A DNA stretch of 58,511 bases from Deltaproteobacteria bacterium. GTDB taxonomy: Bacteria > Desulfobacterota > Binatia > UBA12015. The notes under the pieces are model-generated. The model did no database searches. It was not told where the DNA came from and saw only the letters and a program-made list of their open reading frames with translations. The stretch is from positions 1 to 58,511 of the forward strand of contig VGTG01000014.1 of the NCBI GenBank assembly GCA_016874795.1, in the 5' to 3' direction. Positions within the stretch are counted from its first letter, which is position 1. Every line of letters begins with the position of its first letter. This document shows, in pieces, positions 1 through 58,511 of the stretch. The translations under genes and the position numbers were made by a program.

Positions 1-124
1 TTCTCCCTCCGGGCTCCTCGACGTACTGTTCAAGTACGCCTGCGTCGCCCTCCGGTCCGAGGCTCGCGAATCTTCGGCACTCTCGACCGCCTCGCGACGT
101 GATCTGGTGAGAAATGCAGGCTAG
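1..124. repeat. Partial copy of a dispersed palindromic element
   Basis: These 124 bases are identical to positions 38725-38848, where a full copy is bounded by a perfect 24-bp inverted repeat. Here only the right-hand two thirds are in the window, ending in the same CTAG. It lies just downstream of a minus-strand gene. No transposase is seen, so it resembles a MITE or REP-like non-autonomous repeat. The window starting inside it would fit a contig break at a repeat, which is an inference. Confidence 0.9.
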
Positions 125-252
125 CGGTCGTAGTCCTGCATGATCGCCCAGAGACGCTCGGGCGAATGGGGCAGATCGAGGGAGTAGCGATGCTCGCGCA
201 CGATCAACAGAGGATCGTCGAGTTCGCGTCGAGCATCGAGACGGGTCGGCGA
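121..252 (-). pseudogene. Possible truncated coding remnant ending at the repeat
   Basis: Directly after the TGA of the membrane-protein gene, the same minus-strand frame stays open for 43 codons and stops at a TAG formed by the CTAG end of the palindromic repeat. The translation includes REHRYSLDLPHSPERLWAIM followed by QDYDR, which looks like real protein. It resembles the first strand and helix of an SRPBCC/polyketide-cyclase fold, as if a gene had been cut by the element. A TTG or GTG codon about 10-12 codons downstream of the TGA could serve as its start. The family assignment is a guess from the pattern; it could also be a decayed extension of the upstream gene. Confidence 0.35.
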
Positions 253-2187
253 TCATCTCCCGTGCGGGCAGGACGAACGATCGAATCGCCAGATCTGCGC
301 GCGGCCGTCCTCGTGGAGGAGCTTCAGGCGCGGGTTTCGGCGAAGCCACTCCTCGTGCACGGCGAGGGTGCCGTCGGTTCCGACGGTGCCGCGCCTCTCG
401 CCGAGGTAGACGTGCGTCACCTCCTGCGCGCAGAGGAGCGGGTTCAGGAAGCGCGCCCAGCCGTTCGTGCGGCGGATCCACTCGGGCAGGACGCGGATCC
501 GGTAGCGGAGCTCCTCGGGCATCCGCTCGACCGTGTACGGGAGGGGCGGAAGCGTCGCCCCGCGTCCCGTGTAGAGCGGCAGCCACCAGCCGGCGTCCGA
601 CCCGACCGCGGCGCTGCCGTCGTACGCGGCGAAGGAGTTCACGAGGAAGCGAGCATCTGGAGGGACCTCGCTCGCGATCCATTCGAACGCGCGGAGGTCG
701 CTCGCCGTGACGAGCTGGAAGGACGGCTCGACGGGGGCTGCGCGCGCGCGGAAGCCGAGCAGGGCGAGAGCCGCTGCCGCCGCCAACGTCGCGATGCGGC
801 CGAGCGGCCGGTGTGCGAGCTTCGCGAGGGCGCGCGCGCCGATCACGCCGAGCACGAGCGCCGCGGGGACGTACGCGGCGATGCCGATCGCAAAGTTCGT
901 GACGAAGCCGGTTCCCGGAAGTCCCACGAGGAAGGGGTTCGTGATCAAGAACGCGATGCCGATCCAGGCGAGGGCGACGGCGACGACGCGCTCGCGCACG
1001 AGGGCTCCGAACGCGACCGCGGCGACGATCAAGGCGAAGGCCCACCACGGTACGCGCGCCGGGATCGAGACCCACGCGCGAGTCACGTCGGCGAGCGAGA
1101 AGACGGCGGGATCGATCCCCGCGAGAACGCCGTGCACCGACGGCAGGATTCCCGAGCCGAGGACGGCGAGCCACGGCGACACCGCGAGGAGCGCTGTGGC
1201 GCAAGCGCCGCCGAGCCGGATCGCGCGCGCGCGCCACTCGCGCGGCTCGCGACGCCACGTCCAGAGCGCGACGCCGCTCCAGGCGAGCACCGCCGCGACG
1301 GCGAGCAGCAAGACGCGGTAGTGCGTGAGCGCGAGACCGGCGAGGAGGAGAGCGACGAGGCCGAGCGTACCCCTGCGCGGCCGTGAAGCTTCGCTCCACC
1401 AACGATCGAGAGCGAAGAGGAAGGCCGGGAGAATCGCTTGTCCCGCGAGCTGCGTGTAGCGCCCCCAGCTCACGTAGAACGCGGGCATCGGCGACAGGAG
1501 ACCCGCAACGAGGAGCGCCACGGCGCCCGCGAGCCGGCTGCCGCCCGAGAGTGCGAACGCGAGCGGGTAGAGCGCCACGACCGCGATGACGTTCACGATC
1601 TGGCCGACGACCAGCACGGCTTCGGGAGCGTTTGCACCCGTCACCCAGGCCCATGTGGCGCACGCCGCGTGGAATCCGAAGTGATAGGTGAAGCTCTCCA
1701 TCGGTGCGTAGGGCGCCCAGCTCTGGAACAGCCCGCCGTGATCGAGGAGGAGCTGCGTGATCACGGCGTGCTGAACGGAGTCGCCCCACGCCGGCGCGAG
1801 CATTCCGCGGATCGACAGGAAGCGCGACAGCGCGATCAGCGCGACGAGCACGGCGACGAGGCCGCTCTCGAGGCGAGCGTCGCTTTGCTTCGCCGACGGG
1901 CTCGCGCGCGGACCGCCGAGCCTTGCGGAGAAGCGCGAAGCCGCGAGAATGGCGAGACCCGCCCCGCCGGGCGCCCAGGCGAGGAGCCCTCCCGGGGCAA
2001 ACCCGAAGCACCAGCACCAGAGCGCGGCGAGCGCGTACACGGCGAGGCTCAGCGGTCCCGCGAGCCCGATTCGCGACCAGAAGTCGAGGCGCATCGCCGG
2101 CGCGACGACCGCGAGCACGGCCGCGCCGGGAACGACGTAGAGGAAGAGGGCGGCCGCGATCTCGAGGAAGAGGCCGACCGGCGTCAC
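253..2187 (-). CDS. Polytopic membrane protein, DUF6541 / GT-C glycosyltransferase-like
   Basis: This 644-residue protein has about a dozen hydrophobic segments, starting with a membrane helix at residues 5-30. The motif GDSVQHAVITQLLLDHGG after the third hydrophobic block and YVSWGRYTQLAGQ further on are typical of DUF6541-type membrane proteins related to GT-C sugar transferases. The last roughly 150 residues look like a soluble extracytoplasmic domain. The likely role is transfer or handling of lipid-linked sugars at the cell surface. It lies 61 bp downstream of the Dabb gene on the same strand and may be co-transcribed. The exact activity is unknown. Confidence 0.6.
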   Translation of the reverse strand: MTPVGLFLEIAAALFLYVVPGAAVLAVVAPAMRLDFWSRIGLAGPLSLAVYALAALWCWCFGFAPGGLLAWAPGGAGLAILAASRFSARLGGPRASPSAKQSDARLESGLVAVLVALIALSRFLSIRGMLAPAWGDSVQHAVITQLLLDHGGLFQSWAPYAPMESFTYHFGFHAACATWAWVTGANAPEAVLVVGQIVNVIAVVALYPLAFALSGGSRLAGAVALLVAGLLSPMPAFYVSWGRYTQLAGQAILPAFLFALDRWWSEASRPRRGTLGLVALLLAGLALTHYRVLLLAVAAVLAWSGVALWTWRREPREWRARAIRLGGACATALLAVSPWLAVLGSGILPSVHGVLAGIDPAVFSLADVTRAWVSIPARVPWWAFALIVAAVAFGALVRERVVAVALAWIGIAFLITNPFLVGLPGTGFVTNFAIGIAAYVPAALVLGVIGARALAKLAHRPLGRIATLAAAAALALLGFRARAAPVEPSFQLVTASDLRAFEWIASEVPPDARFLVNSFAAYDGSAAVGSDAGWWLPLYTGRGATLPPLPYTVERMPEELRYRIRVLPEWIRRTNGWARFLNPLLCAQEVTHVYLGERRGTVGTDGTLAVHEEWLRRNPRLKLLHEDGRAQIWRFDRSSCPHGR

Positions 2188-2248
2188 CGGGCGCTCTTCG
2201 TCGGCGGGCCGAGCGTCGAGCCGGGCTTCGGGCCGAGCGGCGCGCCGC

Positions 2249-2554
2249 TCAGCCGTCGATCACGAAGTTCCAGATCTTCTTGACGGCGATCTTCGGCGCG
2301 AGGAACTCGTCGACGAAGCGGCGGTGCGCCGGATCGGCGCGATACTTCGCCACGTCCTCGAGGCTCGCGAACCGAACCGTCACCGTCAGGTCCCAAGCGG
2401 CCTCCGCGTCCTCGTCCGCCGGAAGCCCGACCGTGACCGCGAGGACCCCCGGCAGCGGCGCCAGCGCCTCGCGCGTGCGCCGGGCGACCTCGGCTCGTGC
2501 TTCCCCCTTCGCGTGCGGCTCCGTCAGACGGAAGTAGTGATGGCGCTCGATCAT
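2249..2554 (-). CDS. Small Dabb/EthD-like alpha-beta barrel protein
   Basis: A 101-residue protein beginning MIERHHYFRLTE. It has a ferredoxin-like layout: two long strands (LPGVLAVTVGLP and DLTVTVRFAS) and the helix segment AKYRADPAHRRFVDEFLAP, which is the hallmark of the stress-responsive A/B barrel (Dabb) family. Members are small dimers, some acting as cyclases or lyases, most with unknown substrate. The start at 2554 lies 5 bp after the stop of the upstream acyl-CoA dehydrogenase, so the two are almost certainly in one operon. It may act on a product of that pathway, but the sequence does not show this. Confidence 0.75.
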   Translation of the reverse strand: MIERHHYFRLTEPHAKGEARAEVARRTREALAPLPGVLAVTVGLPADEDAEAAWDLTVTVRFASLEDVAKYRADPAHRRFVDEFLAPKIAVKKIWNFVIDG

Positions 2555-2559
2555 CGAGC

Positions 2560-3645
2560 TCACCAGCCCGCGAGATCGGCGGCACGCTGCCGGTGGTAGC
2601 TCGCCTCGCCGAGGAACGCACGATCGAAGAGGGCGCGGCGGAACCAGAGATGGAGGTCGTACTCCCATGTGAACCCGATGCCGCCGTGCAGCTCGATCGC
2701 GTAGCGGACGGTCGTGTCGTAGAGGTCCGTCAGGTGCGCCTTCGCGAGAGCGGCGTGGCGCTCCGACTTCTCGCGGATGTGGTCGTAGGCGTGCGCCGCG
2801 TACCACCAGAGCGACACCGCGGGCTCGAGGTCGGTCGCGATGTTGGCGAGCTGGTGCTTGACGCCCTGGAAGGCGCCGATCACCTGCCCGAACTGCTCGC
2901 GCGTGAGCGCGTACTGGACCGTCATCTCGAGGCAGCGATGCGCGCCGCCGGAGGCGTCCGCGGCGAGGAGCACGAGGCCCGCGTCGCGCACGCGGTCGAT
3001 CGCCGCTCGGCCCGAGGCGACGGGCGAGGCTGGCGTCCCCTCGAAGCGGACGTGCGAGACGCGGCGCGTGAGGTCGTTTCCCGTGAGCGGCGTGCTCGTC
3101 ACGCCGGGCGCGCCGCGGTCGACCGCCCAGATCCCCGGCCCCTCGGGTCCGCGTGCGGCCACGAGGATCGCATCGGCGACCTCCGCGAACGGTACGAGCG
3201 GCTTCGTACCGTCGAGCTTGCCGCCCTGGAAGCGCGTCTCGAGGCGCTCGGCGTCCCATTCTCCGATCCCTTCGCCGAGAGCGAAGCTCAGGACCGCTTC
3301 GCCCGTCGCGACCGCGGGAAGCCAGCGCTCGCGAGCGGACGCTTCGCCTTCGAGGAGCGCGATCGTCGCCATCGCGTTGCCGAGGAACGGACCCGGCGTC
3401 GAGCTCCGGCCGAGCTCGTCGGCAGCGAGTGCCAGGTCGAGAAGCTCGAGACCCGAGCCGCCGAGCTCCGTCGGCACCATCAGGCCGGTGACGCCGAGAC
3501 CGGCGAGTCCGCGCCAAAGGCCGGAGTCGTGCGCCGTCTCGCTCTCCATGACCTCGCGGACGCGCGTCGGCCGGCACTCTGCTTCGAGATAGCGCCGCAG
3601 AGTCGTCTGGAGCAGCGTCTGCTCTTCGGAGAGACCGAAATCCAT
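2560..3645 (-). CDS. Acyl-CoA dehydrogenase, short subunit type
   Basis: A 361-residue acyl-CoA dehydrogenase starting MDFGLSEEQTLL. The N-terminal helical domain carries the family segment LGVTGLMVPTELGGSGLELL. The C-terminal helices carry REQFGQVIGAFQGVKHQLAN and HGGIGFTWEYDLHLWFRR, which contact FAD. The middle beta domain is short and degenerate. With the next gene it forms a tandem pair separated by 7 bp, like the heteromeric (alpha2beta2) dehydrogenases of steroid and branched-acyl degradation in actinobacteria. The enzyme would oxidise an acyl-CoA to the 2-enoyl-CoA with FAD; the substrate cannot be read from the sequence. Confidence 0.88.
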   Translation of the reverse strand: MDFGLSEEQTLLQTTLRRYLEAECRPTRVREVMESETAHDSGLWRGLAGLGVTGLMVPTELGGSGLELLDLALAADELGRSSTPGPFLGNAMATIALLEGEASARERWLPAVATGEAVLSFALGEGIGEWDAERLETRFQGGKLDGTKPLVPFAEVADAILVAARGPEGPGIWAVDRGAPGVTSTPLTGNDLTRRVSHVRFEGTPASPVASGRAAIDRVRDAGLVLLAADASGGAHRCLEMTVQYALTREQFGQVIGAFQGVKHQLANIATDLEPAVSLWWYAAHAYDHIREKSERHAALAKAHLTDLYDTTVRYAIELHGGIGFTWEYDLHLWFRRALFDRAFLGEASYHRQRAADLAGW

Positions 3646-3652
3646 GCGGTGC

Positions 3653-4873
3653 CTAGCGGCGCGTGTCGCGAGGCAGGCCGAGGCCGCGCTCGCCGATGAC
3701 GTTGCGCTGGATGTTGGGCGCGCCGCCGCCGATCGCGAGCGCGAAGTACATCATGTAGGACTGCACGAGGAAGCCCGAGAACGGCGCGTGCTTCTCGCCG
3801 GGCGCGAGGAGCGCATGATCGCTCGAGATGTCCATCGCGAGGCGCGAGACGTCGTACGCGAGCGTCGACGTGTGCAGCTTCGTGACGAGCCCCGCGAGGC
3901 CCGGGTCCTCACCGCGCGCGCTCGCCGTCAGGAGGCGGAAGCCGTTGTACTCGGCCGCGAGCACGCGCGCCTCGAGCTCCGCGAGCTGCTCGCGCGTCTT
4001 CGAGTCCTCGATCGCGCGCTTGCCGCGGACCTTCGTCTGCTGCGCGAGGAGCACCGTCCCGTCGAACGCGCGCCGCGCCATCGAAGCGTTGCCGATCAGC
4101 GCGCGCTCCGCTTTCAGCGTGGAGCGGCTGACGCGCCACCCCTCGCCGCGCGGACCGACCATCTGACCGCGCGGGACGCGGACGTTGTCGAGGAAGACCT
4201 CGTTGAAGTGCGCGTCGCCGTCCATCTGTCGCAGCGGGCGGACGTCGATGCCCGGCGTCTTCATGTCGATCAGGAGGTAGCTGATCCCTTCGTGCTTCGG
4301 CGCTTCGGGCTCGGTGCGCACGAGCGCGAACATCCAGTCCGCCTCGCGCGCGTTCGAGGTCCAGATCTTTTGACCGTTGACGACCCACTCGTCTCCTTCG
4401 AGGACGGCGCTCGTGCGGAGTGACGCGAGGTCGCTGCCCGCGCCGGGCTCGCTGTATCCCTGGCACCAGCGGATGTGCCCGAGGAGCGTCGGCTCGACGA
4501 ACTGCTTCTTCTGCTCGTCGGTGCCGTGTGCGAGGAGCGTCGGGACGAGCATGCTCGGGCCCTGGCTCGCGAGCTCGGGCGGCGCCTTCACGCGGCGGAA
4601 CTCCTCCTGGAGGATCGTCGCCTTCAGCGGATCGGGCGGCTGCTCGCCGCCGCCGTAGCGGCGCGGCACGTGCCGGTACATGTAACCGCGTGCGGCCGCT
4701 TTCTTGCGGAACTCGGTCGCGCGCTCGTCGGTGCGCGCGATGGAGCCGAGCGACTGCGCCATCTCGCTCGCGACGGGATTGGACGCGGCGTCGGCCGCGG
4801 TCCAGTTCTCCTGCAGGAAGGCGCGGACCTCGTCGCGGAAGTGCTGGTATTCCTCGCTGTATTTCAGGTTCAT
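3653..4873 (-). CDS. Acyl-CoA dehydrogenase
   Basis: A 406-residue acyl-CoA dehydrogenase with the full fold. It has an N-terminal helical domain (MNLKYSEEYQHFRDEVRAFL), the FAD/substrate loop RWCQGYSEPGAGSDLASLRT, the beta-domain motif VNGQKIWTSNAREADWMFAL and a C-terminal helical bundle ending GGGAPNIQRNVIGERGLGLP. It is the first gene of the minus-strand operon and pairs with the shorter dehydrogenase 7 bp downstream. The 139-bp gap to the divergent acetyltransferase gene must hold its promoter. The substrate is unknown; a bulky or branched acyl-CoA is plausible from the paired arrangement. Confidence 0.92.
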   Translation of the reverse strand: MNLKYSEEYQHFRDEVRAFLQENWTAADAASNPVASEMAQSLGSIARTDERATEFRKKAAARGYMYRHVPRRYGGGEQPPDPLKATILQEEFRRVKAPPELASQGPSMLVPTLLAHGTDEQKKQFVEPTLLGHIRWCQGYSEPGAGSDLASLRTSAVLEGDEWVVNGQKIWTSNAREADWMFALVRTEPEAPKHEGISYLLIDMKTPGIDVRPLRQMDGDAHFNEVFLDNVRVPRGQMVGPRGEGWRVSRSTLKAERALIGNASMARRAFDGTVLLAQQTKVRGKRAIEDSKTREQLAELEARVLAAEYNGFRLLTASARGEDPGLAGLVTKLHTSTLAYDVSRLAMDISSDHALLAPGEKHAPFSGFLVQSYMMYFALAIGGGAPNIQRNVIGERGLGLPRDTRR

Positions 4874-5012
4874 GGCGCGCTGCGGCGGAAGCGAAGGCGC
4901 CGCCCCGGTGTCAATAGCAGGCGCGGTCCTCCCCTCAAGCAGGCCGCGTGCTTCCGCGCTCGTGGAAGCGTGCGATTTGCCCTCGCGGGAGAGCTGCGCA
5001 TAGGCTCCGCGC

Positions 5013-5819
5013 GTGTCGAACGACGAGTGGATCGAGCTGTCGGATCTGAATCAGGCCGAGGCGAACCGCGAGCTCGCCCGGCGGGCGGGCGGCGCGGTGC
5101 ACGACGAGGACGGCGTCGCCTTCTGCGCTTCGCCGTATCCGCTGCCGGTGCTCGCGAACGCCGTGCTGCCGACCGGTGGCCGCATCGGGGGCGCCGATCT
5201 CGTCGCTCGCTCGCGCGCCTTTTTCGCGCCGCGGAAGCGCGGCTTCTCGATCATCCTGCGCGCGCACGCCGATGCGGGAATCGCGGACGAGATCCGCGCG
5301 GCGGGTCTCCGTGACTGGGGAAACTCGCCCGCGATGGTCCTCGCGCGCCGGCTTCCCGACGCTCCTCCGCCCGCGGGCATCCGCGTGCATCGCGTGGAGA
5401 GCGACGCCGACGTCGCGGACTTCGCGAACGTGATGCGGCTCGCCTACGCGACCTATGGGCTCCCGCACGACGCGGCTTCGGTGATGCTCGCGCACCGCCA
5501 ACTCCTGATCGCGCCGCACATCGCCACGTTCCTTGCGCGCCGCGAGGACGGGACGGCCGTCGCGGGCGCGATGACGATCGTCACGCACGGCGTCGCGGGC
5601 GTGTACTGGGTCGGCACCGTGCCGGAGGCGCGCGGCCGCGGCCTCGCCGAGCTCTGCACGCGCGTCGCCGGAAACGCGGGATTCGACCTGGGCGGCCGCA
5701 TCGCGTCGCTGCAGGCTTCGGAAATGGGCGAGCCGGTCTACCGGCGGATGGGCTACGTCGAGGTGACGCGCTACCCGAGCCTCGTGCAGCTCACGCCCCC
5801 CGTCGGAGGCGGGACGTAG
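5013..5819 (+). CDS. GNAT family N-acetyltransferase
   Basis: A 268-residue protein starting at GTG (MSNDEWIELS). The C-terminal half holds the acetyl-CoA binding signature VGTVPEARGRGLAELCTRVA followed by LQASEMGEPVYRRMGYVEVT, the classic motif A/B layout of GNAT enzymes. The N-terminal 110 residues are a divergent half domain. It would transfer an acetyl group from acetyl-CoA to an amine; the acceptor is unknown. It stands alone, divergent from the dehydrogenase operon and about 170 bp upstream of the secreted hydrolase. Confidence 0.8.
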   Translation: MSNDEWIELSDLNQAEANRELARRAGGAVHDEDGVAFCASPYPLPVLANAVLPTGGRIGGADLVARSRAFFAPRKRGFSIILRAHADAGIADEIRAAGLRDWGNSPAMVLARRLPDAPPPAGIRVHRVESDADVADFANVMRLAYATYGLPHDAASVMLAHRQLLIAPHIATFLARREDGTAVAGAMTIVTHGVAGVYWVGTVPEARGRGLAELCTRVAGNAGFDLGGRIASLQASEMGEPVYRRMGYVEVTRYPSLVQLTPPVGGGT

Positions 5820-5989
5820 GAGAGCCTCCGCCGCACCCGGGCCGCCTGCGGTCAAGCCCACCCGCGAGGCCGGTTGCGCCATTCGGCCGGCCGAGAGAGG
5901 GTCGGAAGCCGGGTGCGTTTCGCTGGGTGCGCCTCGCTTGCCCCGCGCACCGTCGCTGAGGTAGCGCCTTCTGCGAAGGGAGAACTCGA

Positions 5990-7591
5990 ATGTGGCTCCG
6001 GCTCTCGACCCGTCCGTCCGCACCGAAAGCGCTGCTCTTCGGTGTGGCGTTGCTCGCCTATTCCCTGCTGCGCGGCTCCGGAGCGGACGCCGCTTCGTGC
6101 GATCGAAGGCTCGCCGTCGCGGGCGGCGGCGGAGCGGCCGGACGGCAGGCGATCTGTCGTCCCGAGCGAAGCTCGCACTCTGACGGAGCGAGCGTGGCGC
6201 GTCCGGTCATCGAGGGCCCGGTTACCGGTGGTACGGGCTCGCCGTTCGTCGCCGCGACGAGCTTCGATCTCGCGGACGTCGGCTACGAAGGATCCGAGTA
6301 CTTCCTCTCGGGCATGGCGAGCGCGTACCTGCCCGTCGGCACGCTCGCGTCCGACGGCAAATGGAAGGTCGCTCCCGCGGAGCGCGCCGCGTACAAGACG
6401 CGCATTCTCGTCTACCGCCCGATCGATCCGGTGGACTTCAACGGCACCGTGTTCGTCGAGTGGCTGAACGTCAGCGGCGGGCTCGACGCGGCGCCCGACT
6501 GGATCACCGGTCACACCGAGATCATCCGCCGCGGCGCCGTCTGGGTCGGGGTCTCGGCGCAGCTCATCGGCATCGAGGGCGGCGGCTCGATCCCGGGGCT
6601 CGGCCCGTCGGGGCTGAAGCAGGTCGATCCCGTGCGCTACGGCTCGCTCGTCCATCCCGGCGACACGTTCTCCTACGACATGTACTCGCAGGCCGGTCAG
6701 GCGATCCGCCGCCCGGACGGGCCCGATCCGCTCGGCGGCCTCGAGCTCGAGCGCCTGATCGCGATCGGCGAGTCGCAGTCCGCTTTTCGCTTGACGACAT
6801 ACGCGAACGCGGTCGATCCGCTCGCGGAGATGTACGACGGTTTCCTCGTGCACAGCCGCGGCGGCAGCGCGGCGCCGCTCTCGCAGCCGCCGCAGGCGGA
6901 CGTCCCCGCGCCCGACGTCGCTCGCATCCGCACGGACGTGCGCGTTCCCGTGCTGACGTTCCAGACGGAGACGGATCTCGTCGGCGTGCTCGCCTTCTAT
7001 CCCGACCGCCAGCCGGATTCGCGGAGCTTCCGCTTGTGGGAGGTGGCCGGGACCGCGCACGCGGACACGTACACGTTGGTGACGGGTTTCAGCGACGTCG
7101 GAGGCTCGACCGACGCGGCGAAGATCATCGTCACCGCGGATCCGATCCCGGGCATCATCACGTGCGGCTCGCCGATCAACTCCGGGCCGCAGCACTTCGT
7201 CCTGAAGGCGGCGCTTTCTTCGCTCGAGCGCTGGGTACGGCGCGGCGTTCCGCCGCCGCGCGCGCCGCGCCTCGAAATCGAGGACGGCTCTCCGCCGACC
7301 GTCGTTCGTGACGAGCACGGCAACGCGCTCGGTGGGATCCGTACGCCGTATCTCGACGTCCCGACGGCGACGCTCTCGGGGGAGGGCCAGAGCGGCTCGG
7401 GCTTCTGCTTCCTCTTCGGCACGACGCTGCCGTTCGACGAGGCGAAGCTCGACGCGCTGTATCCCTCGCACGAAGCGTACGTCGACGCGGTGTCCGCTTC
7501 GACGGCCCGCGCCGTGCGCGCCGGGTTCATTCTTCCCGAGGACGCGCCGCTGATCGAGGGCGCCGCGGCCGAGTCGGACGTCGGAGGCTGA
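5990..7591 (+). CDS. Secreted alpha/beta hydrolase domain protein
   Basis: A 533-residue protein with a basic N-terminus and hydrophobic stretch (residues 12-32), probably a signal peptide. The body matches the alpha/beta hydrolase domain family PF20091: GTVFVEWLNVSGG, the nucleophile elbow IGESQSAFRL with Ser262, and a likely catalytic histidine in the segment GTAHAD (His357). These enzymes are esterase-like; the natural substrate is usually unknown. The start is supported by a purine-rich AAGGGAG about 10 bases upstream. Two solute-binding protein genes follow on the same strand with short gaps, so export and substrate capture may be linked. Confidence 0.82.
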   Translation: MWLRLSTRPSAPKALLFGVALLAYSLLRGSGADAASCDRRLAVAGGGGAAGRQAICRPERSSHSDGASVARPVIEGPVTGGTGSPFVAATSFDLADVGYEGSEYFLSGMASAYLPVGTLASDGKWKVAPAERAAYKTRILVYRPIDPVDFNGTVFVEWLNVSGGLDAAPDWITGHTEIIRRGAVWVGVSAQLIGIEGGGSIPGLGPSGLKQVDPVRYGSLVHPGDTFSYDMYSQAGQAIRRPDGPDPLGGLELERLIAIGESQSAFRLTTYANAVDPLAEMYDGFLVHSRGGSAAPLSQPPQADVPAPDVARIRTDVRVPVLTFQTETDLVGVLAFYPDRQPDSRSFRLWEVAGTAHADTYTLVTGFSDVGGSTDAAKIIVTADPIPGIITCGSPINSGPQHFVLKAALSSLERWVRRGVPPPRAPRLEIEDGSPPTVVRDEHGNALGGIRTPYLDVPTATLSGEGQSGSGFCFLFGTTLPFDEAKLDALYPSHEAYVDAVSASTARAVRAGFILPEDAPLIEGAAAESDVGG

Positions 7592-7625
7592 TCGGCAGGA
7601 ATCGGAGAGAAGAGGAAGGGCTTCG

Positions 7626-8720
7626 ATGGCACAAGCAGCGCGCGTCGAGTTCGAGCCGGTCAAGGTGGGATGGCTCGGCGCCTGTCTCGACGGCGAAGGC
7701 GGCGCCTTCGACAAGATCCACCGGATGGCGTTCGACGAGGCGTTCGAGTCGGGCGTGTTCACGCGCAAGGTCGAGCATGTGATCCATCCCGAGAACGGGC
7801 TGCCGCGCGGCTCCGCGCGGAACGCGATCGACGGCTACCGCTGGCTCGTCGACCAGGGCTGCGTCGTGATCGCCGGTGCGTACAGCTCCGACAACGCGAT
7901 CGCGGTCACGCCGTACGTCGACGAGGCGAAGGTACCGATCGTGAGCTGGTGCGGGACGGAGCGCTTCCAGGGCGAGTACTGCTTCCAGCTCGGCAACGGC
8001 GACTGCGGCGGTGATGCGGCGCTGATGGCGAGCTGGCTCAAGCGCAAGGGCTACCGGCGGATCGCCGTCCTGAACGAGGTCTCGCCGAACGGCGAGGAGT
8101 ACTTCCGCTTCTTCCGGCAGGAGTGCCGCCGGCTCGACGTGACGCTCGGTGCGGTCGAGACCGTCACGCAGAACCCCGAAGACCTCTCCGTGAACCTCCG
8201 CAACCTGCAGCAGTCCGGCTGCGACGCGCTCGCGTACATGGGCTACGGGATGCTCGCCGCGCAGGGGCTGATGCGCCCCGCGCTCGAGAAGATCGGCTGG
8301 AACCCGCCGCGCATCATGACGACGGCGTTCATGTTCTACCTGCGCGGCTTCGAGCACTTCGAGGGCTGGACCGGCATCGACCAGTACTCGCCGGAGAATC
8401 CGCTCGTCGAGCCGTTCCGCGCGGCCTTCGAGAAGCGCTACGGACATCCCGTGCCGATGTGGCCGAATGCGATCCCGCTCCTCGCGTACGACACCGCGCG
8501 CGTGATGATCGAGGCGCTGCACCGCGCTCCGATCCTGAGCGGCCCCGGCGTCAAGGACGGTCTCGAGCGGATCCGCTTCCTGCCGAGCACGACCGGCGGC
8601 CCGCGCACGCACATCGCTTGCAGCCCCTACGACCACAAGATGTTCAAGGGCGACTGGCTCCTCTACGGAAGGGTGCGGAACGAGAAGCTCGAGTTCGAAG
8701 GGTACTTCGAGCCGGTGTGA
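7626..8720 (+). CDS. Periplasmic-binding-fold protein (Peripla_BP_6 type) without a signal peptide
   Basis: A 364-residue protein with the type I periplasmic binding fold of branched-chain amino acid/amide ABC transporters: VKVGWLGACLDGEGGAFDKI, NAIDGYRWLVDQGCVVIAGAY and VPIVSWCGTERFQGEYCFQL. The next lobe includes KGYRRIAVLNEVSPNGEEYF. The predicted start, with a GAAGAGGAAGGG Shine-Dalgarno-like stretch, gives MAQAARVEFEPVKVGW with no signal sequence. No in-frame upstream room exists because the preceding gene ends 34 bp away. It may therefore act in the cytoplasm as a sensor, or use another export route. No permease or ATPase gene is adjacent. Confidence 0.8.
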   Translation: MAQAARVEFEPVKVGWLGACLDGEGGAFDKIHRMAFDEAFESGVFTRKVEHVIHPENGLPRGSARNAIDGYRWLVDQGCVVIAGAYSSDNAIAVTPYVDEAKVPIVSWCGTERFQGEYCFQLGNGDCGGDAALMASWLKRKGYRRIAVLNEVSPNGEEYFRFFRQECRRLDVTLGAVETVTQNPEDLSVNLRNLQQSGCDALAYMGYGMLAAQGLMRPALEKIGWNPPRIMTTAFMFYLRGFEHFEGWTGIDQYSPENPLVEPFRAAFEKRYGHPVPMWPNAIPLLAYDTARVMIEALHRAPILSGPGVKDGLERIRFLPSTTGGPRTHIACSPYDHKMFKGDWLLYGRVRNEKLEFEGYFEPV

Positions 8721-8749
8721 AAGCGCGGCCGTGCCGCGGGGAGGGGACC

Positions 8750-9634
8750 ATGGAGCGGGGGCAGAGGAGGGAAGCGGCGTGGCTCGGAGCGGCGCTCGTG
8801 GCCGCCTGCGTCTCGTGGTCCTTTGCCGCAACGGCGCGCGCCGCGGAAGCCGCTGCGGACCCGTCGGCAGGCGGATCGGGCGCGGTGCAGCCTCTGCGGG
8901 TCGGCCTCTCTCCCGGATACCCGCCGCTCGCGTTCGAGAAGAACGGCAAGCCCGCCGGCATCGAGGTCGACCTCTCGCAGCTTCTCGCGACGGAGCTCGG
9001 CATCACGCTGCAGGTCTTCCCGATGCCGTTCGACAAGCTGATCCCCACGCTCACGAGCGGCAAGGTCGACGTGATCATGTCGGGGCTCTCCGTCACGAAG
9101 GAGCGCTCGAAGAAGGTCCTCTTCACGCGGCCGTTCCTGCGCGTCGGGCAGATGGCTCTGGTGCGCGCGGACGACGTCAAGCGCGCTTCCGATCCGGCCG
9201 CGATGGACGTGTCCGGCTCCGAGGTCGGCGTCAAGAAGGGGACGACCGGCGAAGGATGGGCGGGACGGAATCTGAAGGTCGCGAAGATCGTTCCGTTCCC
9301 GACGGTGGAGGAGGGGACGGCCGCGCTGCGCGCGGGGAAGATCGACTACTTCGTGCACGACGCGCCGACGGTGTGGCGGCTCACCGGCCGCTTCGACGAC
9401 CGCGACGAAGCGCTCGCGGGCATCTACCGTCCGCTCACGGAGGAGCATCTCGCCTGGGCCGTGCGCCGCGACGCGCAGGGCGAGGCATTGGCGGAGAGGC
9501 TCAACGCGGCTCTCGCCCGCCTCGAGGCGAGCGGCAAGCTGCAGGAGGTGCTCGACCGCTGGATCCCCGTCACGAAGGTGACCGTGGCCGGCGGCGACCC
9601 GCTGCCGAGCCCGGCGCCGGCGACGGCCCGCTAG
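8750..9634 (+). CDS. Family 3 extracellular solute-binding protein
   Basis: A 294-residue secreted binding protein. The signal peptide runs to about residue 31 (LVAACVSWSFAATARAAEA). The mature domain shows the SBP_bac_3 pattern: LRVGLSPGYPPLAFEKNGKP, GIEVDLSQLLATELGI, KVDVIMSGLSVTKERSKKV and later IDYFVHDAPTVWRLTG. It would bind amino acids or related small molecules in the periplasm. The start at 8750 lies 29 bp after the previous gene. As with its neighbour, no ABC permease or ATPase is nearby, so it is an orphan component. Its end faces a decayed minus-strand AlkB-like gene. Confidence 0.86.
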   Translation: MERGQRREAAWLGAALVAACVSWSFAATARAAEAAADPSAGGSGAVQPLRVGLSPGYPPLAFEKNGKPAGIEVDLSQLLATELGITLQVFPMPFDKLIPTLTSGKVDVIMSGLSVTKERSKKVLFTRPFLRVGQMALVRADDVKRASDPAAMDVSGSEVGVKKGTTGEGWAGRNLKVAKIVPFPTVEEGTAALRAGKIDYFVHDAPTVWRLTGRFDDRDEALAGIYRPLTEEHLAWAVRRDAQGEALAERLNAALARLEASGKLQEVLDRWIPVTKVTVAGGDPLPSPAPATAR

Positions 9635-9649
9635 GCGAGCCTCGCTCGC

Positions 9650-9952
9650 CGCGCGCATCGTGCGGAAGGTGATCGAGTAGCGCAGCGCCTTCGTCGGCGA
9701 GATCGCATGCTGCCACCGCCGGCGTGCTTCTTCGCGGAAGCGATAGATAGAGCGCGGCTCGAGGTCGATCGTCAGCGATCGCTCGCCACTATGCTTGACG
9801 TGCGGATATGGGCGTAGTCGCAAGCGGCACGAAGCGGCGAGCGAGACGCCGATCACGAGGCCGAACGTCGGCACGTCGCGATGCCATCCGAGCTGCGTGC
9901 CCGGCGCGTACTCCGCGACCGTGCACTGGGCGAGGTCGTCCGGGGACCAAAA
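9650..9952 (-). pseudogene. Truncated AlkB-like 2OG-Fe(II) oxygenase
   Basis: The minus strand encodes the C-terminal half of an AlkB-type DNA/RNA repair dioxygenase: DDLAQCTVAEYAPGTQLGWH followed by RDVPTFGLVIGVSL, then WQHAISPTKALRYSITFRTM. The iron ligands H-x-D (WHRD), the distal His and the arginines that bind 2-oxoglutarate are all present. The first roughly 90-100 residues are missing. Homology stops within a few codons of the hairpin repeat at 9952-10036, so the element or an associated deletion probably removed the 5' half. No clean stop follows the last conserved residue, also in line with decay. Confidence 0.75.
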
Positions 9953-10036
9953 GGGGGTCCGGTTCGTTACGGCGCATCTGCACCCAGGCTCAGAACGAGC
10001 CCCGGTGCAGATGCGCCGTAACGAACCGGACCCCCT
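9952..10036. repeat. Long perfect hairpin (REP/MITE-like element)
   Basis: Positions 9952-9984 and 10004-10036 are perfect inverted repeats of 33 bp around a 19-base loop; the arm begins GGGGGTCCGGTTCGTTACGG. The flank at 10037-10070 repeats part of the arm end (CCGGACCCCCTGTC) as a short direct repeat. Such arms resemble the REP sequences mobilised by RAYT transposases, but no transposase is present in the window. It directly borders the cut edge of the AlkB-like remnant. Confidence 0.9.
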
Positions 10037-10108
10037 GTCCCCCTGTCGAGACCGGACCCCCTGTCGAGACGACTTGCCTGGTGCCGGGCACGCCCGTACG
10101 ATCGCCGC

Positions 10109-10474
10109 ATGCGCTTTCGCGCGAAGGCGGCCCTCGCGCTCGCTCTGATCGCCGCTCTCGGTGTGCGATCGGCGTGGGCCGCGCCGAGCCAGCGCGCGGA
10201 CGAGCTCCGTGCGTTGAGCCACTGCATGGCGCACGACGGCCGAGCGACGAGCGTTCCGGCGGCGCGCCACTGCTGCTCGATCGAGGAGCGGGCCGACGAC
10301 CCGGCGAGCCTGCAGGCGGCGATGCCGGAGGTGCCGCCGCCGAGCTTCGTGGCCCTCCCGCTCGATCATTCGGTCGCAACGCCGACGCCGTCGGGCGCGG
10401 TCGCGATCGCAGCTTCGCCCGCGCCGCCCGGCGGACCGCCGCGGCGCATCCTTCTCTGCTCGCTGCAGCGCTGA
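10109..10474 (+). CDS. Small secreted cysteine/histidine protein upstream of metal efflux genes
   Basis: A 121-residue protein with a clear signal peptide (MRFRAKAALALALIAALG, cleavage near SAWA-AP). The mature part holds a short HCMAHDG and HCCSIEER segment, so three cysteines and several histidines lie within about 20 residues, followed by a low-complexity Ala/Pro tail. It precedes the TolC-type gene by 89 bp on the same strand. Small secreted proteins in this position (CzcI- or CopL-like) often bind or sense metal. I do not recognise the family, so a metal role is inferred from context only. Confidence 0.6.
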   Translation: MRFRAKAALALALIAALGVRSAWAAPSQRADELRALSHCMAHDGRATSVPAARHCCSIEERADDPASLQAAMPEVPPPSFVALPLDHSVATPTPSGAVAIAASPAPPGGPPRRILLCSLQR

Positions 10475-10563
10475 TCCGGCCTCCCGGCCCGTGACCGACT
10501 CGCCGTCTTGGGCGGGTCCCAGGCGAGGGGTGCGTCCGACGACGTCACCCCGGGAGACCTCGA

Positions 10564-11961
10564 ATGCAGCGATTCAAGAGCGGCGCCGCTTCGGCGGCGA
10601 TGCTGCTCGTCCTTTTCCTCGAAGGGTGCGTGCTCGCTCCGCGCGGCACGGACGAGGAGCGTGCACGCGTCGCGCGCGCCGGTGCGGCGTGGGTCGCGCC
10701 GGCGCAGGATCGCGCGTTGCCCGAGCTTCCGGCGGAGCCCGCGTGGTCCGACGTTCTCCGCCGCGCGTTCCTCGCGAACGGCGATCTCGAGGCCGCGTAC
10801 CTCGACTGGCGCGCCGCCGTCGAGCGGATCGACGTCGCCGCGGGGTACCCGAACACGAACGTCGCGCTCGGCTACCAGTACCTCTTCTCCGGCGACGACC
10901 TGAAGGGTTGGGATCGATCGACGTTCACGATCGGGTCGGACCCGATGCAGAACCTCTCGTTCCCGACGAAGGTGATGGCGGCCGGGCGAGAGGCGCTCGC
11001 GGAAGCTCGCGCCGCGGGCGAGCGGTTCGGCGCGGCGCGGCTCGAGCTGCAACAGCGCGTGCTGACGGCGTGGTGGGAGTATGCGCTCCTCGCCGAGCGG
11101 ATTCGCATCGAGCGGGAGGCGCTGGCGCTCGTCGGTCTTTCCGCCGCGGGCGCGCGGGCGCGTCTCGGAGCCGGTGCTTCGGCGCGCGAGCTCCTCGCGC
11201 TCGAGGTGGAGCGTCGCCTCGCGGAAGACGGCGTGCGGCGGCTCGAAGCGGACGTCATCGCGCATCGCGCGCGCCTCAACGCGCTCCTCGCGCGACCGGC
11301 CGGGGAGCCTCTCGCTTTACCGTCGCGGCTGCCGGAGCCGCGGGCTCTTCTCATCGGCGATCGCGAGCTTCTCGCGACGGCCGCAGCGCGCAACCCGGCG
11401 CTCGCGGCGCTCGATCGGGAGATCGAAGCGCGCACCGGGGGTGTCGAGCGCGCCTACCAGGAGTTCATCCCGGACGTGAACCCGTTCGCGGGTTTCACCG
11501 GCGGGATCGAGCAGATCGCGGGCGTGATGGCGTCGCTTCCGGCGCGCGTTCCGATCCTCCTCGGCATGGTGCGCGAGGCGCGCACGCGTCTCGCGCGAGC
11601 GGAGGCGACTCACCGGCAGGCTTCGTCCGACACGGAGGCGGCCGTGCTCGCGACGCTCGCAGCACTGCGCGACCGCGAGAGACAGATGGCACTCCTCGAG
11701 GGCGAGGTCCGACCGCTGGCCGACCGCGCTGCGGCAAACGCGCGTGCGGCGTACGAATCGGGCGCGCTCGACGTCGGCGAGTTGATCGAGGCGGAGCAGC
11801 TCGTCCTCGAGATCGATCTCCTCGAAGCGGAAGCGCGCACGGCACGCGAGATCCGTCTCGCGGAGCTCGAGGCGCTGATCGGGTTCGACGTGGAGACCGT
11901 GGCCCGCGCGGACGCCGCGACGGCGAAGGCCGCTGCCGGCGCTCCCGGGAGATCGTCATGA
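10564..11961 (+). CDS. TolC-family outer-membrane efflux lipoprotein (CusC-like)
   Basis: A 465-residue outer-membrane channel. The N-terminal signal ends in a lipobox LEGC (Cys22), so it is probably lipidated like CusC. The rest is long amphipathic helices typical of outer-membrane efflux proteins, with the repeated halves seen around residues 90-260 and 300-450. It is the first gene of an ordered RND efflux operon and overlaps the next gene in an ATGA. It would form the exit duct for metal ions pumped by the downstream CusBA-like proteins. Confidence 0.88.
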   Translation: MQRFKSGAASAAMLLVLFLEGCVLAPRGTDEERARVARAGAAWVAPAQDRALPELPAEPAWSDVLRRAFLANGDLEAAYLDWRAAVERIDVAAGYPNTNVALGYQYLFSGDDLKGWDRSTFTIGSDPMQNLSFPTKVMAAGREALAEARAAGERFGAARLELQQRVLTAWWEYALLAERIRIEREALALVGLSAAGARARLGAGASARELLALEVERRLAEDGVRRLEADVIAHRARLNALLARPAGEPLALPSRLPEPRALLIGDRELLATAAARNPALAALDREIEARTGGVERAYQEFIPDVNPFAGFTGGIEQIAGVMASLPARVPILLGMVREARTRLARAEATHRQASSDTEAAVLATLAALRDRERQMALLEGEVRPLADRAAANARAAYESGALDVGELIEAEQLVLEIDLLEAEARTAREIRLAELEALIGFDVETVARADAATAKAAAGAPGRSS

Positions 11962-13223
11962 GGTCGGATCGCATGCTGGTGAGGCGACTCTTGGTCGCTC
12001 TCCTGTCTCTCGTCGCCGCGAGCGCGACGGCGGTCGTCGCGCAACCTGCGGACACCGTCGCGGCGGCCGACGTCGCCGAAGCGCAGCAGGCGAAGACTCT
12101 ATGGACCTGCGGCATGCACCCGCAGGTGCTCCAACACGAGCCGGGCCTCTGTCCGATCTGCGGCATGGAGCTGACGCCCGTGCGCCGCTCCGCCGGTCCG
12201 CAGGAGGAGACCGCCGGCGCTTCGGTCTCGATCGATCCCGCGATGCGGCAGAGGATGGGCGTCCGCGTCGCGGAGGTGCGCCTCGCTCCGCTGGAGACGC
12301 GCCTCCGCGCGGCCGGCCGGCTCGAGGAGGCGGAGCCGCGCCGGCACGACGTCGATCTGCGCGTGTCCGGCTGGATCGAGAAGCTCCATGCGGACACGGA
12401 GGGCGCGCACGTGGCCGCGGGCGATCCTCTCTTCGAGCTCTACAGCCCCGAGATCCGCGTCGCCGTCGAGGAGTTGCGGGCGGCGCGACGAGCGCCCGGC
12501 TCGGGTGCCGAGCGGCTCGCGGAGGCCGCACGCGAGAAGCTTCGCCTCTGGGGCCTCGACGAGCGCGAGATCGCGCGCCTCGCGAGCCTCGAGCGCGCGC
12601 CGCGCACGGTGACGTTCCGCAGCAAGGCGGCCGGGCACGTCGTGGAGAAGGGTGTCGTCGAGGGCGCTTCCGTCACGGCCGGAACGCGCGCTCTCCGCAT
12701 CGTCGACCACGGCGTGCTCTGGCTCGACGCGCGGGTCTTCGAGCAGGATCTGCCGCTCGTCTCGATCGGCCAGAAGGCGACCGCGACGTTCCTCGGACGC
12801 CCGGAAGAGCTCCGCGAAGGGCGCTTGTCGTTCGTCCATCCCCACGTCGATCCGAAGACGCGCTCCGCGACGGTGCGGATCGAGATCGCGAACCCCGATC
12901 TGAAGCTTCGCCCCGGCATGTTCGCCACGGCGGAGATCGTCGTCGACGACACCGCCGTGCTGCAGGTGCCGCGCGACGCCGTCATCGACACGGGCAAGCG
13001 CCGCGTCGTTTTCGTCGATGCCGGCGAAGGCCGCTTCGAGCCGCGCGAGGTGACGATCGGAAGGAGCGGCGACGGAGGCGTCGAGGTGCGCAGCGGTCTC
13101 ACGGCGGGCGAGCGCGTGGTCACGAGTGGGCAGTTCCTGCTCGACGCCGAGAGCCGCTTTCAATCGGCGATCGCGCGGTTCCTCGAGGACGGGCGCGAAA
13201 GCGGCGCCGAAGGCACGCCGTGA
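11958..13223 (+). CDS. cusB: RND efflux periplasmic adaptor with heavy-metal-binding domain (CusB-like)
   Basis: A 421-residue membrane-fusion protein with a signal peptide (to about residue 28). Residues 49-74 form a heavy-metal-binding domain: WTCGMHP (Cys51, His54) and CPICGMELTPV (Cys65, Cys68). The adaptor core follows: LRVSGWIEKLHADTEGAHV barrel-sandwich half, a helical hairpin around residues 160-205, and KLRPGMFATAEIVVDD in the beta-barrel. It joins the inner-membrane pump to the TolC channel and in Cus systems hands metal to the pump. ATG overlaps the TolC stop; its own stop overlaps the pump's GTG start. Confidence 0.92.
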   Translation: MRSDRMLVRRLLVALLSLVAASATAVVAQPADTVAAADVAEAQQAKTLWTCGMHPQVLQHEPGLCPICGMELTPVRRSAGPQEETAGASVSIDPAMRQRMGVRVAEVRLAPLETRLRAAGRLEEAEPRRHDVDLRVSGWIEKLHADTEGAHVAAGDPLFELYSPEIRVAVEELRAARRAPGSGAERLAEAAREKLRLWGLDEREIARLASLERAPRTVTFRSKAAGHVVEKGVVEGASVTAGTRALRIVDHGVLWLDARVFEQDLPLVSIGQKATATFLGRPEELREGRLSFVHPHVDPKTRSATVRIEIANPDLKLRPGMFATAEIVVDDTAVLQVPRDAVIDTGKRRVVFVDAGEGRFEPREVTIGRSGDGGVEVRSGLTAGERVVTSGQFLLDAESRFQSAIARFLEDGRESGAEGTP

Positions 13224-16200
13224 TCGACCGTCTCATCGTCGCTTCGGTCGAGAATCGGATCCTCGTCCTGCTCCTCGGTGCGCTGCTGATCGGCGTCGGC
13301 CTCTGGAGCCTCGGCCGCATCCGCCTCGACGCGATTCCGGACCTCTCCGACGTGCAGGTGATCGTCGTGACGGAGGTGCCGGGCCAGAATCCCGAGGTCG
13401 TCGACGACCAGGTCACGTATCCGCTCGCGAGCGCGATGCTCGCGGTGCCCGGCTCGACCGTCGTGCGCGGGCAGAGCATGTTCGAGCTCTCCTTCGTCTA
13501 TGTGCTGTTCGAGGACGGGACGGACCTCTACTGGGCGCGAAGCCGTGTGCTCGAGGCGCTGAGCTTCGCCCGCGACCGGCTCCCCGCGGGCGTCGAGCCG
13601 AAGCTCGGCCCCGACGCGACCGGAGTCGGCTGGGTGTACCAGTACGTCCTCTTTCCGGGCTGGTACTGCGCCGCTCATCCGAAGGGGATCTGGCACGATA
13701 CGGACGCGGATCGCTGGTGGGCACGCCGCGACGAAGCGCCCGCGGAGAGTCGCGAGACGCTGGTTCGCGTGCGCGCCTTCGAGGCGCCCGGCGCCTGCCC
13801 GCTCGACGGGACGCCGCTCGTGGCGGCGGACGTCGATCTCGCGGGCCTCCGAAGCCTGCAGGACTGGTATCTCCGCTTTCCCCTGACGGCGGTCGAGGGC
13901 GTCGCAGAGGTCGCCGCGATTGGCGGCTTCGTCCGTCAATACCAGGTGGTTCTCGATCCCGTACGCCTGCAGGCGTACCGCCTTTCGCTCTCGCGCATCG
14001 TCGAGGCGATCCAGCGGTCGAACGAGGACGTCGGCGGCTCGGTCGTCGAGCTCGCCGAGCACGAGTACATGGTGCGGAGCCGCGGCTACCTGCGCGGTCT
14101 CGAGGATCTCGAGTCGGTCGTCGTCGGGGCGGACGAGCGGGGCACCCCGATCCGTCTCGCGGAGGTCGCGACGCTCGAGGTCGGCGGCGAGGCGCGCCGC
14201 GGCGTCGGCGAGCTCGACGGACGCGGCGAGGTGGTGGGCGGCGTGGTCGTGTCCCGCTTCGGAGAGAACGCGTTCAAGGTGATCCACGACGTGAAGGCGA
14301 CGCTCGCGACGCTCGAGGACGGCCTGCCGCCGGGCGTCTTCGTCAAGACGACGTACGACCGATCCGCGCTGATCGAGCGCGCCGTCGGCACGCTCCGCCG
14401 CGCGGTCGTCGAGGAGCTCCTCGTCACGGCGGGAATCTGCCTCGTGTTCCTCGGGCACGTGCGGAGCGCGCTCGTCGCGATCGTCGTGCTGCCGATCGGG
14501 GTCCTCTCCTCGCTCCTGATCCTGCAGCTCCTCGGCATGAACGCGAACATCATGAGCCTCGGCGGAATCGCGCTCGCGATCGGCGTGATGGTCGACTCCG
14601 CTCTCGTGATGATCGAGAACGCGCACAAGCACCTCGAGCGCGAAGCGGAGCGCGTCGCGCGCGGCGAGGCGCCGCGTGCGCAGACGGCCGTCGTCCTCGA
14701 CGCGGCGCGCGAGGTCGGGCCGAGCCTTTTCTTCTCGCTGCTCGTGATCACGGTGAGCTTCCTGCCGATCTTCGCGCTCGGCGACCAGTCGGGGAGGCTT
14801 TTCAAGCCGCTCGCGTACACGAAGACGTTCGCGATCGCGGCGGGCGCGCTCCTCGGCGTGACGCTCGTGCCGGCGCTGATGGTCTATCTCGTGCGCGGCC
14901 GCATCCCGCGCGAGGAGCAGAACCCGCTGAGCCGGCTCTCGATCCGTCTCTACGAGCCGGCGTTCCACTTCGTGATGCGGCATCCGGCGGCGACGATCGT
15001 CGTGATGTTGCTGCTCGCCGCCTCGACCGTGTACCCCGTTTCGCGGCTCGGCTCCGAGTTCATGCCGCCGCTCGACGAGGGCGACCTCCTCTACATGCCG
15101 ACGACGGATCCGAGCATCTCGATCGCGAAGAGCGAGGAGGTCCTGCAGCAGACGGATCGGCTGATCGCGTCCTTCCCGGAGGTTGCGAGCGTGCACGGCA
15201 AGGTGGGACGAGCCGAAACGGCGACGGATCCGGCGCCGCTCTCGATGATCGAGACGGTCGTGCAGCTCCACCAGGACCCGTCGCGGTGGCGCACGCGAAC
15301 GGTCGATCGCTTCTTCTCGGGCTGGCCCGACTGGCTCGCTTGGCCGTTCCGCCACACGTTCTGGCCGACGGAGCGACCGATCACGGTCGAGGAGCTGAAG
15401 TACGGCTGGACCGATCCGGACGGCACGGCGTACGCCGGAATGAACGGCGTCACGAGCTTCCCCGGCCTCGCGAACTCGTGGCCGCATCCGATCGAGAACC
15501 GGATCAACATGCTGTCGACCGGCATCAAGACGCCCGTCGGCATCAAGATCCTCGGACCCGATCTCGCGACGCTCGAGCGGCTCGCGGAAGAGACCGCGAC
15601 CGCGGTCCGCACCGTTCCCGGGACGCTCAGCGCGTATCCGGAGCGCGCCCTCGGCGGGCTCTACCTCGACTTCGACGTCGATCGCGAGGCGGCGGCGCGC
15701 TACGGCCTCTCGACCGCCGACGTGCAGGACGTGATCCAGACCGCCATCGGCGGCCGCAACGTGACGACGACGGTCGAAGGTGTCGAGCGCTACCCGGTGA
15801 ACGTCCGCTACGCGCGCGAGCTCCGCGACGACATCCCCGCGCTCGAGCGCGTCCTCGTCGATGCGCCGAGCGGCGCGCAGGTGCCGCTCGGGCAGATCGC
15901 GCGCATCCGGGTCACGCCCGGACCGCCGATGATCCGGAGCGAGAACGCGCAGCGGACGGCGTGGGTCTTCGTCGACATCGCCGGCCGGGACCTCGGCGGC
16001 TGGGTAAAGGAGGCGCGGGCGCTGGTCGAGGAGCAGGTCCCGCTGCCGCCCGGCTACACGCAGCTCTGGTCGGGACGCTTCGAGTACCTCGAGCAGGCGA
16101 GCGCGCGCTTGCGCATCGTGATCCCGATCGCGCTCGCGCTGATCGTTTTTTTGCTGTACGTCTCGAACCGGAGCTGGTTCCGCGTCGGGATGGTTCTCCT

Positions 16201-16651
16201 CGCGGTGCCGTTCAGCCTGATCGGCGCGTTCTGGATGCTCTGGGCGCTCGGCTACGACATGAGCCTCGCGGTCTGGGTCGGGATCATCGCTCTCCTCGGC
16301 GTCGACGCGGAGACCGGGCAGGTGATGCTTCTCTACCTCGACGCCGCCGTCGACCGCCGGCGTGCCGAGGGACGGCTTCGGACGACCGAAGACCTCTTCG
16401 CCGCGGTGCACGAGGGCGCGGTGCAGCGGATCCGCCCGAAGACGATGACCGTCGCGACGGACGTGATCGGCCTCCTGCCGCTCTTCTGGGCGACCGGAGC
16501 GGGCTCGGACGTGACGCGGCGGCTCGTCGCTCCGCTGATCGGCGGGATCGGGGTGAGCTTCCTGATGGAGCTCCTGGTGTACCCGGTGATCTTCTTCCTG
16601 GTGCGGCGGCGGCAGCTCGAGCGCGCGGCCGCGGCTCAGCGCCCGGTGTAG
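13220..16651 (+). CDS. cusA: Heavy-metal efflux RND pump (CusA-like) with an inserted cysteine segment
   Basis: A 1143-residue heavy-metal efflux pump starting at GTG and overlapping cusB. Family marks: IRLDAIPDLSDVQVIV at the first helix, GGIALAIGVMVDSALVMIEN with the proton-relay Asp, ENRINMLSTGIKTPVGIKIL and IALLGVDAETGQVMLLYL. It exports Cu(I)/Ag(I)-type or divalent metal by proton antiport across the inner membrane. CusA proteins are usually about 1040-1050 residues. Here the porter domain gains a segment at about residues 148-205 with CAAHP (Cys150) and CPLDGTPLV (Cys193), and a second extra stretch rich in Trp near residues 690-735. Metal specificity is not decided by sequence alone. 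Confidence 0.92.
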   Translation: MIDRLIVASVENRILVLLLGALLIGVGLWSLGRIRLDAIPDLSDVQVIVVTEVPGQNPEVVDDQVTYPLASAMLAVPGSTVVRGQSMFELSFVYVLFEDGTDLYWARSRVLEALSFARDRLPAGVEPKLGPDATGVGWVYQYVLFPGWYCAAHPKGIWHDTDADRWWARRDEAPAESRETLVRVRAFEAPGACPLDGTPLVAADVDLAGLRSLQDWYLRFPLTAVEGVAEVAAIGGFVRQYQVVLDPVRLQAYRLSLSRIVEAIQRSNEDVGGSVVELAEHEYMVRSRGYLRGLEDLESVVVGADERGTPIRLAEVATLEVGGEARRGVGELDGRGEVVGGVVVSRFGENAFKVIHDVKATLATLEDGLPPGVFVKTTYDRSALIERAVGTLRRAVVEELLVTAGICLVFLGHVRSALVAIVVLPIGVLSSLLILQLLGMNANIMSLGGIALAIGVMVDSALVMIENAHKHLEREAERVARGEAPRAQTAVVLDAAREVGPSLFFSLLVITVSFLPIFALGDQSGRLFKPLAYTKTFAIAAGALLGVTLVPALMVYLVRGRIPREEQNPLSRLSIRLYEPAFHFVMRHPAATIVVMLLLAASTVYPVSRLGSEFMPPLDEGDLLYMPTTDPSISIAKSEEVLQQTDRLIASFPEVASVHGKVGRAETATDPAPLSMIETVVQLHQDPSRWRTRTVDRFFSGWPDWLAWPFRHTFWPTERPITVEELKYGWTDPDGTAYAGMNGVTSFPGLANSWPHPIENRINMLSTGIKTPVGIKILGPDLATLERLAEETATAVRTVPGTLSAYPERALGGLYLDFDVDREAAARYGLSTADVQDVIQTAIGGRNVTTTVEGVERYPVNVRYARELRDDIPALERVLVDAPSGAQVPLGQIARIRVTPGPPMIRSENAQRTAWVFVDIAGRDLGGWVKEARALVEEQVPLPPGYTQLWSGRFEYLEQASARLRIVIPIALALIVFLLYVSNRSWFRVGMVLLAVPFSLIGAFWMLWALGYDMSLAVWVGIIALLGVDAETGQVMLLYLDAAVDRRRAEGRLRTTEDLFAAVHEGAVQRIRPKTMTVATDVIGLLPLFWATGAGSDVTRRLVAPLIGGIGVSFLMELLVYPVIFFLVRRRQLERAAAAQRPV

Positions 16652-17442
16652 TTCGGCTTCCGCTTCTCGAGGAAGGCGCGCGGTCCCTCGCGCGCGTCGG
16701 AGCTCGACATCACCGCCATGCCGAGCTCCTGCTCGCGCTTGTACGCCTCGGCCTCGGGCAGGAACTCCGTCTCGATCACCGAGCGCTTGATGTTCTTGAC
16801 GGCGAGCGGACCGTTCTCGGCGATCTTCGCCGCGATCTCCTTCGCTGCAGCCAGCGCCTGGCCGTCCGGGACGACGTGGCCGATCAGGCCGATGCGCGCG
16901 GCCTCGGCGGCGGTCAGCGGATCGCCGACGAGAAGCAGCTCCATCGCGTGCGTGAACGCGATCTGCCTGCGGAGGCGCACGGTCGAGCCCGCCATCGGGA
17001 AGAGCCCGCGCTTCACCTCGGAGATCGCGATCTTCGCGCTCTCGCCGGCAACGCGGATGTCGATCCCCTGCAGGATCTCGGTGCCGCCGGCGTAGCAGGC
17101 GCCCTCGATCGCCGCGATCAGCGGCTTCTGCACGTAGCGGTCCTTCAGGAAGCCGCGGTAGAGGATCCCGTAATCCGCTCGGACGCGCTCTTCCCACTCG
17201 TTTTCGGGCGGTAGGCCTTTCATCATCTTGCCGACGAGCTGATCGAGGTCGGCGCCGGCGGAGAAGTTGCCGTCCGCGCCGGTCAGGATCGCGACGCGGA
17301 TGTCGTCGTCCGAGTCGATCAGGTCGTACGCGTCGCAGAGGCGGCAGAGTACCTCGGGATTGAAGGCGTTCTTCTTGGCGGGACGGTTCAACGTCAGGAT
17401 GAGGACGTGACCTTCTCTTTCGACGAGGACGGCTGGCTCCAT
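16636..17442 (-). CDS. Enoyl-CoA hydratase/isomerase family protein
   Basis: A 268-residue crotonase-fold protein starting MEPAVLVEREGHVLILTLNR. Oxyanion-hole motifs GADGNFSAGADL and IEGACYAGGTEI are present. The two acidic positions used by true hydratases are kept: Glu in GGTEI and Glu in ISEVKRGLFP. It would hydrate 2-enoyl-CoA to 3-hydroxyacyl-CoA. It is convergent with the metal pump and their 3' ends overlap by 16 bp, so no separate terminator fits between them. Its 5' end faces glnS. It may serve the acyl-CoA pathways elsewhere in the window. Confidence 0.9.
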   Translation of the reverse strand: MEPAVLVEREGHVLILTLNRPAKKNAFNPEVLCRLCDAYDLIDSDDDIRVAILTGADGNFSAGADLDQLVGKMMKGLPPENEWEERVRADYGILYRGFLKDRYVQKPLIAAIEGACYAGGTEILQGIDIRVAGESAKIAISEVKRGLFPMAGSTVRLRRQIAFTHAMELLLVGDPLTAAEAARIGLIGHVVPDGQALAAAKEIAAKIAENGPLAVKNIKRSVIETEFLPEAEAYKREQELGMAVMSSSDAREGPRAFLEKRKPNYTGR

Positions 17443-17535
17443 GGCGGAGGGGTTTAGTCGCGTCCCACGAGCTTCGCAACGCGCCGAAGCGCGCTCGGGT
17501 GACCCCGTCCGTCCCGATCTGTATCCTTCTTCGCG

Positions 17536-19230
17536 ATGGCAGGCGCAGGCGGCAAGCCGAAGGCGGCGGAAGGTCCACCCTCGAACTTCATACGCTCGAT
17601 CGTCGCGGACGACGTGCGGAGCGGGAAGCACGCGCGGATCGTCACGCGCTTTCCGCCCGAGCCGAACGGGTACCTCCACATCGGGCACGCGAAGGCGATC
17701 TGCGTCGACTTCGGGATCGCCGGCGAGTTCGGCGGCGTCTGCAACCTTCGCTTCGACGACACGAACCCCGCCAAGGAGGAGGTCGAGTACGTCGAGTCGA
17801 TCCAGGAGGACGTCCGCTGGCTCGGCTTCGACTGGGGCGAGAACCTCTTCTACGCCTCGGACTACTTCGAGCGTCTGCACGACTGGGCGGTCGACCTGAT
17901 CCGCGGCGGCAAGGCGTACGTCGACAGCCTGACGCCGGACGAGATCCGCGAGTACCGCGGCACGCTCACGAAGGCCGGCCGGAACAGCCCGTACCGGGAC
18001 CGTCCGATCGAGGAGAGCCTCGACCTCTTCGCGCGCATGCGCGCCGGCGAGTTCGAGGAGGGCACGCACGTCCTGCGCGCGAAGATCGACATGGCTTCGC
18101 CGAACGTGAACCTGCGCGACCCGGCGCTCTACCGCGTGCGGAAGGCGGCCCATCACCGCACGGGCGACCGCTGGTGCATCTATCCGATGTACGACTACGC
18201 GCATCCGCTCTCCGACGCGATCGAGCACGTCACGCACTCGCTCTGCACGCTCGAGTTCGCGGACCATCGCCCGCTGTACGACTGGTGCATCGAGAACCTC
18301 GACGTGCCGAGCCGGCCGCGGCAGATCGAGTTCGCGCGCTTGAACCTGAGCTACACGGTGATGAGCAAGCGCCGCCTGCGCGAGCTCGTCGCCGACGGCC
18401 TCGTCTCCGGCTGGGACGACCCGCGGATGCCGACGCTCGCCGGGCTCCGGCGGCGCGGCTTCACGCCCGAGGCGATCCGCGATTTCTGCGAGCGGATCGG
18501 CGTCGCGAAGGCGGACAACCTCGTCGACGTGGCGCTCCTCGAGCACTGCCTGCGCGAGGACCTGAACCGGCGCGCGCCGCGCACGATGGCGGTGCTCCGT
18601 CCGTTGAAGGTCGTGATCGACAACTACCCGGAAGGCGCCGAGGAGGAGCTCGAGGCGGTCAACAACCCGGAAGACCCGGCGATGGGCAAGCGCACGGTTC
18701 CGTTCTCGCGCGAGCTCTGGATCGAGCACGAGGACTTCCGTGAAGTCCCGCCGCCGAAGTACTTCCGCCTCTCGCCGGGAACCGAGGTGCGCCTCCGCTG
18801 GGGCTACCTCATCCGCTGCACCGGCGTCGTCAAGGATGCGAGCGGCGAGCCGACCGAGGTCCACTGCACGTACGATCCGGAGACGCGCGGCGGAAACGCG
18901 CCCGACGGCCGCAAGGTCAAGAGCACGATCCACTGGGTCTCGGCGCGCCACGCCGTCCCGGCGGAGGTGCGCCTCTACGACCGGCTCTTCTCCGTCGAGG
19001 CGCCGGAAGGGCCGAGCTGGAAGGAGCACCTGAATCCGAACGCGCTCGAGACGCTCGAGCGCTGCTGGATCGAGCCGTCGCTCGCCGGCGCCGCGCCGGG
19101 AAGCCACTGGCAGTTCGAGAGGCTCGGGTACTTCGTCGTCGACGAGGATTCGCGCTCCGATCGAAAGGTCTTCAACCGGACGGTCTCGCTGCGCGACACC
19201 TGGGCGCGCATCGAGAAGAAGGGGTTTTGA
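17536..19230 (+). CDS. glnS: Glutaminyl-tRNA synthetase
   Basis: A 564-residue class I synthetase that charges tRNA-Gln with glutamine. [20 protein letters not shown] holds the HIGH motif (residues 48-51) and VMSKR (276-279) stands for [25 protein letters not shown] is diagnostic for GlnRS rather than GluRS. The C-terminal beta-barrel anticodon domains follow ([32 protein letters not shown]). Length matches the bacterial family. Presence of GlnRS implies direct Gln-tRNA charging, at least in part. It is divergent from the hydratase gene and 64 bp upstream of the SDR gene. Confidence 0.97.
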
Positions 19231-19294
19231 AGCCGGGGCCGCCGGTCGCTAAGGGAAGGTCCGAACCCACCAGAGGCTCGGGAAAGGACCCATC

Positions 19295-20197
19295 ATGAGT
19301 GACATTCGCTTCGACGGCCGCGTGGCCGTCATCACGGGAGCCGGCGGCGGCCTCGGCAAGACGTACGCGCTCGAGCTCGCCAAGCGCGGCGCCAAGGTCG
19401 TGGTCAACGACCTCGGTGGGAAGATGGACGGCACCGGCGGCGGCCACAACATGGCCGACCAGACCGTGTCGGAGATCAAGGCAGCCGGCGGAGAAGCGGT
19501 CGCGAACTACGACTCCGTGTCCACGCCCGACGGCGGCGAGGGCATCATCAAGTCGGCGCTCGACGCATTCGGCACCGTCGACGTCGTGATCAACAACGCC
19601 GGCATCCTTCGCGACAAGTCGTTCCTGAAGCTCACGCCGGACGAGCTCGGCGCCGTGCTCGACGTGCATCTGAAGGGTGCGTTCTACGTCTCGCAGCCGG
19701 CGTTCAAGGTGATGCGCGAGAAGGGCTACGGCCGCTTCATTTTCACCTCGTCCGCGGCGGGCCTCCTCGGCAACTTCGGGCAGACGAACTACGGCGCCGC
19801 GAAGATGGGCCTCGTCGGCTTGATGCACGTCCTCGCGGTCGAAGGTGCCAAGTACAACGTCAAGTGCAATGCGATCGCGCCCACGGCGCGGACGCGCATG
19901 ACCGAGGACATCCTCGGCCCGCTCGCCGAGCTGCTCGCGCCGGAGACGGTGACGCCGCTCGTCGTCTACCTCTGCTCCGAGGAGTGCGATCTCACGCACG
20001 AGATCTTCTCCGTCGGTGGTGGCCGCTTCGCGCGCATCTTCGTCGGGCTCACCCCGGGCTGGGTCGCGGGCAAGGCGAAGGTCGTCTCCGCGGAAGAGGT
20101 GCGCGATCACATCGGCCAGATCCGCAGCACCGACGGCTTCACCGTCCCGAGAAGCATCGGCGACGAGCTGAAGGCCATCGCGGCCGCGCTGAAGTAG
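19295..20197 (+). CDS. SDR-family 3-hydroxyacyl-CoA dehydrogenase-like protein
   Basis: A 300-residue short-chain dehydrogenase: cofactor motif TGAGGGLGKTY (residues 15-25), NNAGILRDKSFLK, catalytic Ser in FTSSAAGLLGNFGQ and the Tyr-x3-Lys site NYGAAKMG. The segment VVVNDLGG after the Rossmann motif and the overall pattern match the dehydrogenase domain of the peroxisomal multifunctional (HSD17B4-like) family, which oxidises 3-hydroxyacyl-CoA with NAD. It is a stand-alone domain here, lacking the hydratase-2 module. It probably works with the enoyl-CoA hydratase and thiolase encoded in this window. Confidence 0.88.
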   Translation: MSDIRFDGRVAVITGAGGGLGKTYALELAKRGAKVVVNDLGGKMDGTGGGHNMADQTVSEIKAAGGEAVANYDSVSTPDGGEGIIKSALDAFGTVDVVINNAGILRDKSFLKLTPDELGAVLDVHLKGAFYVSQPAFKVMREKGYGRFIFTSSAAGLLGNFGQTNYGAAKMGLVGLMHVLAVEGAKYNVKCNAIAPTARTRMTEDILGPLAELLAPETVTPLVVYLCSEECDLTHEIFSVGGGRFARIFVGLTPGWVAGKAKVVSAEEVRDHIGQIRSTDGFTVPRSIGDELKAIAAALK

Positions 20198-20269
20198 CGG
20201 CGCGGCTTCGCTCGAATCGCTCCGAACGGCGGGGGAGGGCCGAGCCTTCCCCTGCCTCGGTCGAACCCG

Positions 20270-22387
20270 ATGAACCTGGTCTCGTCGCCGCAGGCGCGCC
20301 GGTGCTTCGCGTTCGCAGCGATCGCCTATCTGGCGGTCTCCGCGTGGCTCCTCGGGAGCGTCGCGCTCCGGCCGCACCGACTCCTTCCGTACAACTCGGG
20401 CATCAACGCGGCGGCGGCGCAGATCGGCCACTTCGACCAGTCGATGGTCGTGTCGGTGATCACGCGGAACGCCGACACGCTCCTGACCGAGCCGTGGAAT
20501 CTCTTCGGCGACGGACAGTGCTACCCGTTCCCGCGCTCGTTCACGCTCGGCGAGCACATGTTCGGCGAAGGTCTCCTGATGCTCGTGCCCTGGGCGATCA
20601 CGGGAGATCCGATCCTCTCGTACAACGCGCTCCTCGTGCTGACGCTCTGGCTTCCGGGCTTGACGATGTACGCGTTCTCGTACCACTTCACGCGAAGCGC
20701 TCCGGCGGCCTTCGTGGCGGGTCTTCTCTTCGTGCTCGCGCCGCCGCGGATCATCGACGGCGGGCATCCGTACCTGCACGCGGACTACTGGCTCCCGCTT
20801 GCGCTCTTGTTCCTGCATCGCCTCTTCGTGCGCGGCGGATTCGGGAACGCGCTCGCGGTGGGGCTCTTCCTCGGGCTCGAGGCGCTCGAGACGATCTACG
20901 TCCTCCTCGCGTGCGCGATGGTCGTCGGCGTCTACGGGAGCTACCTCGTGCTCCGCCATCCGGCGCGGCTGCGGCAGGTGATCGTCCCGCTCGCGGTCGC
21001 CGCCGTCCTCTCGGTCGCCTGCGCCTGGGTCGTTCTCTCGCCGTACCTGGAGACGCGCGACGCGTGGGCGCTCCTCGCCGGACGTGCGACGACGCTCTTC
21101 CCGCCCGACTCGTACAATCCAGGGAAGGTGTACTTCCCGGGCGTCCTCGCTCTCGGGCTCGCCGTCGTCGCGATGGTCGATCGTCTCCGGCGGCCGCGTC
21201 TCGTCGACGGCGAGGATCCGCGCTGGGCGATGCTCCTCGCGGGGATCGTGATCGTCGCGGCAAGCCTCCTCTACTTTCCGATTCCGTTCAGCAGCATCAT
21301 CGTGCCCGGGCCGTTCCTCGTGCTGTCGAAGCTCGTGCCGGGGCTCGATGCCTTGCGAGGCCTCTTCGCGGTCGCGATCGGGCTCTGGGTTCCGCTCGCG
21401 TTCCTCGCGGGCTACGGGGCCCTCGTCCTCGTCGAGCGGCTCCCGCATCGCGTGGCGATCGGGGTCGCGGCGCTGCTCTCGTTCGCGGCGATCGGCGAGC
21501 GGTTTCTCGACGGACCGACGCGCTGGAGCTTCGGGAGCCGCCTCGATCTCGCCTCCTGGGAAGCGCGCCCGCGCGCCGACGACATCGCGCTCGTGCGACG
21601 CGTGAGCGAGGGGCCGGTCGTGCACGTGCCGATGGCGGCTCCGGAGCACGACTTCACGCGGCTCGCGATGAGCCAGCATCTCCTCCTGCAGAGCTTCGCG
21701 CCGCAGCCCGTTTCGAGCTGCTACAACTCGTTCGACACGCCGCTCGACTCGCAGATGTACCAGCTCGCCGACGCGCTTCCCGATGCAAAGGCGGGCGAAG
21801 CGCTCGCGGCGATCGGCTTCGACTCGGTCCTCTCGCACACCGAGGCGTGGTGGCCGCCGCACCGGCAGCGCTTCCACGCGCGTTTCCACCTCGACCCGCG
21901 CAACCGTCGAGTCGTCGAGCGGATCGACGAGAGCCTCGGCCTCGAGGCGTTCCGGCTGCACGGGCAGGCGCCCGTGCGCGAGGATTTCGGCGTTCTCTCG
22001 AGCCCCGCGGACGAGAGCCCGGCCGAGGCCGCCGCGGGCGCGGATGCCGTCGAGATCGTCTTCGCGAACCCGGGTCCGGACACCTACCTCCATCCGAAGC
22101 CGTGGACGCCGAGCGACGTCGTCGTGCAGTGGTATCGCGACGGCGAGCCCCTCGGACCCCCGCAGGAGATGCGAGCGATGCTGCCGATCGCACTCGGACC
22201 CGGCGGGACGATGCGGATCGAGGTCCCGACGCGCGTTCCCGAGGCGCTCGGAAGCCATCGCGTCACGATCGCGCGCCGCGAGGAGCCCGACCGCGTGCTC
22301 GCGAGCCGCGACGTGCAGGTGCGCGCGCCCGACCCGAAGGCGGAGCAGAAGGGGAAGCCGGGCGGGAAGCTGAAACGCGCGAGCTGA
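20270..22387 (+). CDS. Polytopic membrane protein, probable GT-C glycosyltransferase
   Basis: A 705-residue protein with about ten membrane segments in the first 430 residues and a soluble C-terminal domain of about 250 residues. The first loop holds NSGINAAAAQIGHFDQ and GDGQCYPFPRSFTLGEHMFG; later, APPRIIDGGHPYLHADYWLP. An acidic/His-rich first loop and this layout recall GT-C sugar transferases (PMT/ArnT-like, DUF6311-like), which use polyprenyl-phosphate sugars. No exact family is recognised. It is followed by a deacetylase and an acetyltransferase on the same strand, so a role in surface polysaccharide assembly is likely. Confidence 0.55.
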   Translation: MNLVSSPQARRCFAFAAIAYLAVSAWLLGSVALRPHRLLPYNSGINAAAAQIGHFDQSMVVSVITRNADTLLTEPWNLFGDGQCYPFPRSFTLGEHMFGEGLLMLVPWAITGDPILSYNALLVLTLWLPGLTMYAFSYHFTRSAPAAFVAGLLFVLAPPRIIDGGHPYLHADYWLPLALLFLHRLFVRGGFGNALAVGLFLGLEALETIYVLLACAMVVGVYGSYLVLRHPARLRQVIVPLAVAAVLSVACAWVVLSPYLETRDAWALLAGRATTLFPPDSYNPGKVYFPGVLALGLAVVAMVDRLRRPRLVDGEDPRWAMLLAGIVIVAASLLYFPIPFSSIIVPGPFLVLSKLVPGLDALRGLFAVAIGLWVPLAFLAGYGALVLVERLPHRVAIGVAALLSFAAIGERFLDGPTRWSFGSRLDLASWEARPRADDIALVRRVSEGPVVHVPMAAPEHDFTRLAMSQHLLLQSFAPQPVSSCYNSFDTPLDSQMYQLADALPDAKAGEALAAIGFDSVLSHTEAWWPPHRQRFHARFHLDPRNRRVVERIDESLGLEAFRLHGQAPVREDFGVLSSPADESPAEAAAGADAVEIVFANPGPDTYLHPKPWTPSDVVVQWYRDGEPLGPPQEMRAMLPIALGPGGTMRIEVPTRVPEALGSHRVTIARREEPDRVLASRDVQVRAPDPKAEQKGKPGGKLKRAS

Positions 22388-22455
22388 CCTCGGGCGCGTG
22401 TTGCCCGCTCCGGAGCGGCGCTGCTAACGTCCTTCGGCCTTCCGCGGGGTGTTCG

Positions 22456-23361
22456 GTGTCCGCTTTCACGATCGACGCAATCCCGGGCCGGGGTGAAAGC
22501 CGGGCGCCCTCTCCCACGTCGCCGCCGTTCCTCTTCAGCGTCGACCTCGAGGACGTCCGAACGATGATCCCGGACGGCGAGCGCTATGCGGCGCGACTTC
22601 CGGCGAACGTCGAGAGCTACCTCGCGTGCCTCGAGCGTCACGATCTTCGCGCGACCTTCTTCACCGTGGGAAACGTCGCGCGGCGGTACCCCGATCTGAT
22701 CCGGCGGATTGCCGCCGCGGGTCACGAGCTCGCCTGCCACACGAGCGAGCACACGCCGCTCGAGCGGCTCGAAGCGGACGCGCTGGAGCGCGACCTCGAG
22801 AGAAACCGCGAAGATCTCGAGCGCGCGGGCGCGGGGAGGGTGCGCGGGTTCCGCGCGCCGATCTTCTCGCTGACGGCGAAGACGGCGTGGGCGTACGACG
22901 TCCTCGCGAAGCTCGGCTTCACCTACTCGAGCTCCGTCCTCCCGCACCGGAATCCCTTCTACGGGTGGGACTCGTTCGGGACCGAGAGCACGCGCACGGC
23001 GTCCGGCGTGTGGGAGATCCCGCTCAGCGTCTCGGGCGCGTTCGGCCGGAAGATGCCGTTCGCGGGAGGCGTCTACTTCCGCGTCCTTCCGGCGGCGCTC
23101 GTTCGCTGGCTCGTGGCGAGACGCCTCGCGAGCGGACGGCCCGTCGTCGGGTACTTCCATCCGTACGACGTCGACGTGGACCAGGAGCGCTTCATGCACC
23201 CGGAGCTCGGCGACAGCCGCGTCCTGAACGCGCTGATGTACGTCAACCGCGGGCGCCTTCTCGATCGGCTGGACGAGATCTTCGCGATGGGCGCGCCGGT
23301 CGTGCGTTACGATGGCTACGTCGAGAACGTCCTCGAGAAGGTCGCTTCGGCGCATGCTTGA
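22456..23361 (+). CDS. Polysaccharide deacetylase (NodB domain, DUF3473-like C-terminus)
   Basis: A 301-residue enzyme starting at a GTG (MSAFTIDAIPGRG). The NodB motifs are present: FSVDLEDVR (catalytic Asp and metal Asp), HELACHTSEHTPLERL (metal histidines) and RGFRAPIFSL. The C-terminus (GGVYFRVLPAALVRWL; GRPVVGYFHPYDVDVDQER) matches the DUF3473 region seen in deacetylases of XrtA/PEP-CTERM exopolysaccharide loci. It would remove N-acetyl groups from a surface polysaccharide. No signal peptide is seen, as in other members of that group. Its stop overlaps the next gene by 8 bp. Confidence 0.85.
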   Translation: MSAFTIDAIPGRGESRAPSPTSPPFLFSVDLEDVRTMIPDGERYAARLPANVESYLACLERHDLRATFFTVGNVARRYPDLIRRIAAAGHELACHTSEHTPLERLEADALERDLERNREDLERAGAGRVRGFRAPIFSLTAKTAWAYDVLAKLGFTYSSSVLPHRNPFYGWDSFGTESTRTASGVWEIPLSVSGAFGRKMPFAGGVYFRVLPAALVRWLVARRLASGRPVVGYFHPYDVDVDQERFMHPELGDSRVLNALMYVNRGRLLDRLDEIFAMGAPVVRYDGYVENVLEKVASAHA

Positions 23362-24211
23362 GGATCGACCTCTCGACCTCGGGGACGCGGGTATCGCCGA
23401 CGTCGGGCGCCTTCTTCGCGTGACGTTTCCGGAGGCGTCGCATCTCGACGCGGACTATCTCGACTGGTGCTATCGTGCGAATCCCGCGGGTGCGGCGATT
23501 GGCCGGAACGCGTACGAGGGCGAGTCGCTCGCGGCGCACTACGTCACGGTTCCGCTTCGCGCTCGCGTCTTCGGGCGAGAGGAGACCGGCGTCCTGTCGC
23601 TGCATACCGCGACGCACCCCGAGCACCAGGGGAAGGGACTCTTCACGCGGCTCGCCGAGGCGACGTACCGCGACGCCGCGGCCGCGGGGCATGGGTTCGT
23701 CGTCGGCGTCGCGAACGCCGCGAGCACGCCGGGCTTCGTGCGCAAGCTCGGCTTTCAGCTCGTCCGCCCGCTCGACGTCCGCGTCGGCTTCGGTCCCGCG
23801 CCGCTCGGCGACGCCGGCAGCGCGCGCTTCTCGTTCGAGCGGCTCTGGGACGAGGAAGCCTTGCGCTGGCGGCTCGCGTGTCCGGCGCGCTCGTATCGGC
23901 GCGCGAGCTCCGGCGCGAGAACGATCGTCTACGCCCCGACCGGGCGCCTCGGCGTCTGGGCCGAGCTCGCGAGCTTCGCGCGCGACGTCGCGGCTCCGGC
24001 CGCGCTCGCACCGCTCGGGCTCGCGAATCCGCTGCGACTCTGGATGGGGCTCGACGCGTCGCGCGCGTGGCGCGGCGCGCCCTGGACGACGCTTCCGGGG
24101 AGCTTTCGTCCCTCGCCGCTGAACCTGATCTTCCGCGACCTGCGCGGCGAAGGCCGCACCCTCGACCCGGCGATGGTGCGTTTCGCTGCTCTCGACTTCG
24201 ACGCGTACTGA
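23354..24211 (+). CDS. GNAT-like acetyltransferase beside deacetylase
   Basis: A 285-residue protein (start MLEDRPLDLG) overlapping the deacetylase by 8 bp, so translationally coupled. The GNAT core is clear: VLSLHTATHPEHQGKGLFTR, then LAEATYRDAAAAGHGFVVGV and NAASTPGFVRKLGFQLVRPL. The C-terminal 120 residues are a second, divergent domain rich in Arg and Trp. Similar proteins sit in exopolysaccharide loci and probably acylate a sugar or a lipid-linked precursor. The acceptor is unknown. It ends 28 bp from the convergent epimerase gene. Confidence 0.78.
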   Translation: MLEDRPLDLGDAGIADVGRLLRVTFPEASHLDADYLDWCYRANPAGAAIGRNAYEGESLAAHYVTVPLRARVFGREETGVLSLHTATHPEHQGKGLFTRLAEATYRDAAAAGHGFVVGVANAASTPGFVRKLGFQLVRPLDVRVGFGPAPLGDAGSARFSFERLWDEEALRWRLACPARSYRRASSGARTIVYAPTGRLGVWAELASFARDVAAPAALAPLGLANPLRLWMGLDASRAWRGAPWTTLPGSFRPSPLNLIFRDLRGEGRTLDPAMVRFAALDFDAY

Positions 24212-24238
24212 TTGCGAGCGAGGGGGCGCTCGCGGCGG

Positions 24239-25162
24239 TCAGCCGCGGCTGGCAAGGAGCTCCGGGTGGCGGGCCTGGACCATGCGCTTGAAGCCGTCCT
24301 TCCAGTGGACGCGCGTCGGTCCGACGAGCTCGTTCATGCGCGTCGTGTCGACGACGACGCTCGAGATCGTCTGCTCGGTCGGGGCGAGCTTCGGCTCGAG
24401 GCCCGTCAGCTCGCCGAGGTAGGCGCACCACTCCTCGATGCTCGCAGTCTGGTTGCCCGCCCAGTTGACGATCGTCGGAGGAACGTCGGCGATCTCGAGG
24501 AGGCGCGGGATCGAAGCGATGATGTCGTCCTCGTGAATCGGGTTGTAGACGTTCGGTCCGTCCGTGTGGACGGCGACCGGATGCCCCGCACGCATGAACT
24601 CGAGATGCCACGCCGGCCAGCCGCCATTGTCGCCGTACGGCACGTTCAAGCGCGCGATCGTCGTCTTCAGGCCGAACTGGCGCGAGGCGAAGCGCACGAC
24701 CGCCTCCGCGGCGATCTTGCTGATGCTGTAGGTCGGCAGCATCGCGCGGTGGTTGTCGCCGAGCGGATCCGTCTCGCGCAGCGGATGACGTCCCGCCGGC
24801 TCGTAAACGCCGGTCGTCGAGCAGTGCAGGAACGCGCGCGCGCGCCGGCAGCGCGCCATCAGCCGTCCGACGCCCTCCGCGTTCGCGGCGAGGTCCTCTT
24901 CGAAATCGCCCTGGCGACTCTTCGCGACGGCGAAGTGGAGCACGTAGTCGACGTCCTCCGGGATCACGTCGAGGTCGCCGCTCGCGAGATCCGCGGCGAG
25001 GCATCGAACGCCGGCCGCCTCCAGGCGCTCGCGATCGGCGGGGTTCGAGAAGCGCGCGAGGCCCAGGACCTCGTTTCGATCCGCGAGCGAGCGCGCGACC
25101 GGGAAACCGACCTGGCCGCCGGGGCCGGTGACGAGGATTCTCCTGCCTTCGAGCTGGCTCAT
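24239..25162 (-). CDS. NAD-dependent epimerase/dehydratase family protein
   Basis: A 307-residue extended-SDR protein starting MSQLEGRRILVTGPGGQVGF, with the Rossmann glycine motif TGPGGQVG. It has the Asp-rich strand LAADLASGDLDVI, HCSTTGVYEP with the Ser/Thr site, and the catalytic Tyr-x3-Lys in TYSISKIAAEAV. NVPYGDNGGWPAWHLEFM and VYNPIHEDDIIASIP form the substrate loop. It could be a sugar-nucleotide epimerase or a 3-beta-hydroxysteroid-type dehydrogenase; sequence does not settle this. It overlaps the upstream thioesterase gene in an ATGA and is the last gene of a five-gene minus-strand run. Confidence 0.83.
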   Translation of the reverse strand: MSQLEGRRILVTGPGGQVGFPVARSLADRNEVLGLARFSNPADRERLEAAGVRCLAADLASGDLDVIPEDVDYVLHFAVAKSRQGDFEEDLAANAEGVGRLMARCRRARAFLHCSTTGVYEPAGRHPLRETDPLGDNHRAMLPTYSISKIAAEAVVRFASRQFGLKTTIARLNVPYGDNGGWPAWHLEFMRAGHPVAVHTDGPNVYNPIHEDDIIASIPRLLEIADVPPTIVNWAGNQTASIEEWCAYLGELTGLEPKLAPTEQTISSVVVDTTRMNELVGPTRVHWKDGFKRMVQARHPELLASRG

Positions 25163-26040
25163 CGAGCGTCTCCTTCGGTTCGGTCGTGCTGGTCCAGCGT
25201 GAGCTCGACCGCGACCGCCGGCTTCGCGCCGGGCGCGTCGTTTCCCTTCCGGATCGCGGCTCCGATACGGGGCGGCGCCTCGCCGATCATCCAAGCGATG
25301 CGGCGATAGGTCTCGCCGCGGAAGCAAGGCTTTCGGTACACGATCCGTGCGCGGCGCACCCAGACACGCGACAGATCGTGCCCGACGGACGCGAGTGACG
25401 TCCCGACGTGCTCCTCGATCGTGCGCAGGTACTCGACGGCGTTCACGTGGCGATTCGGATCGGTCTGGCCGTAGTGCCAGACGCGATCGCTCGACTCCGC
25501 GAGGTCAGGCGCACGGTCGAGCGGGATCAGATCGTCGACGCTCGGCACCTCGGTGGCGCGCGAGGGGCCCTCTCCCAGGCCGAGCGCTTCGGGAAGCCGC
25601 GTCACGCGGCGGTGCTCCGGGGACGGGTCGTTCCGCGTGAAGAAGTTGACGAGGCGGACCCGAGCGACGACCTCGCCGTCCTTTCGGAGCACGGTGTAGT
25701 GACCTTCGCGCGCGAGGTTCCTCGTCGCACCGCTCTCGTCGACCGTGCGCGCGAGGAACGTCTTGCCGTGCACGTGGATTCGCTCCGCCGGATCGAGCGG
25801 GACGTCGCTCGCCTGAAGGTCGACGTGCACGAGCGGCGTGAAGGTGCGTTCCGGATCGGCGCCGTCGAGATTCCGGTGGCGCCGCATCCAGAGCCCGAAG
25901 TGCGCGCGCGCCGTGTAGCGCGGCAGCGCCGTGAGCTTCAGCGCGCGGCGCTCGCTCAGGTCCGGGAAGTGGATGGTCTCGCGGAGACGGGTGTGGAAGA
26001 CCCGGTCGGCCGGGTTCTTGGACTCACCTCCGCGCGCCAT
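25159..26040 (-). CDS. Hotdog-fold acyl-CoA/acyl-ACP thioesterase-like protein
   Basis: A 293-residue protein with two hotdog-like halves. The C-terminal half holds VWHYGQTDPNRHVNAVEYLR, the Asp-Pro-Asn-x-His-Val-Asn signature of 4-hydroxybenzoyl-CoA/acyl-ACP thioesterases. The N-terminal half (RVFHTRLRETIHFPDLSERR to FARTV-like strands) seems to be a partner domain without the motif. It would hydrolyse an acyl thioester. It lies 72 bp after the thiolase gene and overlaps the epimerase gene, which points to use in the same pathway. Confidence 0.75.
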   Translation of the reverse strand: MARGGESKNPADRVFHTRLRETIHFPDLSERRALKLTALPRYTARAHFGLWMRRHRNLDGADPERTFTPLVHVDLQASDVPLDPAERIHVHGKTFLARTVDESGATRNLAREGHYTVLRKDGEVVARVRLVNFFTRNDPSPEHRRVTRLPEALGLGEGPSRATEVPSVDDLIPLDRAPDLAESSDRVWHYGQTDPNRHVNAVEYLRTIEEHVGTSLASVGHDLSRVWVRRARIVYRKPCFRGETYRRIAWMIGEAPPRIGAAIRKGNDAPGAKPAVAVELTLDQHDRTEGDAR

Positions 26041-26112
26041 TCTCCCGAACGTTATCGGTGGCTCGGCGGAGCGACAAGTCGCTCCACCGAAGTCCTTCCG
26101 CCGATCGATCCT

Positions 26113-27285
26113 CTACACCCGCTCGAGGAGCGTCGCGTTCGCGAGACCGCCGCCCTCGCACATCGTCTGCAGCCCGAGCTTCGCATCGCGCCGCTCGAGC
26201 TCGTGCAGGAGCGTCGTCATCAGCTTCGCGCCGGTGCAGCCGAGCGGATGTCCGAGCGCGATCGCGCCGCCGTTGACGTTCAAGCGCTCCTGGTCCGCGT
26301 CGAACTCCTGCGCCCACGCGAGCGGCACGGACGCGAATGCCTCGTTCACCTCGTAGAGGTCGATGTCGCCGAGCTTCATGCCCGTCCGCGCGAGGAGCTT
26401 GTGCGTCGCGGGGATCGGCGCCGAGAGCATCACGACCGGATCGTCGCCGGCGATCGTCATCGCGCGGATCCGCGCTCGCGGCTTCTTCGCGAGCTTCGCG
26501 AGGCCGTCCTCGTTCGCGATCAGGAGCGCCGCGGCGCCGTCGGAGATCTGGCTCGACGTGCCCGCGGTGAGAAGTCCGATCCTGGAGAGCGGCTCGAGCC
26601 CGGCCATCGCTTCGAGGCTCGCCTCGTAGCGGATCCCTTCGTCGACGCGGAAGCTCTCGCGGCCGCCGTCCTCGGACGAAACCTCGACCGGCATGATCTC
26701 GCGCTCGAATCGTCCTTCCTTCGTCGCCCGTGCGGCCTTCGCATGGCTCGCGTAGCCGAACGCGTCGAGCGAGGCGCGATCGAGGTTGCGCTTCTGCGCG
26801 AGCATCTCCGCACCTTCGAACTGGCTCCAGCGGACGCCGGGATAGCGCTCCTTCATGCCCTGGCCATACGGTGCGCCGTAGCCCTGCTTGTGGCCGGCGA
26901 TCGCGTTGCCGCCGATCGGCACGAGGCTCATCACCTCGACGCCGCCGGCGATCACGACGTCGTGCACGCCGGACATCACCGCCTGTGCCGCGAAGTGGAC
27001 GGCCTGCTGCGAGGAGCCGCACTGGCGGTCGACCGTCGTCGCGGGGACGGATTCGGGGAGACACGAGGAGAGGACCGCGTTCCGCGCGATGTTCGTGCCC
27101 TGCGAGCCGACTTGGTTGACGCACCCGAAGATCACGTCCTCGACCGTCGCGGGATCGATCCCGGTGCGGCGGATCAGCTCGTCGAGCACCGCTCCGCCGA
27201 GGTCGATCGGATGATGCTTCGAGAGCTTCCCGCGCCGCTTTCCGGCCGCGGTGCGAACGGCTCCGACGATGAATGCGTTGTGCAT
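26113..27285 (-). CDS. Acetyl-CoA acetyltransferase (thiolase)
   Basis: A 390-residue thiolase. The acyl-carrying cysteine lies in TVDRQCGSSQQAVHFA (Cys89). His346 in GGAIALGHPLGCTGAKL and Cys376 in QTMCEGGGLANATLLERV complete the triad. Length is that of a typical degradative thiolase (about 390). It cleaves 3-ketoacyl-CoA with CoA to shorten the chain, or condenses two acyl-CoA units. It is preceded by a hairpin-rich 84-bp gap after the DUF3604 gene and followed by the thioesterase gene. Longer-chain or branched substrates are possible. Confidence 0.95.
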   Translation of the reverse strand: MHNAFIVGAVRTAAGKRRGKLSKHHPIDLGGAVLDELIRRTGIDPATVEDVIFGCVNQVGSQGTNIARNAVLSSCLPESVPATTVDRQCGSSQQAVHFAAQAVMSGVHDVVIAGGVEVMSLVPIGGNAIAGHKQGYGAPYGQGMKERYPGVRWSQFEGAEMLAQKRNLDRASLDAFGYASHAKAARATKEGRFEREIMPVEVSSEDGGRESFRVDEGIRYEASLEAMAGLEPLSRIGLLTAGTSSQISDGAAALLIANEDGLAKLAKKPRARIRAMTIAGDDPVVMLSAPIPATHKLLARTGMKLGDIDLYEVNEAFASVPLAWAQEFDADQERLNVNGGAIALGHPLGCTGAKLMTTLLHELERRDAKLGLQTMCEGGGLANATLLERV

Positions 27286-27304
27286 GACCTGACTCCTATT
27301 CTAC

Positions 27305-27400
27305 GGAGAGGGGCGCCGCCCCTCTCCTCCACGCGGCAAAGCCGCGCGGAGTCTCCTCACCCCGCTCGCTCACGCTCGGCCGCGCGCCTTGCGCGCGGAG
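27305..27400. repeat. Three-hairpin intergenic element, copy A
   Basis: The gap between the DUF3604 and thiolase genes, and the last codons of DUF3604, hold three consecutive hairpins. These are 27305-27327 (11-bp stem), 27332-27346 (CGCGGC/GCCGCG around AAA) and 27380-27398 (8-bp stem around CTT). A related array is found at 53015-53109 in the same orientation to transcription. Stem positions differ between copies but keep pairing. The DUF3604 stop codon lies inside the element. Confidence 0.8.
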
Positions 27401-29685
27401 GTTGCCGATATCGTTCCGCTGGCGGCGATCCAGTCGACGAAGATCGGCGACGACCAGGCACGCTCCTCGCTGTCGGCGAGACAGTCGTCCTGGTAGTCGG
27501 TGCGGTAGTCTCCGTAGCAGGGATTCACCTCGATGCAGCTTCCCTCGGCGTCGCGGGTGCAGCGGAGATTCCCCGCGTTGACGGTCGGCGAGGGCTCCTC
27601 GATCGCGCGCACGTAGTAGACCGTGTCTCGCCCGGACGTGGCGAAGGTCGGATCCTCGAACTCGAAGGTGCAGCCGCTCGCGTCGGGAGGACACGAATGC
27701 ACCTTCCACGGATCGTCGATCAGGTCGGCGACGCGGTCGGTCCGCCTCGCCTTCGGGCGGATGCGCACGACCTCGATGCGTGTGATGCGCTTCCGGTCGT
27801 CGGACGGGTTGTAGCACTCGCCGCGGCAGAGGCGCTCGATCCGCTCGGCGCCGAGCGCGACGAGCGAATCCTCGGGACAGCCCGGCTTCTGACGGAAGGC
27901 ACCGACCGCGCGGACGCGGAAGCGCGGGTTCTGGTTCGTCTCGAGCTCGCCGCCCATCGGTACGATGCCGCCGCCCGACGCGTCGTCTTCGAGCAGGTCG
28001 AACCACAGCAGGATCCGGTCGCCGCTCGTTCCATAGACCTCGCGGCGCTGCAGCGCCTGCCAGACGGCGTCCCGGCCGCGTCCCTCCGCGTGCGCCGCGA
28101 TCAGGCCGCCCGTCATGAAGAACGATGCTTGACGTTCCATCTCGAAGACCTGGAACGCCTGCATGCGCTGGAAGACGTCCTCCGCGCTGCTCGACTCGGG
28201 CTTCGGGTCCGTGGGCGGCGGCGCGAGACGCGCGCGCCACGTCGGGTCCGCCGCGCCGGACGCCTCCGTCATCTCGCGGCGATTGATCTCCTTGTAGCCG
28301 GTTCCGGGACGCGCGCTGTGGTTGTCGCTCGACGCCATGAAGCCGAAGCGGAAGCGCTCGGGCCCGGCGCCCTCGTCGAAGTTCCGCAGCGCGAGGATGT
28401 ACTGGGCCGAGCCGCCGGGGCGGTAGTTGAACGACGGGAGGAAGCAGTCGCGGCACTGTCCGGAGTCGAGCCAGTCGTCGATCGTCACGCCGGGAACGAC
28501 GTGGTGCCCCGCGTTGCCCGCCTCGGCGTACCGCTGTCGTGCGACGTCGGCGCGCTCGTCGCAGGTCTTCGCGTCGAGACCCGCCTCCGTGCAGCGCTCG
28601 TGGATGATCTGACCCGCACGCCAGCAGGAGGGCAGGTGCGTCTTCGTCGGCGGGGGACAGCGGGGCTGCCCGGTCGCGTCGAAGCGCACCTCCTCGTAGT
28701 CGCGGTACTCCTCGGAGTTGCCGTGCCCGGAGTAGACCTCGATGAGGGTCTGGCGGTTCGGATCGTGCTGCGCAGCCGAGAGCTGCTTGTCCCAGGTCGA
28801 TCCGGCCGGCGTGTACATGCCCCACGTCGTGCCATGCGGGATCACGATCGACTCGTGGCCCCAGTCGTCGAGCTTCGCGAAGAGCTCGCCAGGCGTCGCG
28901 GCGCTCTCCATGCACTCGACCGGCAGATCGCGCACGGGAACGTCGTCCGGACACGCGTCGGTGCTCGCGCGCTCCTCGAAGTAGCGGAGGAGGTCGTGAT
29001 AGCGGCGCTCGCCGCCGGCGAGCGCGAGAAGCGCGCGCTGCATCGGCGGGACCGAGCCGCGCAGCGCTCCTTGCGAGACGCTTCGCGAGGCGATCGGGCG
29101 CGCGGGGATCTCGTCGTCGCCGGTGCCCTTGAGCACGACGTTCTTGTGGCCGTAGTGCGTGTCCGGCGTGAGGCCGACCTGCGTCCACTCCCACCCGAGG
29201 AACGCGACGACGTCCGGATTGGCGGCGTCGCCCGCGACCGCGTTGCACTGGCGAATCGTCTCGACGGTCTCCTTCCAGTGCTGTGGCGTGATGCCTTCGG
29301 CGTGGTCGTTGATCGACCAGAAGTCGAGCGCCGAGCAGTAGCGCGCGAAATCGCAAGCGTCGGCGGGCGGATGCGCTCCTTCCCCCTGCAGCATCGGCAG
29401 GCTGCGCAGGTACGCGTCCGGCGAGAACGTCGTGTGCACGTGCAGGTCGCCGAAGAGGATCTGCTTGTCCGCGGGCGTTTCCGTACCGGCGCCCGCGACG
29501 GCGCTCACGGCCGCGGCGGCGCTTCTCTGCTGCGCGGCGCGCTCCGCGACGATCTCCGCGGGAATCGGCCGACGCGTGACCTGGCCCGGCTCCTCGTGGC
29601 GGCCGAACCACCCCGCCGCGACCGCGCGCAGGAGCAGGTAACCCGCCGCGACGAGGATCATGGCGACGACGAGAGCTCGCTTCAC
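27370..29685 (-). CDS. DUF3604 domain protein, membrane-anchored PHP-like
   Basis: A 771-residue protein with an N-terminal membrane anchor or signal (MKRALVVAMILVAAGYLLLR). The DUF3604 domain begins KQILFGDLHVHTTFSPDAYL, a PHP-like metal site, followed by SALDFWSINDHAEGITPQHW and VAFLGWEWTQVG. Further metal-ligand-like motifs are IVIPHGTTWGMYTP and FGFMASSDNHSARPGTGYKE. These proteins resemble metallo-phosphoesterases or amidohydrolases and their substrate is unknown. It follows the P450 gene by 13 bp, so both share a transcript. The final residues (SARKARGRA) are encoded by the hairpin element and are probably not part of the ancestral protein. Confidence 0.85.
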   Translation of the reverse strand: MKRALVVAMILVAAGYLLLRAVAAGWFGRHEEPGQVTRRPIPAEIVAERAAQQRSAAAAVSAVAGAGTETPADKQILFGDLHVHTTFSPDAYLRSLPMLQGEGAHPPADACDFARYCSALDFWSINDHAEGITPQHWKETVETIRQCNAVAGDAANPDVVAFLGWEWTQVGLTPDTHYGHKNVVLKGTGDDEIPARPIASRSVSQGALRGSVPPMQRALLALAGGERRYHDLLRYFEERASTDACPDDVPVRDLPVECMESAATPGELFAKLDDWGHESIVIPHGTTWGMYTPAGSTWDKQLSAAQHDPNRQTLIEVYSGHGNSEEYRDYEEVRFDATGQPRCPPPTKTHLPSCWRAGQIIHERCTEAGLDAKTCDERADVARQRYAEAGNAGHHVVPGVTIDDWLDSGQCRDCFLPSFNYRPGGSAQYILALRNFDEGAGPERFRFGFMASSDNHSARPGTGYKEINRREMTEASGAADPTWRARLAPPPTDPKPESSSAEDVFQRMQAFQVFEMERQASFFMTGGLIAAHAEGRGRDAVWQALQRREVYGTSGDRILLWFDLLEDDASGGGIVPMGGELETNQNPRFRVRAVGAFRQKPGCPEDSLVALGAERIERLCRGECYNPSDDRKRITRIEVVRIRPKARRTDRVADLIDDPWKVHSCPPDASGCTFEFEDPTFATSGRDTVYYVRAIEEPSPTVNAGNLRCTRDAEGSCIEVNPCYGDYRTDYQDDCLADSEERAWSSPIFVDWIAASGTISATSARKARGRA

Positions 29686-29698
29686 GTCGGCGCTCCTC

Positions 29699-30946
29699 TC
29701 AGGCGGGTGTGAACTCGACGGGCATGCGCTTGATGCCGTGGATGAAGAACGACTGCAGCATGTCCGGCTCCGCGACGACGCGGATGTCGGGGAGCCGCGT
29801 CAGGAGCTCCTCGAACATCACGCGGATCTCGCGCCGCGCGAGGTTCGCGCCGAGGCAGAAGTGCGGGCCGCCGGCGCCGAAGCCGACGTGCTCGTTCGGC
29901 GTCCGCATCACGTCGAAGCGATAGGGATCGGCGAAGGCGCGCTCGTCGCGGTCCGCCGAGTTGTACCAGAGGACGACCTTCTGACCCGCGCGGATCTCCT
30001 TTCCGCCGATCTCGACGTCGCGCGTCGCCGTGCGGCGGAAGTGGATCACGGGGCTCGCCCAGCGAACGATCTCCTCGACCGCGGTCGGCGAGACGCCCTC
30101 GAAGTCCGCCGTCCATTTCGCACGTTCCTCGGGGTAGTCCGTCAGCGCCTTCATCCCGTGGCTGATCGCGTTTCGCGTCGTCTCGTTGCCGGCCGCGGCG
30201 AGGAGGATGAAGAACGAGCCGAACTCGGCCGCCGTCAAGCGCTCGCCGTCGACCTCCGCGTGCATCATCTTCGACGTGAGGTCGTCGCGTGGATCCGCGA
30301 GCCGCTGCTCGCCGAGGGACATCGCGATCTGGAACAGCTCGAGCGCCGCCGCCATGAGCTGCTCGACGGTCGTCGCGTACTCGGGATCGCCGACGCCGAG
30401 GATGATGTTCGTCAGCTCGAAGATCCGGCGATGTCCTTCCGGCGCGACGCCCATCATGTCGCAGATGATCTGCAGGGGCAGGGGGGCGGCGATCTCCTCG
30501 ACGAAGTCGCAGCGGCCCTTCGGCGCGACCTGGTCGACGATCGCGCGGGCTCGATCGCGCACGCCTTCCTCGATCTTCGCGACCATCCGCGGCGTGAACC
30601 CCGCGCTCACGATCTTCCGGAGCTGCGTATGTCGCGGGTGGTCCATGTTGATCATCGAGCCGAAAAAATGGGCGATCTCGATCGGCAGGTCGCCGACGTT
30701 CGTGCCCTGGCCCGAGCAGAACGTCTCGGGGTCGCGGCTCACGCGCAGGATGTCCTCGTACCGCGTGAGCGCCCAGAAGCCGGGACCGCGCGGATAGGGC
30801 GGGACCTCGAACTCCGCATGCCACGAAACCGGCCGTTCGGCGCGCAGCTTCGCGAAGATGCCCTCGCGATCCTTACGCAGCCAGGTCTCCGGATCGGAGA
30901 GCCAGATCTCGTCGACGGAGAGCGTCGTCTCGGGAATGGGAACCAT
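29699..30946 (-). CDS. Cytochrome P450
   Basis: A 415-residue P450 starting MVPIPETTLSVDEIWLSDPE. Marks: I-helix AAAGNETTRNAISHG, K-helix EEIVRW, the meander segment YRFDVMRTPNEHVG and the heme loop FGAGGPHFCLGANLARREIR with Cys364 as thiolate ligand. The heme loop form GAGGPHFCLG is common in CYP124/125/142-type enzymes that hydroxylate sterol side chains, branched lipids and terpenoids; that link is suggestive only. It is a soluble monooxygenase needing ferredoxin partners, none of which is adjacent. It heads a minus-strand run with DUF3604, thiolase, thioesterase and epimerase genes. Confidence 0.93.
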   Translation of the reverse strand: MVPIPETTLSVDEIWLSDPETWLRKDREGIFAKLRAERPVSWHAEFEVPPYPRGPGFWALTRYEDILRVSRDPETFCSGQGTNVGDLPIEIAHFFGSMINMDHPRHTQLRKIVSAGFTPRMVAKIEEGVRDRARAIVDQVAPKGRCDFVEEIAAPLPLQIICDMMGVAPEGHRRIFELTNIILGVGDPEYATTVEQLMAAALELFQIAMSLGEQRLADPRDDLTSKMMHAEVDGERLTAAEFGSFFILLAAAGNETTRNAISHGMKALTDYPEERAKWTADFEGVSPTAVEEIVRWASPVIHFRRTATRDVEIGGKEIRAGQKVVLWYNSADRDERAFADPYRFDVMRTPNEHVGFGAGGPHFCLGANLARREIRVMFEELLTRLPDIRVVAEPDMLQSFFIHGIKRMPVEFTPA

Positions 30947-31095
30947 GAAAGTGCACCTACCTGAACTGCCGAAAAACTCCACAGCTTGATGCCGTTGCGA
31001 GCCGATCATCAAACTCGAAATTCGGCTCTTGCGGTCGTTCGGACGGGTACGGCAAGCTCGGCGTCAAACATCGAGGGAGGTCTTTCATGCGTTGA

Positions 31096-32049
31096 GTGTT
31101 CGTTCCTCGGACCGCATTCGCGGTCCTGGTCGCCGGTCTGTGTGTCGCGGCGCCAGCCGGCGCCGTGGAGGTCACGGGGTTCAACGGCTCGGCGACCGAC
31201 CTCGGCATCCAGCGTGAGCCCGGCGGCACGGGCGGGGTCGAGTATCGAATCCGGGCCGACTTCGAGTACGACGGGACGATCGATCTCCGCTCCTCGACGA
31301 TCACGTTTCTCGCGCTCCTGAACGAGGTCGATCCCGGCGGAGTGGGCGAGCTGATCACGATGAGGGACGACGTGGGCTTCCTGCCGTTCAGCATCCCGTC
31401 GACGTCGCGCTCTTCGGGGAACGAGGCTCTCTACGAGACGCCGAACTTCCGGCCGCAGTTCCGGATGACCGTCAAGCAGAAGAGAGGCAGCCAGTACGAG
31501 TTCCGCCTGAAGCTCGACCGCGGGCTCTCGCGGAAGGTCCCCGGCCTCTGCACCGGACATCCGCCGGGGCAGACCACGAGCATGCTGCACCGGTTCATCA
31601 TCGACGACGGCGTGAACGAGCCTCTCGTGATCTCGACCGTGCAGGTGTGGGATTGCTCGAACCTCGAAGGATTCCAGCTGAAGGCGCGCCAGAAGCCGGG
31701 CGTGGTGTCGCCTCCGGTCCCGACCCCCGGACCGACGCCGCCCGGAGGTCCGTCGCCGACGCCCGGCGGTGTGGGCGGGACGGTGCCGCCGCGCGCGGAT
31801 CTCCGCGTCGAGCCGGTCTCGCGGCACACGGGAACGCCCGATCCGATCGAGCTCGACGGCACGCGCTCGACCGACGCGGACGGGACGATCGTGCGCTACC
31901 GCTTCGACTCCGGGAACGGGCAAGTCCAGGACGGACCCGAGCCGAAGGCCGTCTTCACGTACGCGCCGGGCGACTATCGTGCGACGCTGACGGTGTGGGA
32001 CGACGACGGTCGCTCGCACTCGACGTCGCGCGGGTTCAGCGACAAGTAG
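31096..32049 (+). CDS. Secreted PKD-domain protein
   Basis: A 317-residue protein read from GTG: signal peptide MFVPRTAFAVLVAGLCVAAP to about Ala-Gly-Ala, a globular beta-rich domain (residues 25-200) with a Cys pair, a Pro/Gly/Thr linker (VPTPGPTPPGGPSPTPGG), and a C-terminal PKD domain (PIELDGTRSTDADGTIVRYR; APGDYRATLTVWDDDG). It is probably exported and involved in surface binding. Oddly, the best Shine-Dalgarno (GAGGGAGG) is placed for an ATG nine bases upstream, whose frame is the same but stops after two codons (ATG CGT TGA). A nonsense mutation or sequencing error is possible. It is divergent from the P450 gene. Confidence 0.75.
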   Translation: MFVPRTAFAVLVAGLCVAAPAGAVEVTGFNGSATDLGIQREPGGTGGVEYRIRADFEYDGTIDLRSSTITFLALLNEVDPGGVGELITMRDDVGFLPFSIPSTSRSSGNEALYETPNFRPQFRMTVKQKRGSQYEFRLKLDRGLSRKVPGLCTGHPPGQTTSMLHRFIIDDGVNEPLVISTVQVWDCSNLEGFQLKARQKPGVVSPPVPTPGPTPPGGPSPTPGGVGGTVPPRADLRVEPVSRHTGTPDPIELDGTRSTDADGTIVRYRFDSGNGQVQDGPEPKAVFTYAPGDYRATLTVWDDDGRSHSTSRGFSDK

Positions 32050-32058
32050 CGGTTCGCC

Positions 32059-32097
32059 GGCAACGAGCGGAGGCGCCGCCGGGGAGGGCTCGTTGCC
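32059..32097. terminator. Bidirectional intergenic hairpin
   Basis: GGCAACGAGC at 32059-32068 pairs with GCTCGTTGCC at 32088-32097, a perfect 10-bp stem with a GC-rich loop. It sits between two convergent genes (PKD protein ending 32049 and CoA ligase ending 32118), where a terminator for both strands is expected. There is no long T-tract. Confidence 0.6.
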
Positions 32098-32117
32098 CCC
32101 TCGGCGGCCGCGCCGGC

Positions 32118-33596
32118 TCAGCGCGCGCGCCAGCGCGCGTAGCGCCAGAGGTGCTCGAGCACGGTCACGGCGCGGAACGACGACGGATAGGCGAGGCTTC
32201 CGGCTTCGCGCAGCGTCCGCGGCCCCGGGTTCTCCGGCTGGCAATCGACGAGCTCCGTCGCGATCAGGACGGGCTTGTCGAACCGGCGCTCCATCTCGAG
32301 CGCCGCTTCCGCGTAGCGCGCGTCCTGGCGCTCGTGGAACTCGACGATGCGGCCGAGCCCGTGCTCGGGGAAGAAGCCGCCCGCTCGCTCCATCGCGGCG
32401 AGGTTCGACTGGATGCCGACGCCGAGGAGGAGGATCGCGTGCACGTCGGGTTGCGCGGCCGCCTCCGCGAGGCACTCGACCACGGTGTCGCGCGTCTCGG
32501 AGCCGGCGAGGTCGGCGGGATTGTTCCGGCTCCAGCGGGGCGGCAGGCGCGCGTCGAACGCGGCGCGGAGATCGTCGGGAATCGGCATCAGGCGGAGCTC
32601 GCGCGAGGAGGCGATGCGATCCGCGGTGACGACGCCCCAGCCGCCGGCCGTCGTCAGCACGAACACGTTCGGTCCCTTCGGAAGAGGATGCGTCGCGAAG
32701 GTCGCCGCCGTCTCGAACGCTTCCTCGATCGTCGGCGCGCGCGCGATGCCGGCTTGACGGCACATCCCGGCGAAGACGCGGTCGTCCGTCGCGAGCGCTC
32801 CGGTGTGCGAAGCGGCGGCACGCTGCCCGCCGGCCGTCGTCCCACCCTTCAGCACGACGAGCGGCTTCCGCGACGTCGCGCGTCGTACCGACTCGAAGAA
32901 CGTCCGGCCCTCGTCGATGCCCTCGACGTAGATCAGGCTGACGGCCGTCTCGGGATCGGCGGCGAAGTACTCGAGGTAGTCCTCGAGCCGCGTCGCGGCG
33001 CAGTTTCCGGCGGAGACCGCTCGGCTGACGCCGACACCGGTCTTCTGCGCGTAGTTCTGGAACGCCTGGACGAACCCGCCGGACTGGCTCGCGACCGCGA
33101 TCCGGCCGCGCGGCGGGTAGGGCGCCACGATCTGCGCGCAGAGGCTCGCCGGAGTCGAGATCACGCCCTGGCCGTTTGGGCCGATCAGGAGCAGGCCGAG
33201 CTCGTCGCAGAGGCGAACGAGATCTTCCTCGGCGCGCTTCCCTTCCTCGCCGAGCTCGCCGTAGCCAGCCGTGCTGAGGAACGCGGCGCGCACGCCCTTC
33301 TTCGCGCACTCGCGGAGCAGGTCGGGCACCGTCGCGGGCGGCGTGCAGACGAAGACGAGGTCCGCCGCTCCCTCGGGCACCTCGGCGACGGACGTGAGAG
33401 CGCGCCGGCCGAGGATTTCGCCGCCCTCGCGGTTCGTCAAGTACACGTTCCCGGGAAAGCCCTGGCTCAAGAGGTTGTGCGCCGCGACGAAGCCGAACTT
33501 TCCGGGATGGCTCGAAGCGCCGGCGACGATGACTCCCCGCGGCTCGAAGAGCGGACGGAAGCGCTCGAGAACCTCTTGCTCGCGCTTCTCGCTCAC
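32118..33596 (-). CDS. CoA-binding subunit of an ADP-forming acyl-CoA synthetase-like enzyme
   Basis: A 492-residue protein starting at a GTG (VSEKREQEVLERF). Residues 15-150 are the CoA-binding Rossmann domain (PRGVIVAGASSHPGKFGFVA). The succinyl-CoA-ligase-like domains follow, with IAVASQSGGFVQAF and the active-site His in AAASHTGALATDD. It matches the alpha part of NDP-forming acetyl/acyl-CoA synthetases, which join an acid and CoA with ATP to form ADP. The gene upstream encodes the ATP-grasp part and overlaps it by 4 bp, so the enzyme is split into two subunits. Confidence 0.85.
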   Translation of the reverse strand: MSEKREQEVLERFRPLFEPRGVIVAGASSHPGKFGFVAAHNLLSQGFPGNVYLTNREGGEILGRRALTSVAEVPEGAADLVFVCTPPATVPDLLRECAKKGVRAAFLSTAGYGELGEEGKRAEEDLVRLCDELGLLLIGPNGQGVISTPASLCAQIVAPYPPRGRIAVASQSGGFVQAFQNYAQKTGVGVSRAVSAGNCAATRLEDYLEYFAADPETAVSLIYVEGIDEGRTFFESVRRATSRKPLVVLKGGTTAGGQRAAASHTGALATDDRVFAGMCRQAGIARAPTIEEAFETAATFATHPLPKGPNVFVLTTAGGWGVVTADRIASSRELRLMPIPDDLRAAFDARLPPRWSRNNPADLAGSETRDTVVECLAEAAAQPDVHAILLLGVGIQSNLAAMERAGGFFPEHGLGRIVEFHERQDARYAEAALEMERRFDKPVLIATELVDCQPENPGPRTLREAGSLAYPSSFRAVTVLEHLWRYARWRAR

Positions 33597-34252
33597 GAGG
33601 CGCGGACCTCGACGAGAGCGTCGACCGCGATCGGCTCGCCGTCGCACACGATCAGCGGATTGAGATCGACCGAGACGACGTCCGCGTCGCCCTCCATCAG
33701 CCGCGAGAGCCCGACGAGCACGTCGGCGAGGCGCTCGCGATCGACGGCGGGCTCGCCGCGGAACGGGCCGAGCCACGCTTGGTTCTGCAGCTCCGCGATC
33801 AGATCGAGGGCTTCGGTGCGGTCGAATGGGACGAGGCGGAACGCGACGTCCGCGAGGACCTCCGCGAAGATGCCGCCGATGCCGAGCATCACGCACGGCC
33901 CGAAGGTCGGATCCTGCACGCAGCCCGCGATGAGCTCGCGTCGTCCCGGGATCATCGAGGCGACGAGCAGCGCCACGGCGCCGTCTTCGGGCCGCGCCGC
34001 GGCGAGCAGCGCCTCCGCGGCGATCCGCACCTGGGCGACGTTCGTCAAGCCGAGCCGAACGAGACTCCGCTCCGTCTTGTGCGCGATGCGATCGCCGCAG
34101 AGCTTGACGACGACCGGAAAGCCGAGCTCGCTCGCTGCACGCTCCGCCTCGGCGGCGTCGGCGGCGAGGCGCTCCGGCGCGACCGCGACGCCGGCCGACG
34201 CGAGCCGGCGCTTGGACTCGTGCTCGGAGAGGGTTCGCGTTCCACTCGACAT
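33593..34252 (-). CDS. ATP-grasp subunit of the ADP-forming acyl-CoA synthetase
   Basis: A 219-residue ATP-grasp_5 protein (MSSGTRTLSEHESKRRLASA). It has the nucleotide-binding lysine region LGFPVVVKLCGDRIAHKTER, the glycine-rich loop PCVMLGIGGIFAEVLADVAF and metal-binding VVSVDLNPLIVCDG near the end. It binds ATP and transfers phosphate through the partner's histidine. Length suits the free beta subunit. Its stop overlaps the start of the CoA-binding subunit gene. It is divergent, with a 97-bp gap, from the alkylsulfatase-like gene, so both may be induced together. Confidence 0.87.
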   Translation of the reverse strand: MSSGTRTLSEHESKRRLASAGVAVAPERLAADAAEAERAASELGFPVVVKLCGDRIAHKTERSLVRLGLTNVAQVRIAAEALLAAARPEDGAVALLVASMIPGRRELIAGCVQDPTFGPCVMLGIGGIFAEVLADVAFRLVPFDRTEALDLIAELQNQAWLGPFRGEPAVDRERLADVLVGLSRLMEGDADVVSVDLNPLIVCDGEPIAVDALVEVRAS

Positions 34253-34349
34253 CGCTTCTCGCACGGGCGGGGAGCCTAACCTGCGACCGCTCGCGCCGCA
34301 TCCGCGGCCGTGGGTTGTCTCGCCGAACGCCTTGCGACAAGGAGAGTCC

Positions 34350-35618
34350 ATGCCGGCGAATCGCACCGATCAGTTCGCGACGATGGAGGGCAAATCGCCC
34401 GAGGAGGCGAAGTTCTTCTGGACGGGCGGTCCGATCGAGGTCGCGGAGCGCACCTGGTTCCAGTCGAGCTTCAGCGGAACGACGGCCTTCGAGACGGACC
34501 AGGGCCTGCTCCTCGTGGACACCGGCATGTCGATCCTCGCGCCGACGCTCGCCGGGATGCTGCGGCAGCGGACGAAGGCTCCCGTGCACACGGCGATCTA
34601 CACGCACGGCCACGTCGACCACGCGTACGGGCTCGGCGCGTTCCTCGTCGAGGGACAAGCGAAGCCGCGTGTGATCGGACACCGCGCGATGCCCGGTCGC
34701 TTCGGCCGCTACGAGCGGACGCCGGGTCACAACGCGGCGATCAACGCGCGTCAGTTCGGAGGCACGGTCGAGCACGCGCGCCGGCGCTCGCTGCAGACGT
34801 TCCGCCGTCCGGACGTGCCGCCGGACACCTTCTACGAGGAGCGCTTGACGATCGAGGTCGGCGGGCTTCGCTTCGAGCTGCACCACTGTCGCGGCGAGAC
34901 CGACGATCACACGTGGGTCTACAACCCGGAGCGCGGCGTGCTCTGTCCGGGGGACCTCTTCATCTGGGGCGTGCCGAACGCGGGGAACCCGCAGAAGGCG
35001 CAGCGCTACCCGTGGGACTGGGCCGCCGGTCTTCGCGAGATGGCGGCGTGCGAGCCGCGGAGCCTCTGTCCCGGCCACGGCGGGCCCGTCGTGAACGATC
35101 CCGAGCGCATCCAGCGGATGCTTCTCGAAACCGCCTCGTACCTCGAGTCGATCGTCGAGCAGACGATCGCCGCGCTCGAGGCGGGATCACCGCCGCACGT
35201 CGACATCGTGCGGTCCATCGAGATCCCGCGAAGCGACTCGCCGTGGCTCCAGCCGGTGTACGACGATGCGGAGTTCATCGTACGGAACGTGATTCGCTAC
35301 TACGGCGGCTGGTGGTCGGGTCGGCCGAGCGAGCTGAAGCCCGCGCCGCGCGCGGCCGTCGCACGTGAGATCGCTTCGCTCGCGGGAGGCGCCGTAGCGC
35401 TCGCCGAGCGCGCGCGGGAGATCGCTGCGTCGGGCGATCCGGCGCTCGCGTGTCACCTGGCGGACTACGCGCTCGAGGCGAAGCCCGAGGACGCGCGCGT
35501 CGGCGAGATCGTCGCGGCGCTCTACGAAGAGCGCTCCGCCAGCGAGCCGGCCTTGATGACGCAGAATCTCTTCCGCTCGGCGGCCGCGTACGCGCGCTCC
35601 CGCCGGCCGTTCGCGTGA
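34350..35618 (+). CDS. Metallo-beta-lactamase-fold hydrolase, alkylsulfatase-like
   Basis: A 422-residue protein (start MPANRTDQFATMEG, with AAGGAG upstream). Metal ligands are YTHGHVDHAYGLG (His86, His88, Asp90, His91), HHCRGETDDHTWVY and CPGDLFIWGVPN. The helical domain after residue 300 contains VIRYYGGWWSGRPSEL, as in the dimerisation domain of alkyl sulfatases (SdsA1/BDS1 type). Full alkyl sulfatases are longer (about 630) with a C-terminal SCP-2 domain, missing here. It may hydrolyse an alkyl ester or sulfate and yield an alcohol for oxidation. No signal peptide is seen, so it is likely cytoplasmic. Confidence 0.82.
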   Translation: MPANRTDQFATMEGKSPEEAKFFWTGGPIEVAERTWFQSSFSGTTAFETDQGLLLVDTGMSILAPTLAGMLRQRTKAPVHTAIYTHGHVDHAYGLGAFLVEGQAKPRVIGHRAMPGRFGRYERTPGHNAAINARQFGGTVEHARRRSLQTFRRPDVPPDTFYEERLTIEVGGLRFELHHCRGETDDHTWVYNPERGVLCPGDLFIWGVPNAGNPQKAQRYPWDWAAGLREMAACEPRSLCPGHGGPVVNDPERIQRMLLETASYLESIVEQTIAALEAGSPPHVDIVRSIEIPRSDSPWLQPVYDDAEFIVRNVIRYYGGWWSGRPSELKPAPRAAVAREIASLAGGAVALAERAREIAASGDPALACHLADYALEAKPEDARVGEIVAALYEERSASEPALMTQNLFRSAAAYARSRRPFA

Positions 35619-35631
35619 CGTCGATTCGGCC

Positions 35632-36186
35632 TCACGAGTAGAGCGCGACGGTCAGCAGCACCCACGCGACCGCGGCGAAGATCGCTTTCCCGAGAGAGCC
35701 GAAGAGCCGCCCGATCGTCGCGCCGGCCGCGGCACGCACGCTGCCCGAAGCGGTCACCGCGTCGCTCCCCGTGAGCTCGCCGGCGAGAGCGCCCGCGAAC
35801 GTCCCGAGGAGCGCGCCGATCAACGTTCCGACGAGCGGGATCGGGATCAGGGGCGTCAGCGCGATCGCTCCCGCGATCCCGCCGAGGATCGCGCCGATCA
35901 TGCCGCGGCGCGTCCCACCACCGGCGCGACTCCCCGCGGCGCCCGCGAGCGTCTCGACGACCTCGCCGGCGATCGCGGCGAGCACGGCGAGCCCGATCGC
36001 GGTCCAGGCGCTCTCCGGCTGCAGCTCGGACGGCAGAAGCGCGCCGTCGACGAGGGCGACGACCGCGGCGAGCGCGATCATCAGCCACGTTCCGGGGAGC
36101 CCGATGGCCGTCAGGAGGACGCAGCCGAGCCCCGCCAGGGCGAACGCCGTCGCGAGCGCGATCCCGAGCCAGCTCATCCAGGTCAT
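35632..36186 (-). CDS. DUF456 family membrane protein
   Basis: A 184-residue integral membrane protein with about five helices: LGIALATAFALAGLGCVLLT, GTWLMIALAAVVALVDGALL, WTAIGLAVLAAIAGEVVETL, RRGMIGAILGGIAGAIALTP and a C-terminal helix. The central glycine-rich block GALLGTFAGALAGEL is the DUF456 signature. Function is unknown. The start at 36186 was chosen because the open frame upstream has no membrane or domain sense. It is convergent with the MBL gene (gap 13 bp) and divergent from the CBS gene (gap 95 bp). Confidence 0.8.
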   Translation of the reverse strand: MTWMSWLGIALATAFALAGLGCVLLTAIGLPGTWLMIALAAVVALVDGALLPSELQPESAWTAIGLAVLAAIAGEVVETLAGAAGSRAGGGTRRGMIGAILGGIAGAIALTPLIPIPLVGTLIGALLGTFAGALAGELTGSDAVTASGSVRAAAGATIGRLFGSLGKAIFAAVAWVLLTVALYS

Positions 36187-36281
36187 CCTGCGCGACGCGC
36201 GCCCTGCACGCGAGCCTTGACCCTCGGAGAAAGATGGTGCGAGACTTTCCCCAAGGCGCAACCCCGAGGAAGGGAGGCTCC

Positions 36282-36713
36282 ATGAAGACCGTTCAGGATC
36301 TGTTGCAGGCCAAGGGCCGTGAGGTCTGGTCGGTCGCACCCGACCAGTCGGTATTCGAAGCCCTCGAGCTTATGGCGGAGAAGGGCATCGGGGCGGTTCT
36401 GGTCCTCGAGCGCCGCCGCGTGATCGGGATCCTCTCGGAGCGCGACTACGCGCGCCAGGTGATCCTGAAGGGCAAGGCCTCCAAGGACACGGCGGTCCGG
36501 GAGATCATGACGGCGCACCTCGTGACCGTCGGGCCCGAGCGCTCCGTCGAGGAGTGCATGGCCATCATGACGCAGCGGCGCGTCCGGCATCTGCCCGTGA
36601 TGGTCGGGGACGATCTCCTCGGGCTCCTGTCGATCGGAGACGTCGTGAAGGCGGTGATCTCCGAGAAGGAGGACCACATCGAGCAGCTCGAGACGTACAT
36701 CACCCGCGGCTGA
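36282..36713 (+). CDS. Paired CBS-domain protein
   Basis: A 143-residue protein made only of two CBS domains (about residues 10-65 and 75-130): SVFEALELMAEKGIGAVLVL, VIGILSERDYARQVILKGKA and RVRHLPVMVGDDLLGLLSIG. Such free-standing pairs bind adenine nucleotides and report energy state. The start is supported by AGGAAGGGAGG shortly upstream. It stands between a divergent DUF456 gene and a TetR gene; a partner enzyme is not evident. Confidence 0.92.
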   Translation: MKTVQDLLQAKGREVWSVAPDQSVFEALELMAEKGIGAVLVLERRRVIGILSERDYARQVILKGKASKDTAVREIMTAHLVTVGPERSVEECMAIMTQRRVRHLPVMVGDDLLGLLSIGDVVKAVISEKEDHIEQLETYITRG

Positions 36714-36750
36714 GCCCTCAGGCGCGGACCGTATTCGGCCGAAGACTCTC

Positions 36751-36808
36751 TTGACTGCGATGCGGGCCCAGAATAGAAACAGAATCGGATTCGGATTCTG
36801 AATCTGTT
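36751..36808 (+). promoter_or_regulatory. Promoter and palindromic TetR operator
   Basis: TTGACT at 36751-36756 and TAGAAA at 36774-36779 are spaced by 17 bases like a sigma-70 promoter. Just downstream, 36778-36808 is a 31-base imperfect palindrome (12 of 15 positions pair) with outer halves AACAGA and TCTGTT. It overlaps the -10 edge and ends 26 bases before the tetR start. Its A/T content is unusual for this region. This placement suits autorepression. Confidence 0.65.
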
Positions 36809-36834
36809 CCGATCCGGGTCCAGCTCGAGAGCCG

Positions 36835-37521
36835 ATGTCGACGCACGCACAAGTGGTCGCCCTCAAGACGGTCGCCGGGCCGAAGCAGGCCCGCAGCGAG
36901 CGGACGCTCTACCGGCTCCTCGACGCGGCCGAGGCATTGATCCAGGAGCGCGGCCTCGGCGGCGTCTCGATCCCGGAGATCGTCCGGCGCGCGGGATCGT
37001 CGGTCGGCGGCTTCTACGCGCGCTTCCGCGACAAGAACGAGCTCCTGCGCGCTCTCGAGGAGCGCTTCTACGGCGAGCTCGATCGCCGCGTCGAGGCGCT
37101 CGTCGACGAGGATCGCTGGCGCGGCGTGCCGACGCGGACCATCGTCGACGCGGCGGTCGCGGAGCTCGTGACGGTGACGCGCGAGCGGGAGCGGCTCCTC
37201 GCGGCGTTCCTGTTCCGCGCGATCCAGGACCCGGAGGTCCGCGAGGACGCGCTCCGCTTCCGACGGAGTGTCACGGAGCGCTTCGAGCAGCTCCTGTCGT
37301 CGCGCCGCGGCGAGATCGCGCACGCGGAGCCGCGGCTCGCGATCGATCTCGTCATCCAGATCACGTTCGCGTTCATGCAGGAGCACGTCCTCTTCGGTGA
37401 GACCCGCGCCGCCGGCCGGGCGCTCACGGACGAGGAGATCCAGAGGGAGCTCGGCGAGCTCGTGCTCGCCTACCTGGGAGTTCGCGAGGTGCGGCGCGTC
37501 AAGGGAGCGCGCGCCGGCTGA
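36835..37521 (+). CDS. TetR/AcrR family transcriptional regulator
   Basis: A 228-residue regulator. The N-terminal helix-turn-helix is typical: RLLDAAEALIQERGLGGVSI, EIVRRAGSSVGGFYARFRDK and NELLRALEERFYGELDRRVE. The C-terminal ligand domain is unlike any I recognise and ends in a basic tail. It would bind the palindrome at 36778-36808 as a dimer and release it on ligand binding. The diiron protein gene starts 25 bp downstream on the same strand and is the most likely target. The ligand is unknown; acyl or aromatic compounds are plausible. Confidence 0.9.
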   Translation: MSTHAQVVALKTVAGPKQARSERTLYRLLDAAEALIQERGLGGVSIPEIVRRAGSSVGGFYARFRDKNELLRALEERFYGELDRRVEALVDEDRWRGVPTRTIVDAAVAELVTVTRERERLLAAFLFRAIQDPEVREDALRFRRSVTERFEQLLSSRRGEIAHAEPRLAIDLVIQITFAFMQEHVLFGETRAAGRALTDEEIQRELGELVLAYLGVREVRRVKGARAG

Positions 37522-37545
37522 TCAACGAAGAGGTTGGAGGACACC

Positions 37546-38652
37546 ATGGACTACACGCAGACGAATCCGATCCCGATGCCGCCGGGTGGCGCGTTCTCCT
37601 CCGTGCGAGGCACGCTCGAGACCGTCTTCGACTGGCAGTACGAGCTTCGCAAGAAGAACCTGCTCTCGCTCTACGAGAAGGGGAAGACCCTCGCGTGGAA
37701 CGCTTCCGACGTCGACTGGTCGATCGACGTCGACATCGAGCGCCTCGCGCACTCGCGCGTGCAAAACGGGCTCGGCAAGATCATGAACGACGTGCTCCAG
37801 CCGCCGGTGAAGCTCGGCGACGAGGAGCTGATGAAGATGCAGCTCCACACGAACGCGTTCATGCTCTCGCAGTTCCTGCACGGCGAGCAGGGCGCGCTCC
37901 TCGCGACGGCGAAGATCGTGCAGAACGTCCCTTGGGAGGAGGCGAAGTTCTACGCCGCGAATCAGGTCTCGGACGAGGCGCGCCACGTCGAGGTCTATCA
38001 TCGCTACCTGACGGAGAAGCTCGGTCTCTCCTACGAGGTACATCCGAGCCTCGGCCGGCTCCTCGACGACATCATTCTCGATCCGCGGTGGGACGTGACG
38101 TTCCTCGGCATGCAGATCCTCGTCGAGGGTCTGGCTCTCGCGGCGTTCGGAGTGCTCCGCATGCAGATGGCGGACGAGCCGCTGATCCAGGACATCGTGG
38201 GCCGCGTGATGGCCGACGAGTCGCGCCACGTCGGCTTCGGCGTGATCGCGCTCGAGAACATCTACCGCCACGGGATGAGTGCTGCCGAGCTGCGCGAGCG
38301 CGAGGACTTCATCATCTCGGCGACGGAGCTCCTGCGCGAGCGTCTCCTGGTCACGCCCGTCTTCGAGCGTCTCGGGTGGGACGCGGACGTATGGACGCGC
38401 TGGTCGATCGACACGCCGTTCATGCGCGGCTTCCGCCAGATGACGTTCTCGAAGATCGTGCCGAACCTGAAGCGGCTCGGGCTTCTCACGCCGCGCGTGC
38501 GCGACGCCTACGAGAAGCTCGACCTCCTCAAGTACGAGCACATGAAGGACTCCGTCGAGGAGCCCGAGGCGCCGCCGCCGCACGAGCTGGTCGAGCTGCT
38601 GATGCAGTTCATCCAGAGCTCGGCGACGGAGGGGGCCGCCGCGGCGAGCTGA
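37546..38652 (+). CDS. Ferritin-like diiron protein
   Basis: A 368-residue mostly helical protein. The iron-site pattern of the ferritin/ribonucleotide-reductase-R2 superfamily is visible: FLHGEQGALLATAKIV, then YAANQVSDEARHVEVYHRYL and IVGRVMADESRHVGFGVIAL, giving two Glu-x2-His-type motifs and extra carboxylates. Members include N-oxygenases (AurF-like) and other diiron oxidases. It is too short for R2 plus partner and lacks the radical tyrosine context I would expect. It lies 25 bp after the TetR gene with a GGAGG upstream. Its 3' end is next to the palindromic repeat. Confidence 0.75.
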   Translation: MDYTQTNPIPMPPGGAFSSVRGTLETVFDWQYELRKKNLLSLYEKGKTLAWNASDVDWSIDVDIERLAHSRVQNGLGKIMNDVLQPPVKLGDEELMKMQLHTNAFMLSQFLHGEQGALLATAKIVQNVPWEEAKFYAANQVSDEARHVEVYHRYLTEKLGLSYEVHPSLGRLLDDIILDPRWDVTFLGMQILVEGLALAAFGVLRMQMADEPLIQDIVGRVMADESRHVGFGVIALENIYRHGMSAAELREREDFIISATELLRERLLVTPVFERLGWDADVWTRWSIDTPFMRGFRQMTFSKIVPNLKRLGLLTPRVRDAYEKLDLLKYEHMKDSVEEPEAPPPHELVELLMQFIQSSATEGAAAAS

Positions 38653-38662
38653 GCTTCTCCTT

Positions 38663-38848
38663 CTAGCCTGCATTTCTCACCAGATCCCTACTGCGGCGGC
38701 CGATAGCACCGAATCTTCGCGAGCTTCTCCCTCCGGGCTCCTCGACGTACTGTTCAAGTACGCCTGCGTCGCCCTCCGGTCCGAGGCTCGCGAATCTTCG
38801 GCACTCTCGACCGCCTCGCGACGTGATCTGGTGAGAAATGCAGGCTAG
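38663..38848. repeat. Full copy of the 186-bp dispersed palindromic element
   Basis: The outer 24 bases (38663-38686 and 38825-38848, starting CTAGCCTGCATTTCTCACCA) are a perfect inverted repeat. The arms continue to pair imperfectly towards a central CGTACT-GTTCA-AGTACG hairpin at 38746-38762, so the whole unit can fold on itself. Bases 38725-38848 recur unchanged at 1-124. It lies between convergent genes and contains no gene. A MITE-like origin or a terminator role, or both, is possible. Confidence 0.93.
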
Positions 38849-38979
38849 GCGGCTGCCTCGAGGACGCTCGCGCGCTGGTTCAGCTCTTCGGCGCGGAGCG
38901 TCGCCGCGGCGGCCCCTCTCCGGAGTCGCTCCGCCTGGTTCTCGTGGGCCTTGGCGTCGCGCTCGTCCTTGTCGGGGAC
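38845..38979 (-). other. In-frame coding-like tail between ligase stop and repeat
   Basis: After the TGA of the acyl-CoA ligase the same minus-strand frame stays open for 44 codons, to a TAG inside the CTAG end of the repeat. Codon third positions are about 90 percent G or C, as in real genes here. The product would be a charged helix (DERDAKAHENQAERLRR and ATLRAEELNQRASVLEAAA). No usual start codon lies in the stretch. It may be a decayed gene end or chance; the layout copies that at 121-252. Confidence 0.3.
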
Positions 38980-40794
38980 TCAGGAGGAATAGAGAGCTTC
39001 GATCTCCACGGAGTACCGCGTATGGATCCCGCGCCGCTTGAGCTTCGAGGTCGGGGTCAAGCAGTCCGAGTCCGGGAGCCACTCCGCGCCGAGGATCGTC
39101 ACCTTCTTCACGCGCTCGGCGTTGTTGAACGCCGCCATCGCGTTCTCGAGCGCCGCGTGGATCTCCTCGCGGACGCGCGGGTGCGACGCGAGCTCCGTGA
39201 TCGATCCGTACGAGATCCCCTCCGCTGCGGCGAACGCCTTTGCCGCATCGGGGTCGAGCACGAGGAGGGCCGACACGAACGGCCGCCGGTCGCCGATCGC
39301 GCACGCCTGGCCGACGAGCGGGATCATCTTGAGCGCGGCCTCGAGGTTCGCCGGGCTGATGTTCTTGCCGCCGGCGGTGATGATCAGCTCCTTCTTCCGG
39401 TCGACGATCTTGAAGTAGCCGTCCTCGTCGACGACGCCGATGTCGTCGGAGTGGAGCCAGCCGTCCGCGTCGATCGTCTCGGCGGTCTGCTCCGGGTTCT
39501 TCAGATAGCCCTGGAACACGTTGCCGCCGCGGCAGATCACCTCGCCGTCGTCGGCGAGCTTCACCTCGCAGCCGACGATCGCCGGCCCGACCGAGCCCGC
39601 CTTCACCTTCCACGGCGTGAAGGTCATCGGCCCGCTCGACTCCGACATCCCGTAGATCTCCGCGAGCGGGATGCCGATCGCTCGGAACCACTCGATCATC
39701 TCCTTCGGGATCGGGGCGGCGCCGGTGATCGCGATGTCGAGCTGGTCGAGGCCGACGAGCTCGCGCACGGTGCGGAAGGCGACCTGATCGAGGAACTGCC
39801 ACGTCTTCTTCTGATCCTCGGTGGCGCGTCCCCACGCCATCGCGTCGATGATCGGCTTCGCCGCGCAGATCGCCTCGCCGAACTTCTTCAGCTTCTCGGG
39901 GTCGACGGCGAGCGCTGCGTTGACGCCGGCGTAGACCTTTTCCCAGACGCGCGGCACGCCGAACAGGACGTTCGGACGGACCTCGCGCGCGTACTCGGCG
40001 ATCTTCGACGGGTCCGGGCAGGTCGTCACCTCGTAGCCGAGGAACGCCTGCTGGTAGTGGCTCACCATGCGCTCGGCGATGTGCGCCATCGGCAGGTAGG
40101 AGACGAGCTTCTTCCCGGCGTAGTCCTGCAGGTCGATCGTGCGACGCAGGCACTCGACCGTCCACGTGATGTTGTTGTGAGACAGCATCACGCCCTTGGG
40201 CGGACCGGTCGTGCCCGAGGTGTAGATCACCGTCGCGAGGTCCTCGGGCTTGGCCGTCTTCGAAGCGCTCTCGAGGTCGAGCGGCTGCGACGCGAGGAGA
40301 TCGTCGAGGAGGAAGTCCCCGTCGGCTTCACCACCGGAGCGGACGAGCCCGAGGGTCTTCAGCCGCGGGAGCCGCGCGCGCACCTCGCGGAAGCGCGCGA
40401 AGAAGCCCGCGTCCTCGACGATCGCGAGCTTCGCCTCGCAGTGATCGACCAGGTACTGGATCTGCTCTGCGGACGACGAGTTGTAGATCGAGATGGGCGT
40501 CGCGCCGAGGAAGGCGACCGCCATGTCCACGACGTGGAACTCCGGGATGTTCCGCATCATCAGGACGACGCGGTCGCCGCGACCGACGCCTCTTGCCGCA
40601 AGCCCCGCGGCGACCCGCGCGACGCGGTCCCCGTAGTCGCGGAAGGTCCACTGCCCGAGGGAGCCGTCCCCCTTCTTCCAGCGGAGCGCCGTCCGGTCGG
40701 CGTGCTGCCCGACCGTGCGAAGGAACCCGGTCGGTACGGTTTGACCCTCGACGAGACGTTGAAGCTCGTCGCTCGTGAGCTGCTGATTCGACAC
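38980..40794 (-). CDS. AMP-forming long-chain acyl-CoA synthetase
   Basis: A 604-residue adenylate-forming ligase. Motifs: VIYTSGTTGPPKGVMLSHNN (P-loop), IYGMSESSGPMTF, GWLHSDDIGVVDEDGYFKIV, DRKKELIITAGGKNISPANL, and the C-terminal lysine region TPTSKLKRRGIHTRYSVEIE. It activates a fatty acid with ATP and CoA. Length and the segment PMAHIAERMVSHYQQ fit the long-chain (FadD/ACSL) group. It is transcribed towards the palindromic repeat and divergent from gcvP. It could feed the beta-oxidation genes of this region. Confidence 0.94.
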   Translation of the reverse strand: MSNQQLTSDELQRLVEGQTVPTGFLRTVGQHADRTALRWKKGDGSLGQWTFRDYGDRVARVAAGLAARGVGRGDRVVLMMRNIPEFHVVDMAVAFLGATPISIYNSSSAEQIQYLVDHCEAKLAIVEDAGFFARFREVRARLPRLKTLGLVRSGGEADGDFLLDDLLASQPLDLESASKTAKPEDLATVIYTSGTTGPPKGVMLSHNNITWTVECLRRTIDLQDYAGKKLVSYLPMAHIAERMVSHYQQAFLGYEVTTCPDPSKIAEYAREVRPNVLFGVPRVWEKVYAGVNAALAVDPEKLKKFGEAICAAKPIIDAMAWGRATEDQKKTWQFLDQVAFRTVRELVGLDQLDIAITGAAPIPKEMIEWFRAIGIPLAEIYGMSESSGPMTFTPWKVKAGSVGPAIVGCEVKLADDGEVICRGGNVFQGYLKNPEQTAETIDADGWLHSDDIGVVDEDGYFKIVDRKKELIITAGGKNISPANLEAALKMIPLVGQACAIGDRRPFVSALLVLDPDAAKAFAAAEGISYGSITELASHPRVREEIHAALENAMAAFNNAERVKKVTILGAEWLPDSDCLTPTSKLKRRGIHTRYSVEIEALYSS

Positions 40795-41136
40795 CGGCGA
40801 ATTCTCCCCCGCTGAAGCGGCTGGGGGCCACTCCTAGCGGATCACACCGGTCTCGAACAATGCGGCAGGCTCCTGAGGCGAGCTGGTGCTAGGCGCGGCC
40901 TCCGCGTACGCTGCGTGCGCGCATGCGCAAGCTCGGCGTCGATCGGAGCCGCTTCCGGGCCGTGGGCTGAGCTGCGGAATGAAACATCACCGGCTCGCTC
41001 CGGTCGCCGTGGCATCAACCCGTGCAGCTTCTGACGACGACCTGGGATAGCCGGGCGCTTCGCCTCGCGCCGCGCGCGGCGTACCCGCGGGGGAGCGCCA
41101 TTTGCCCCATCTCGGCGCGATTCCTACTTTGAGGGG
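40795..41136. other. Non-coding gap between divergent ligase and gcvP genes
   Basis: A 342-bp gap between divergently transcribed genes, which must hold both promoters. GAGGGG lies just upstream of the gcvP start. I see a 15-codon open frame at about 40923 (MRKLGVDRSRFRAVG), too short to support as a gene. I see no glycine-riboswitch-like pattern that I can defend, and no long repeat. Confidence 0.6.
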
Positions 41137-44010
41137 ATGACTCGCGAGCGTTCCGTCCTCGATCCCTCCGATACCTTTGCGGAACGCCACATCGGGCCCG
41201 ATCCGCACGAGATTGCGGAGATGCTCGGCGTCGTCGGCTGCGAGTCGCTCGAAGCACTCGTCGGCGAGACGATTCCCGACGCGATCCGGCTCGAAGCCCC
41301 GCTCGCACTTCCCGGCCTCGAGGACCGCGCACCCGGCGAGCACGAGCTTCTCGCCCGGCTCCGCGTGCTCGCCGAGCGGAACGTCGTGCGCCGCTCGTGC
41401 ATCGGCATGGGCTACTCGGACACGATCGTCCCGCCGGTGATCCAGCGGAACGTGCTCGAGAACCCCGGCTGGTACACGCAGTACACGCCCTATCAGGCGG
41501 AGATCTCGCAGGGTCGCCTCGAGGCCCTCCTGAACTTCCAGACGATGGTGGCGGACCTGACGGGTCTGCCGCTCGCGAACGCTTCGCTCCTCGACGAGGC
41601 GACGGCGGCCGCCGAGGCGATGGGCATGTGCCGCGCGATCTCGCGCTCGCGGAATCGCTTCCTCGTCGCGGCGGACTGCCATCCGCAGACGATCGCCGTC
41701 GTGAAGACGCGAGGCGCTCCGCTCGGCGTCGAGGTGGAGGTCGTCCCCGTCGACGAGCTCGCGTTCGACGAGACGACGAGCGGCGTGCTCCTCCAGTATC
41801 CGGCGACGGACGGCCGCGTCGAAGACTACCGCGAGCTCGCGGCGCGCGCGCACGCGGCGGGTGCTCTCGTCGTCGTCGCGGCGGATCTCCTCGCGCTGAC
41901 GCTCCTCGTTCCGCCCGGCGAATTCGGAGCGGACATCGCGGTCGGCTCGGCGCAGCGCTTCGGCGTTCCGCTCGGCTACGGCGGGCCGCACGCGGCCTAC
42001 CTCTCGACGCACGAGGAGCACGCAAGGCGTCTTCCGGGACGGCTCGTCGGCGTCTCGCGCGACGTGCACGGTGCCAGCGCGTACCGGCTCGCGATCCAGA
42101 CGCGCGAGCAGCACATCCGGCGTGACCGCGCGACGAGCAACATCTGCACGGCGCAGGTGCTCCTCGCGAACATGGCCGGTCTCTACGCGGTCTACCACGG
42201 GCCGGAAGGACTCCGGCGGATCGCGCGCCGCGTGCGCGCGCTGACCGGTGCGCTCGCGACTGGCCTTCGCGAGGCGGGCCACGAGGTCCGCACGCCCGTC
42301 TTCTTCGACACGATCCGCGTCGCGCCAGAGCGGCGGTCGGCAGCCGACGTCGTCGCTTCGGCGGACGAGCGTGGCTTCAACGTGCGGGACTTCGGCGACG
42401 GCACGATCGGCATCGCGCTCGACGAGACGACGACGCGCGAGGACGTCTCGTCGCTCCTCGCCGCTTTCGGCGTCGGCGGCGTCGCGGCGAAGGACGTCGA
42501 CGCTCTCGCGGCGAAGGGAGACGCGAAGCTTCCCGCAGCGCTCGATCGGACGACGCCGTTCCTCGAGCACCCGGTCTTCCACCGCCACCACGGCGAGCAC
42601 GCGATGCTCCGCTACCTGCACCGGCTCGAGGCGCGCGACCTGTCGCTCAACACCTCGATGATCCCGCTCGGCTCGTGCACGATGAAGCTGAACGCGACGA
42701 GCGAGATGGTTCCGGTGACCTGGCCGGCGTTCGGCGGGGTCCATCCGTTCGCGCCAGCCGCGCAGACGCGCGGCTACGCGGAGATGCTCTCTCTGCTCGA
42801 GGCGTGGCTCGGGGCGATCACCGGTCTCCCGGCCGTCTCGCTGCAGCCGAACGCGGGCTCGCAGGGCGAGTTCGCGGGGCTTCTCGCGATCCGCCGCTAT
42901 CACGCTGCACGGGGTGACGCGGCTCGGAACGTGTGCTTGATTCCGGTCTCCGCGCACGGAACGAATGCGGCGACGGCGGTCACGGCCGGCTTCCGCGTCG
43001 TCGCCGTCGCTTGCGACGCGCGCGGAAACGTCGACGTCGACGACCTGCGAAAGCGGATCGAGCAGCACGCCGCTTCGCTCGGCGCGCTGATGATCACTTA
43101 CCCATCCACGCACGGCGTGTTCGAAGCCAGCGTGCGCGAGGTCTGCGGGCTCGTCCACGCGGCGGGCGGCCTCGTCTACATGGACGGCGCGAACATGAAC
43201 GCGCAGGTCGGGCTGACGTCGCCGTCGCGAATCGGCGCGGACGTCTGCCATCTGAACCTGCACAAGACGTTCTGCATCCCGCACGGCGGCGGCGGTCCGG
43301 GGATGGGGCCGATCGCAGCGGCGCCGCACCTCGCGGAGTTCCTTCCGGGGCATCCGCTCGACGCCGACGGCGGCGCGGTCTCGGCGGCGCCGTACGGGAG
43401 TGCCAGCATCCTGCCGATCTCGTGGGTCTACATCGCTCTGATGGGCGCCTCCGGGCTGACGCGCGCGACGCAGGTCGCGATCCTCGCCGCCAACTACATG
43501 GCGAAGCGTCTCCAGGGCGCGTTCGACGTCCTCTTTACGGGACCGAGCGGGCGCGTCGCGCACGAGTTCATCATCGACTGTCGTCCGTTCGAGAAGTCGG
43601 CCGGCGTGACGGTCGAGGACATCGCGAAGCGGCTCATGGACTACGGCTTCCACGCCCCCACGATGAGCTTCCCGGTCGCGGGCACGCTGATGATCGAGCC
43701 GACCGAGAGCGAGCCGAAGGCGGAGATCGATCGCCTCTGCGAAGCGCTGCTCTCGATTCGTGAAGAGATCCGTCAGATCGAGGCCGGCACGCTCGACCGG
43801 AACGATCACCCGCTGATGCACGCACCGCACACCGCCGCCGCGGTGAGCGCCGAGGCTTGGCCGCACGCGTACTCGCGCGAGCTCGCCGGCTACCCGGCGC
43901 CGTGGCTCCGCGAGCACAAGTACTGGCCACCGGTCGGCCGCATCGACAACGCCTGGGGCGACCGGCACCTCGCCTGCACCTGCCCGCCGATCGAAGAGCT
44001 CGCGGAGTAG
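41137..44010 (+). CDS. gcvP: Glycine dehydrogenase (decarboxylating), P-protein
   Basis: A 957-residue single-chain P-protein of the glycine cleavage system. N-terminal: [20 protein letters not shown] and [21 protein letters not shown]-terminal half: [20 protein letters not shown], and [20 protein letters not shown] with the PLP lysine Lys710. Length equals that of the fused bacterial/eukaryotic type (about 950). It decarboxylates glycine and passes the aminomethyl group to lipoyl-H protein. Genes for H, T and L proteins are not in this window, so gcvP is separated from them here. Confidence 0.97.
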
Positions 44011-44112
44011 GGTTCCGCCGGCTCGGCTCCTCGCCGCCCGTCCGCTCGCGTTGCGCCGGCCGAGCCCCACTTCTATGGTCGCCCCAGGCACGAAACGCAG
44101 GAGGATTCCGCC

Positions 44113-45516
44113 ATGCAGTCGTACGCGATGCTGATCGATGGGCGCTCGGTGCAGACGTCCGAGCAGGACGGCGTCATCAACCCCGCACAGGGCGCGGCGT
44201 TCGCGACCTGTCCGCGAGCGACGAAGGCGCACGTGGACGAGGCCGTCGCCGCCGCGGCGCGCGCCTATCGCACCTGGCGTAACGACGAGGCCTTCCGCCG
44301 CCAGAAGCTGAACGAGTGCGCCGGCGCGATCCAGGGCCGCGTCGAGGAGATCGCCCGCTTGCTCGTGCAGGAGCAGGGCAAGCCCTTGCAGAAGGCGACG
44401 GAAGAGGTCTTCGGCGCGATGTTCTGGTTCAGCTACTTCGCCGGCCTCGAGGTCAAGCCGGAAATCCTCCAGGACGACGACCAGAAGCGCATCCAGGTCG
44501 TGCACAAGCCGCTCGGCGTCGTCGCGGCGATCACGCCGTGGAACTTCCCGGTGATCCTCCTCGCGTTCAAGTTCGGGCCGGCGCTCCTCGCGGGCAACAC
44601 GATCGTCGCGAAGCCGTCGGAGTACACGCCGCTCTCCTCGCTGCTCGTCGGACAGATCCTGAAGGACGTCCTGCCGCAGGGCGTCGTCAACTTCGTCGCG
44701 GGTCCGGGCTCCGTCGGGGCCGAGCTCGCCTCGCATCCCGACGTGCGCAAGGTCTCGTTCACCGGCAGCGTGGCGACCGGCAAGAAGATCGCACAGGTGG
44801 CGGCGGCGGATCTGAAGCGCGTCACCCTCGAGCTCGGCGGCAACGATCCCGCGATCGTGCTCGAGGACGTCGATCCCGCGCAGGTCGTCGACGGCCTCTT
44901 CTGGAGCGCTTTCGCGAACTCCGGCCAGGTCTGCACCGCGATCAAGCGCCTCTACGTCCACGAGAAGGTCTACGCGCCGATCGTCGACGGATTGATCGAG
45001 CGCGCCAAGGCGGTGAAGGTCGGCGACGGGTTCGAGGCGGACACGCAGCTCGGTCCGATCAACAACAAGATGCAGTTCGACCGCGTCGTCTCTCTCGTCG
45101 AGGACGCGAAGCAGAACGGCGGCCGCATCGCTGCCGGCGGGACGCCGCTTTCACGGCCCGGATACTTCCTCCCGCCGACGATCGTCACCGACGTCGGCCC
45201 GGGCGTCCGCCTCGTCGACGAGGAGCAGTTCGGAACCGCTCTCCCGGTCATCAAGTATCGCAACCTCGACGACGCGCTCGAGGAAGCGAACAAGACGCAC
45301 TACGGTCTGGGCGGCTCGATCTGGACGTCCAACCTCGCGCGCGGCGAGGAGCTCGTGCAGCGGCTCGAGTCCGGCACGGGCTGGGTGAACCACCACATGG
45401 ACATCCTCCCGAACGTGCCGTTCGGCGGCTGCAAGTGGAGCGGTCTCGGCTACGAGAACGGCCGCTGGGGCTACGAGGAGTTCACCGAGCTGCAGGTGGT
45501 GAACGCGAAGAAGTAG
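44113..45516 (+). CDS. NAD(P)-dependent aldehyde dehydrogenase
   Basis: A 467-residue aldehyde dehydrogenase with Glu240 in LELGGNDPAIVLEDVDPAQV and the catalytic Cys274 in NSGQVCTAIKRLYVH. PWNFPVILLAFKFGPALLAG and FTGSVATGKKIAQVAA mark the cofactor fold. It oxidises an aldehyde to the acid. The form NDPAIV and the C-terminal NHHMDILPNVPFGGCKWSGL resemble the branch of betaine/succinate-semialdehyde-type enzymes, but the substrate is not certain. AGGAGGA precedes the start. The 102-bp gap to gcvP contains an imperfect hairpin that could end the gcvP transcript. Confidence 0.94.
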   Translation: MQSYAMLIDGRSVQTSEQDGVINPAQGAAFATCPRATKAHVDEAVAAAARAYRTWRNDEAFRRQKLNECAGAIQGRVEEIARLLVQEQGKPLQKATEEVFGAMFWFSYFAGLEVKPEILQDDDQKRIQVVHKPLGVVAAITPWNFPVILLAFKFGPALLAGNTIVAKPSEYTPLSSLLVGQILKDVLPQGVVNFVAGPGSVGAELASHPDVRKVSFTGSVATGKKIAQVAAADLKRVTLELGGNDPAIVLEDVDPAQVVDGLFWSAFANSGQVCTAIKRLYVHEKVYAPIVDGLIERAKAVKVGDGFEADTQLGPINNKMQFDRVVSLVEDAKQNGGRIAAGGTPLSRPGYFLPPTIVTDVGPGVRLVDEEQFGTALPVIKYRNLDDALEEANKTHYGLGGSIWTSNLARGEELVQRLESGTGWVNHHMDILPNVPFGGCKWSGLGYENGRWGYEEFTELQVVNAKK

Positions 45517-45572
45517 AGCGGGCGCGAGCGCGGGCGAGACGAGCGACGTCGGCCCGCATCGATGCAATCCAT

Positions 45573-45820
45573 CTACTCCCGCAACTCCTGCAGCTGACGC
45601 AGGATCGTGCCCGCGTCGAAGTAGACGCGGTGCGCGACGTCGCGTAGTACTGCGCGACCTCTTCTGCGCCGTCGTACACGTCGCCCGTCGCGACGATCTC
45701 GTAGCGCGGATGCGCGAACGTGCTCATCGTCACGTCGAATTCGTGACCGTTCTCGGACTCCATGTGGAGTCGAATGACGGCTTCCCGCTTCTCGCGCAGC
45801 GACGACTCCGGATCGGGCAT
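45573..45820 (-). pseudogene. SnoaL-like protein with an internal deletion
   Basis: The minus strand starts MPDPESSLREKREAVIRLHM and continues through FAHPRYEIVATGDVYDGAEE to VAQYYATSR, the N-terminal half of a SnoaL/NTF2-like polyketide-cyclase fold. It then jumps, in another frame, straight to VYFDAGTILRQLQELRE and a stop, the usual C-terminal end of that family. About 60-70 residues in the middle are missing and the frame is broken near 45632, so the gene is inactive. It ends 57 bp from the aldehyde dehydrogenase and is divergent from the DUF4215 gene. Confidence 0.72.
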
Positions 45821-46019
45821 GGCGCAAGATCTCGCGATCTGCGCAGTGCGTCAATCCCACCTCGTGAGACGAGTCGGAGGCCATGTCCAGCCCAAAAGGC
45901 GCCGTAGAGCGGTTGTTTTGGCCCGTTGAGGCAGATTTTCGCCCGAATGTGATGGACAACAGACGATCCGCCCATGCATGACGATACACCCACAATCCGG
46001 GCATGGAGGATCTCCGATC

Positions 46020-49000
46020 GTGAAGACCAGGCTATCGACTGCTCTCTTGAGCATGACCCTGCTCGCTCTCCCGGGCGTCGTGCTGGGCGCCGATCCGCAG
46101 GCGACCTGCATCAACGCGCTCAACAAGGACTTCCGGAATGCGTCCAACGCCCAGGCCGGCGACAACGCCTCCTGCGTGAAGGATGCTCAAAGAGGCACCT
46201 TGGGGAGCCTCACGGCCCGGGACTGCCTCACCGCGGATCGCCGCGGGAAGGTTGCGAAGGCGGTCGGAACGGCGTTCGCGCACGACTTCAACCTGTGCAA
46301 CCCGTCGCCGAGCTTCGGACCGATGGCAGGGGAGGCGGGCGCGGAGCGCGCCGCCGAGAAGGAGCGGCTCGTCGTCGAAGGCCTCTTCGGCCCGGATCTC
46401 GACGCGGCTCTCCTCACCGGACGCGACAACCAGTCGTGCCAGGCGAAGGTGCTCGGTGCCGCGAACAAGTGCGGGGACACGCGGCTCAAGGAGTTCGTCG
46501 CCTGCAAGAAGGCCGGCCTCAAGTCCGGCTCGATCGGCAGCGGCTCCGCTCTCCAGGACGCGTGCCTCGGCGTCGGCGCGGGCGGCCAGTCCGATCCGAA
46601 TGGCAAGATCGCCAAGGCGTGCAACGACAAGCTCAGCAAGGAGATCACGGGCTGCGACGAGGACGGCGTCGATCTCGCGGCGGCCGTTCCGGGCTGTGGA
46701 ACGGACTCGACCTCCGGCACGTTCGCCTGCGTCGAGAGCCGGATCGATTGCGAGATGTGCAAGTTCCTGAACGACGCGGACAACCTCGCGCGGAACTGCG
46801 ACCTCTTCGACGACGGCAGCGCGAACGGGAGCTGCGAGTCGGTCTGCGGCAACGGCATCCCCGAGTCCGGCGAGCAGTGCGACGACGGGAACGGCGCGGT
46901 CGACGACGGCTGCCGCCCCGATTGCACCGCCGAGCTGTGCGGTGACGGCATCGTCGACATCAACGACGACTGCGACGACGGCAACACGAATTCGGGCGAC
47001 GGCTGCAGCGCGAGCTGCGACGTCGAGAGCGGCTTCTCCTGCGCTGGCGAGCCGAGCTCCTGCGGCTCGATCTGCGGCGATGGTCTGATCCGCGCCGCCG
47101 AGGCGTGCGACGACGGGAACCTGAACGGCAGCGACGGCTGCTCCGCGACGTGCACGATCTCGACCGGCTACTCCTGCACGGGCGAGCCGAGCGGCTGCAC
47201 GCCGATCTGTGGCGACGGTCTGATCCGCGGCTCCGAGGCCTGCGACGACGGAGACACGTCACCGGGCGACGGCTGCAGCGCGACCTGCACGATCGAGGGC
47301 GGCTTCATCTGCTCGAGCCAGCCGAGCAACTGCGTCGGGATCTGCGGCGACGGTCTCGTGCGCGGCGCCGAGACCTGCGACGACGGCGGCACGACGGGCG
47401 GCGACGGCTGCAGCGTCGGCTGCGCGACCGAGACGGGCTACTCCTGCACCGGCGAGCCGAGCTCGTGCGACGGCATCTGCGGTGACGGCCTGATCTTCGG
47501 CACCGAGAACTGCGACGACGGCGACGCCTCGTCCGGCGACGGCTGCAGCTCCGGCTGCGACGTCGAGGCGGGCTTCTCCTGCTTTGGCACGCCGAGCAAC
47601 TGCGCCGGGATCTGCGGCGACGGCCTCATCCGCGGCGGCGAGGAGTGCGACGACGCGGGCACCGTGGCCGGCGACGGCTGCGGGCCATCGTGCCTGACGG
47701 AACCGGGCTTCACCTGTCTCGGCGAGCCGAGCGTTTGCTCCGGCGGCTGCGGGGACGGAGATCTCGACGCAGGCGAGGACTGTGACGACGGCAATGTCAC
47801 CAACAACGACGGCTGTGGCGACACGTGCGAGATCGAAAGCGGCTACGAGTGTTCGGGTCAGCCGAGCTCGTGCAACGAGATCTGCGGCGATGGCCTGATC
47901 GTCGGCGGGGAGGGCTGCGACGACGGCGGCACCTCCGCGGGAGACGGCTGCAGTGCCGCCTGTCAGGTCGAGACGGGCTTCACGTGCGGCGGCCAGCCGA
48001 GTAGCTGCTCGGCGATTTGCGGCGACGGGTTGGTTCTCGGCGCCGAGACCTGTGACGACGGCGACACCTCGCCGGGCGACGGCTGCGGCTCGACGTGCCT
48101 GGTCGAGTCGGGCTGGGAGTGCTCCGGTCAGCCGAGCACGTGCACCCTGCTCTGCGGCAACGGAACCGTGAACCCGCCCGAAGAGTGCGACGACGGCCCG
48201 GGCAACTCGAGCCTGCCCGACGCGAACTGCCGCACCGACTGCACGTTGGCCGGATGCGGAGACTCGATCGTCGATCCCGGAGACGGCGAAGAGTGCGACT
48301 TGGGTCCGGGCAACTCGAACGCCCCGGATGCCGGTTGCCGGCTCGATTGCGACTTCCCGACCTGTGGCGACGGTATCGTCGATCCGGGTCTCGGCGAGGA
48401 GTGCGAGGACGACGCGGACTGCGGCGGCGGCGACATCTGCACGAGCTGCATGTGCGAGACGCCTCTCGGCAGCTGGTTCTTCGACATCCGGGCGGGGAAC
48501 GCCGGCAACTGCCCGCCCGATTCGTCGACGGGCTCCTTCATCAAGGCGCGCGGTGTCCCGACGGGAGGAATCATCGGCTCCATCTGCAGCATCACGGAGG
48601 GGAACTTCAGCTCGGATGACGACTTCGAGCTCGTCGGCGGCGTCCCCGATGCGAACGGGATCGCGGAGGTCGAGTTCGCGCGGGCGCGGGTGATCCGGGT
48701 TCAAGAGCCGGATCTGGCGGGAACCGGTTGGATCTGCGTTCGCGCGGAGTCCAACGGGCCCGGGTGGGTCGACTGTGACGGTGGCTCGAACGCGAACGTG
48801 TCGGCGACCGTCGACAGCAACGGTGCAGCAGCCCCGCCGCCGCCGTCCTGGGACGCCTCCTGGGTCACGGCACCCTCCGGCGTTTCGAACTCCGGGCCCG
48901 GGGCCGCGATCATTCCCGTGCTCATGAAGGTCCTCCGGCAGGCCACCCCCTGTCCGGGACCGAGTGATGCGGTGTGGAACACCGTGAATACGACCGATAC

Positions 49001-49268
49001 CGTTCTCGGCACGGGAACGGTCACCTCGACCATCACCGAGAGCCAGCAGTGCACGGGCGGCGGCGGCATATTCCCGTCGTGTCCGGCGTCTCCCTACGTG
49101 GTGACTTTGAGCGGGACCAACCTGAGCTGCGCGAACTGGTCGACGCAGACCCTCAAGGGCATGGCCGCCCCGTTGTTCATCCTCGGCGAGGACTTCGGGA
49201 CCGTTGCCGGCCAAACCTTCGGGTTGGGTGACATCGCCCTCGTGGCGAGGCTCATCACGCTGCCCTGA
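46020..49268 (+). CDS. Secreted cysteine-rich DUF4215 repeat protein
   Basis: A 1082-residue protein starting at a GTG with TGGAGGA nine bases upstream. Signal peptide: [20 protein letters not shown] to about residue 23. Residues 24-270 form a domain with about a dozen Cys ([27 protein letters not shown]). Residues 276-812 hold 13 cysteine-rich repeat units of the DUF4215 (Myxococcus cysteine-rich) type, and the last 270 residues form a beta-rich domain. Such repeats are disulfide-bonded and typical of surface proteins of Myxococcota and related phyla. The role (adhesion, sheath, enzyme scaffold) is unknown. It is flanked by a strong hairpin terminator. Confidence 0.88.
46845..48455. repeat. 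Tandem coding repeats (DUF4215 units)
   Basis: Thirteen units start with CGDG or CGNG. Nine central ones share a period of about 45-46 residues with the pattern CGDGLI-x4-E-x-CDDG-x4-GDGCS-x3-C-x4-G-x2-C-x-G-x-PS-x-C. The last three units are shorter and diverged ([20 protein letters not shown] and related). Differences are mostly at variable positions, so the array is old rather than freshly duplicated, though units 3-6 and 9-10 look closer. Confidence 0.88.
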
Positions 49269-49275
49269 CGCGACA

Positions 49276-49319
49276 CGAGGCGGGGCGGGCGCCGGCTCTC
49301 GGCGCCTCGCCCCGCCTCG
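49276..49319. terminator. Strong bidirectional hairpin terminator
   Basis: Between two convergent genes (ending 49268 and 49338), 49276-49294 pairs with 49300-49319 over 19 bp with a single bulged base, around a GCTCT loop. The stem is almost all G-C. No long T-tract follows, as often in GC-rich genomes. Confidence 0.8.
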
Positions 49320-49337
49320 CCGTCTCGGCGCGGGGGC

Positions 49338-50108
49338 CTACTCCAGGTCCGCGAGCACGGGAGCGTGGTCGGAGGGGACGAGAGCGTCCTTCTTCTTCCG
49401 GTAGTCGCGATCGATCTCGACGGAGCGGACGCGCTTCATCACCGTCGGCGTCGCGAGCAGGAAGTCGATGCGGAGCCCCTGGCCCTTGTGGAACGCGCCG
49501 GCCCGGTAGTCCCACCACGAGAACGTCCGCGCATCGGTGTGGAGCGAGCGGAACGCGTCGACGAAGCCGATCTCGAGGAGACGGCGGAACCGGCTTCTCT
49601 CGGCGTCGGTGTGGAAGATCTGGCCCGCGAAGAGCGCATCGTTCCAGCTGTCGAGCGGGGCAGGGCAGACGTTCATGTCGCCGCAGAGCACGGCCGGCTT
49701 CGACGGGTCGACGGTGCGCGCGAGGTGATCGGCGAGCGCGTCGTACCACTCGAGCTTCCGCGGGAAGTCCTCGTGCTGAAGGGTCTTTCCGTTCGGGCAG
49801 TACACCGTGATGAAGTCGAGCTCGCCGGCGCGCACGTGCAGGAAGCGTGCGCTCTCCTCGTGGCCGGGAAGGCCGCGTTGCACGATCTCGACTCTCTCCC
49901 GCGAGAGGACCGCGACGCCGTTCCAGCCCTTCTGACCATGCGTCACCGCCTGATAGCCGGCGGCCGCGAAGGCCATGTGCGGGAACTTGTCGTCGGCGGT
50001 CTTGATCTCTTGGATGCCGACGAGGTCCGGCGACCGCGCCGCGAGCCAGTGCTCGAGGAAGCTCTGGCGGGCGGTCAGGCCGTTGATGTTCCAGGTCGCG
50101 ATTCGCAT
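49338..50108 (-). CDS. xthA: Exodeoxyribonuclease III
   Basis: A 256-residue AP endonuclease/exonuclease of the endonuclease-exonuclease-phosphatase fold. MRIATWNINGLTARQSFLEH starts with the metal-site Asn, then VGIQEIKTADDKFP (Glu), YCPNGKTLQHEDFPRKLEWY, LCGDMNVCPAPLDSWN and SDHAPVLADLE with the catalytic Asp-His. It acts in base-excision repair at abasic sites in the cytoplasm. Its start is 7 bp from the stop of the transhydrogenase gene, so both are in one operon. Confidence 0.95.
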   Translation of the reverse strand: MRIATWNINGLTARQSFLEHWLAARSPDLVGIQEIKTADDKFPHMAFAAAGYQAVTHGQKGWNGVAVLSRERVEIVQRGLPGHEESARFLHVRAGELDFITVYCPNGKTLQHEDFPRKLEWYDALADHLARTVDPSKPAVLCGDMNVCPAPLDSWNDALFAGQIFHTDAERSRFRRLLEIGFVDAFRSLHTDARTFSWWDYRAGAFHKGQGLRIDFLLATPTVMKRVRSVEIDRDYRKKKDALVPSDHAPVLADLE

Positions 50109-50115
50109 GCGCTCG

Positions 50116-51513
50116 TCAGAGGCGATTCAGGCCGTCGAAGGCGGCGACCTTGTACGCTTCCGCGAGCGTTGGATAGTTGAACACGCTGTCTCGAAGCAAC
50201 TCGACCGTGCCGCCGTACGACATCACCATCTGGCCGATGTGGACGAGCTCGGCCGCGCCGTCGCCGATGATGTGCACGCCGAGGAGCTTCAGGTCGTCCG
50301 GGCCGAAGAGGAGCTTCAGCCGTCCGGTCCGGTCGCCGATCATCTGTCCGCGTGCGAGCTCCTCGAAGCGGGCGGTGCCGACCTCGTAGGGGATCTTCTG
50401 CTCGGTGAGCTGCTCCTCGGTCTTTCCGACCATCGAGATCTCGGGAATCGTGTAGATCCCATACGGCAGCAGTGCCGGCGCGTGGCTGAACGGCGCGCCG
50501 AACATGTGGCAGGTGGCGACCCGACCCTGCTCCATCGACGTCGAGGCGAGCGAGGGAAAGCCGATCACGTCTCCGGCGGCGTAGATGTGCTGCGCGGACG
50601 TGCGGAAGTTGCCGTCGACCGGGATCCGACCGCGCGGATCGACGTTGACGCCGGCGCAGTCGAGCTTCAGCCGATCGGCGTTCGCCTGACGCCCGACCGT
50701 ATAGAGGAGCGTCTCCCCGGTGACCCGCTTGCCGCTCTCGAGGTGCGCGACGACGCGCTCGCGCGAGTCCTTCTCGACGCGGACGACCTTCTCGCCGAAG
50801 CGGAGCGTCGTGTTGTGGTCTCGCAGGTGGTAGAAGAGCGCCTCGATCATCTCGCGATCCGCGAACTCGAGCACGTCCTCGCGCTGATCGATCACCGTGA
50901 CGTTCGCACCGAGCGCCGCGGCCATCGAGGCGTACTCGACGCCGATCACGCCCGCGCCGACGACCATCAGCGAGCGCGCGAGCTCCTGCGATTTGCGCGC
51001 CGGGCTGACGAATTGGTCGGAGTCGAAGATCTGCTTCCCGTCGACGGGGACGGTCTCGGAGTGAGCGGGCCTCGCGCCGCAGGCGATCAGGACGTAGTCC
51101 GCCGTCACGCGCTGCGCTTCCTCGCCGCAGTCGATCTCGAGCGTGTGCTCGTCGACGAAGGTCGCGAGACCCTCGAGGATCTCGATGCGGTTTCGCGCGA
51201 GCTGGTCGCGGATCACCTCGAGCTCGCGCGTGATGACCTCGTTCGCGCGGAGCGCGAGGTCTTCGAACGTGATCCGATGCTGGACGGCGTAGCTCTGGCC
51301 GTAGAACGCCTTCTGTCGGTATCCGGAGAGAAAGAGCACGGCCTCGCGCAGCGACTTGCTCGGGATCGTTCCCGTGTGGAGGCACGTCCCGCCGAGAGCG
51401 AGCGCGGCGTCGGCGATTCCGACCCGCTTGCCGAGCTTCGCGGCGTTGATCGCTCCCTTCTGGCCGGCCGGGCCGCTCCCGATCACGACCAGATCGTAGT
51501 GCTCCTGAGGCAT
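50116..51513 (-). CDS. sthA: Soluble pyridine nucleotide transhydrogenase
   Basis: A 465-residue flavoprotein of the disulfide-reductase family: FAD motif YDLVVIGSGPAGQKGAINAA, then GGTCLHTGTIPSKSLREAVL, NAD motif LMVVGAGVIGVEYASMAAAL and IYAAGDVIGFPSLAST. The cysteine pair of true disulfide reductases is reduced to one Cys, which fits Si-specific transhydrogenase (SthA) rather than dihydrolipoamide dehydrogenase or glutathione reductase. It moves hydride between NADPH and NAD. It is followed by xthA (7-bp gap). Confidence 0.93.
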   Translation of the reverse strand: MPQEHYDLVVIGSGPAGQKGAINAAKLGKRVGIADAALALGGTCLHTGTIPSKSLREAVLFLSGYRQKAFYGQSYAVQHRITFEDLALRANEVITRELEVIRDQLARNRIEILEGLATFVDEHTLEIDCGEEAQRVTADYVLIACGARPAHSETVPVDGKQIFDSDQFVSPARKSQELARSLMVVGAGVIGVEYASMAAALGANVTVIDQREDVLEFADREMIEALFYHLRDHNTTLRFGEKVVRVEKDSRERVVAHLESGKRVTGETLLYTVGRQANADRLKLDCAGVNVDPRGRIPVDGNFRTSAQHIYAAGDVIGFPSLASTSMEQGRVATCHMFGAPFSHAPALLPYGIYTIPEISMVGKTEEQLTEQKIPYEVGTARFEELARGQMIGDRTGRLKLLFGPDDLKLLGVHIIGDGAAELVHIGQMVMSYGGTVELLRDSVFNYPTLAEAYKVAAFDGLNRL

Positions 51514-51578
51514 GGGGAAGCATATCGGCCTTCCCGTGCCTCAACACAAGAGAACCGAGACCGCGCTTTCGTTTCCGC

Positions 51579-52991
51579 TCAGAGGAATCCGATGTCGAAG
51601 TTCTCCTGCGTCCAGAAATCCGCGGGGTCGCCGGCGTCGCGCGGCAGGATGCTCGAGAGGATCGTCTGGTGCGGCACGTTCACCCAGTGCTTCAGGATCG
51701 TCCCGTACACGTCGCGGATGTCGGTCGAGCGGTGCGGGTTGCCGGTTTCCTGGGAGTAGCGCGTGTTCCCGTCGTCGAGCGCGTCCCCGTCGATGTCGGG
51801 ATGGTTCCCGTAGACGCCGCCGTTGACCGCGCCGACGACGAACATCGGGCCTTGCGTGCCGTGGTCGGTGCCGCTGTCGTTCTGGAGGATGCGGCGCGAG
51901 AACTCGCTCCAGACGACGAGGCACACCTTGTCGGCGACGCCCATGTCGGTGCAGTCCGCGTAGAACGTTTCGATCGCGTCGCCGATTTGGCGATGCAGAT
52001 CGTAGTGCCGGTTCCCGGGCTGGGGGAGACCTTGATCGGAATGCGTGTCGTAGCCGCCGCTCTGCAGCTCGAAGTACCGCGCCTCGATGTTCTCGACGCC
52101 GCTTTCGACGCCGTAGATCACCTTGGCGATCTCGCGCAGGTCATGCGCGGTGCTCGTCCCGAGGCCGTCGTACATCGCATCGAACGACGGTCGCTCGTCC
52201 TCGTAGAGATCGTCGAGCGGCGGGTAGCTCTGGCTCGCGAGAAGCGTCGACCGCCCGGCCGCGCCCACCTGTCCAAGAGTCGGCTGCCCGCTCGCGAGAG
52301 CCGCCTCTGCGAGGGCCATCAGAGCATTGCGACGGAACGGCGAGTCCGAGCCGTAGCTCGAGTCGAAGGGGAAGCGCGCGCTCGACACGCTGCTGATCGT
52401 GAGAATGCTCGTCGCGGTCTGCGCGAACTCGCCCGGTACCGATCCCCGAACGGCGACGCCCGGGATCTCCGCGGGTCCGAAGTTCGCAGCGAGGTGCCTG
52501 CCGATCCAGCCGGACGTGACTCCGGTCCGGCGCGGATCGGCGTACTCCCAGATGCGACGCGACTCCTCGTGCGAGAGGTTCGCGTTCGGATAACCGCAGT
52601 TCTGCACGACGGCGACGTGCCCCTGCTCATAGAGGTTGCGGAGGCCCTGGAGCCCCGGATGGAAGCCGAGCTGCCCGCCCGTCCCCGGATCGATCATCGA
52701 AACGGTGGAGGGCGTCAAGAGCTGATTGGCCGCGACGCGGAGCCCGCCGCCGCCGGAAACCCGCGCCGCTTCGTAGTGGGTCCGGAAGCTCCCGATCGAG
52801 CCGTTCTCGGCCGGGATGATCGTATTCAAGCCGTCGTTCCCGCCGTCGAGGAACAGGACGACGAGGTAGCGGTCGCCGAGGCTCTCGGCGAGAGCGCGCG
52901 CCGCGAAGGGGCTGCCGAAGAGGCTCGCCCCGAGAAAGCCGCCGGCAGCGGCACCGCTGCGACCGAGAAACTGCCTACGTGTGATCCCCAT
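51579..52991 (-). CDS. DUF1501 domain protein, Tat-exported
   Basis: A 470-residue protein with a Tat signal: ITRRQFLGRSGAAAGGFLGA, ending near ARALA. The core holds YLVVLFLDGGNDGLNTIIPA, the DUF1501 (sulfatase/alkaline-phosphatase-like fold) signature, and later VWSEFSRRILQNDSGTDHG and MFVVGAVNGGVYG. Function is unknown; members often co-occur with DUF1800, as here. Its 5' side has the three-hairpin element, and the DUF1800 gene upstream on the same strand probably shares the transcript. Both partners likely act outside the cytoplasm. Confidence 0.92.
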   Translation of the reverse strand: MGITRRQFLGRSGAAAGGFLGASLFGSPFAARALAESLGDRYLVVLFLDGGNDGLNTIIPAENGSIGSFRTHYEAARVSGGGGLRVAANQLLTPSTVSMIDPGTGGQLGFHPGLQGLRNLYEQGHVAVVQNCGYPNANLSHEESRRIWEYADPRRTGVTSGWIGRHLAANFGPAEIPGVAVRGSVPGEFAQTATSILTISSVSSARFPFDSSYGSDSPFRRNALMALAEAALASGQPTLGQVGAAGRSTLLASQSYPPLDDLYEDERPSFDAMYDGLGTSTAHDLREIAKVIYGVESGVENIEARYFELQSGGYDTHSDQGLPQPGNRHYDLHRQIGDAIETFYADCTDMGVADKVCLVVWSEFSRRILQNDSGTDHGTQGPMFVVGAVNGGVYGNHPDIDGDALDDGNTRYSQETGNPHRSTDIRDVYGTILKHWVNVPHQTILSSILPRDAGDPADFWTQENFDIGFL

Positions 52992-53014
52992 CTTTCATCC
53001 CCCCTCAGTTCAAT

Positions 53015-53109
53015 GCGAGGGGCGCCGCCCCTCGCCGCCGTCGGGCGGAGCCCGCCGGGGCCCCCACTCCCCGCTCGCTGTCGCTCGGCCGCGCGCTGCG
53101 CGCGCGGAG
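53015..53109. repeat. Three-hairpin intergenic element, copy B
   Basis: Three hairpins lie in the gap between the DUF1800 and DUF1501 genes: 53015-53035 (10-bp stem GCGAGGGGCG/CGCCCCTCGC), 53042-53054 (CGGGC/GCCCG around GGA) and 53089-53107 (8-bp stem around TGC). Order, spacing and outer linker (CCCCGCTCGCT) match copy A at 27305-27400, in the same orientation relative to transcription. Stem bases differ but pairing is retained. Confidence 0.8.
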
Positions 53110-53130
53110 ATTCGGAGTCATCATGTCTCT

Positions 53131-54621
53131 TCAGTGCAGCTGGAACGCCGGTGATTGCAGGATCAGCGCGAACAGGCCGGCGAGCTTCGATTCGCGGATC
53201 TCCTCGTCCTGCAGATCGAGCGACGAGCGCGTACCCTCGTTCGTCAGGTAGTCGACGAAGACGTCGTGCTCCTCCGGCCCGATGCGGTCGGCGACGCCGA
53301 GCAGGCCCGCGACCTCATCGACGATCGCCGCCGGATCGGTCAGCGTCAGATCGACGAGGCGCTCCGGACGGAAGTGCGTGCCGCCGTTCCCACGCGCGAC
53401 GGTGAGGTCGCGCGCGAACGTCGCGCGAGCCAGGAACGTGCGGCTCGTCAGCCAGGAGTTCTCCCAGTCCCAGCCGAAGACGCTCGGTGGCTCGAAGACC
53501 TCCTGGCCCATGTTCACGAGGTGCTCGATCAGGCGCCGGCGGCTTCCGCCGTCGATCCGTCCGTCCTTGCCGCTCGGCTTGATGCCGAGCGTGCGCATCG
53601 CCGTCACGGCGTAGTCGACGGGCCACTTGACCGAACGGATCGTGCTCGGCCCGTCCGGCGCCGGAGAAGAGGTCTCGAAGAAGGCGTCGCTCGTGAAGAT
53701 CGCGCGGAGGAGCGGCCGCAGCTCCCAGGTCTGGTCGAAGCCGGACTCGGCCACGACGTCGTCGACGACCGCCGTCGTCGCGGGGCTCGGCACGGAGAAG
53801 GCGCCGTGTGCGAAGTACTCGAGGAGCCGTCGAGCGACGCGGCGTGCGATCGTCTTCTTCCCGTCGCTGTCGCGATGATCGAAGAGGACGTCGATCACCG
53901 CGGCGATCTCCGGCTCTCCCTCGCCCGCACCCGCGAAGGAACGGCCTGCCGAGCCGAAGCCGCCGTACGTCTGGAAGATCACCTTCGGTCCGCGCTCCGG
54001 GTAGTCCTCGGAGTAGTCGTGCTGACCCTCGTTCAGGAAGGGCTGGTCGCGGTCGTCGACGCGCCAGCCCGAGAACGCGCGCGCGATCTGGACGATGTCC
54101 TCCTGCGCGTAGTTCGGCGAGCCGTTCGAGTCGAGCACGCCGAGCGTGAAGAGCTCGAGCAGCTCGCGCGGGTAGTTCTCGTTCGGCTGGAACTTTTGGT
54201 TTCGCACCGTGTCGAGGAAGACCATCATCGCGGCGTCGAGGTTGATCGCGTTGACGAAGGTCTTGAAGTTGCCCTTGCAGTGCTGGCGGAGGAGGCCGTT
54301 CTGGTTCGCCATCCGCTTGGAGTTTCCGACCGTCGTGTTGTTCGTGGCGAAGTGGTCGTGCCAGAAGAGCACGAGCTTCTCCTGCAGCGGGCTCTTCGTC
54401 TTGAGCATGTAGACGAGCCAAGACTTCTGCCGATCGTCGAGGTCGCGCCCGCCCGGCCGGAAGCTCGCCAGCTTGAATCCGAGCAGGAAGTCGGCGGCTC
54501 GGCCGCGCGTGCCGTACTTCGTGAGTAGCCGCTGGACCTCGTCCGCGGGCGCGCCGAACCCGGTCCGCCGGAGCAGGTGGCGAGCCTCGGCCGGCGTCAA
54601 GACAGTATTCTCGTCCCCCAT
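53131..54621 (-). CDS. DUF1800 domain protein
   Basis: A 496-residue protein beginning MGDENTVLTPAEARHLLRRT. It contains RTGFGAPADEVQRLLTKYGT, SPLQEKLVLFWHDHFATNNT and NENYPRELLELFTLGVLDSN followed by YAQEDIVQIARAFSGW, all typical of DUF1800. An upstream in-frame start would add 13 residues (MSDGAAERRMGGT); the downstream ATG is preferred for its G-rich ribosome site. No signal peptide is clear, unlike its DUF1501 partner. The family is of unknown function and often sits next to DUF1501 genes in Planctomycetes, Myxococcota and Gammaproteobacteria. Confidence 0.9.
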   Translation of the reverse strand: MGDENTVLTPAEARHLLRRTGFGAPADEVQRLLTKYGTRGRAADFLLGFKLASFRPGGRDLDDRQKSWLVYMLKTKSPLQEKLVLFWHDHFATNNTTVGNSKRMANQNGLLRQHCKGNFKTFVNAINLDAAMMVFLDTVRNQKFQPNENYPRELLELFTLGVLDSNGSPNYAQEDIVQIARAFSGWRVDDRDQPFLNEGQHDYSEDYPERGPKVIFQTYGGFGSAGRSFAGAGEGEPEIAAVIDVLFDHRDSDGKKTIARRVARRLLEYFAHGAFSVPSPATTAVVDDVVAESGFDQTWELRPLLRAIFTSDAFFETSSPAPDGPSTIRSVKWPVDYAVTAMRTLGIKPSGKDGRIDGGSRRRLIEHLVNMGQEVFEPPSVFGWDWENSWLTSRTFLARATFARDLTVARGNGGTHFRPERLVDLTLTDPAAIVDEVAGLLGVADRIGPEEHDVFVDYLTNEGTRSSLDLQDEEIRESKLAGLFALILQSPAFQLH

Positions 54622-54779
54622 CGTCCCCCCCATCCTTCTCTCGGCCGCGCCATCCGACAAGTAGAAAAACGCAGCTCTCTGCGCCGGCGACCGTCGAGGC
54701 CACAGAGTCCGGGCGAGGCGGGGCTAGAACAAGAGAGAGTGCGCCGTGCCCCGGCGCACCGCAGCTGCGTGAAGAGCCG

Positions 54780-55193
54780 CTACGGCTTCTTCGTCGCGTT
54801 CTTCGGTGCGAAGTCGAGGCTCGCCGAGTTGATGCAGTATCGAAGTCCGGTCGGCGCGGGCCCGTCCTCGAAGACGTGTCCGAGATGCGCGCCGCACGAC
54901 GAGCAGTGCACCTCGGTGCGGCGCATGCCGTGGCTCAGGTCCGATTCTTCTTCGACGCGTCCGTCGCCGGCGGGGGAGTGGAAGCTCGGCCAGCCTGTGC
55001 CGGAGTCGAACTTCGTGTCCGAGTCGAAGAGCTCCTCGCCGCAGGCGACGCAGCGATACGTGCCGTCCTCGTGATGGTCCCAGTAGCGTCCGGTGAAGGC
55101 GCGCTCGGTTCCCTTCCGCCGGCACACGGCGAATTGCTCGGGGGTGAGCTCCTTCTTCCACTGGTCATCGGACTTCTCGACCTTCCTCGGCAT
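54780..55193 (-). CDS. msrB: Peptide-methionine (R)-S-oxide reductase MsrB
   Basis: A 137-residue MsrB that repairs methionine-R-sulfoxide. Zinc ligands Cys48, Cys51 (CVAC), Cys97 and Cys100 (CSSC) and the catalytic Cys120 in [12 protein letters not shown] are all in place. [10 protein letters not shown] and GHVFEDGP are the usual substrate loops. It has no signal peptide, so it is cytoplasmic. It stands alone, between the DUF1800 gene and a gene-free gap. A 13-bp inverted repeat with one mismatch (55241-55276) lies about 50 bp upstream of its start and might affect expression. Confidence 0.96.
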
Positions 55194-55663
55194 GAAAAGG
55201 GCATAGCCCGACCAGGCGTGTGGAGAAAGAGGATCGGTTCGTCGCCCAAGGGGGGACGGGTTTCCCCTCGGGCGACGAGGCCGATCGCGACCGCAGCTCT
55301 ACGGAGCCAGCTGCAGACGCCCGACGATCACGTTCTCGCTCTGACGGTTGCTCGTCGGCTGCTGAAGGTGAGAGTCGCCGTCAGTGCAAAAGTCGCAAGA
55401 GCGGCCGGGCTCGGGATGGATGCGTTCATCGAATCGTTCCTCGCCATGGAATGAAGTCTTTGCAGACGGATGGCTGTCGCCGTGCGCGCGAAGGCAAGAC
55501 CGCAGCCGAGTCTGATGGCCGCGTCCCATGAGGGTTTTTCGGGGATCGTCGCCGCCGATCCCCGCGCGACCAGCAAGGATCACGGGGAAGCCGCGAAGGA
55601 GTCTGGGTCGTCCGCGAAATTTCGCGGGACGGGGCGGCGAGAGAAGCCGTGAGCCGGGCGGCT
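55194..55663. other. Gene-free gap with two inverted repeats
   Basis: A 470-bp stretch with no gene I can support. It holds an imperfect 13-bp inverted repeat at 55241-55253/55264-55276 (GTCGCCCAAGGGG with one mismatch) upstream of msrB. It also holds a perfect 16-base palindrome CCGCGAAATTTCGCGG at 55612-55627, 37 bp after the response-regulator stop, which could end that transcript. Short open frames here lack domain sense. Confidence 0.5.
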
Positions 55664-56236
55664 CTAGCGGCGGCCGCGCGCGTCGGCGTGGCCTTCGATC
55701 TCGCGGAGCGCGTCCTCGAGGGCGTCGTCTTCTTCGGAGACGACGATCGCGCCCGAGTCGTCGCGCTCGACGCGCGTCACGCCGTGCCACTCGCGCTCGA
55801 GACGGGCGACCTCGGCCTCGCGGCGGCGCTGGCGCTCGACCGAGGCTTCGGAGGAGTGACGGAGCTCCCACTCGCGGAGCGCGTCGCGGATCGCGGCGCC
55901 GAGCTCGGAGGTCCGGACCGGCTTCAGGAGGAAGCGATAGACCTGGCCCTCGTTGATCGCACGCATGGCGACGTCGAGGGAGCCCTGGCCGGTGAGCATC
56001 ATTCGGATGGTCTCGGGGTACTCGAGCTGGATGCGGGCGAGGAGCTCGGTGCCGTTCATTCCCGGCATGTTCTCGTCCGACACGACGACGGCGATCTTCC
56101 GCGTCGCGAGGATGTGGAACGCGTCCGCGGCGCGCGAAGCGACCTCGACCTCGAACGCTTCGCGACGCAGCAAGCGGCGGAACATCTCGAGGATCATGAC
56201 GTCGTCGTCGACGAGGAGCACCGAGTGCGGCATCAT
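55664..56236 (-). CDS. Response regulator (RpfG-like receiver)
   Basis: A 190-residue protein with an N-terminal receiver domain: Asp10-Asp11-Asp12 (LLVDDDVMIL), phospho-acceptor Asp54 in VVSDENMPGMNGTELL, Thr82 in MLTGQG and Lys105 in FLLKPVRTSELGAAI. The rest (130-190) is a charged helical tail, not a known output domain. It resembles receivers of RpfG/HD-GYP hybrid systems that lack their output. No histidine kinase is adjacent, so the cognate sensor must be elsewhere. Confidence 0.9.
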   Translation of the reverse strand: MMPHSVLLVDDDVMILEMFRRLLRREAFEVEVASRAADAFHILATRKIAVVVSDENMPGMNGTELLARIQLEYPETIRMMLTGQGSLDVAMRAINEGQVYRFLLKPVRTSELGAAIRDALREWELRHSSEASVERQRRREAEVARLEREWHGVTRVERDDSGAIVVSEEDDALEDALREIEGHADARGRR

Positions 56237-56489
56237 CTCACTTCCGATTTCGGCCGATTCGGCTGATTTCTTGCGCGCGCGTCAACCGCCGTCTCCCGGG
56301 CGGCTCGACGCCGCCGTACTGCGTCCCAGAGCGTCATCGATTCGTCATCGAGCGGCATGATCTCGTCGCCGCTGCTCGCTCGGGAAGCTTCGACCCCCCG
56401 AGCTCCCACCCGGAGCAGTGAGCAAAGCAACGCGTATGCCGATCTCCGACGGGATGGCATCGGGCAAGTCGATCGCTAAGAGACCTCCC

Positions 56490-57272
56490 ATGTCCAATCA
56501 CGACGAGAGTCCCTCCCAGGTGTCCAGCGAGCCGTCGTTCGGCGAGCGCTCCCGGACCCTGGTCGCGGCGAACGACACCGCGACTCTTGCGACGATTTCC
56601 ACCGAGGTAGCCGGGTTTCCCTTCGCCTCGCTGGCCCCGTTCGCGGCCGACGAGCAGGGGCGCCCGATCCTGCTGCTGAGCCGTCTCGCGCAGCACACGC
56701 GGAACCTCGCCGCGGAGCCGCGCGCGAGCCTCCTCGTCTGCGAGCCGGGCTCGGGCGGAACCCTCGCCGGCCCCCGCGTCACGCTGCTCGGCTGGGTCGC
56801 CCGGCTTCCGCAGGACGAATCCGCCGCCGCGCGCGCCCTCTATATCGAACGCCATCCCGAAGCTTCGCGATGGGTCGAGTTCGAGGACTTCGCGTTCCAC
56901 CGCATGGCGGTCGAGCGCGCCTACTTCGTCGCGGGCTTCGGCTCGATGGGCTGGGTGACCGGCGGCGACTACGGCGCCGCCGAGCCGGACCCGCTCCTCG
57001 AGAGCGCTCCGGGCATCCTCGCGCACATGAACGCCGACCACGCCGATGCCCTCGTCCTCTACTGCAAGGCGTACGCGGGGCTCGACGTCGACTCCGCGGA
57101 GATGACGGCGGTCGACCGCCTCGGCTTTCGGGTGCGTGCCCGGATCGGCGAGGAGGAGCGCGATCTGCGGATCGACTATCTCCGTGAAGCGCGGACGTCG
57201 CAGGAGACGCGCGTCGTCCTCGTCGAGATGGTGCGCGACGCGCGGACGCGGTTCGCGTCGCCGCCGCACTGA
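56490..57272 (+). CDS. HugZ-like FMN-binding heme-utilisation/pyridoxamine oxidase-family protein
   Basis: A 260-residue protein with a split-barrel flavin domain (residues 15-165: FGERSRTLVAANDTATLATI, LLLSRLAQHTRNLAAEPRAS) and a C-terminal DUF2470 domain with ILAHMNADHADALVLYCKAY. This is the HugZ layout; HugZ proteins degrade or bind heme. Start chosen at MSNHDESPSQ; an upstream in-frame GTG (56418) would add 24 residues without known domain. It overlaps the multicopper oxidase start by one base, so the two are coupled. The local function may be redox or metal related. Confidence 0.82.
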   Translation: MSNHDESPSQVSSEPSFGERSRTLVAANDTATLATISTEVAGFPFASLAPFAADEQGRPILLLSRLAQHTRNLAAEPRASLLVCEPGSGGTLAGPRVTLLGWVARLPQDESAAARALYIERHPEASRWVEFEDFAFHRMAVERAYFVAGFGSMGWVTGGDYGAAEPDPLLESAPGILAHMNADHADALVLYCKAYAGLDVDSAEMTAVDRLGFRVRARIGEEERDLRIDYLREARTSQETRVVLVEMVRDARTRFASPPH

Positions 57273-58511
57273 TGGCGAAGGGCGAGAGCCGGGAAGGCGA
57301 GGCCGCGGGGCGGCCGTCGCGACGCCGCTTCCTCGTTACGGGAGCTCGCGCGACAGCCGCCGTCGTCGCGTCGACCTTCGGCGCGCCGCGCGACGCTCGC
57401 GGCGCCTCGCCGGCGCCGAGCCACGGCGGATCCGCGGGACGGGACCGGACGAGCAGCCTCGCTCCCGTCTCCTACGAGCTCCGGCTCGCACCGGACGAGT
57501 TCCTGCCGGCGGGGCAGGCGGTTCCGGGAATGCTCGTGAACGGCTCGTTCCCCGCGTCGGAGATCCGCTTCCGCGAGGGCTTCCTCCTGCGCGTGCAGGT
57601 GGCGAGCACCCTCGCCGAGCCGACGGCGATCCATTGGCACGGCCTCTCCGTTCCGAACCCGATGGACGGCGTGATCGGAGCGACGCAGCTCCCGCTCGAA
57701 GCGGGAACCGTCGGCGTGTACGAGATTCCGGCCCGCGAGCCGGGCACGTTCTGGTACCACTCGACCGAAGGCCTGCAGCGCCAGCTCGGCATCGCCGGCG
57801 CTCTCGTGATCGAGGAGAAGGAGGATCCTTTCGACGTCGATCGCGACGCGGTCCTCTTCCTCTCGGACTGGCCGGCGGAGCCGCCGGCCGAGATCGTCGC
57901 GAGGCTCGCCGCTGCTGGACCGAGCCCGACGGCATCGCCCGCTTCGTCCGGCTCGCCTCCGAGGTCGATCCACGCCCTGCCGGACGGCTCGCCGTTTCCC
58001 ACCGACGTCTCGTTCACGGGCTTCGCGCTGAACGGGCGCAGCTACCGGAACGCGTGGACCGTCTCGGCCAAGGAAGGAAGTCGCCTTCGCTTCCGCATCG
58101 TCAACGGCTCGGCGCAGACGTTCTTCCGCTTCCGGATCGAGGGACACGCGCTCGAGGTCGTCGCCGCGGACGGGCGCCGCGTCGAGCCCGTCGTGGTCGA
58201 CGACCTCGTCGTCGCGACGGGCGAGCGCTACGACGCGCTCGTCACGGTCGGGAAGTCGGGCTCGTACACGATTCGCGCCGTGGCGCTCGGGCAATCCGGC
58301 GGCGCGGTCGGCGTCCTGCACACGCCCGACGCGAAAGCCGTCGTCGCCACCGCGCCGCCCGTCTGGGGCGACCGCCACCTTCGCTACGAGCAGCTCCGCG
58401 CGCTCGAGCCGACGACGCTGCCGGACGGGCCACTCCGCGAGCTCCGGATGAAGCTCGCGGAACGTTCGCCGACGTATCGCTTCACGGTGAACGGCGCCTC
58501 GTACCCGGGCC
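57272..58511 (+). CDS. Multicopper oxidase, 5' part (Tat-exported)
   Basis: The gene runs off the window, with 413 residues visible. The N-terminus RPSRRRFLVTGARATAAVVA is a Tat signal. Two cupredoxin domains are partly seen: EPTAIHWHGLSVPNPMDGV (T2/T3 copper His-x-His) and GTFWYHSTEGLQRQLGIAGA, where CopA/laccase-type enzymes usually have His-Ser-His. Here the second His is Thr. The rest (FTGFALNGRSYRNAWTVSAK; FFRFRIEGHALEVVAADGRR) matches domain 2 of copper oxidases. Known members oxidise Cu(I) or phenols in the periplasm; this one may have an altered trinuclear site. It follows the HugZ-like gene. Confidence 0.88.
   Translation, partial: MAKGESREGEAAGRPSRRRFLVTGARATAAVVASTFGAPRDARGASPAPSHGGSAGRDRTSSLAPVSYELRLAPDEFLPAGQAVPGMLVNGSFPASEIRFREGFLLRVQVASTLAEPTAIHWHGLSVPNPMDGVIGATQLPLEAGTVGVYEIPAREPGTFWYHSTEGLQRQLGIAGALVIEEKEDPFDVDRDAVLFLSDWPAEPPAEIVARLAAAGPSPTASPASSGSPPRSIHALPDGSPFPTDVSFTGFALNGRSYRNAWTVSAKEGSRLRFRIVNGSAQTFFRFRIEGHALEVVAADGRRVEPVVVDDLVVATGERYDALVTVGKSGSYTIRAVALGQSGGAVGVLHTPDAKAVVATAPPVWGDRHLRYEQLRALEPTTLPDGPLRELRMKLAERSPTYRFTVNGASYPG

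Follow-up and report, generated by a model that had tools for sequence, protein, structure and literature searches.

Within the window, by which we mean the whole 58,511-nucleotide stretch analyzed here (contig VGTG01000014.1 of assembly GCA_016874795.1, a Deltaproteobacteria bacterium, hereafter G000), a palindromic repeat appears at two distant places, which raises the questions of what it is, how it came to lie there, and what keeps it palindromic. As an original prediction from the sequence held, positions 1-124 and 38725-38848 are identical over 124 bp, the complete unit spans 186 bp (38663-38848) with perfect inverted ends, and it folds as a palindrome, at -106.6 kcal/mol against -59.3 (sd 4.3) in shuffled sequences (z = -11). 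The predicted 24-bp terminal inverted repeat (TIR) with CTAG ends stands as to its inverted ends but not as to its CTAG, which is a 4-bp target-site duplication (TSD) outside a 20-bp TIR: at insertions flanked by nonpalindromic YTAR tetranucleotides the pair is direct in 13 cases and inverted in none, and CTAG as a part of the TIR was dropped. The element thus delimited has the size and ends of a miniature transposon (MITE), with 178 bp, a perfect 20-bp TIR, and no transposase gene. The features are as follows.

38667-38844, plus strand: the MITE itself, 178 bp, leaving out both CTAGs of the 186-bp unit; 40 of 40 scored places are identical over the 186-bp unit
38663-38666, no strand: left TSD, CTAG; YTAR seen as a direct duplication
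38845-38848, no strand: right TSD, CTAG; YTAR seen as a direct duplication
38667-38686, plus strand: left TIR, 20 bp, IS1380 type, from the sequence and comparison with IS1380 ends
38825-38844, minus strand: right TIR, 20 bp, from the sequence
38687-38824, plus strand: palindromic core, 138 bp, with compensatory changes, conserved in distant bacteria
38738-38768, plus strand: central hairpin with conserved noncomplementary flanks, where cores with different ends are most strongly conserved
1-124, plus strand: right-hand portion of another copy, truncated at the contig start (TIR 101-120, TSD CTAG 121-124)
37534-38652, plus strand: upstream gene, whose end lies 10 bp from the left CTAG; it matches AurF and DUF455, in neither case reaching the curated cut-off
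38980-40794, minus strand: convergent neighbor, AMP-binding enzyme

Both copies are real, but two is far from their total. Exact matches in G000 number 230 for the 24-mer end and 139 for the central 31-mer, which corresponds to about 115 copies (some 91 whole plus 48 halves, assuming that halves at contig ends carry one end and the center), an estimate that takes no account of diverged copies. All 40 scored places, the window copy included, are 100% identical over 186 bp. Because the window starts at base 1 of its contig and all eight contig ends fetched for a lone TIR break off 111-127 bp into a copy, the repeat at 1-124 is an ordinary copy that the assembly has truncated, and its 38.7-kb spacing from the other carries no meaning. 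With a metagenome-assembled genome (MAG) of 360 contigs that breaks inside copies, one might ask whether a collapsed or chimeric repeat has created the apparent identity; the different flanks of all 30 whole copies read, the presence in G000 of diverged copies with 97-99.5% identity, and the occurrence of the same family in the single-contig genomes G167 and G459 leave next to no probability for such an artefact.

Mobility is written in the flanks of the copies. Among 197 distinct insertions, collected with five end patterns at up to two mismatches, the same 4-mer lies on both sides in 132 and unlike 4-mers flank 65, with TTAA also among the duplicated sites. The G349-type ends are outside this set; in these, the four outermost bases on the two sides form an inverted pair (TTAG...CTAA in L290), which speaks against YTAR duplication for that end type. 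At the window's site, the one for which relatives were compared, the three congeners G001, G002, and G003 keep two flanking matches separated by gaps of 52, 115, and 81 bp, with the element absent. The recent movement proposed in the original prediction is thus borne out by copy number, direct duplications, and element-free orthologous sites together; the contrary case that it named, a mere two copies at loci shared with relatives, does not apply. It is from the 20-bp inverted ends, the 4-bp YTAR duplication, the many identical copies, and the element-free orthologous sites that MITE status follows, and we consider it probable that the element is a nonautonomous DDE-type transposon with IS1380-type ends, presumably moved in trans.

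The assignment of the ends comes from other genomes. A YTAR-type duplication is typical of the IS1380 family. In G167, which belongs to the same phylum as G000, a complete PF13701 element (E 9e-157; 1,690 bp including its flanking CTAGs) ends in CTAGCCCGGATGATTCATGA / CTAGCCCGGATAATTCACGA, and the MITEs of that genome start CTAGCCCGCATTATTCATGA; in G128 a MITE-type end, CTAGCCCGCATTTCTCACCA, identical to the common MITE end, is followed at a contig edge by a 13-residue N-terminus that we take to resemble IS1380. Comparing the arms with transposase ends, as had been suggested, thus yields like ends on the G167 element and not the window's exact end, and on this sequence evidence the ends are of IS1380 type. 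The element resembles IS1380 in end sequence and in the YTAR duplication, and differs from it in lacking a transposase and in a palindromic body of another origin. In the available text of PMC10813416, the IS1380 family (PF13701) forms the prokaryotic outgroup of piggyBac trees, and TTAA is the piggyBac tetranucleotide.

Of the proposal that a MITE had been mobilized in trans, the MITE anatomy stands, and the trans step is plausible from the IS1380-type ends: an IS1380-family transposase would recognize the ends in trans and insert the element at CTAG. In G000 itself, an incomplete assembly, a PF13701 search found no intact IS1380 transposase and a single broken remnant, a fragment with a stop. 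Multicopy IS elements are often missing from MAGs. The family is matched in 5 of 13 genomes of the class (G000 included) and passes the cut-off in 8 of 23 further, element-bearing genomes. With few and distant tblastn queries (a G117 gene in two frames, a G014 protein, and the 13-residue fragment, too short to score), none of 106 public stretches bearing the exact end matched IS1380, and among 153 loci (L072-L224) matches were confined to those fetched by PF13701; inward open reading frames beside the ends in the 106 stretches, judged by eye, included none that we took for a transposase. As for a viral vehicle, viral_contigs held no exact match to the element end or to the window core, and none to a degenerate short-loop-core pattern, which does not fit the window core.

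The body raises a separate question, as it is commonly assumed that after loss of the transposase gene nothing but the ends of a MITE is constrained and its body can drift. Here the 138-bp palindromic body has homologs in distant bacteria, among them MAGs of Gammaproteobacteria, Acidobacteriota, Myxococcales, and others, and a related core is also found with other ends: several IS1380-type kinds, a TTAGTCCCAAATCAAG-like kind (G349), and a TTGAAAAAGGCCC-like kind (G094). Internal pairs are 87.8% paired, and the covariation score is 0.553 against 0.193 in shuffles and at most 0.118 when the alignment is slid; by another measure, the number of further pair types, covariation is weak, with 49 against 44.6 in shuffles, 40 of 500 of which reach 49. 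Of the 27 elements that measure 176-200 bp, set A1 retains 22, having excluded a pair of near-duplicates from G000, two longer elements, and a single dissimilar one. The counts of G-U and A-C pairs and the conservation of unpaired columns refer to the best 51 of 105 CM hits, 50 of them distinct; the hits below these are mostly opposite-strand, with a few lower-scoring best-strand places (L291-L296 among them). In the aligned sequences, paired changes maintain the palindromic body, together with conserved unpaired bases round the central hairpin, and we favor the reading that the selected entity is a folded DNA strand, hairpin or cruciform, and not an RNA. Such a strand might have been selected for aiding the element's amplification, which is a guess to which we give somewhat less than even weight. 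We are similarly tentative about the core as a structured DNA module, conserved across phyla through paired substitutions and an almost unvarying central hairpin whose flanks are noncomplementary, and repeatedly captured between the ends of different transposons, with the body as the unit of descent. Conservation across phyla, with covariation and under differing ends, makes the function of a MITE body a testable question.

An ordinary decaying MITE could also stay palindromic without selection, were one arm corrected on the other during replication (quasipalindrome repair). Changes on both sides of a pair far exceed those on one side (145 against 13 cells) and pairs are mostly Watson-Crick, as arm correction would have it; yet in 50 sequences 34 of the 92 columns that the model leaves unpaired (a count that takes in those of the TIRs) are at least 80% conserved, and the core is retained in distant bacteria and with different ends, both of which tell against it, and correction would erase the noncomplementarity of the conserved flanks of the central hairpin. 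We regard it as unlikely, if the most serious of the alternatives. Strong folding and compensatory changes, together with the location at gene ends in G000, could equally be read at the RNA level, as a terminator, mRNA stabilizer, or small RNA spread by selection on transcript structure. The structured terminator named in the original prediction fails at the window copy, however, where 38500-39100 contains no terminator-like site (GC hairpin followed by a T run); in Rfam searches of 11 loci the five matches are all far below the gathering score and none overlaps an element; G-U pairs are not clearly favored over A-C, an indirect argument; and the identity of 40 copies with their TSDs requires transposition anyway, so that an RNA-level origin seems improbable.

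We give still less credence to a REP-like origin, in which a Y1 tyrosine transposase (RAYT) would mobilize the element by recognizing its central hairpin and the inverted repeats at its ends would be incidental. The GTAG/CGTC REPs, in the available text of PMC3733652, are likewise found at 3' ends or between convergent genes, and their repeat ends supply TAG stops to flanking ORFs; Y1-like matches number 13 in G000 against 0-1 in the three congeners. Those REPs are nevertheless units of 20-40 bp with a different motif, and here the stop sits in the target duplication; on visual comparison, the body does not seem to have the REP layout of that text. The 4-bp direct duplications fit a DDE transposase, and 5 of the 12 genomes rich in the element, MAGs that may miss genes, have no Y1 match at E <= 0.001, among them G529 with the most element matches. 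Element counts across genomes are such matches, and palindromes match both strands, so copies may number half.

The DDE-type MITE that we prefer has known parallels. ERIC is a long imperfect palindrome. Like the present element, ERIC is an intergenic MITE shared among numerous species, its copies numbering in the tens to hundreds, whereas it is placed in Enterobacteriaceae and Vibrionaceae and the present body extends to several phyla and to other ends; the Chunjie MITE of Geobacter uraniireducens, which measures 178-235 bp and has conserved TIRs, direct repeats, and tens of copies that lie mostly between genes, is likened here by description only (both from the available text of PMC10969869). 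A literature search, with most subscription papers outside its scope, returned no description of this element, the accessible parts of PMC10969869, PMC10813416, and PMC4133298 included, and 12-mers of the end and core occurred in paper texts only in papers unrelated by title.

Where, finally, do the copies settle? CTAG is about 20-fold rarer in G000 than would be expected from base composition, and roughly one in four empty CTAGs coincides with a gene's TAG stop codon. A gene hit there stays intact because the duplicated CTAG carries the stop codon, and since the target is duplicated every neighbor retains a stop of its own, including at sites where a single CTAG serves two convergent genes as their stop. 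Insertions at stop-codon CTAGs would accordingly be silent and copies would pile up at gene ends, mostly between convergent genes and less often between divergent ones. Among 45 copies of G000, those closer than 700 bp to a locus edge being left out, the duplicated CTAG carries a stop codon in 25 (29 of 109 empty CTAGs; p = 8e-4), 23 lie between convergent genes (10 of 109; p = 4e-8), and none lies inside a gene (18 of 109; p = 0.002). The 109 empty sites were chosen partly from contigs without listed copies, a background that holds only three copies, and the gene finder is home-made, an earlier version having placed 2 of the 45 inside genes. An insertion rule in which a rare, avoided, and often stop-bearing tetranucleotide is duplicated on landing would explain how some 100 copies find room in a genome of which this gene finder counts about 92% as coding. 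This positional pattern is not general: of 57 copies in five further genomes, 11 lie inside predicted genes and just 9 between convergent ones.

In kind, the element is an ordinary MITE, as is well supported by the data presented here; what is unusual is a body that persists across phyla with differing ends, and a target that spares stop codons. Its features in the window are:

1-124, element copy cut at the contig start
38663-38848, 186-bp unit including both flanking CTAGs
38667..38844, 178-bp element
38687..38824, palindromic 138-bp core, or body, between 20-bp terminal inverted repeats (TIRs)
38738..38768, central hairpin with its flanks

Sequence comparison confirmed that the 124-bp stretches at 1-124 and 38725-38848 match at every base. 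The fold of the 186-bp unit at 38663-38848 has z = -11. Because the contig (C14 of the source assembly G000; 6,266,316 bases, 360 contigs, 96.7% complete) starts within an element copy, and all 8 of 8 contig ends fetched for a lone TIR likewise stop 111-127 bp into one, we read 1-124 as an ordinary copy that the assembly truncated. The original prediction had noticed two copies and called for a search for others: in G000 there are 115 + 115 exact matches to the 24-mer end and 68 + 71 to the central 31-mer. If each whole copy contributes two ends and a single centre, and each contig-end half one end and one centre, these counts give an estimated ~115 copies (~91 whole plus 48 halves). The 186 bp are 100% identical at all 40 scored places, among them the window's own, and diverged copies of 97-99.5% identity are also present. 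As to the proposed check for empty sites in relatives, in three congeners (G001, G002 and G003) the matches to the window-site flanks adjoin, with gaps of 52, 115 and 81 bp, respectively, and no element between them, the G001 locus holding a 12-of-16 match estimated to be at chance level. The exact 17-mer end is absent from all 13 other family-f1 genomes examined, among which the only element match is an 84-bp core fragment at another place in G002.

In G000 the element nearly always ends in CTAG, a palindrome for which repeat end and target duplication are indistinguishable, so that other genomes decide. Among 197 distinct insertions (all loci then in hand, covering several size classes and five end patterns), the flanking 4-mers are CTAG/CTAG in 115, TTAG/TTAG in 8, CTAA/CTAA in 5, TTAA/TTAA in 3 and unlike in 65; none shows a TTAG...CTAA or CTAA...TTAG pair. 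With 13 direct and 0 inverted pairs, the element is therefore 178 bp long, is bounded by 20-bp TIRs and is flanked by a 4-bp YTAR duplication. The 24-bp CTAG-ended TIR described earlier thus stands as an inverted repeat, shortened to 20 bp, and its CTAG is reassigned to the duplication; that the element is a MITE with YTAR duplication we regard as nearly certain.

In 836,279 bases of G000 (loci L235-L274 plus the window), CTAG outside copies is ~20-fold rarer than expected from base composition (109 vs. 2,347). These 109 empty sites comprise 91 intergenic and 18 genic ones, with 10 convergent, 30 divergent and 29 on a gene's TAG stop, whereas none of the 45 G000 insertion sites lies within a gene (2/45 under an earlier gene model for the same analysis), 23 being convergent and 5 divergent, and 25 coinciding with a stop codon. 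Filled and empty sites differ for convergent position (Fisher p = 4e-8), stop codons (8e-4) and location inside genes (0.002). Since CTAG is duplicated on insertion, each neighbouring gene retains its TAG; at three sites (L013, L027 and L050) both convergent genes had shared one terminal CTAG. REP ends are described as supplying TAG stops in a similar way (PMC3733652). In five other genomes 23/57 copies lie on a stop codon, 11/57 within predicted genes and only 9/57 between convergent genes, so the convergent bias is a property of G000.

The transposase moving the element is likely of the IS1380 family. The single-contig genome G167 carries one element matching the IS1380-family profile PF13701 (1,690 bp counting flanking CTAGs), whose ends, CTAGCCCGGATGATTCATGA and CTAGCCCGGATAATTCACGA, are close to those of the G167 MITEs, CTAGCCCGCATTATTCATGA. 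An ORF start that we take to resemble IS1380 N-termini follows the end CTAGCCCGCATTTCTCACCA in genome G128, where the contig breaks off; this genome has three partial PF13701 matches elsewhere. The only PF13701-type sequence found in G000 is a 276-base fragment with a stop. Of the predicted MITE moved in trans, the MITE holds, and movement in trans by an IS1380 transposase is probable. The complete IS1380 element of G167 adjoins a CRISPR-like repeat series, GGAACCACTGACCTGATTCAGAAGGGATTGCGAC (L305, ~2926-3100). G000 also holds 13 mostly partial and weak Y1-transposase-like matches, compared with 0-1 in three congeners.

Judging from sequence comparison, the body is the surprising part of the element, being shared with distant bacteria. 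In a DNA search of 98 genomes, 12 (one being G000) had matches, and these include 182-186-bp homologues from other families of the class. Scanning public genomes for the exact end returned at least 106 stretches in MAGs of many phyla; among the 106 listed, both ends were pairable in 54 and an element of 176-200 bp was present in 14, of which 13 align over their full length with the window's element and one (L186) not convincingly. The 13 come from MAGs titled Gammaproteobacteria, Acidobacteriota, Holophagae, Bryobacterales, Thermoanaerobaculales, Myxococcales, Deltaproteobacteria, Gemmatimonadetes and Fermentibacteria. Of 395 phylum genomes, 50 (G000 among them) were matched at E <= 1e-4 by a covariance model built from 22 elements; by our own count the best E is <= 1e-14 in 21 of the 50, and many weak matches are core only. 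In-depth searches of 12 genomes, all previously known carriers, gave 16 to at least 150 matches each, where both strands may count. In IMG/VR (viral_contigs), the common end, the short-loop core pattern and the window's core all lack an exact match, an odd absence for a mobile element this widespread. Elements of ~246 bp form a second size class, with the same ends and a different, off-centre palindrome inside (L141, L177, L191, L198, L203 and L204; Gammaproteobacteria MAGs Site_C13 and MAG_Ve_Sed_22).

By eye, three copies read in genome G349 (L290, L327 and L339) have TTAGTCCCAAATCAAG-like ends, and a G094 core (L042) lies within a palindrome with TTGAAAAAGGCCC-like ends. Compared with five TIR-trimmed reference cores, those of G094, G014, G442, G404, G016, G209 and G349 exceed dinucleotide shuffles by z = 7 to 22, somewhat generously because shuffles lose the palindrome. 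The differing ends may mean that unrelated transposons captured the core, or that a single IS1380 end drifted; that the core is a module carried with different transposon ends is a possible reading, somewhat less likely than not. At L290:1380-1500 the G349 element has a second palindromic repeat as its neighbour, whose core is weakly related (z = 6.8), and at L339 the element seems, by eye, nested in a copy of that repeat.

Covariation bears on what the body does. In a plain MAFFT alignment, 29 internal pairs (TIRs excluded) are 87.8% paired, a figure flattered by deriving the structure from the same alignment, with both-sided changes in 23; the covariation score is 0.553 vs. 0.193 shuffled and at most 0.118 with the partner slid. 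Further pair types, a less striking measure, number 49 vs. 44.6 shuffled, and 40/500 shuffles reached 49. When 50 distinct sequences (from the best 51 of 105 matches) were fitted to the model, both-sided changes occurred in 26/29 internal pairs and the Watson-Crick share was 81.9%, vs. 53.7% after shuffling and at most 29.1% after sliding. An RNA under selection would be expected to show an excess of G-U on its own strand, and G-T vs. A-C cells in these sequences number 96 vs. 57 over all internal pairs (44 of the G-T in one constant T-G column), 48 vs. 43 in the core, and 15 vs. 28 in a smaller set lacking that column; this balance points to DNA rather than RNA pairing, weakly so because either-strand transcription would even the counts too. 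Furthermore, conservation reaches at least 80% in 34/92 unpaired columns of the model, among them the flanks of the central hairpin, TCCTCGAC before and GCCTGCG after, which are mutually non-complementary. A folded-DNA function of the body is conceivable, if short of probable. The palindromes of L183, L208, L211 and L087 hold inserted extra hairpins or short tandem units, those of L208 (Acanthopleuribacter pedis) being GAAAGGTCGGCCCCGC-like.
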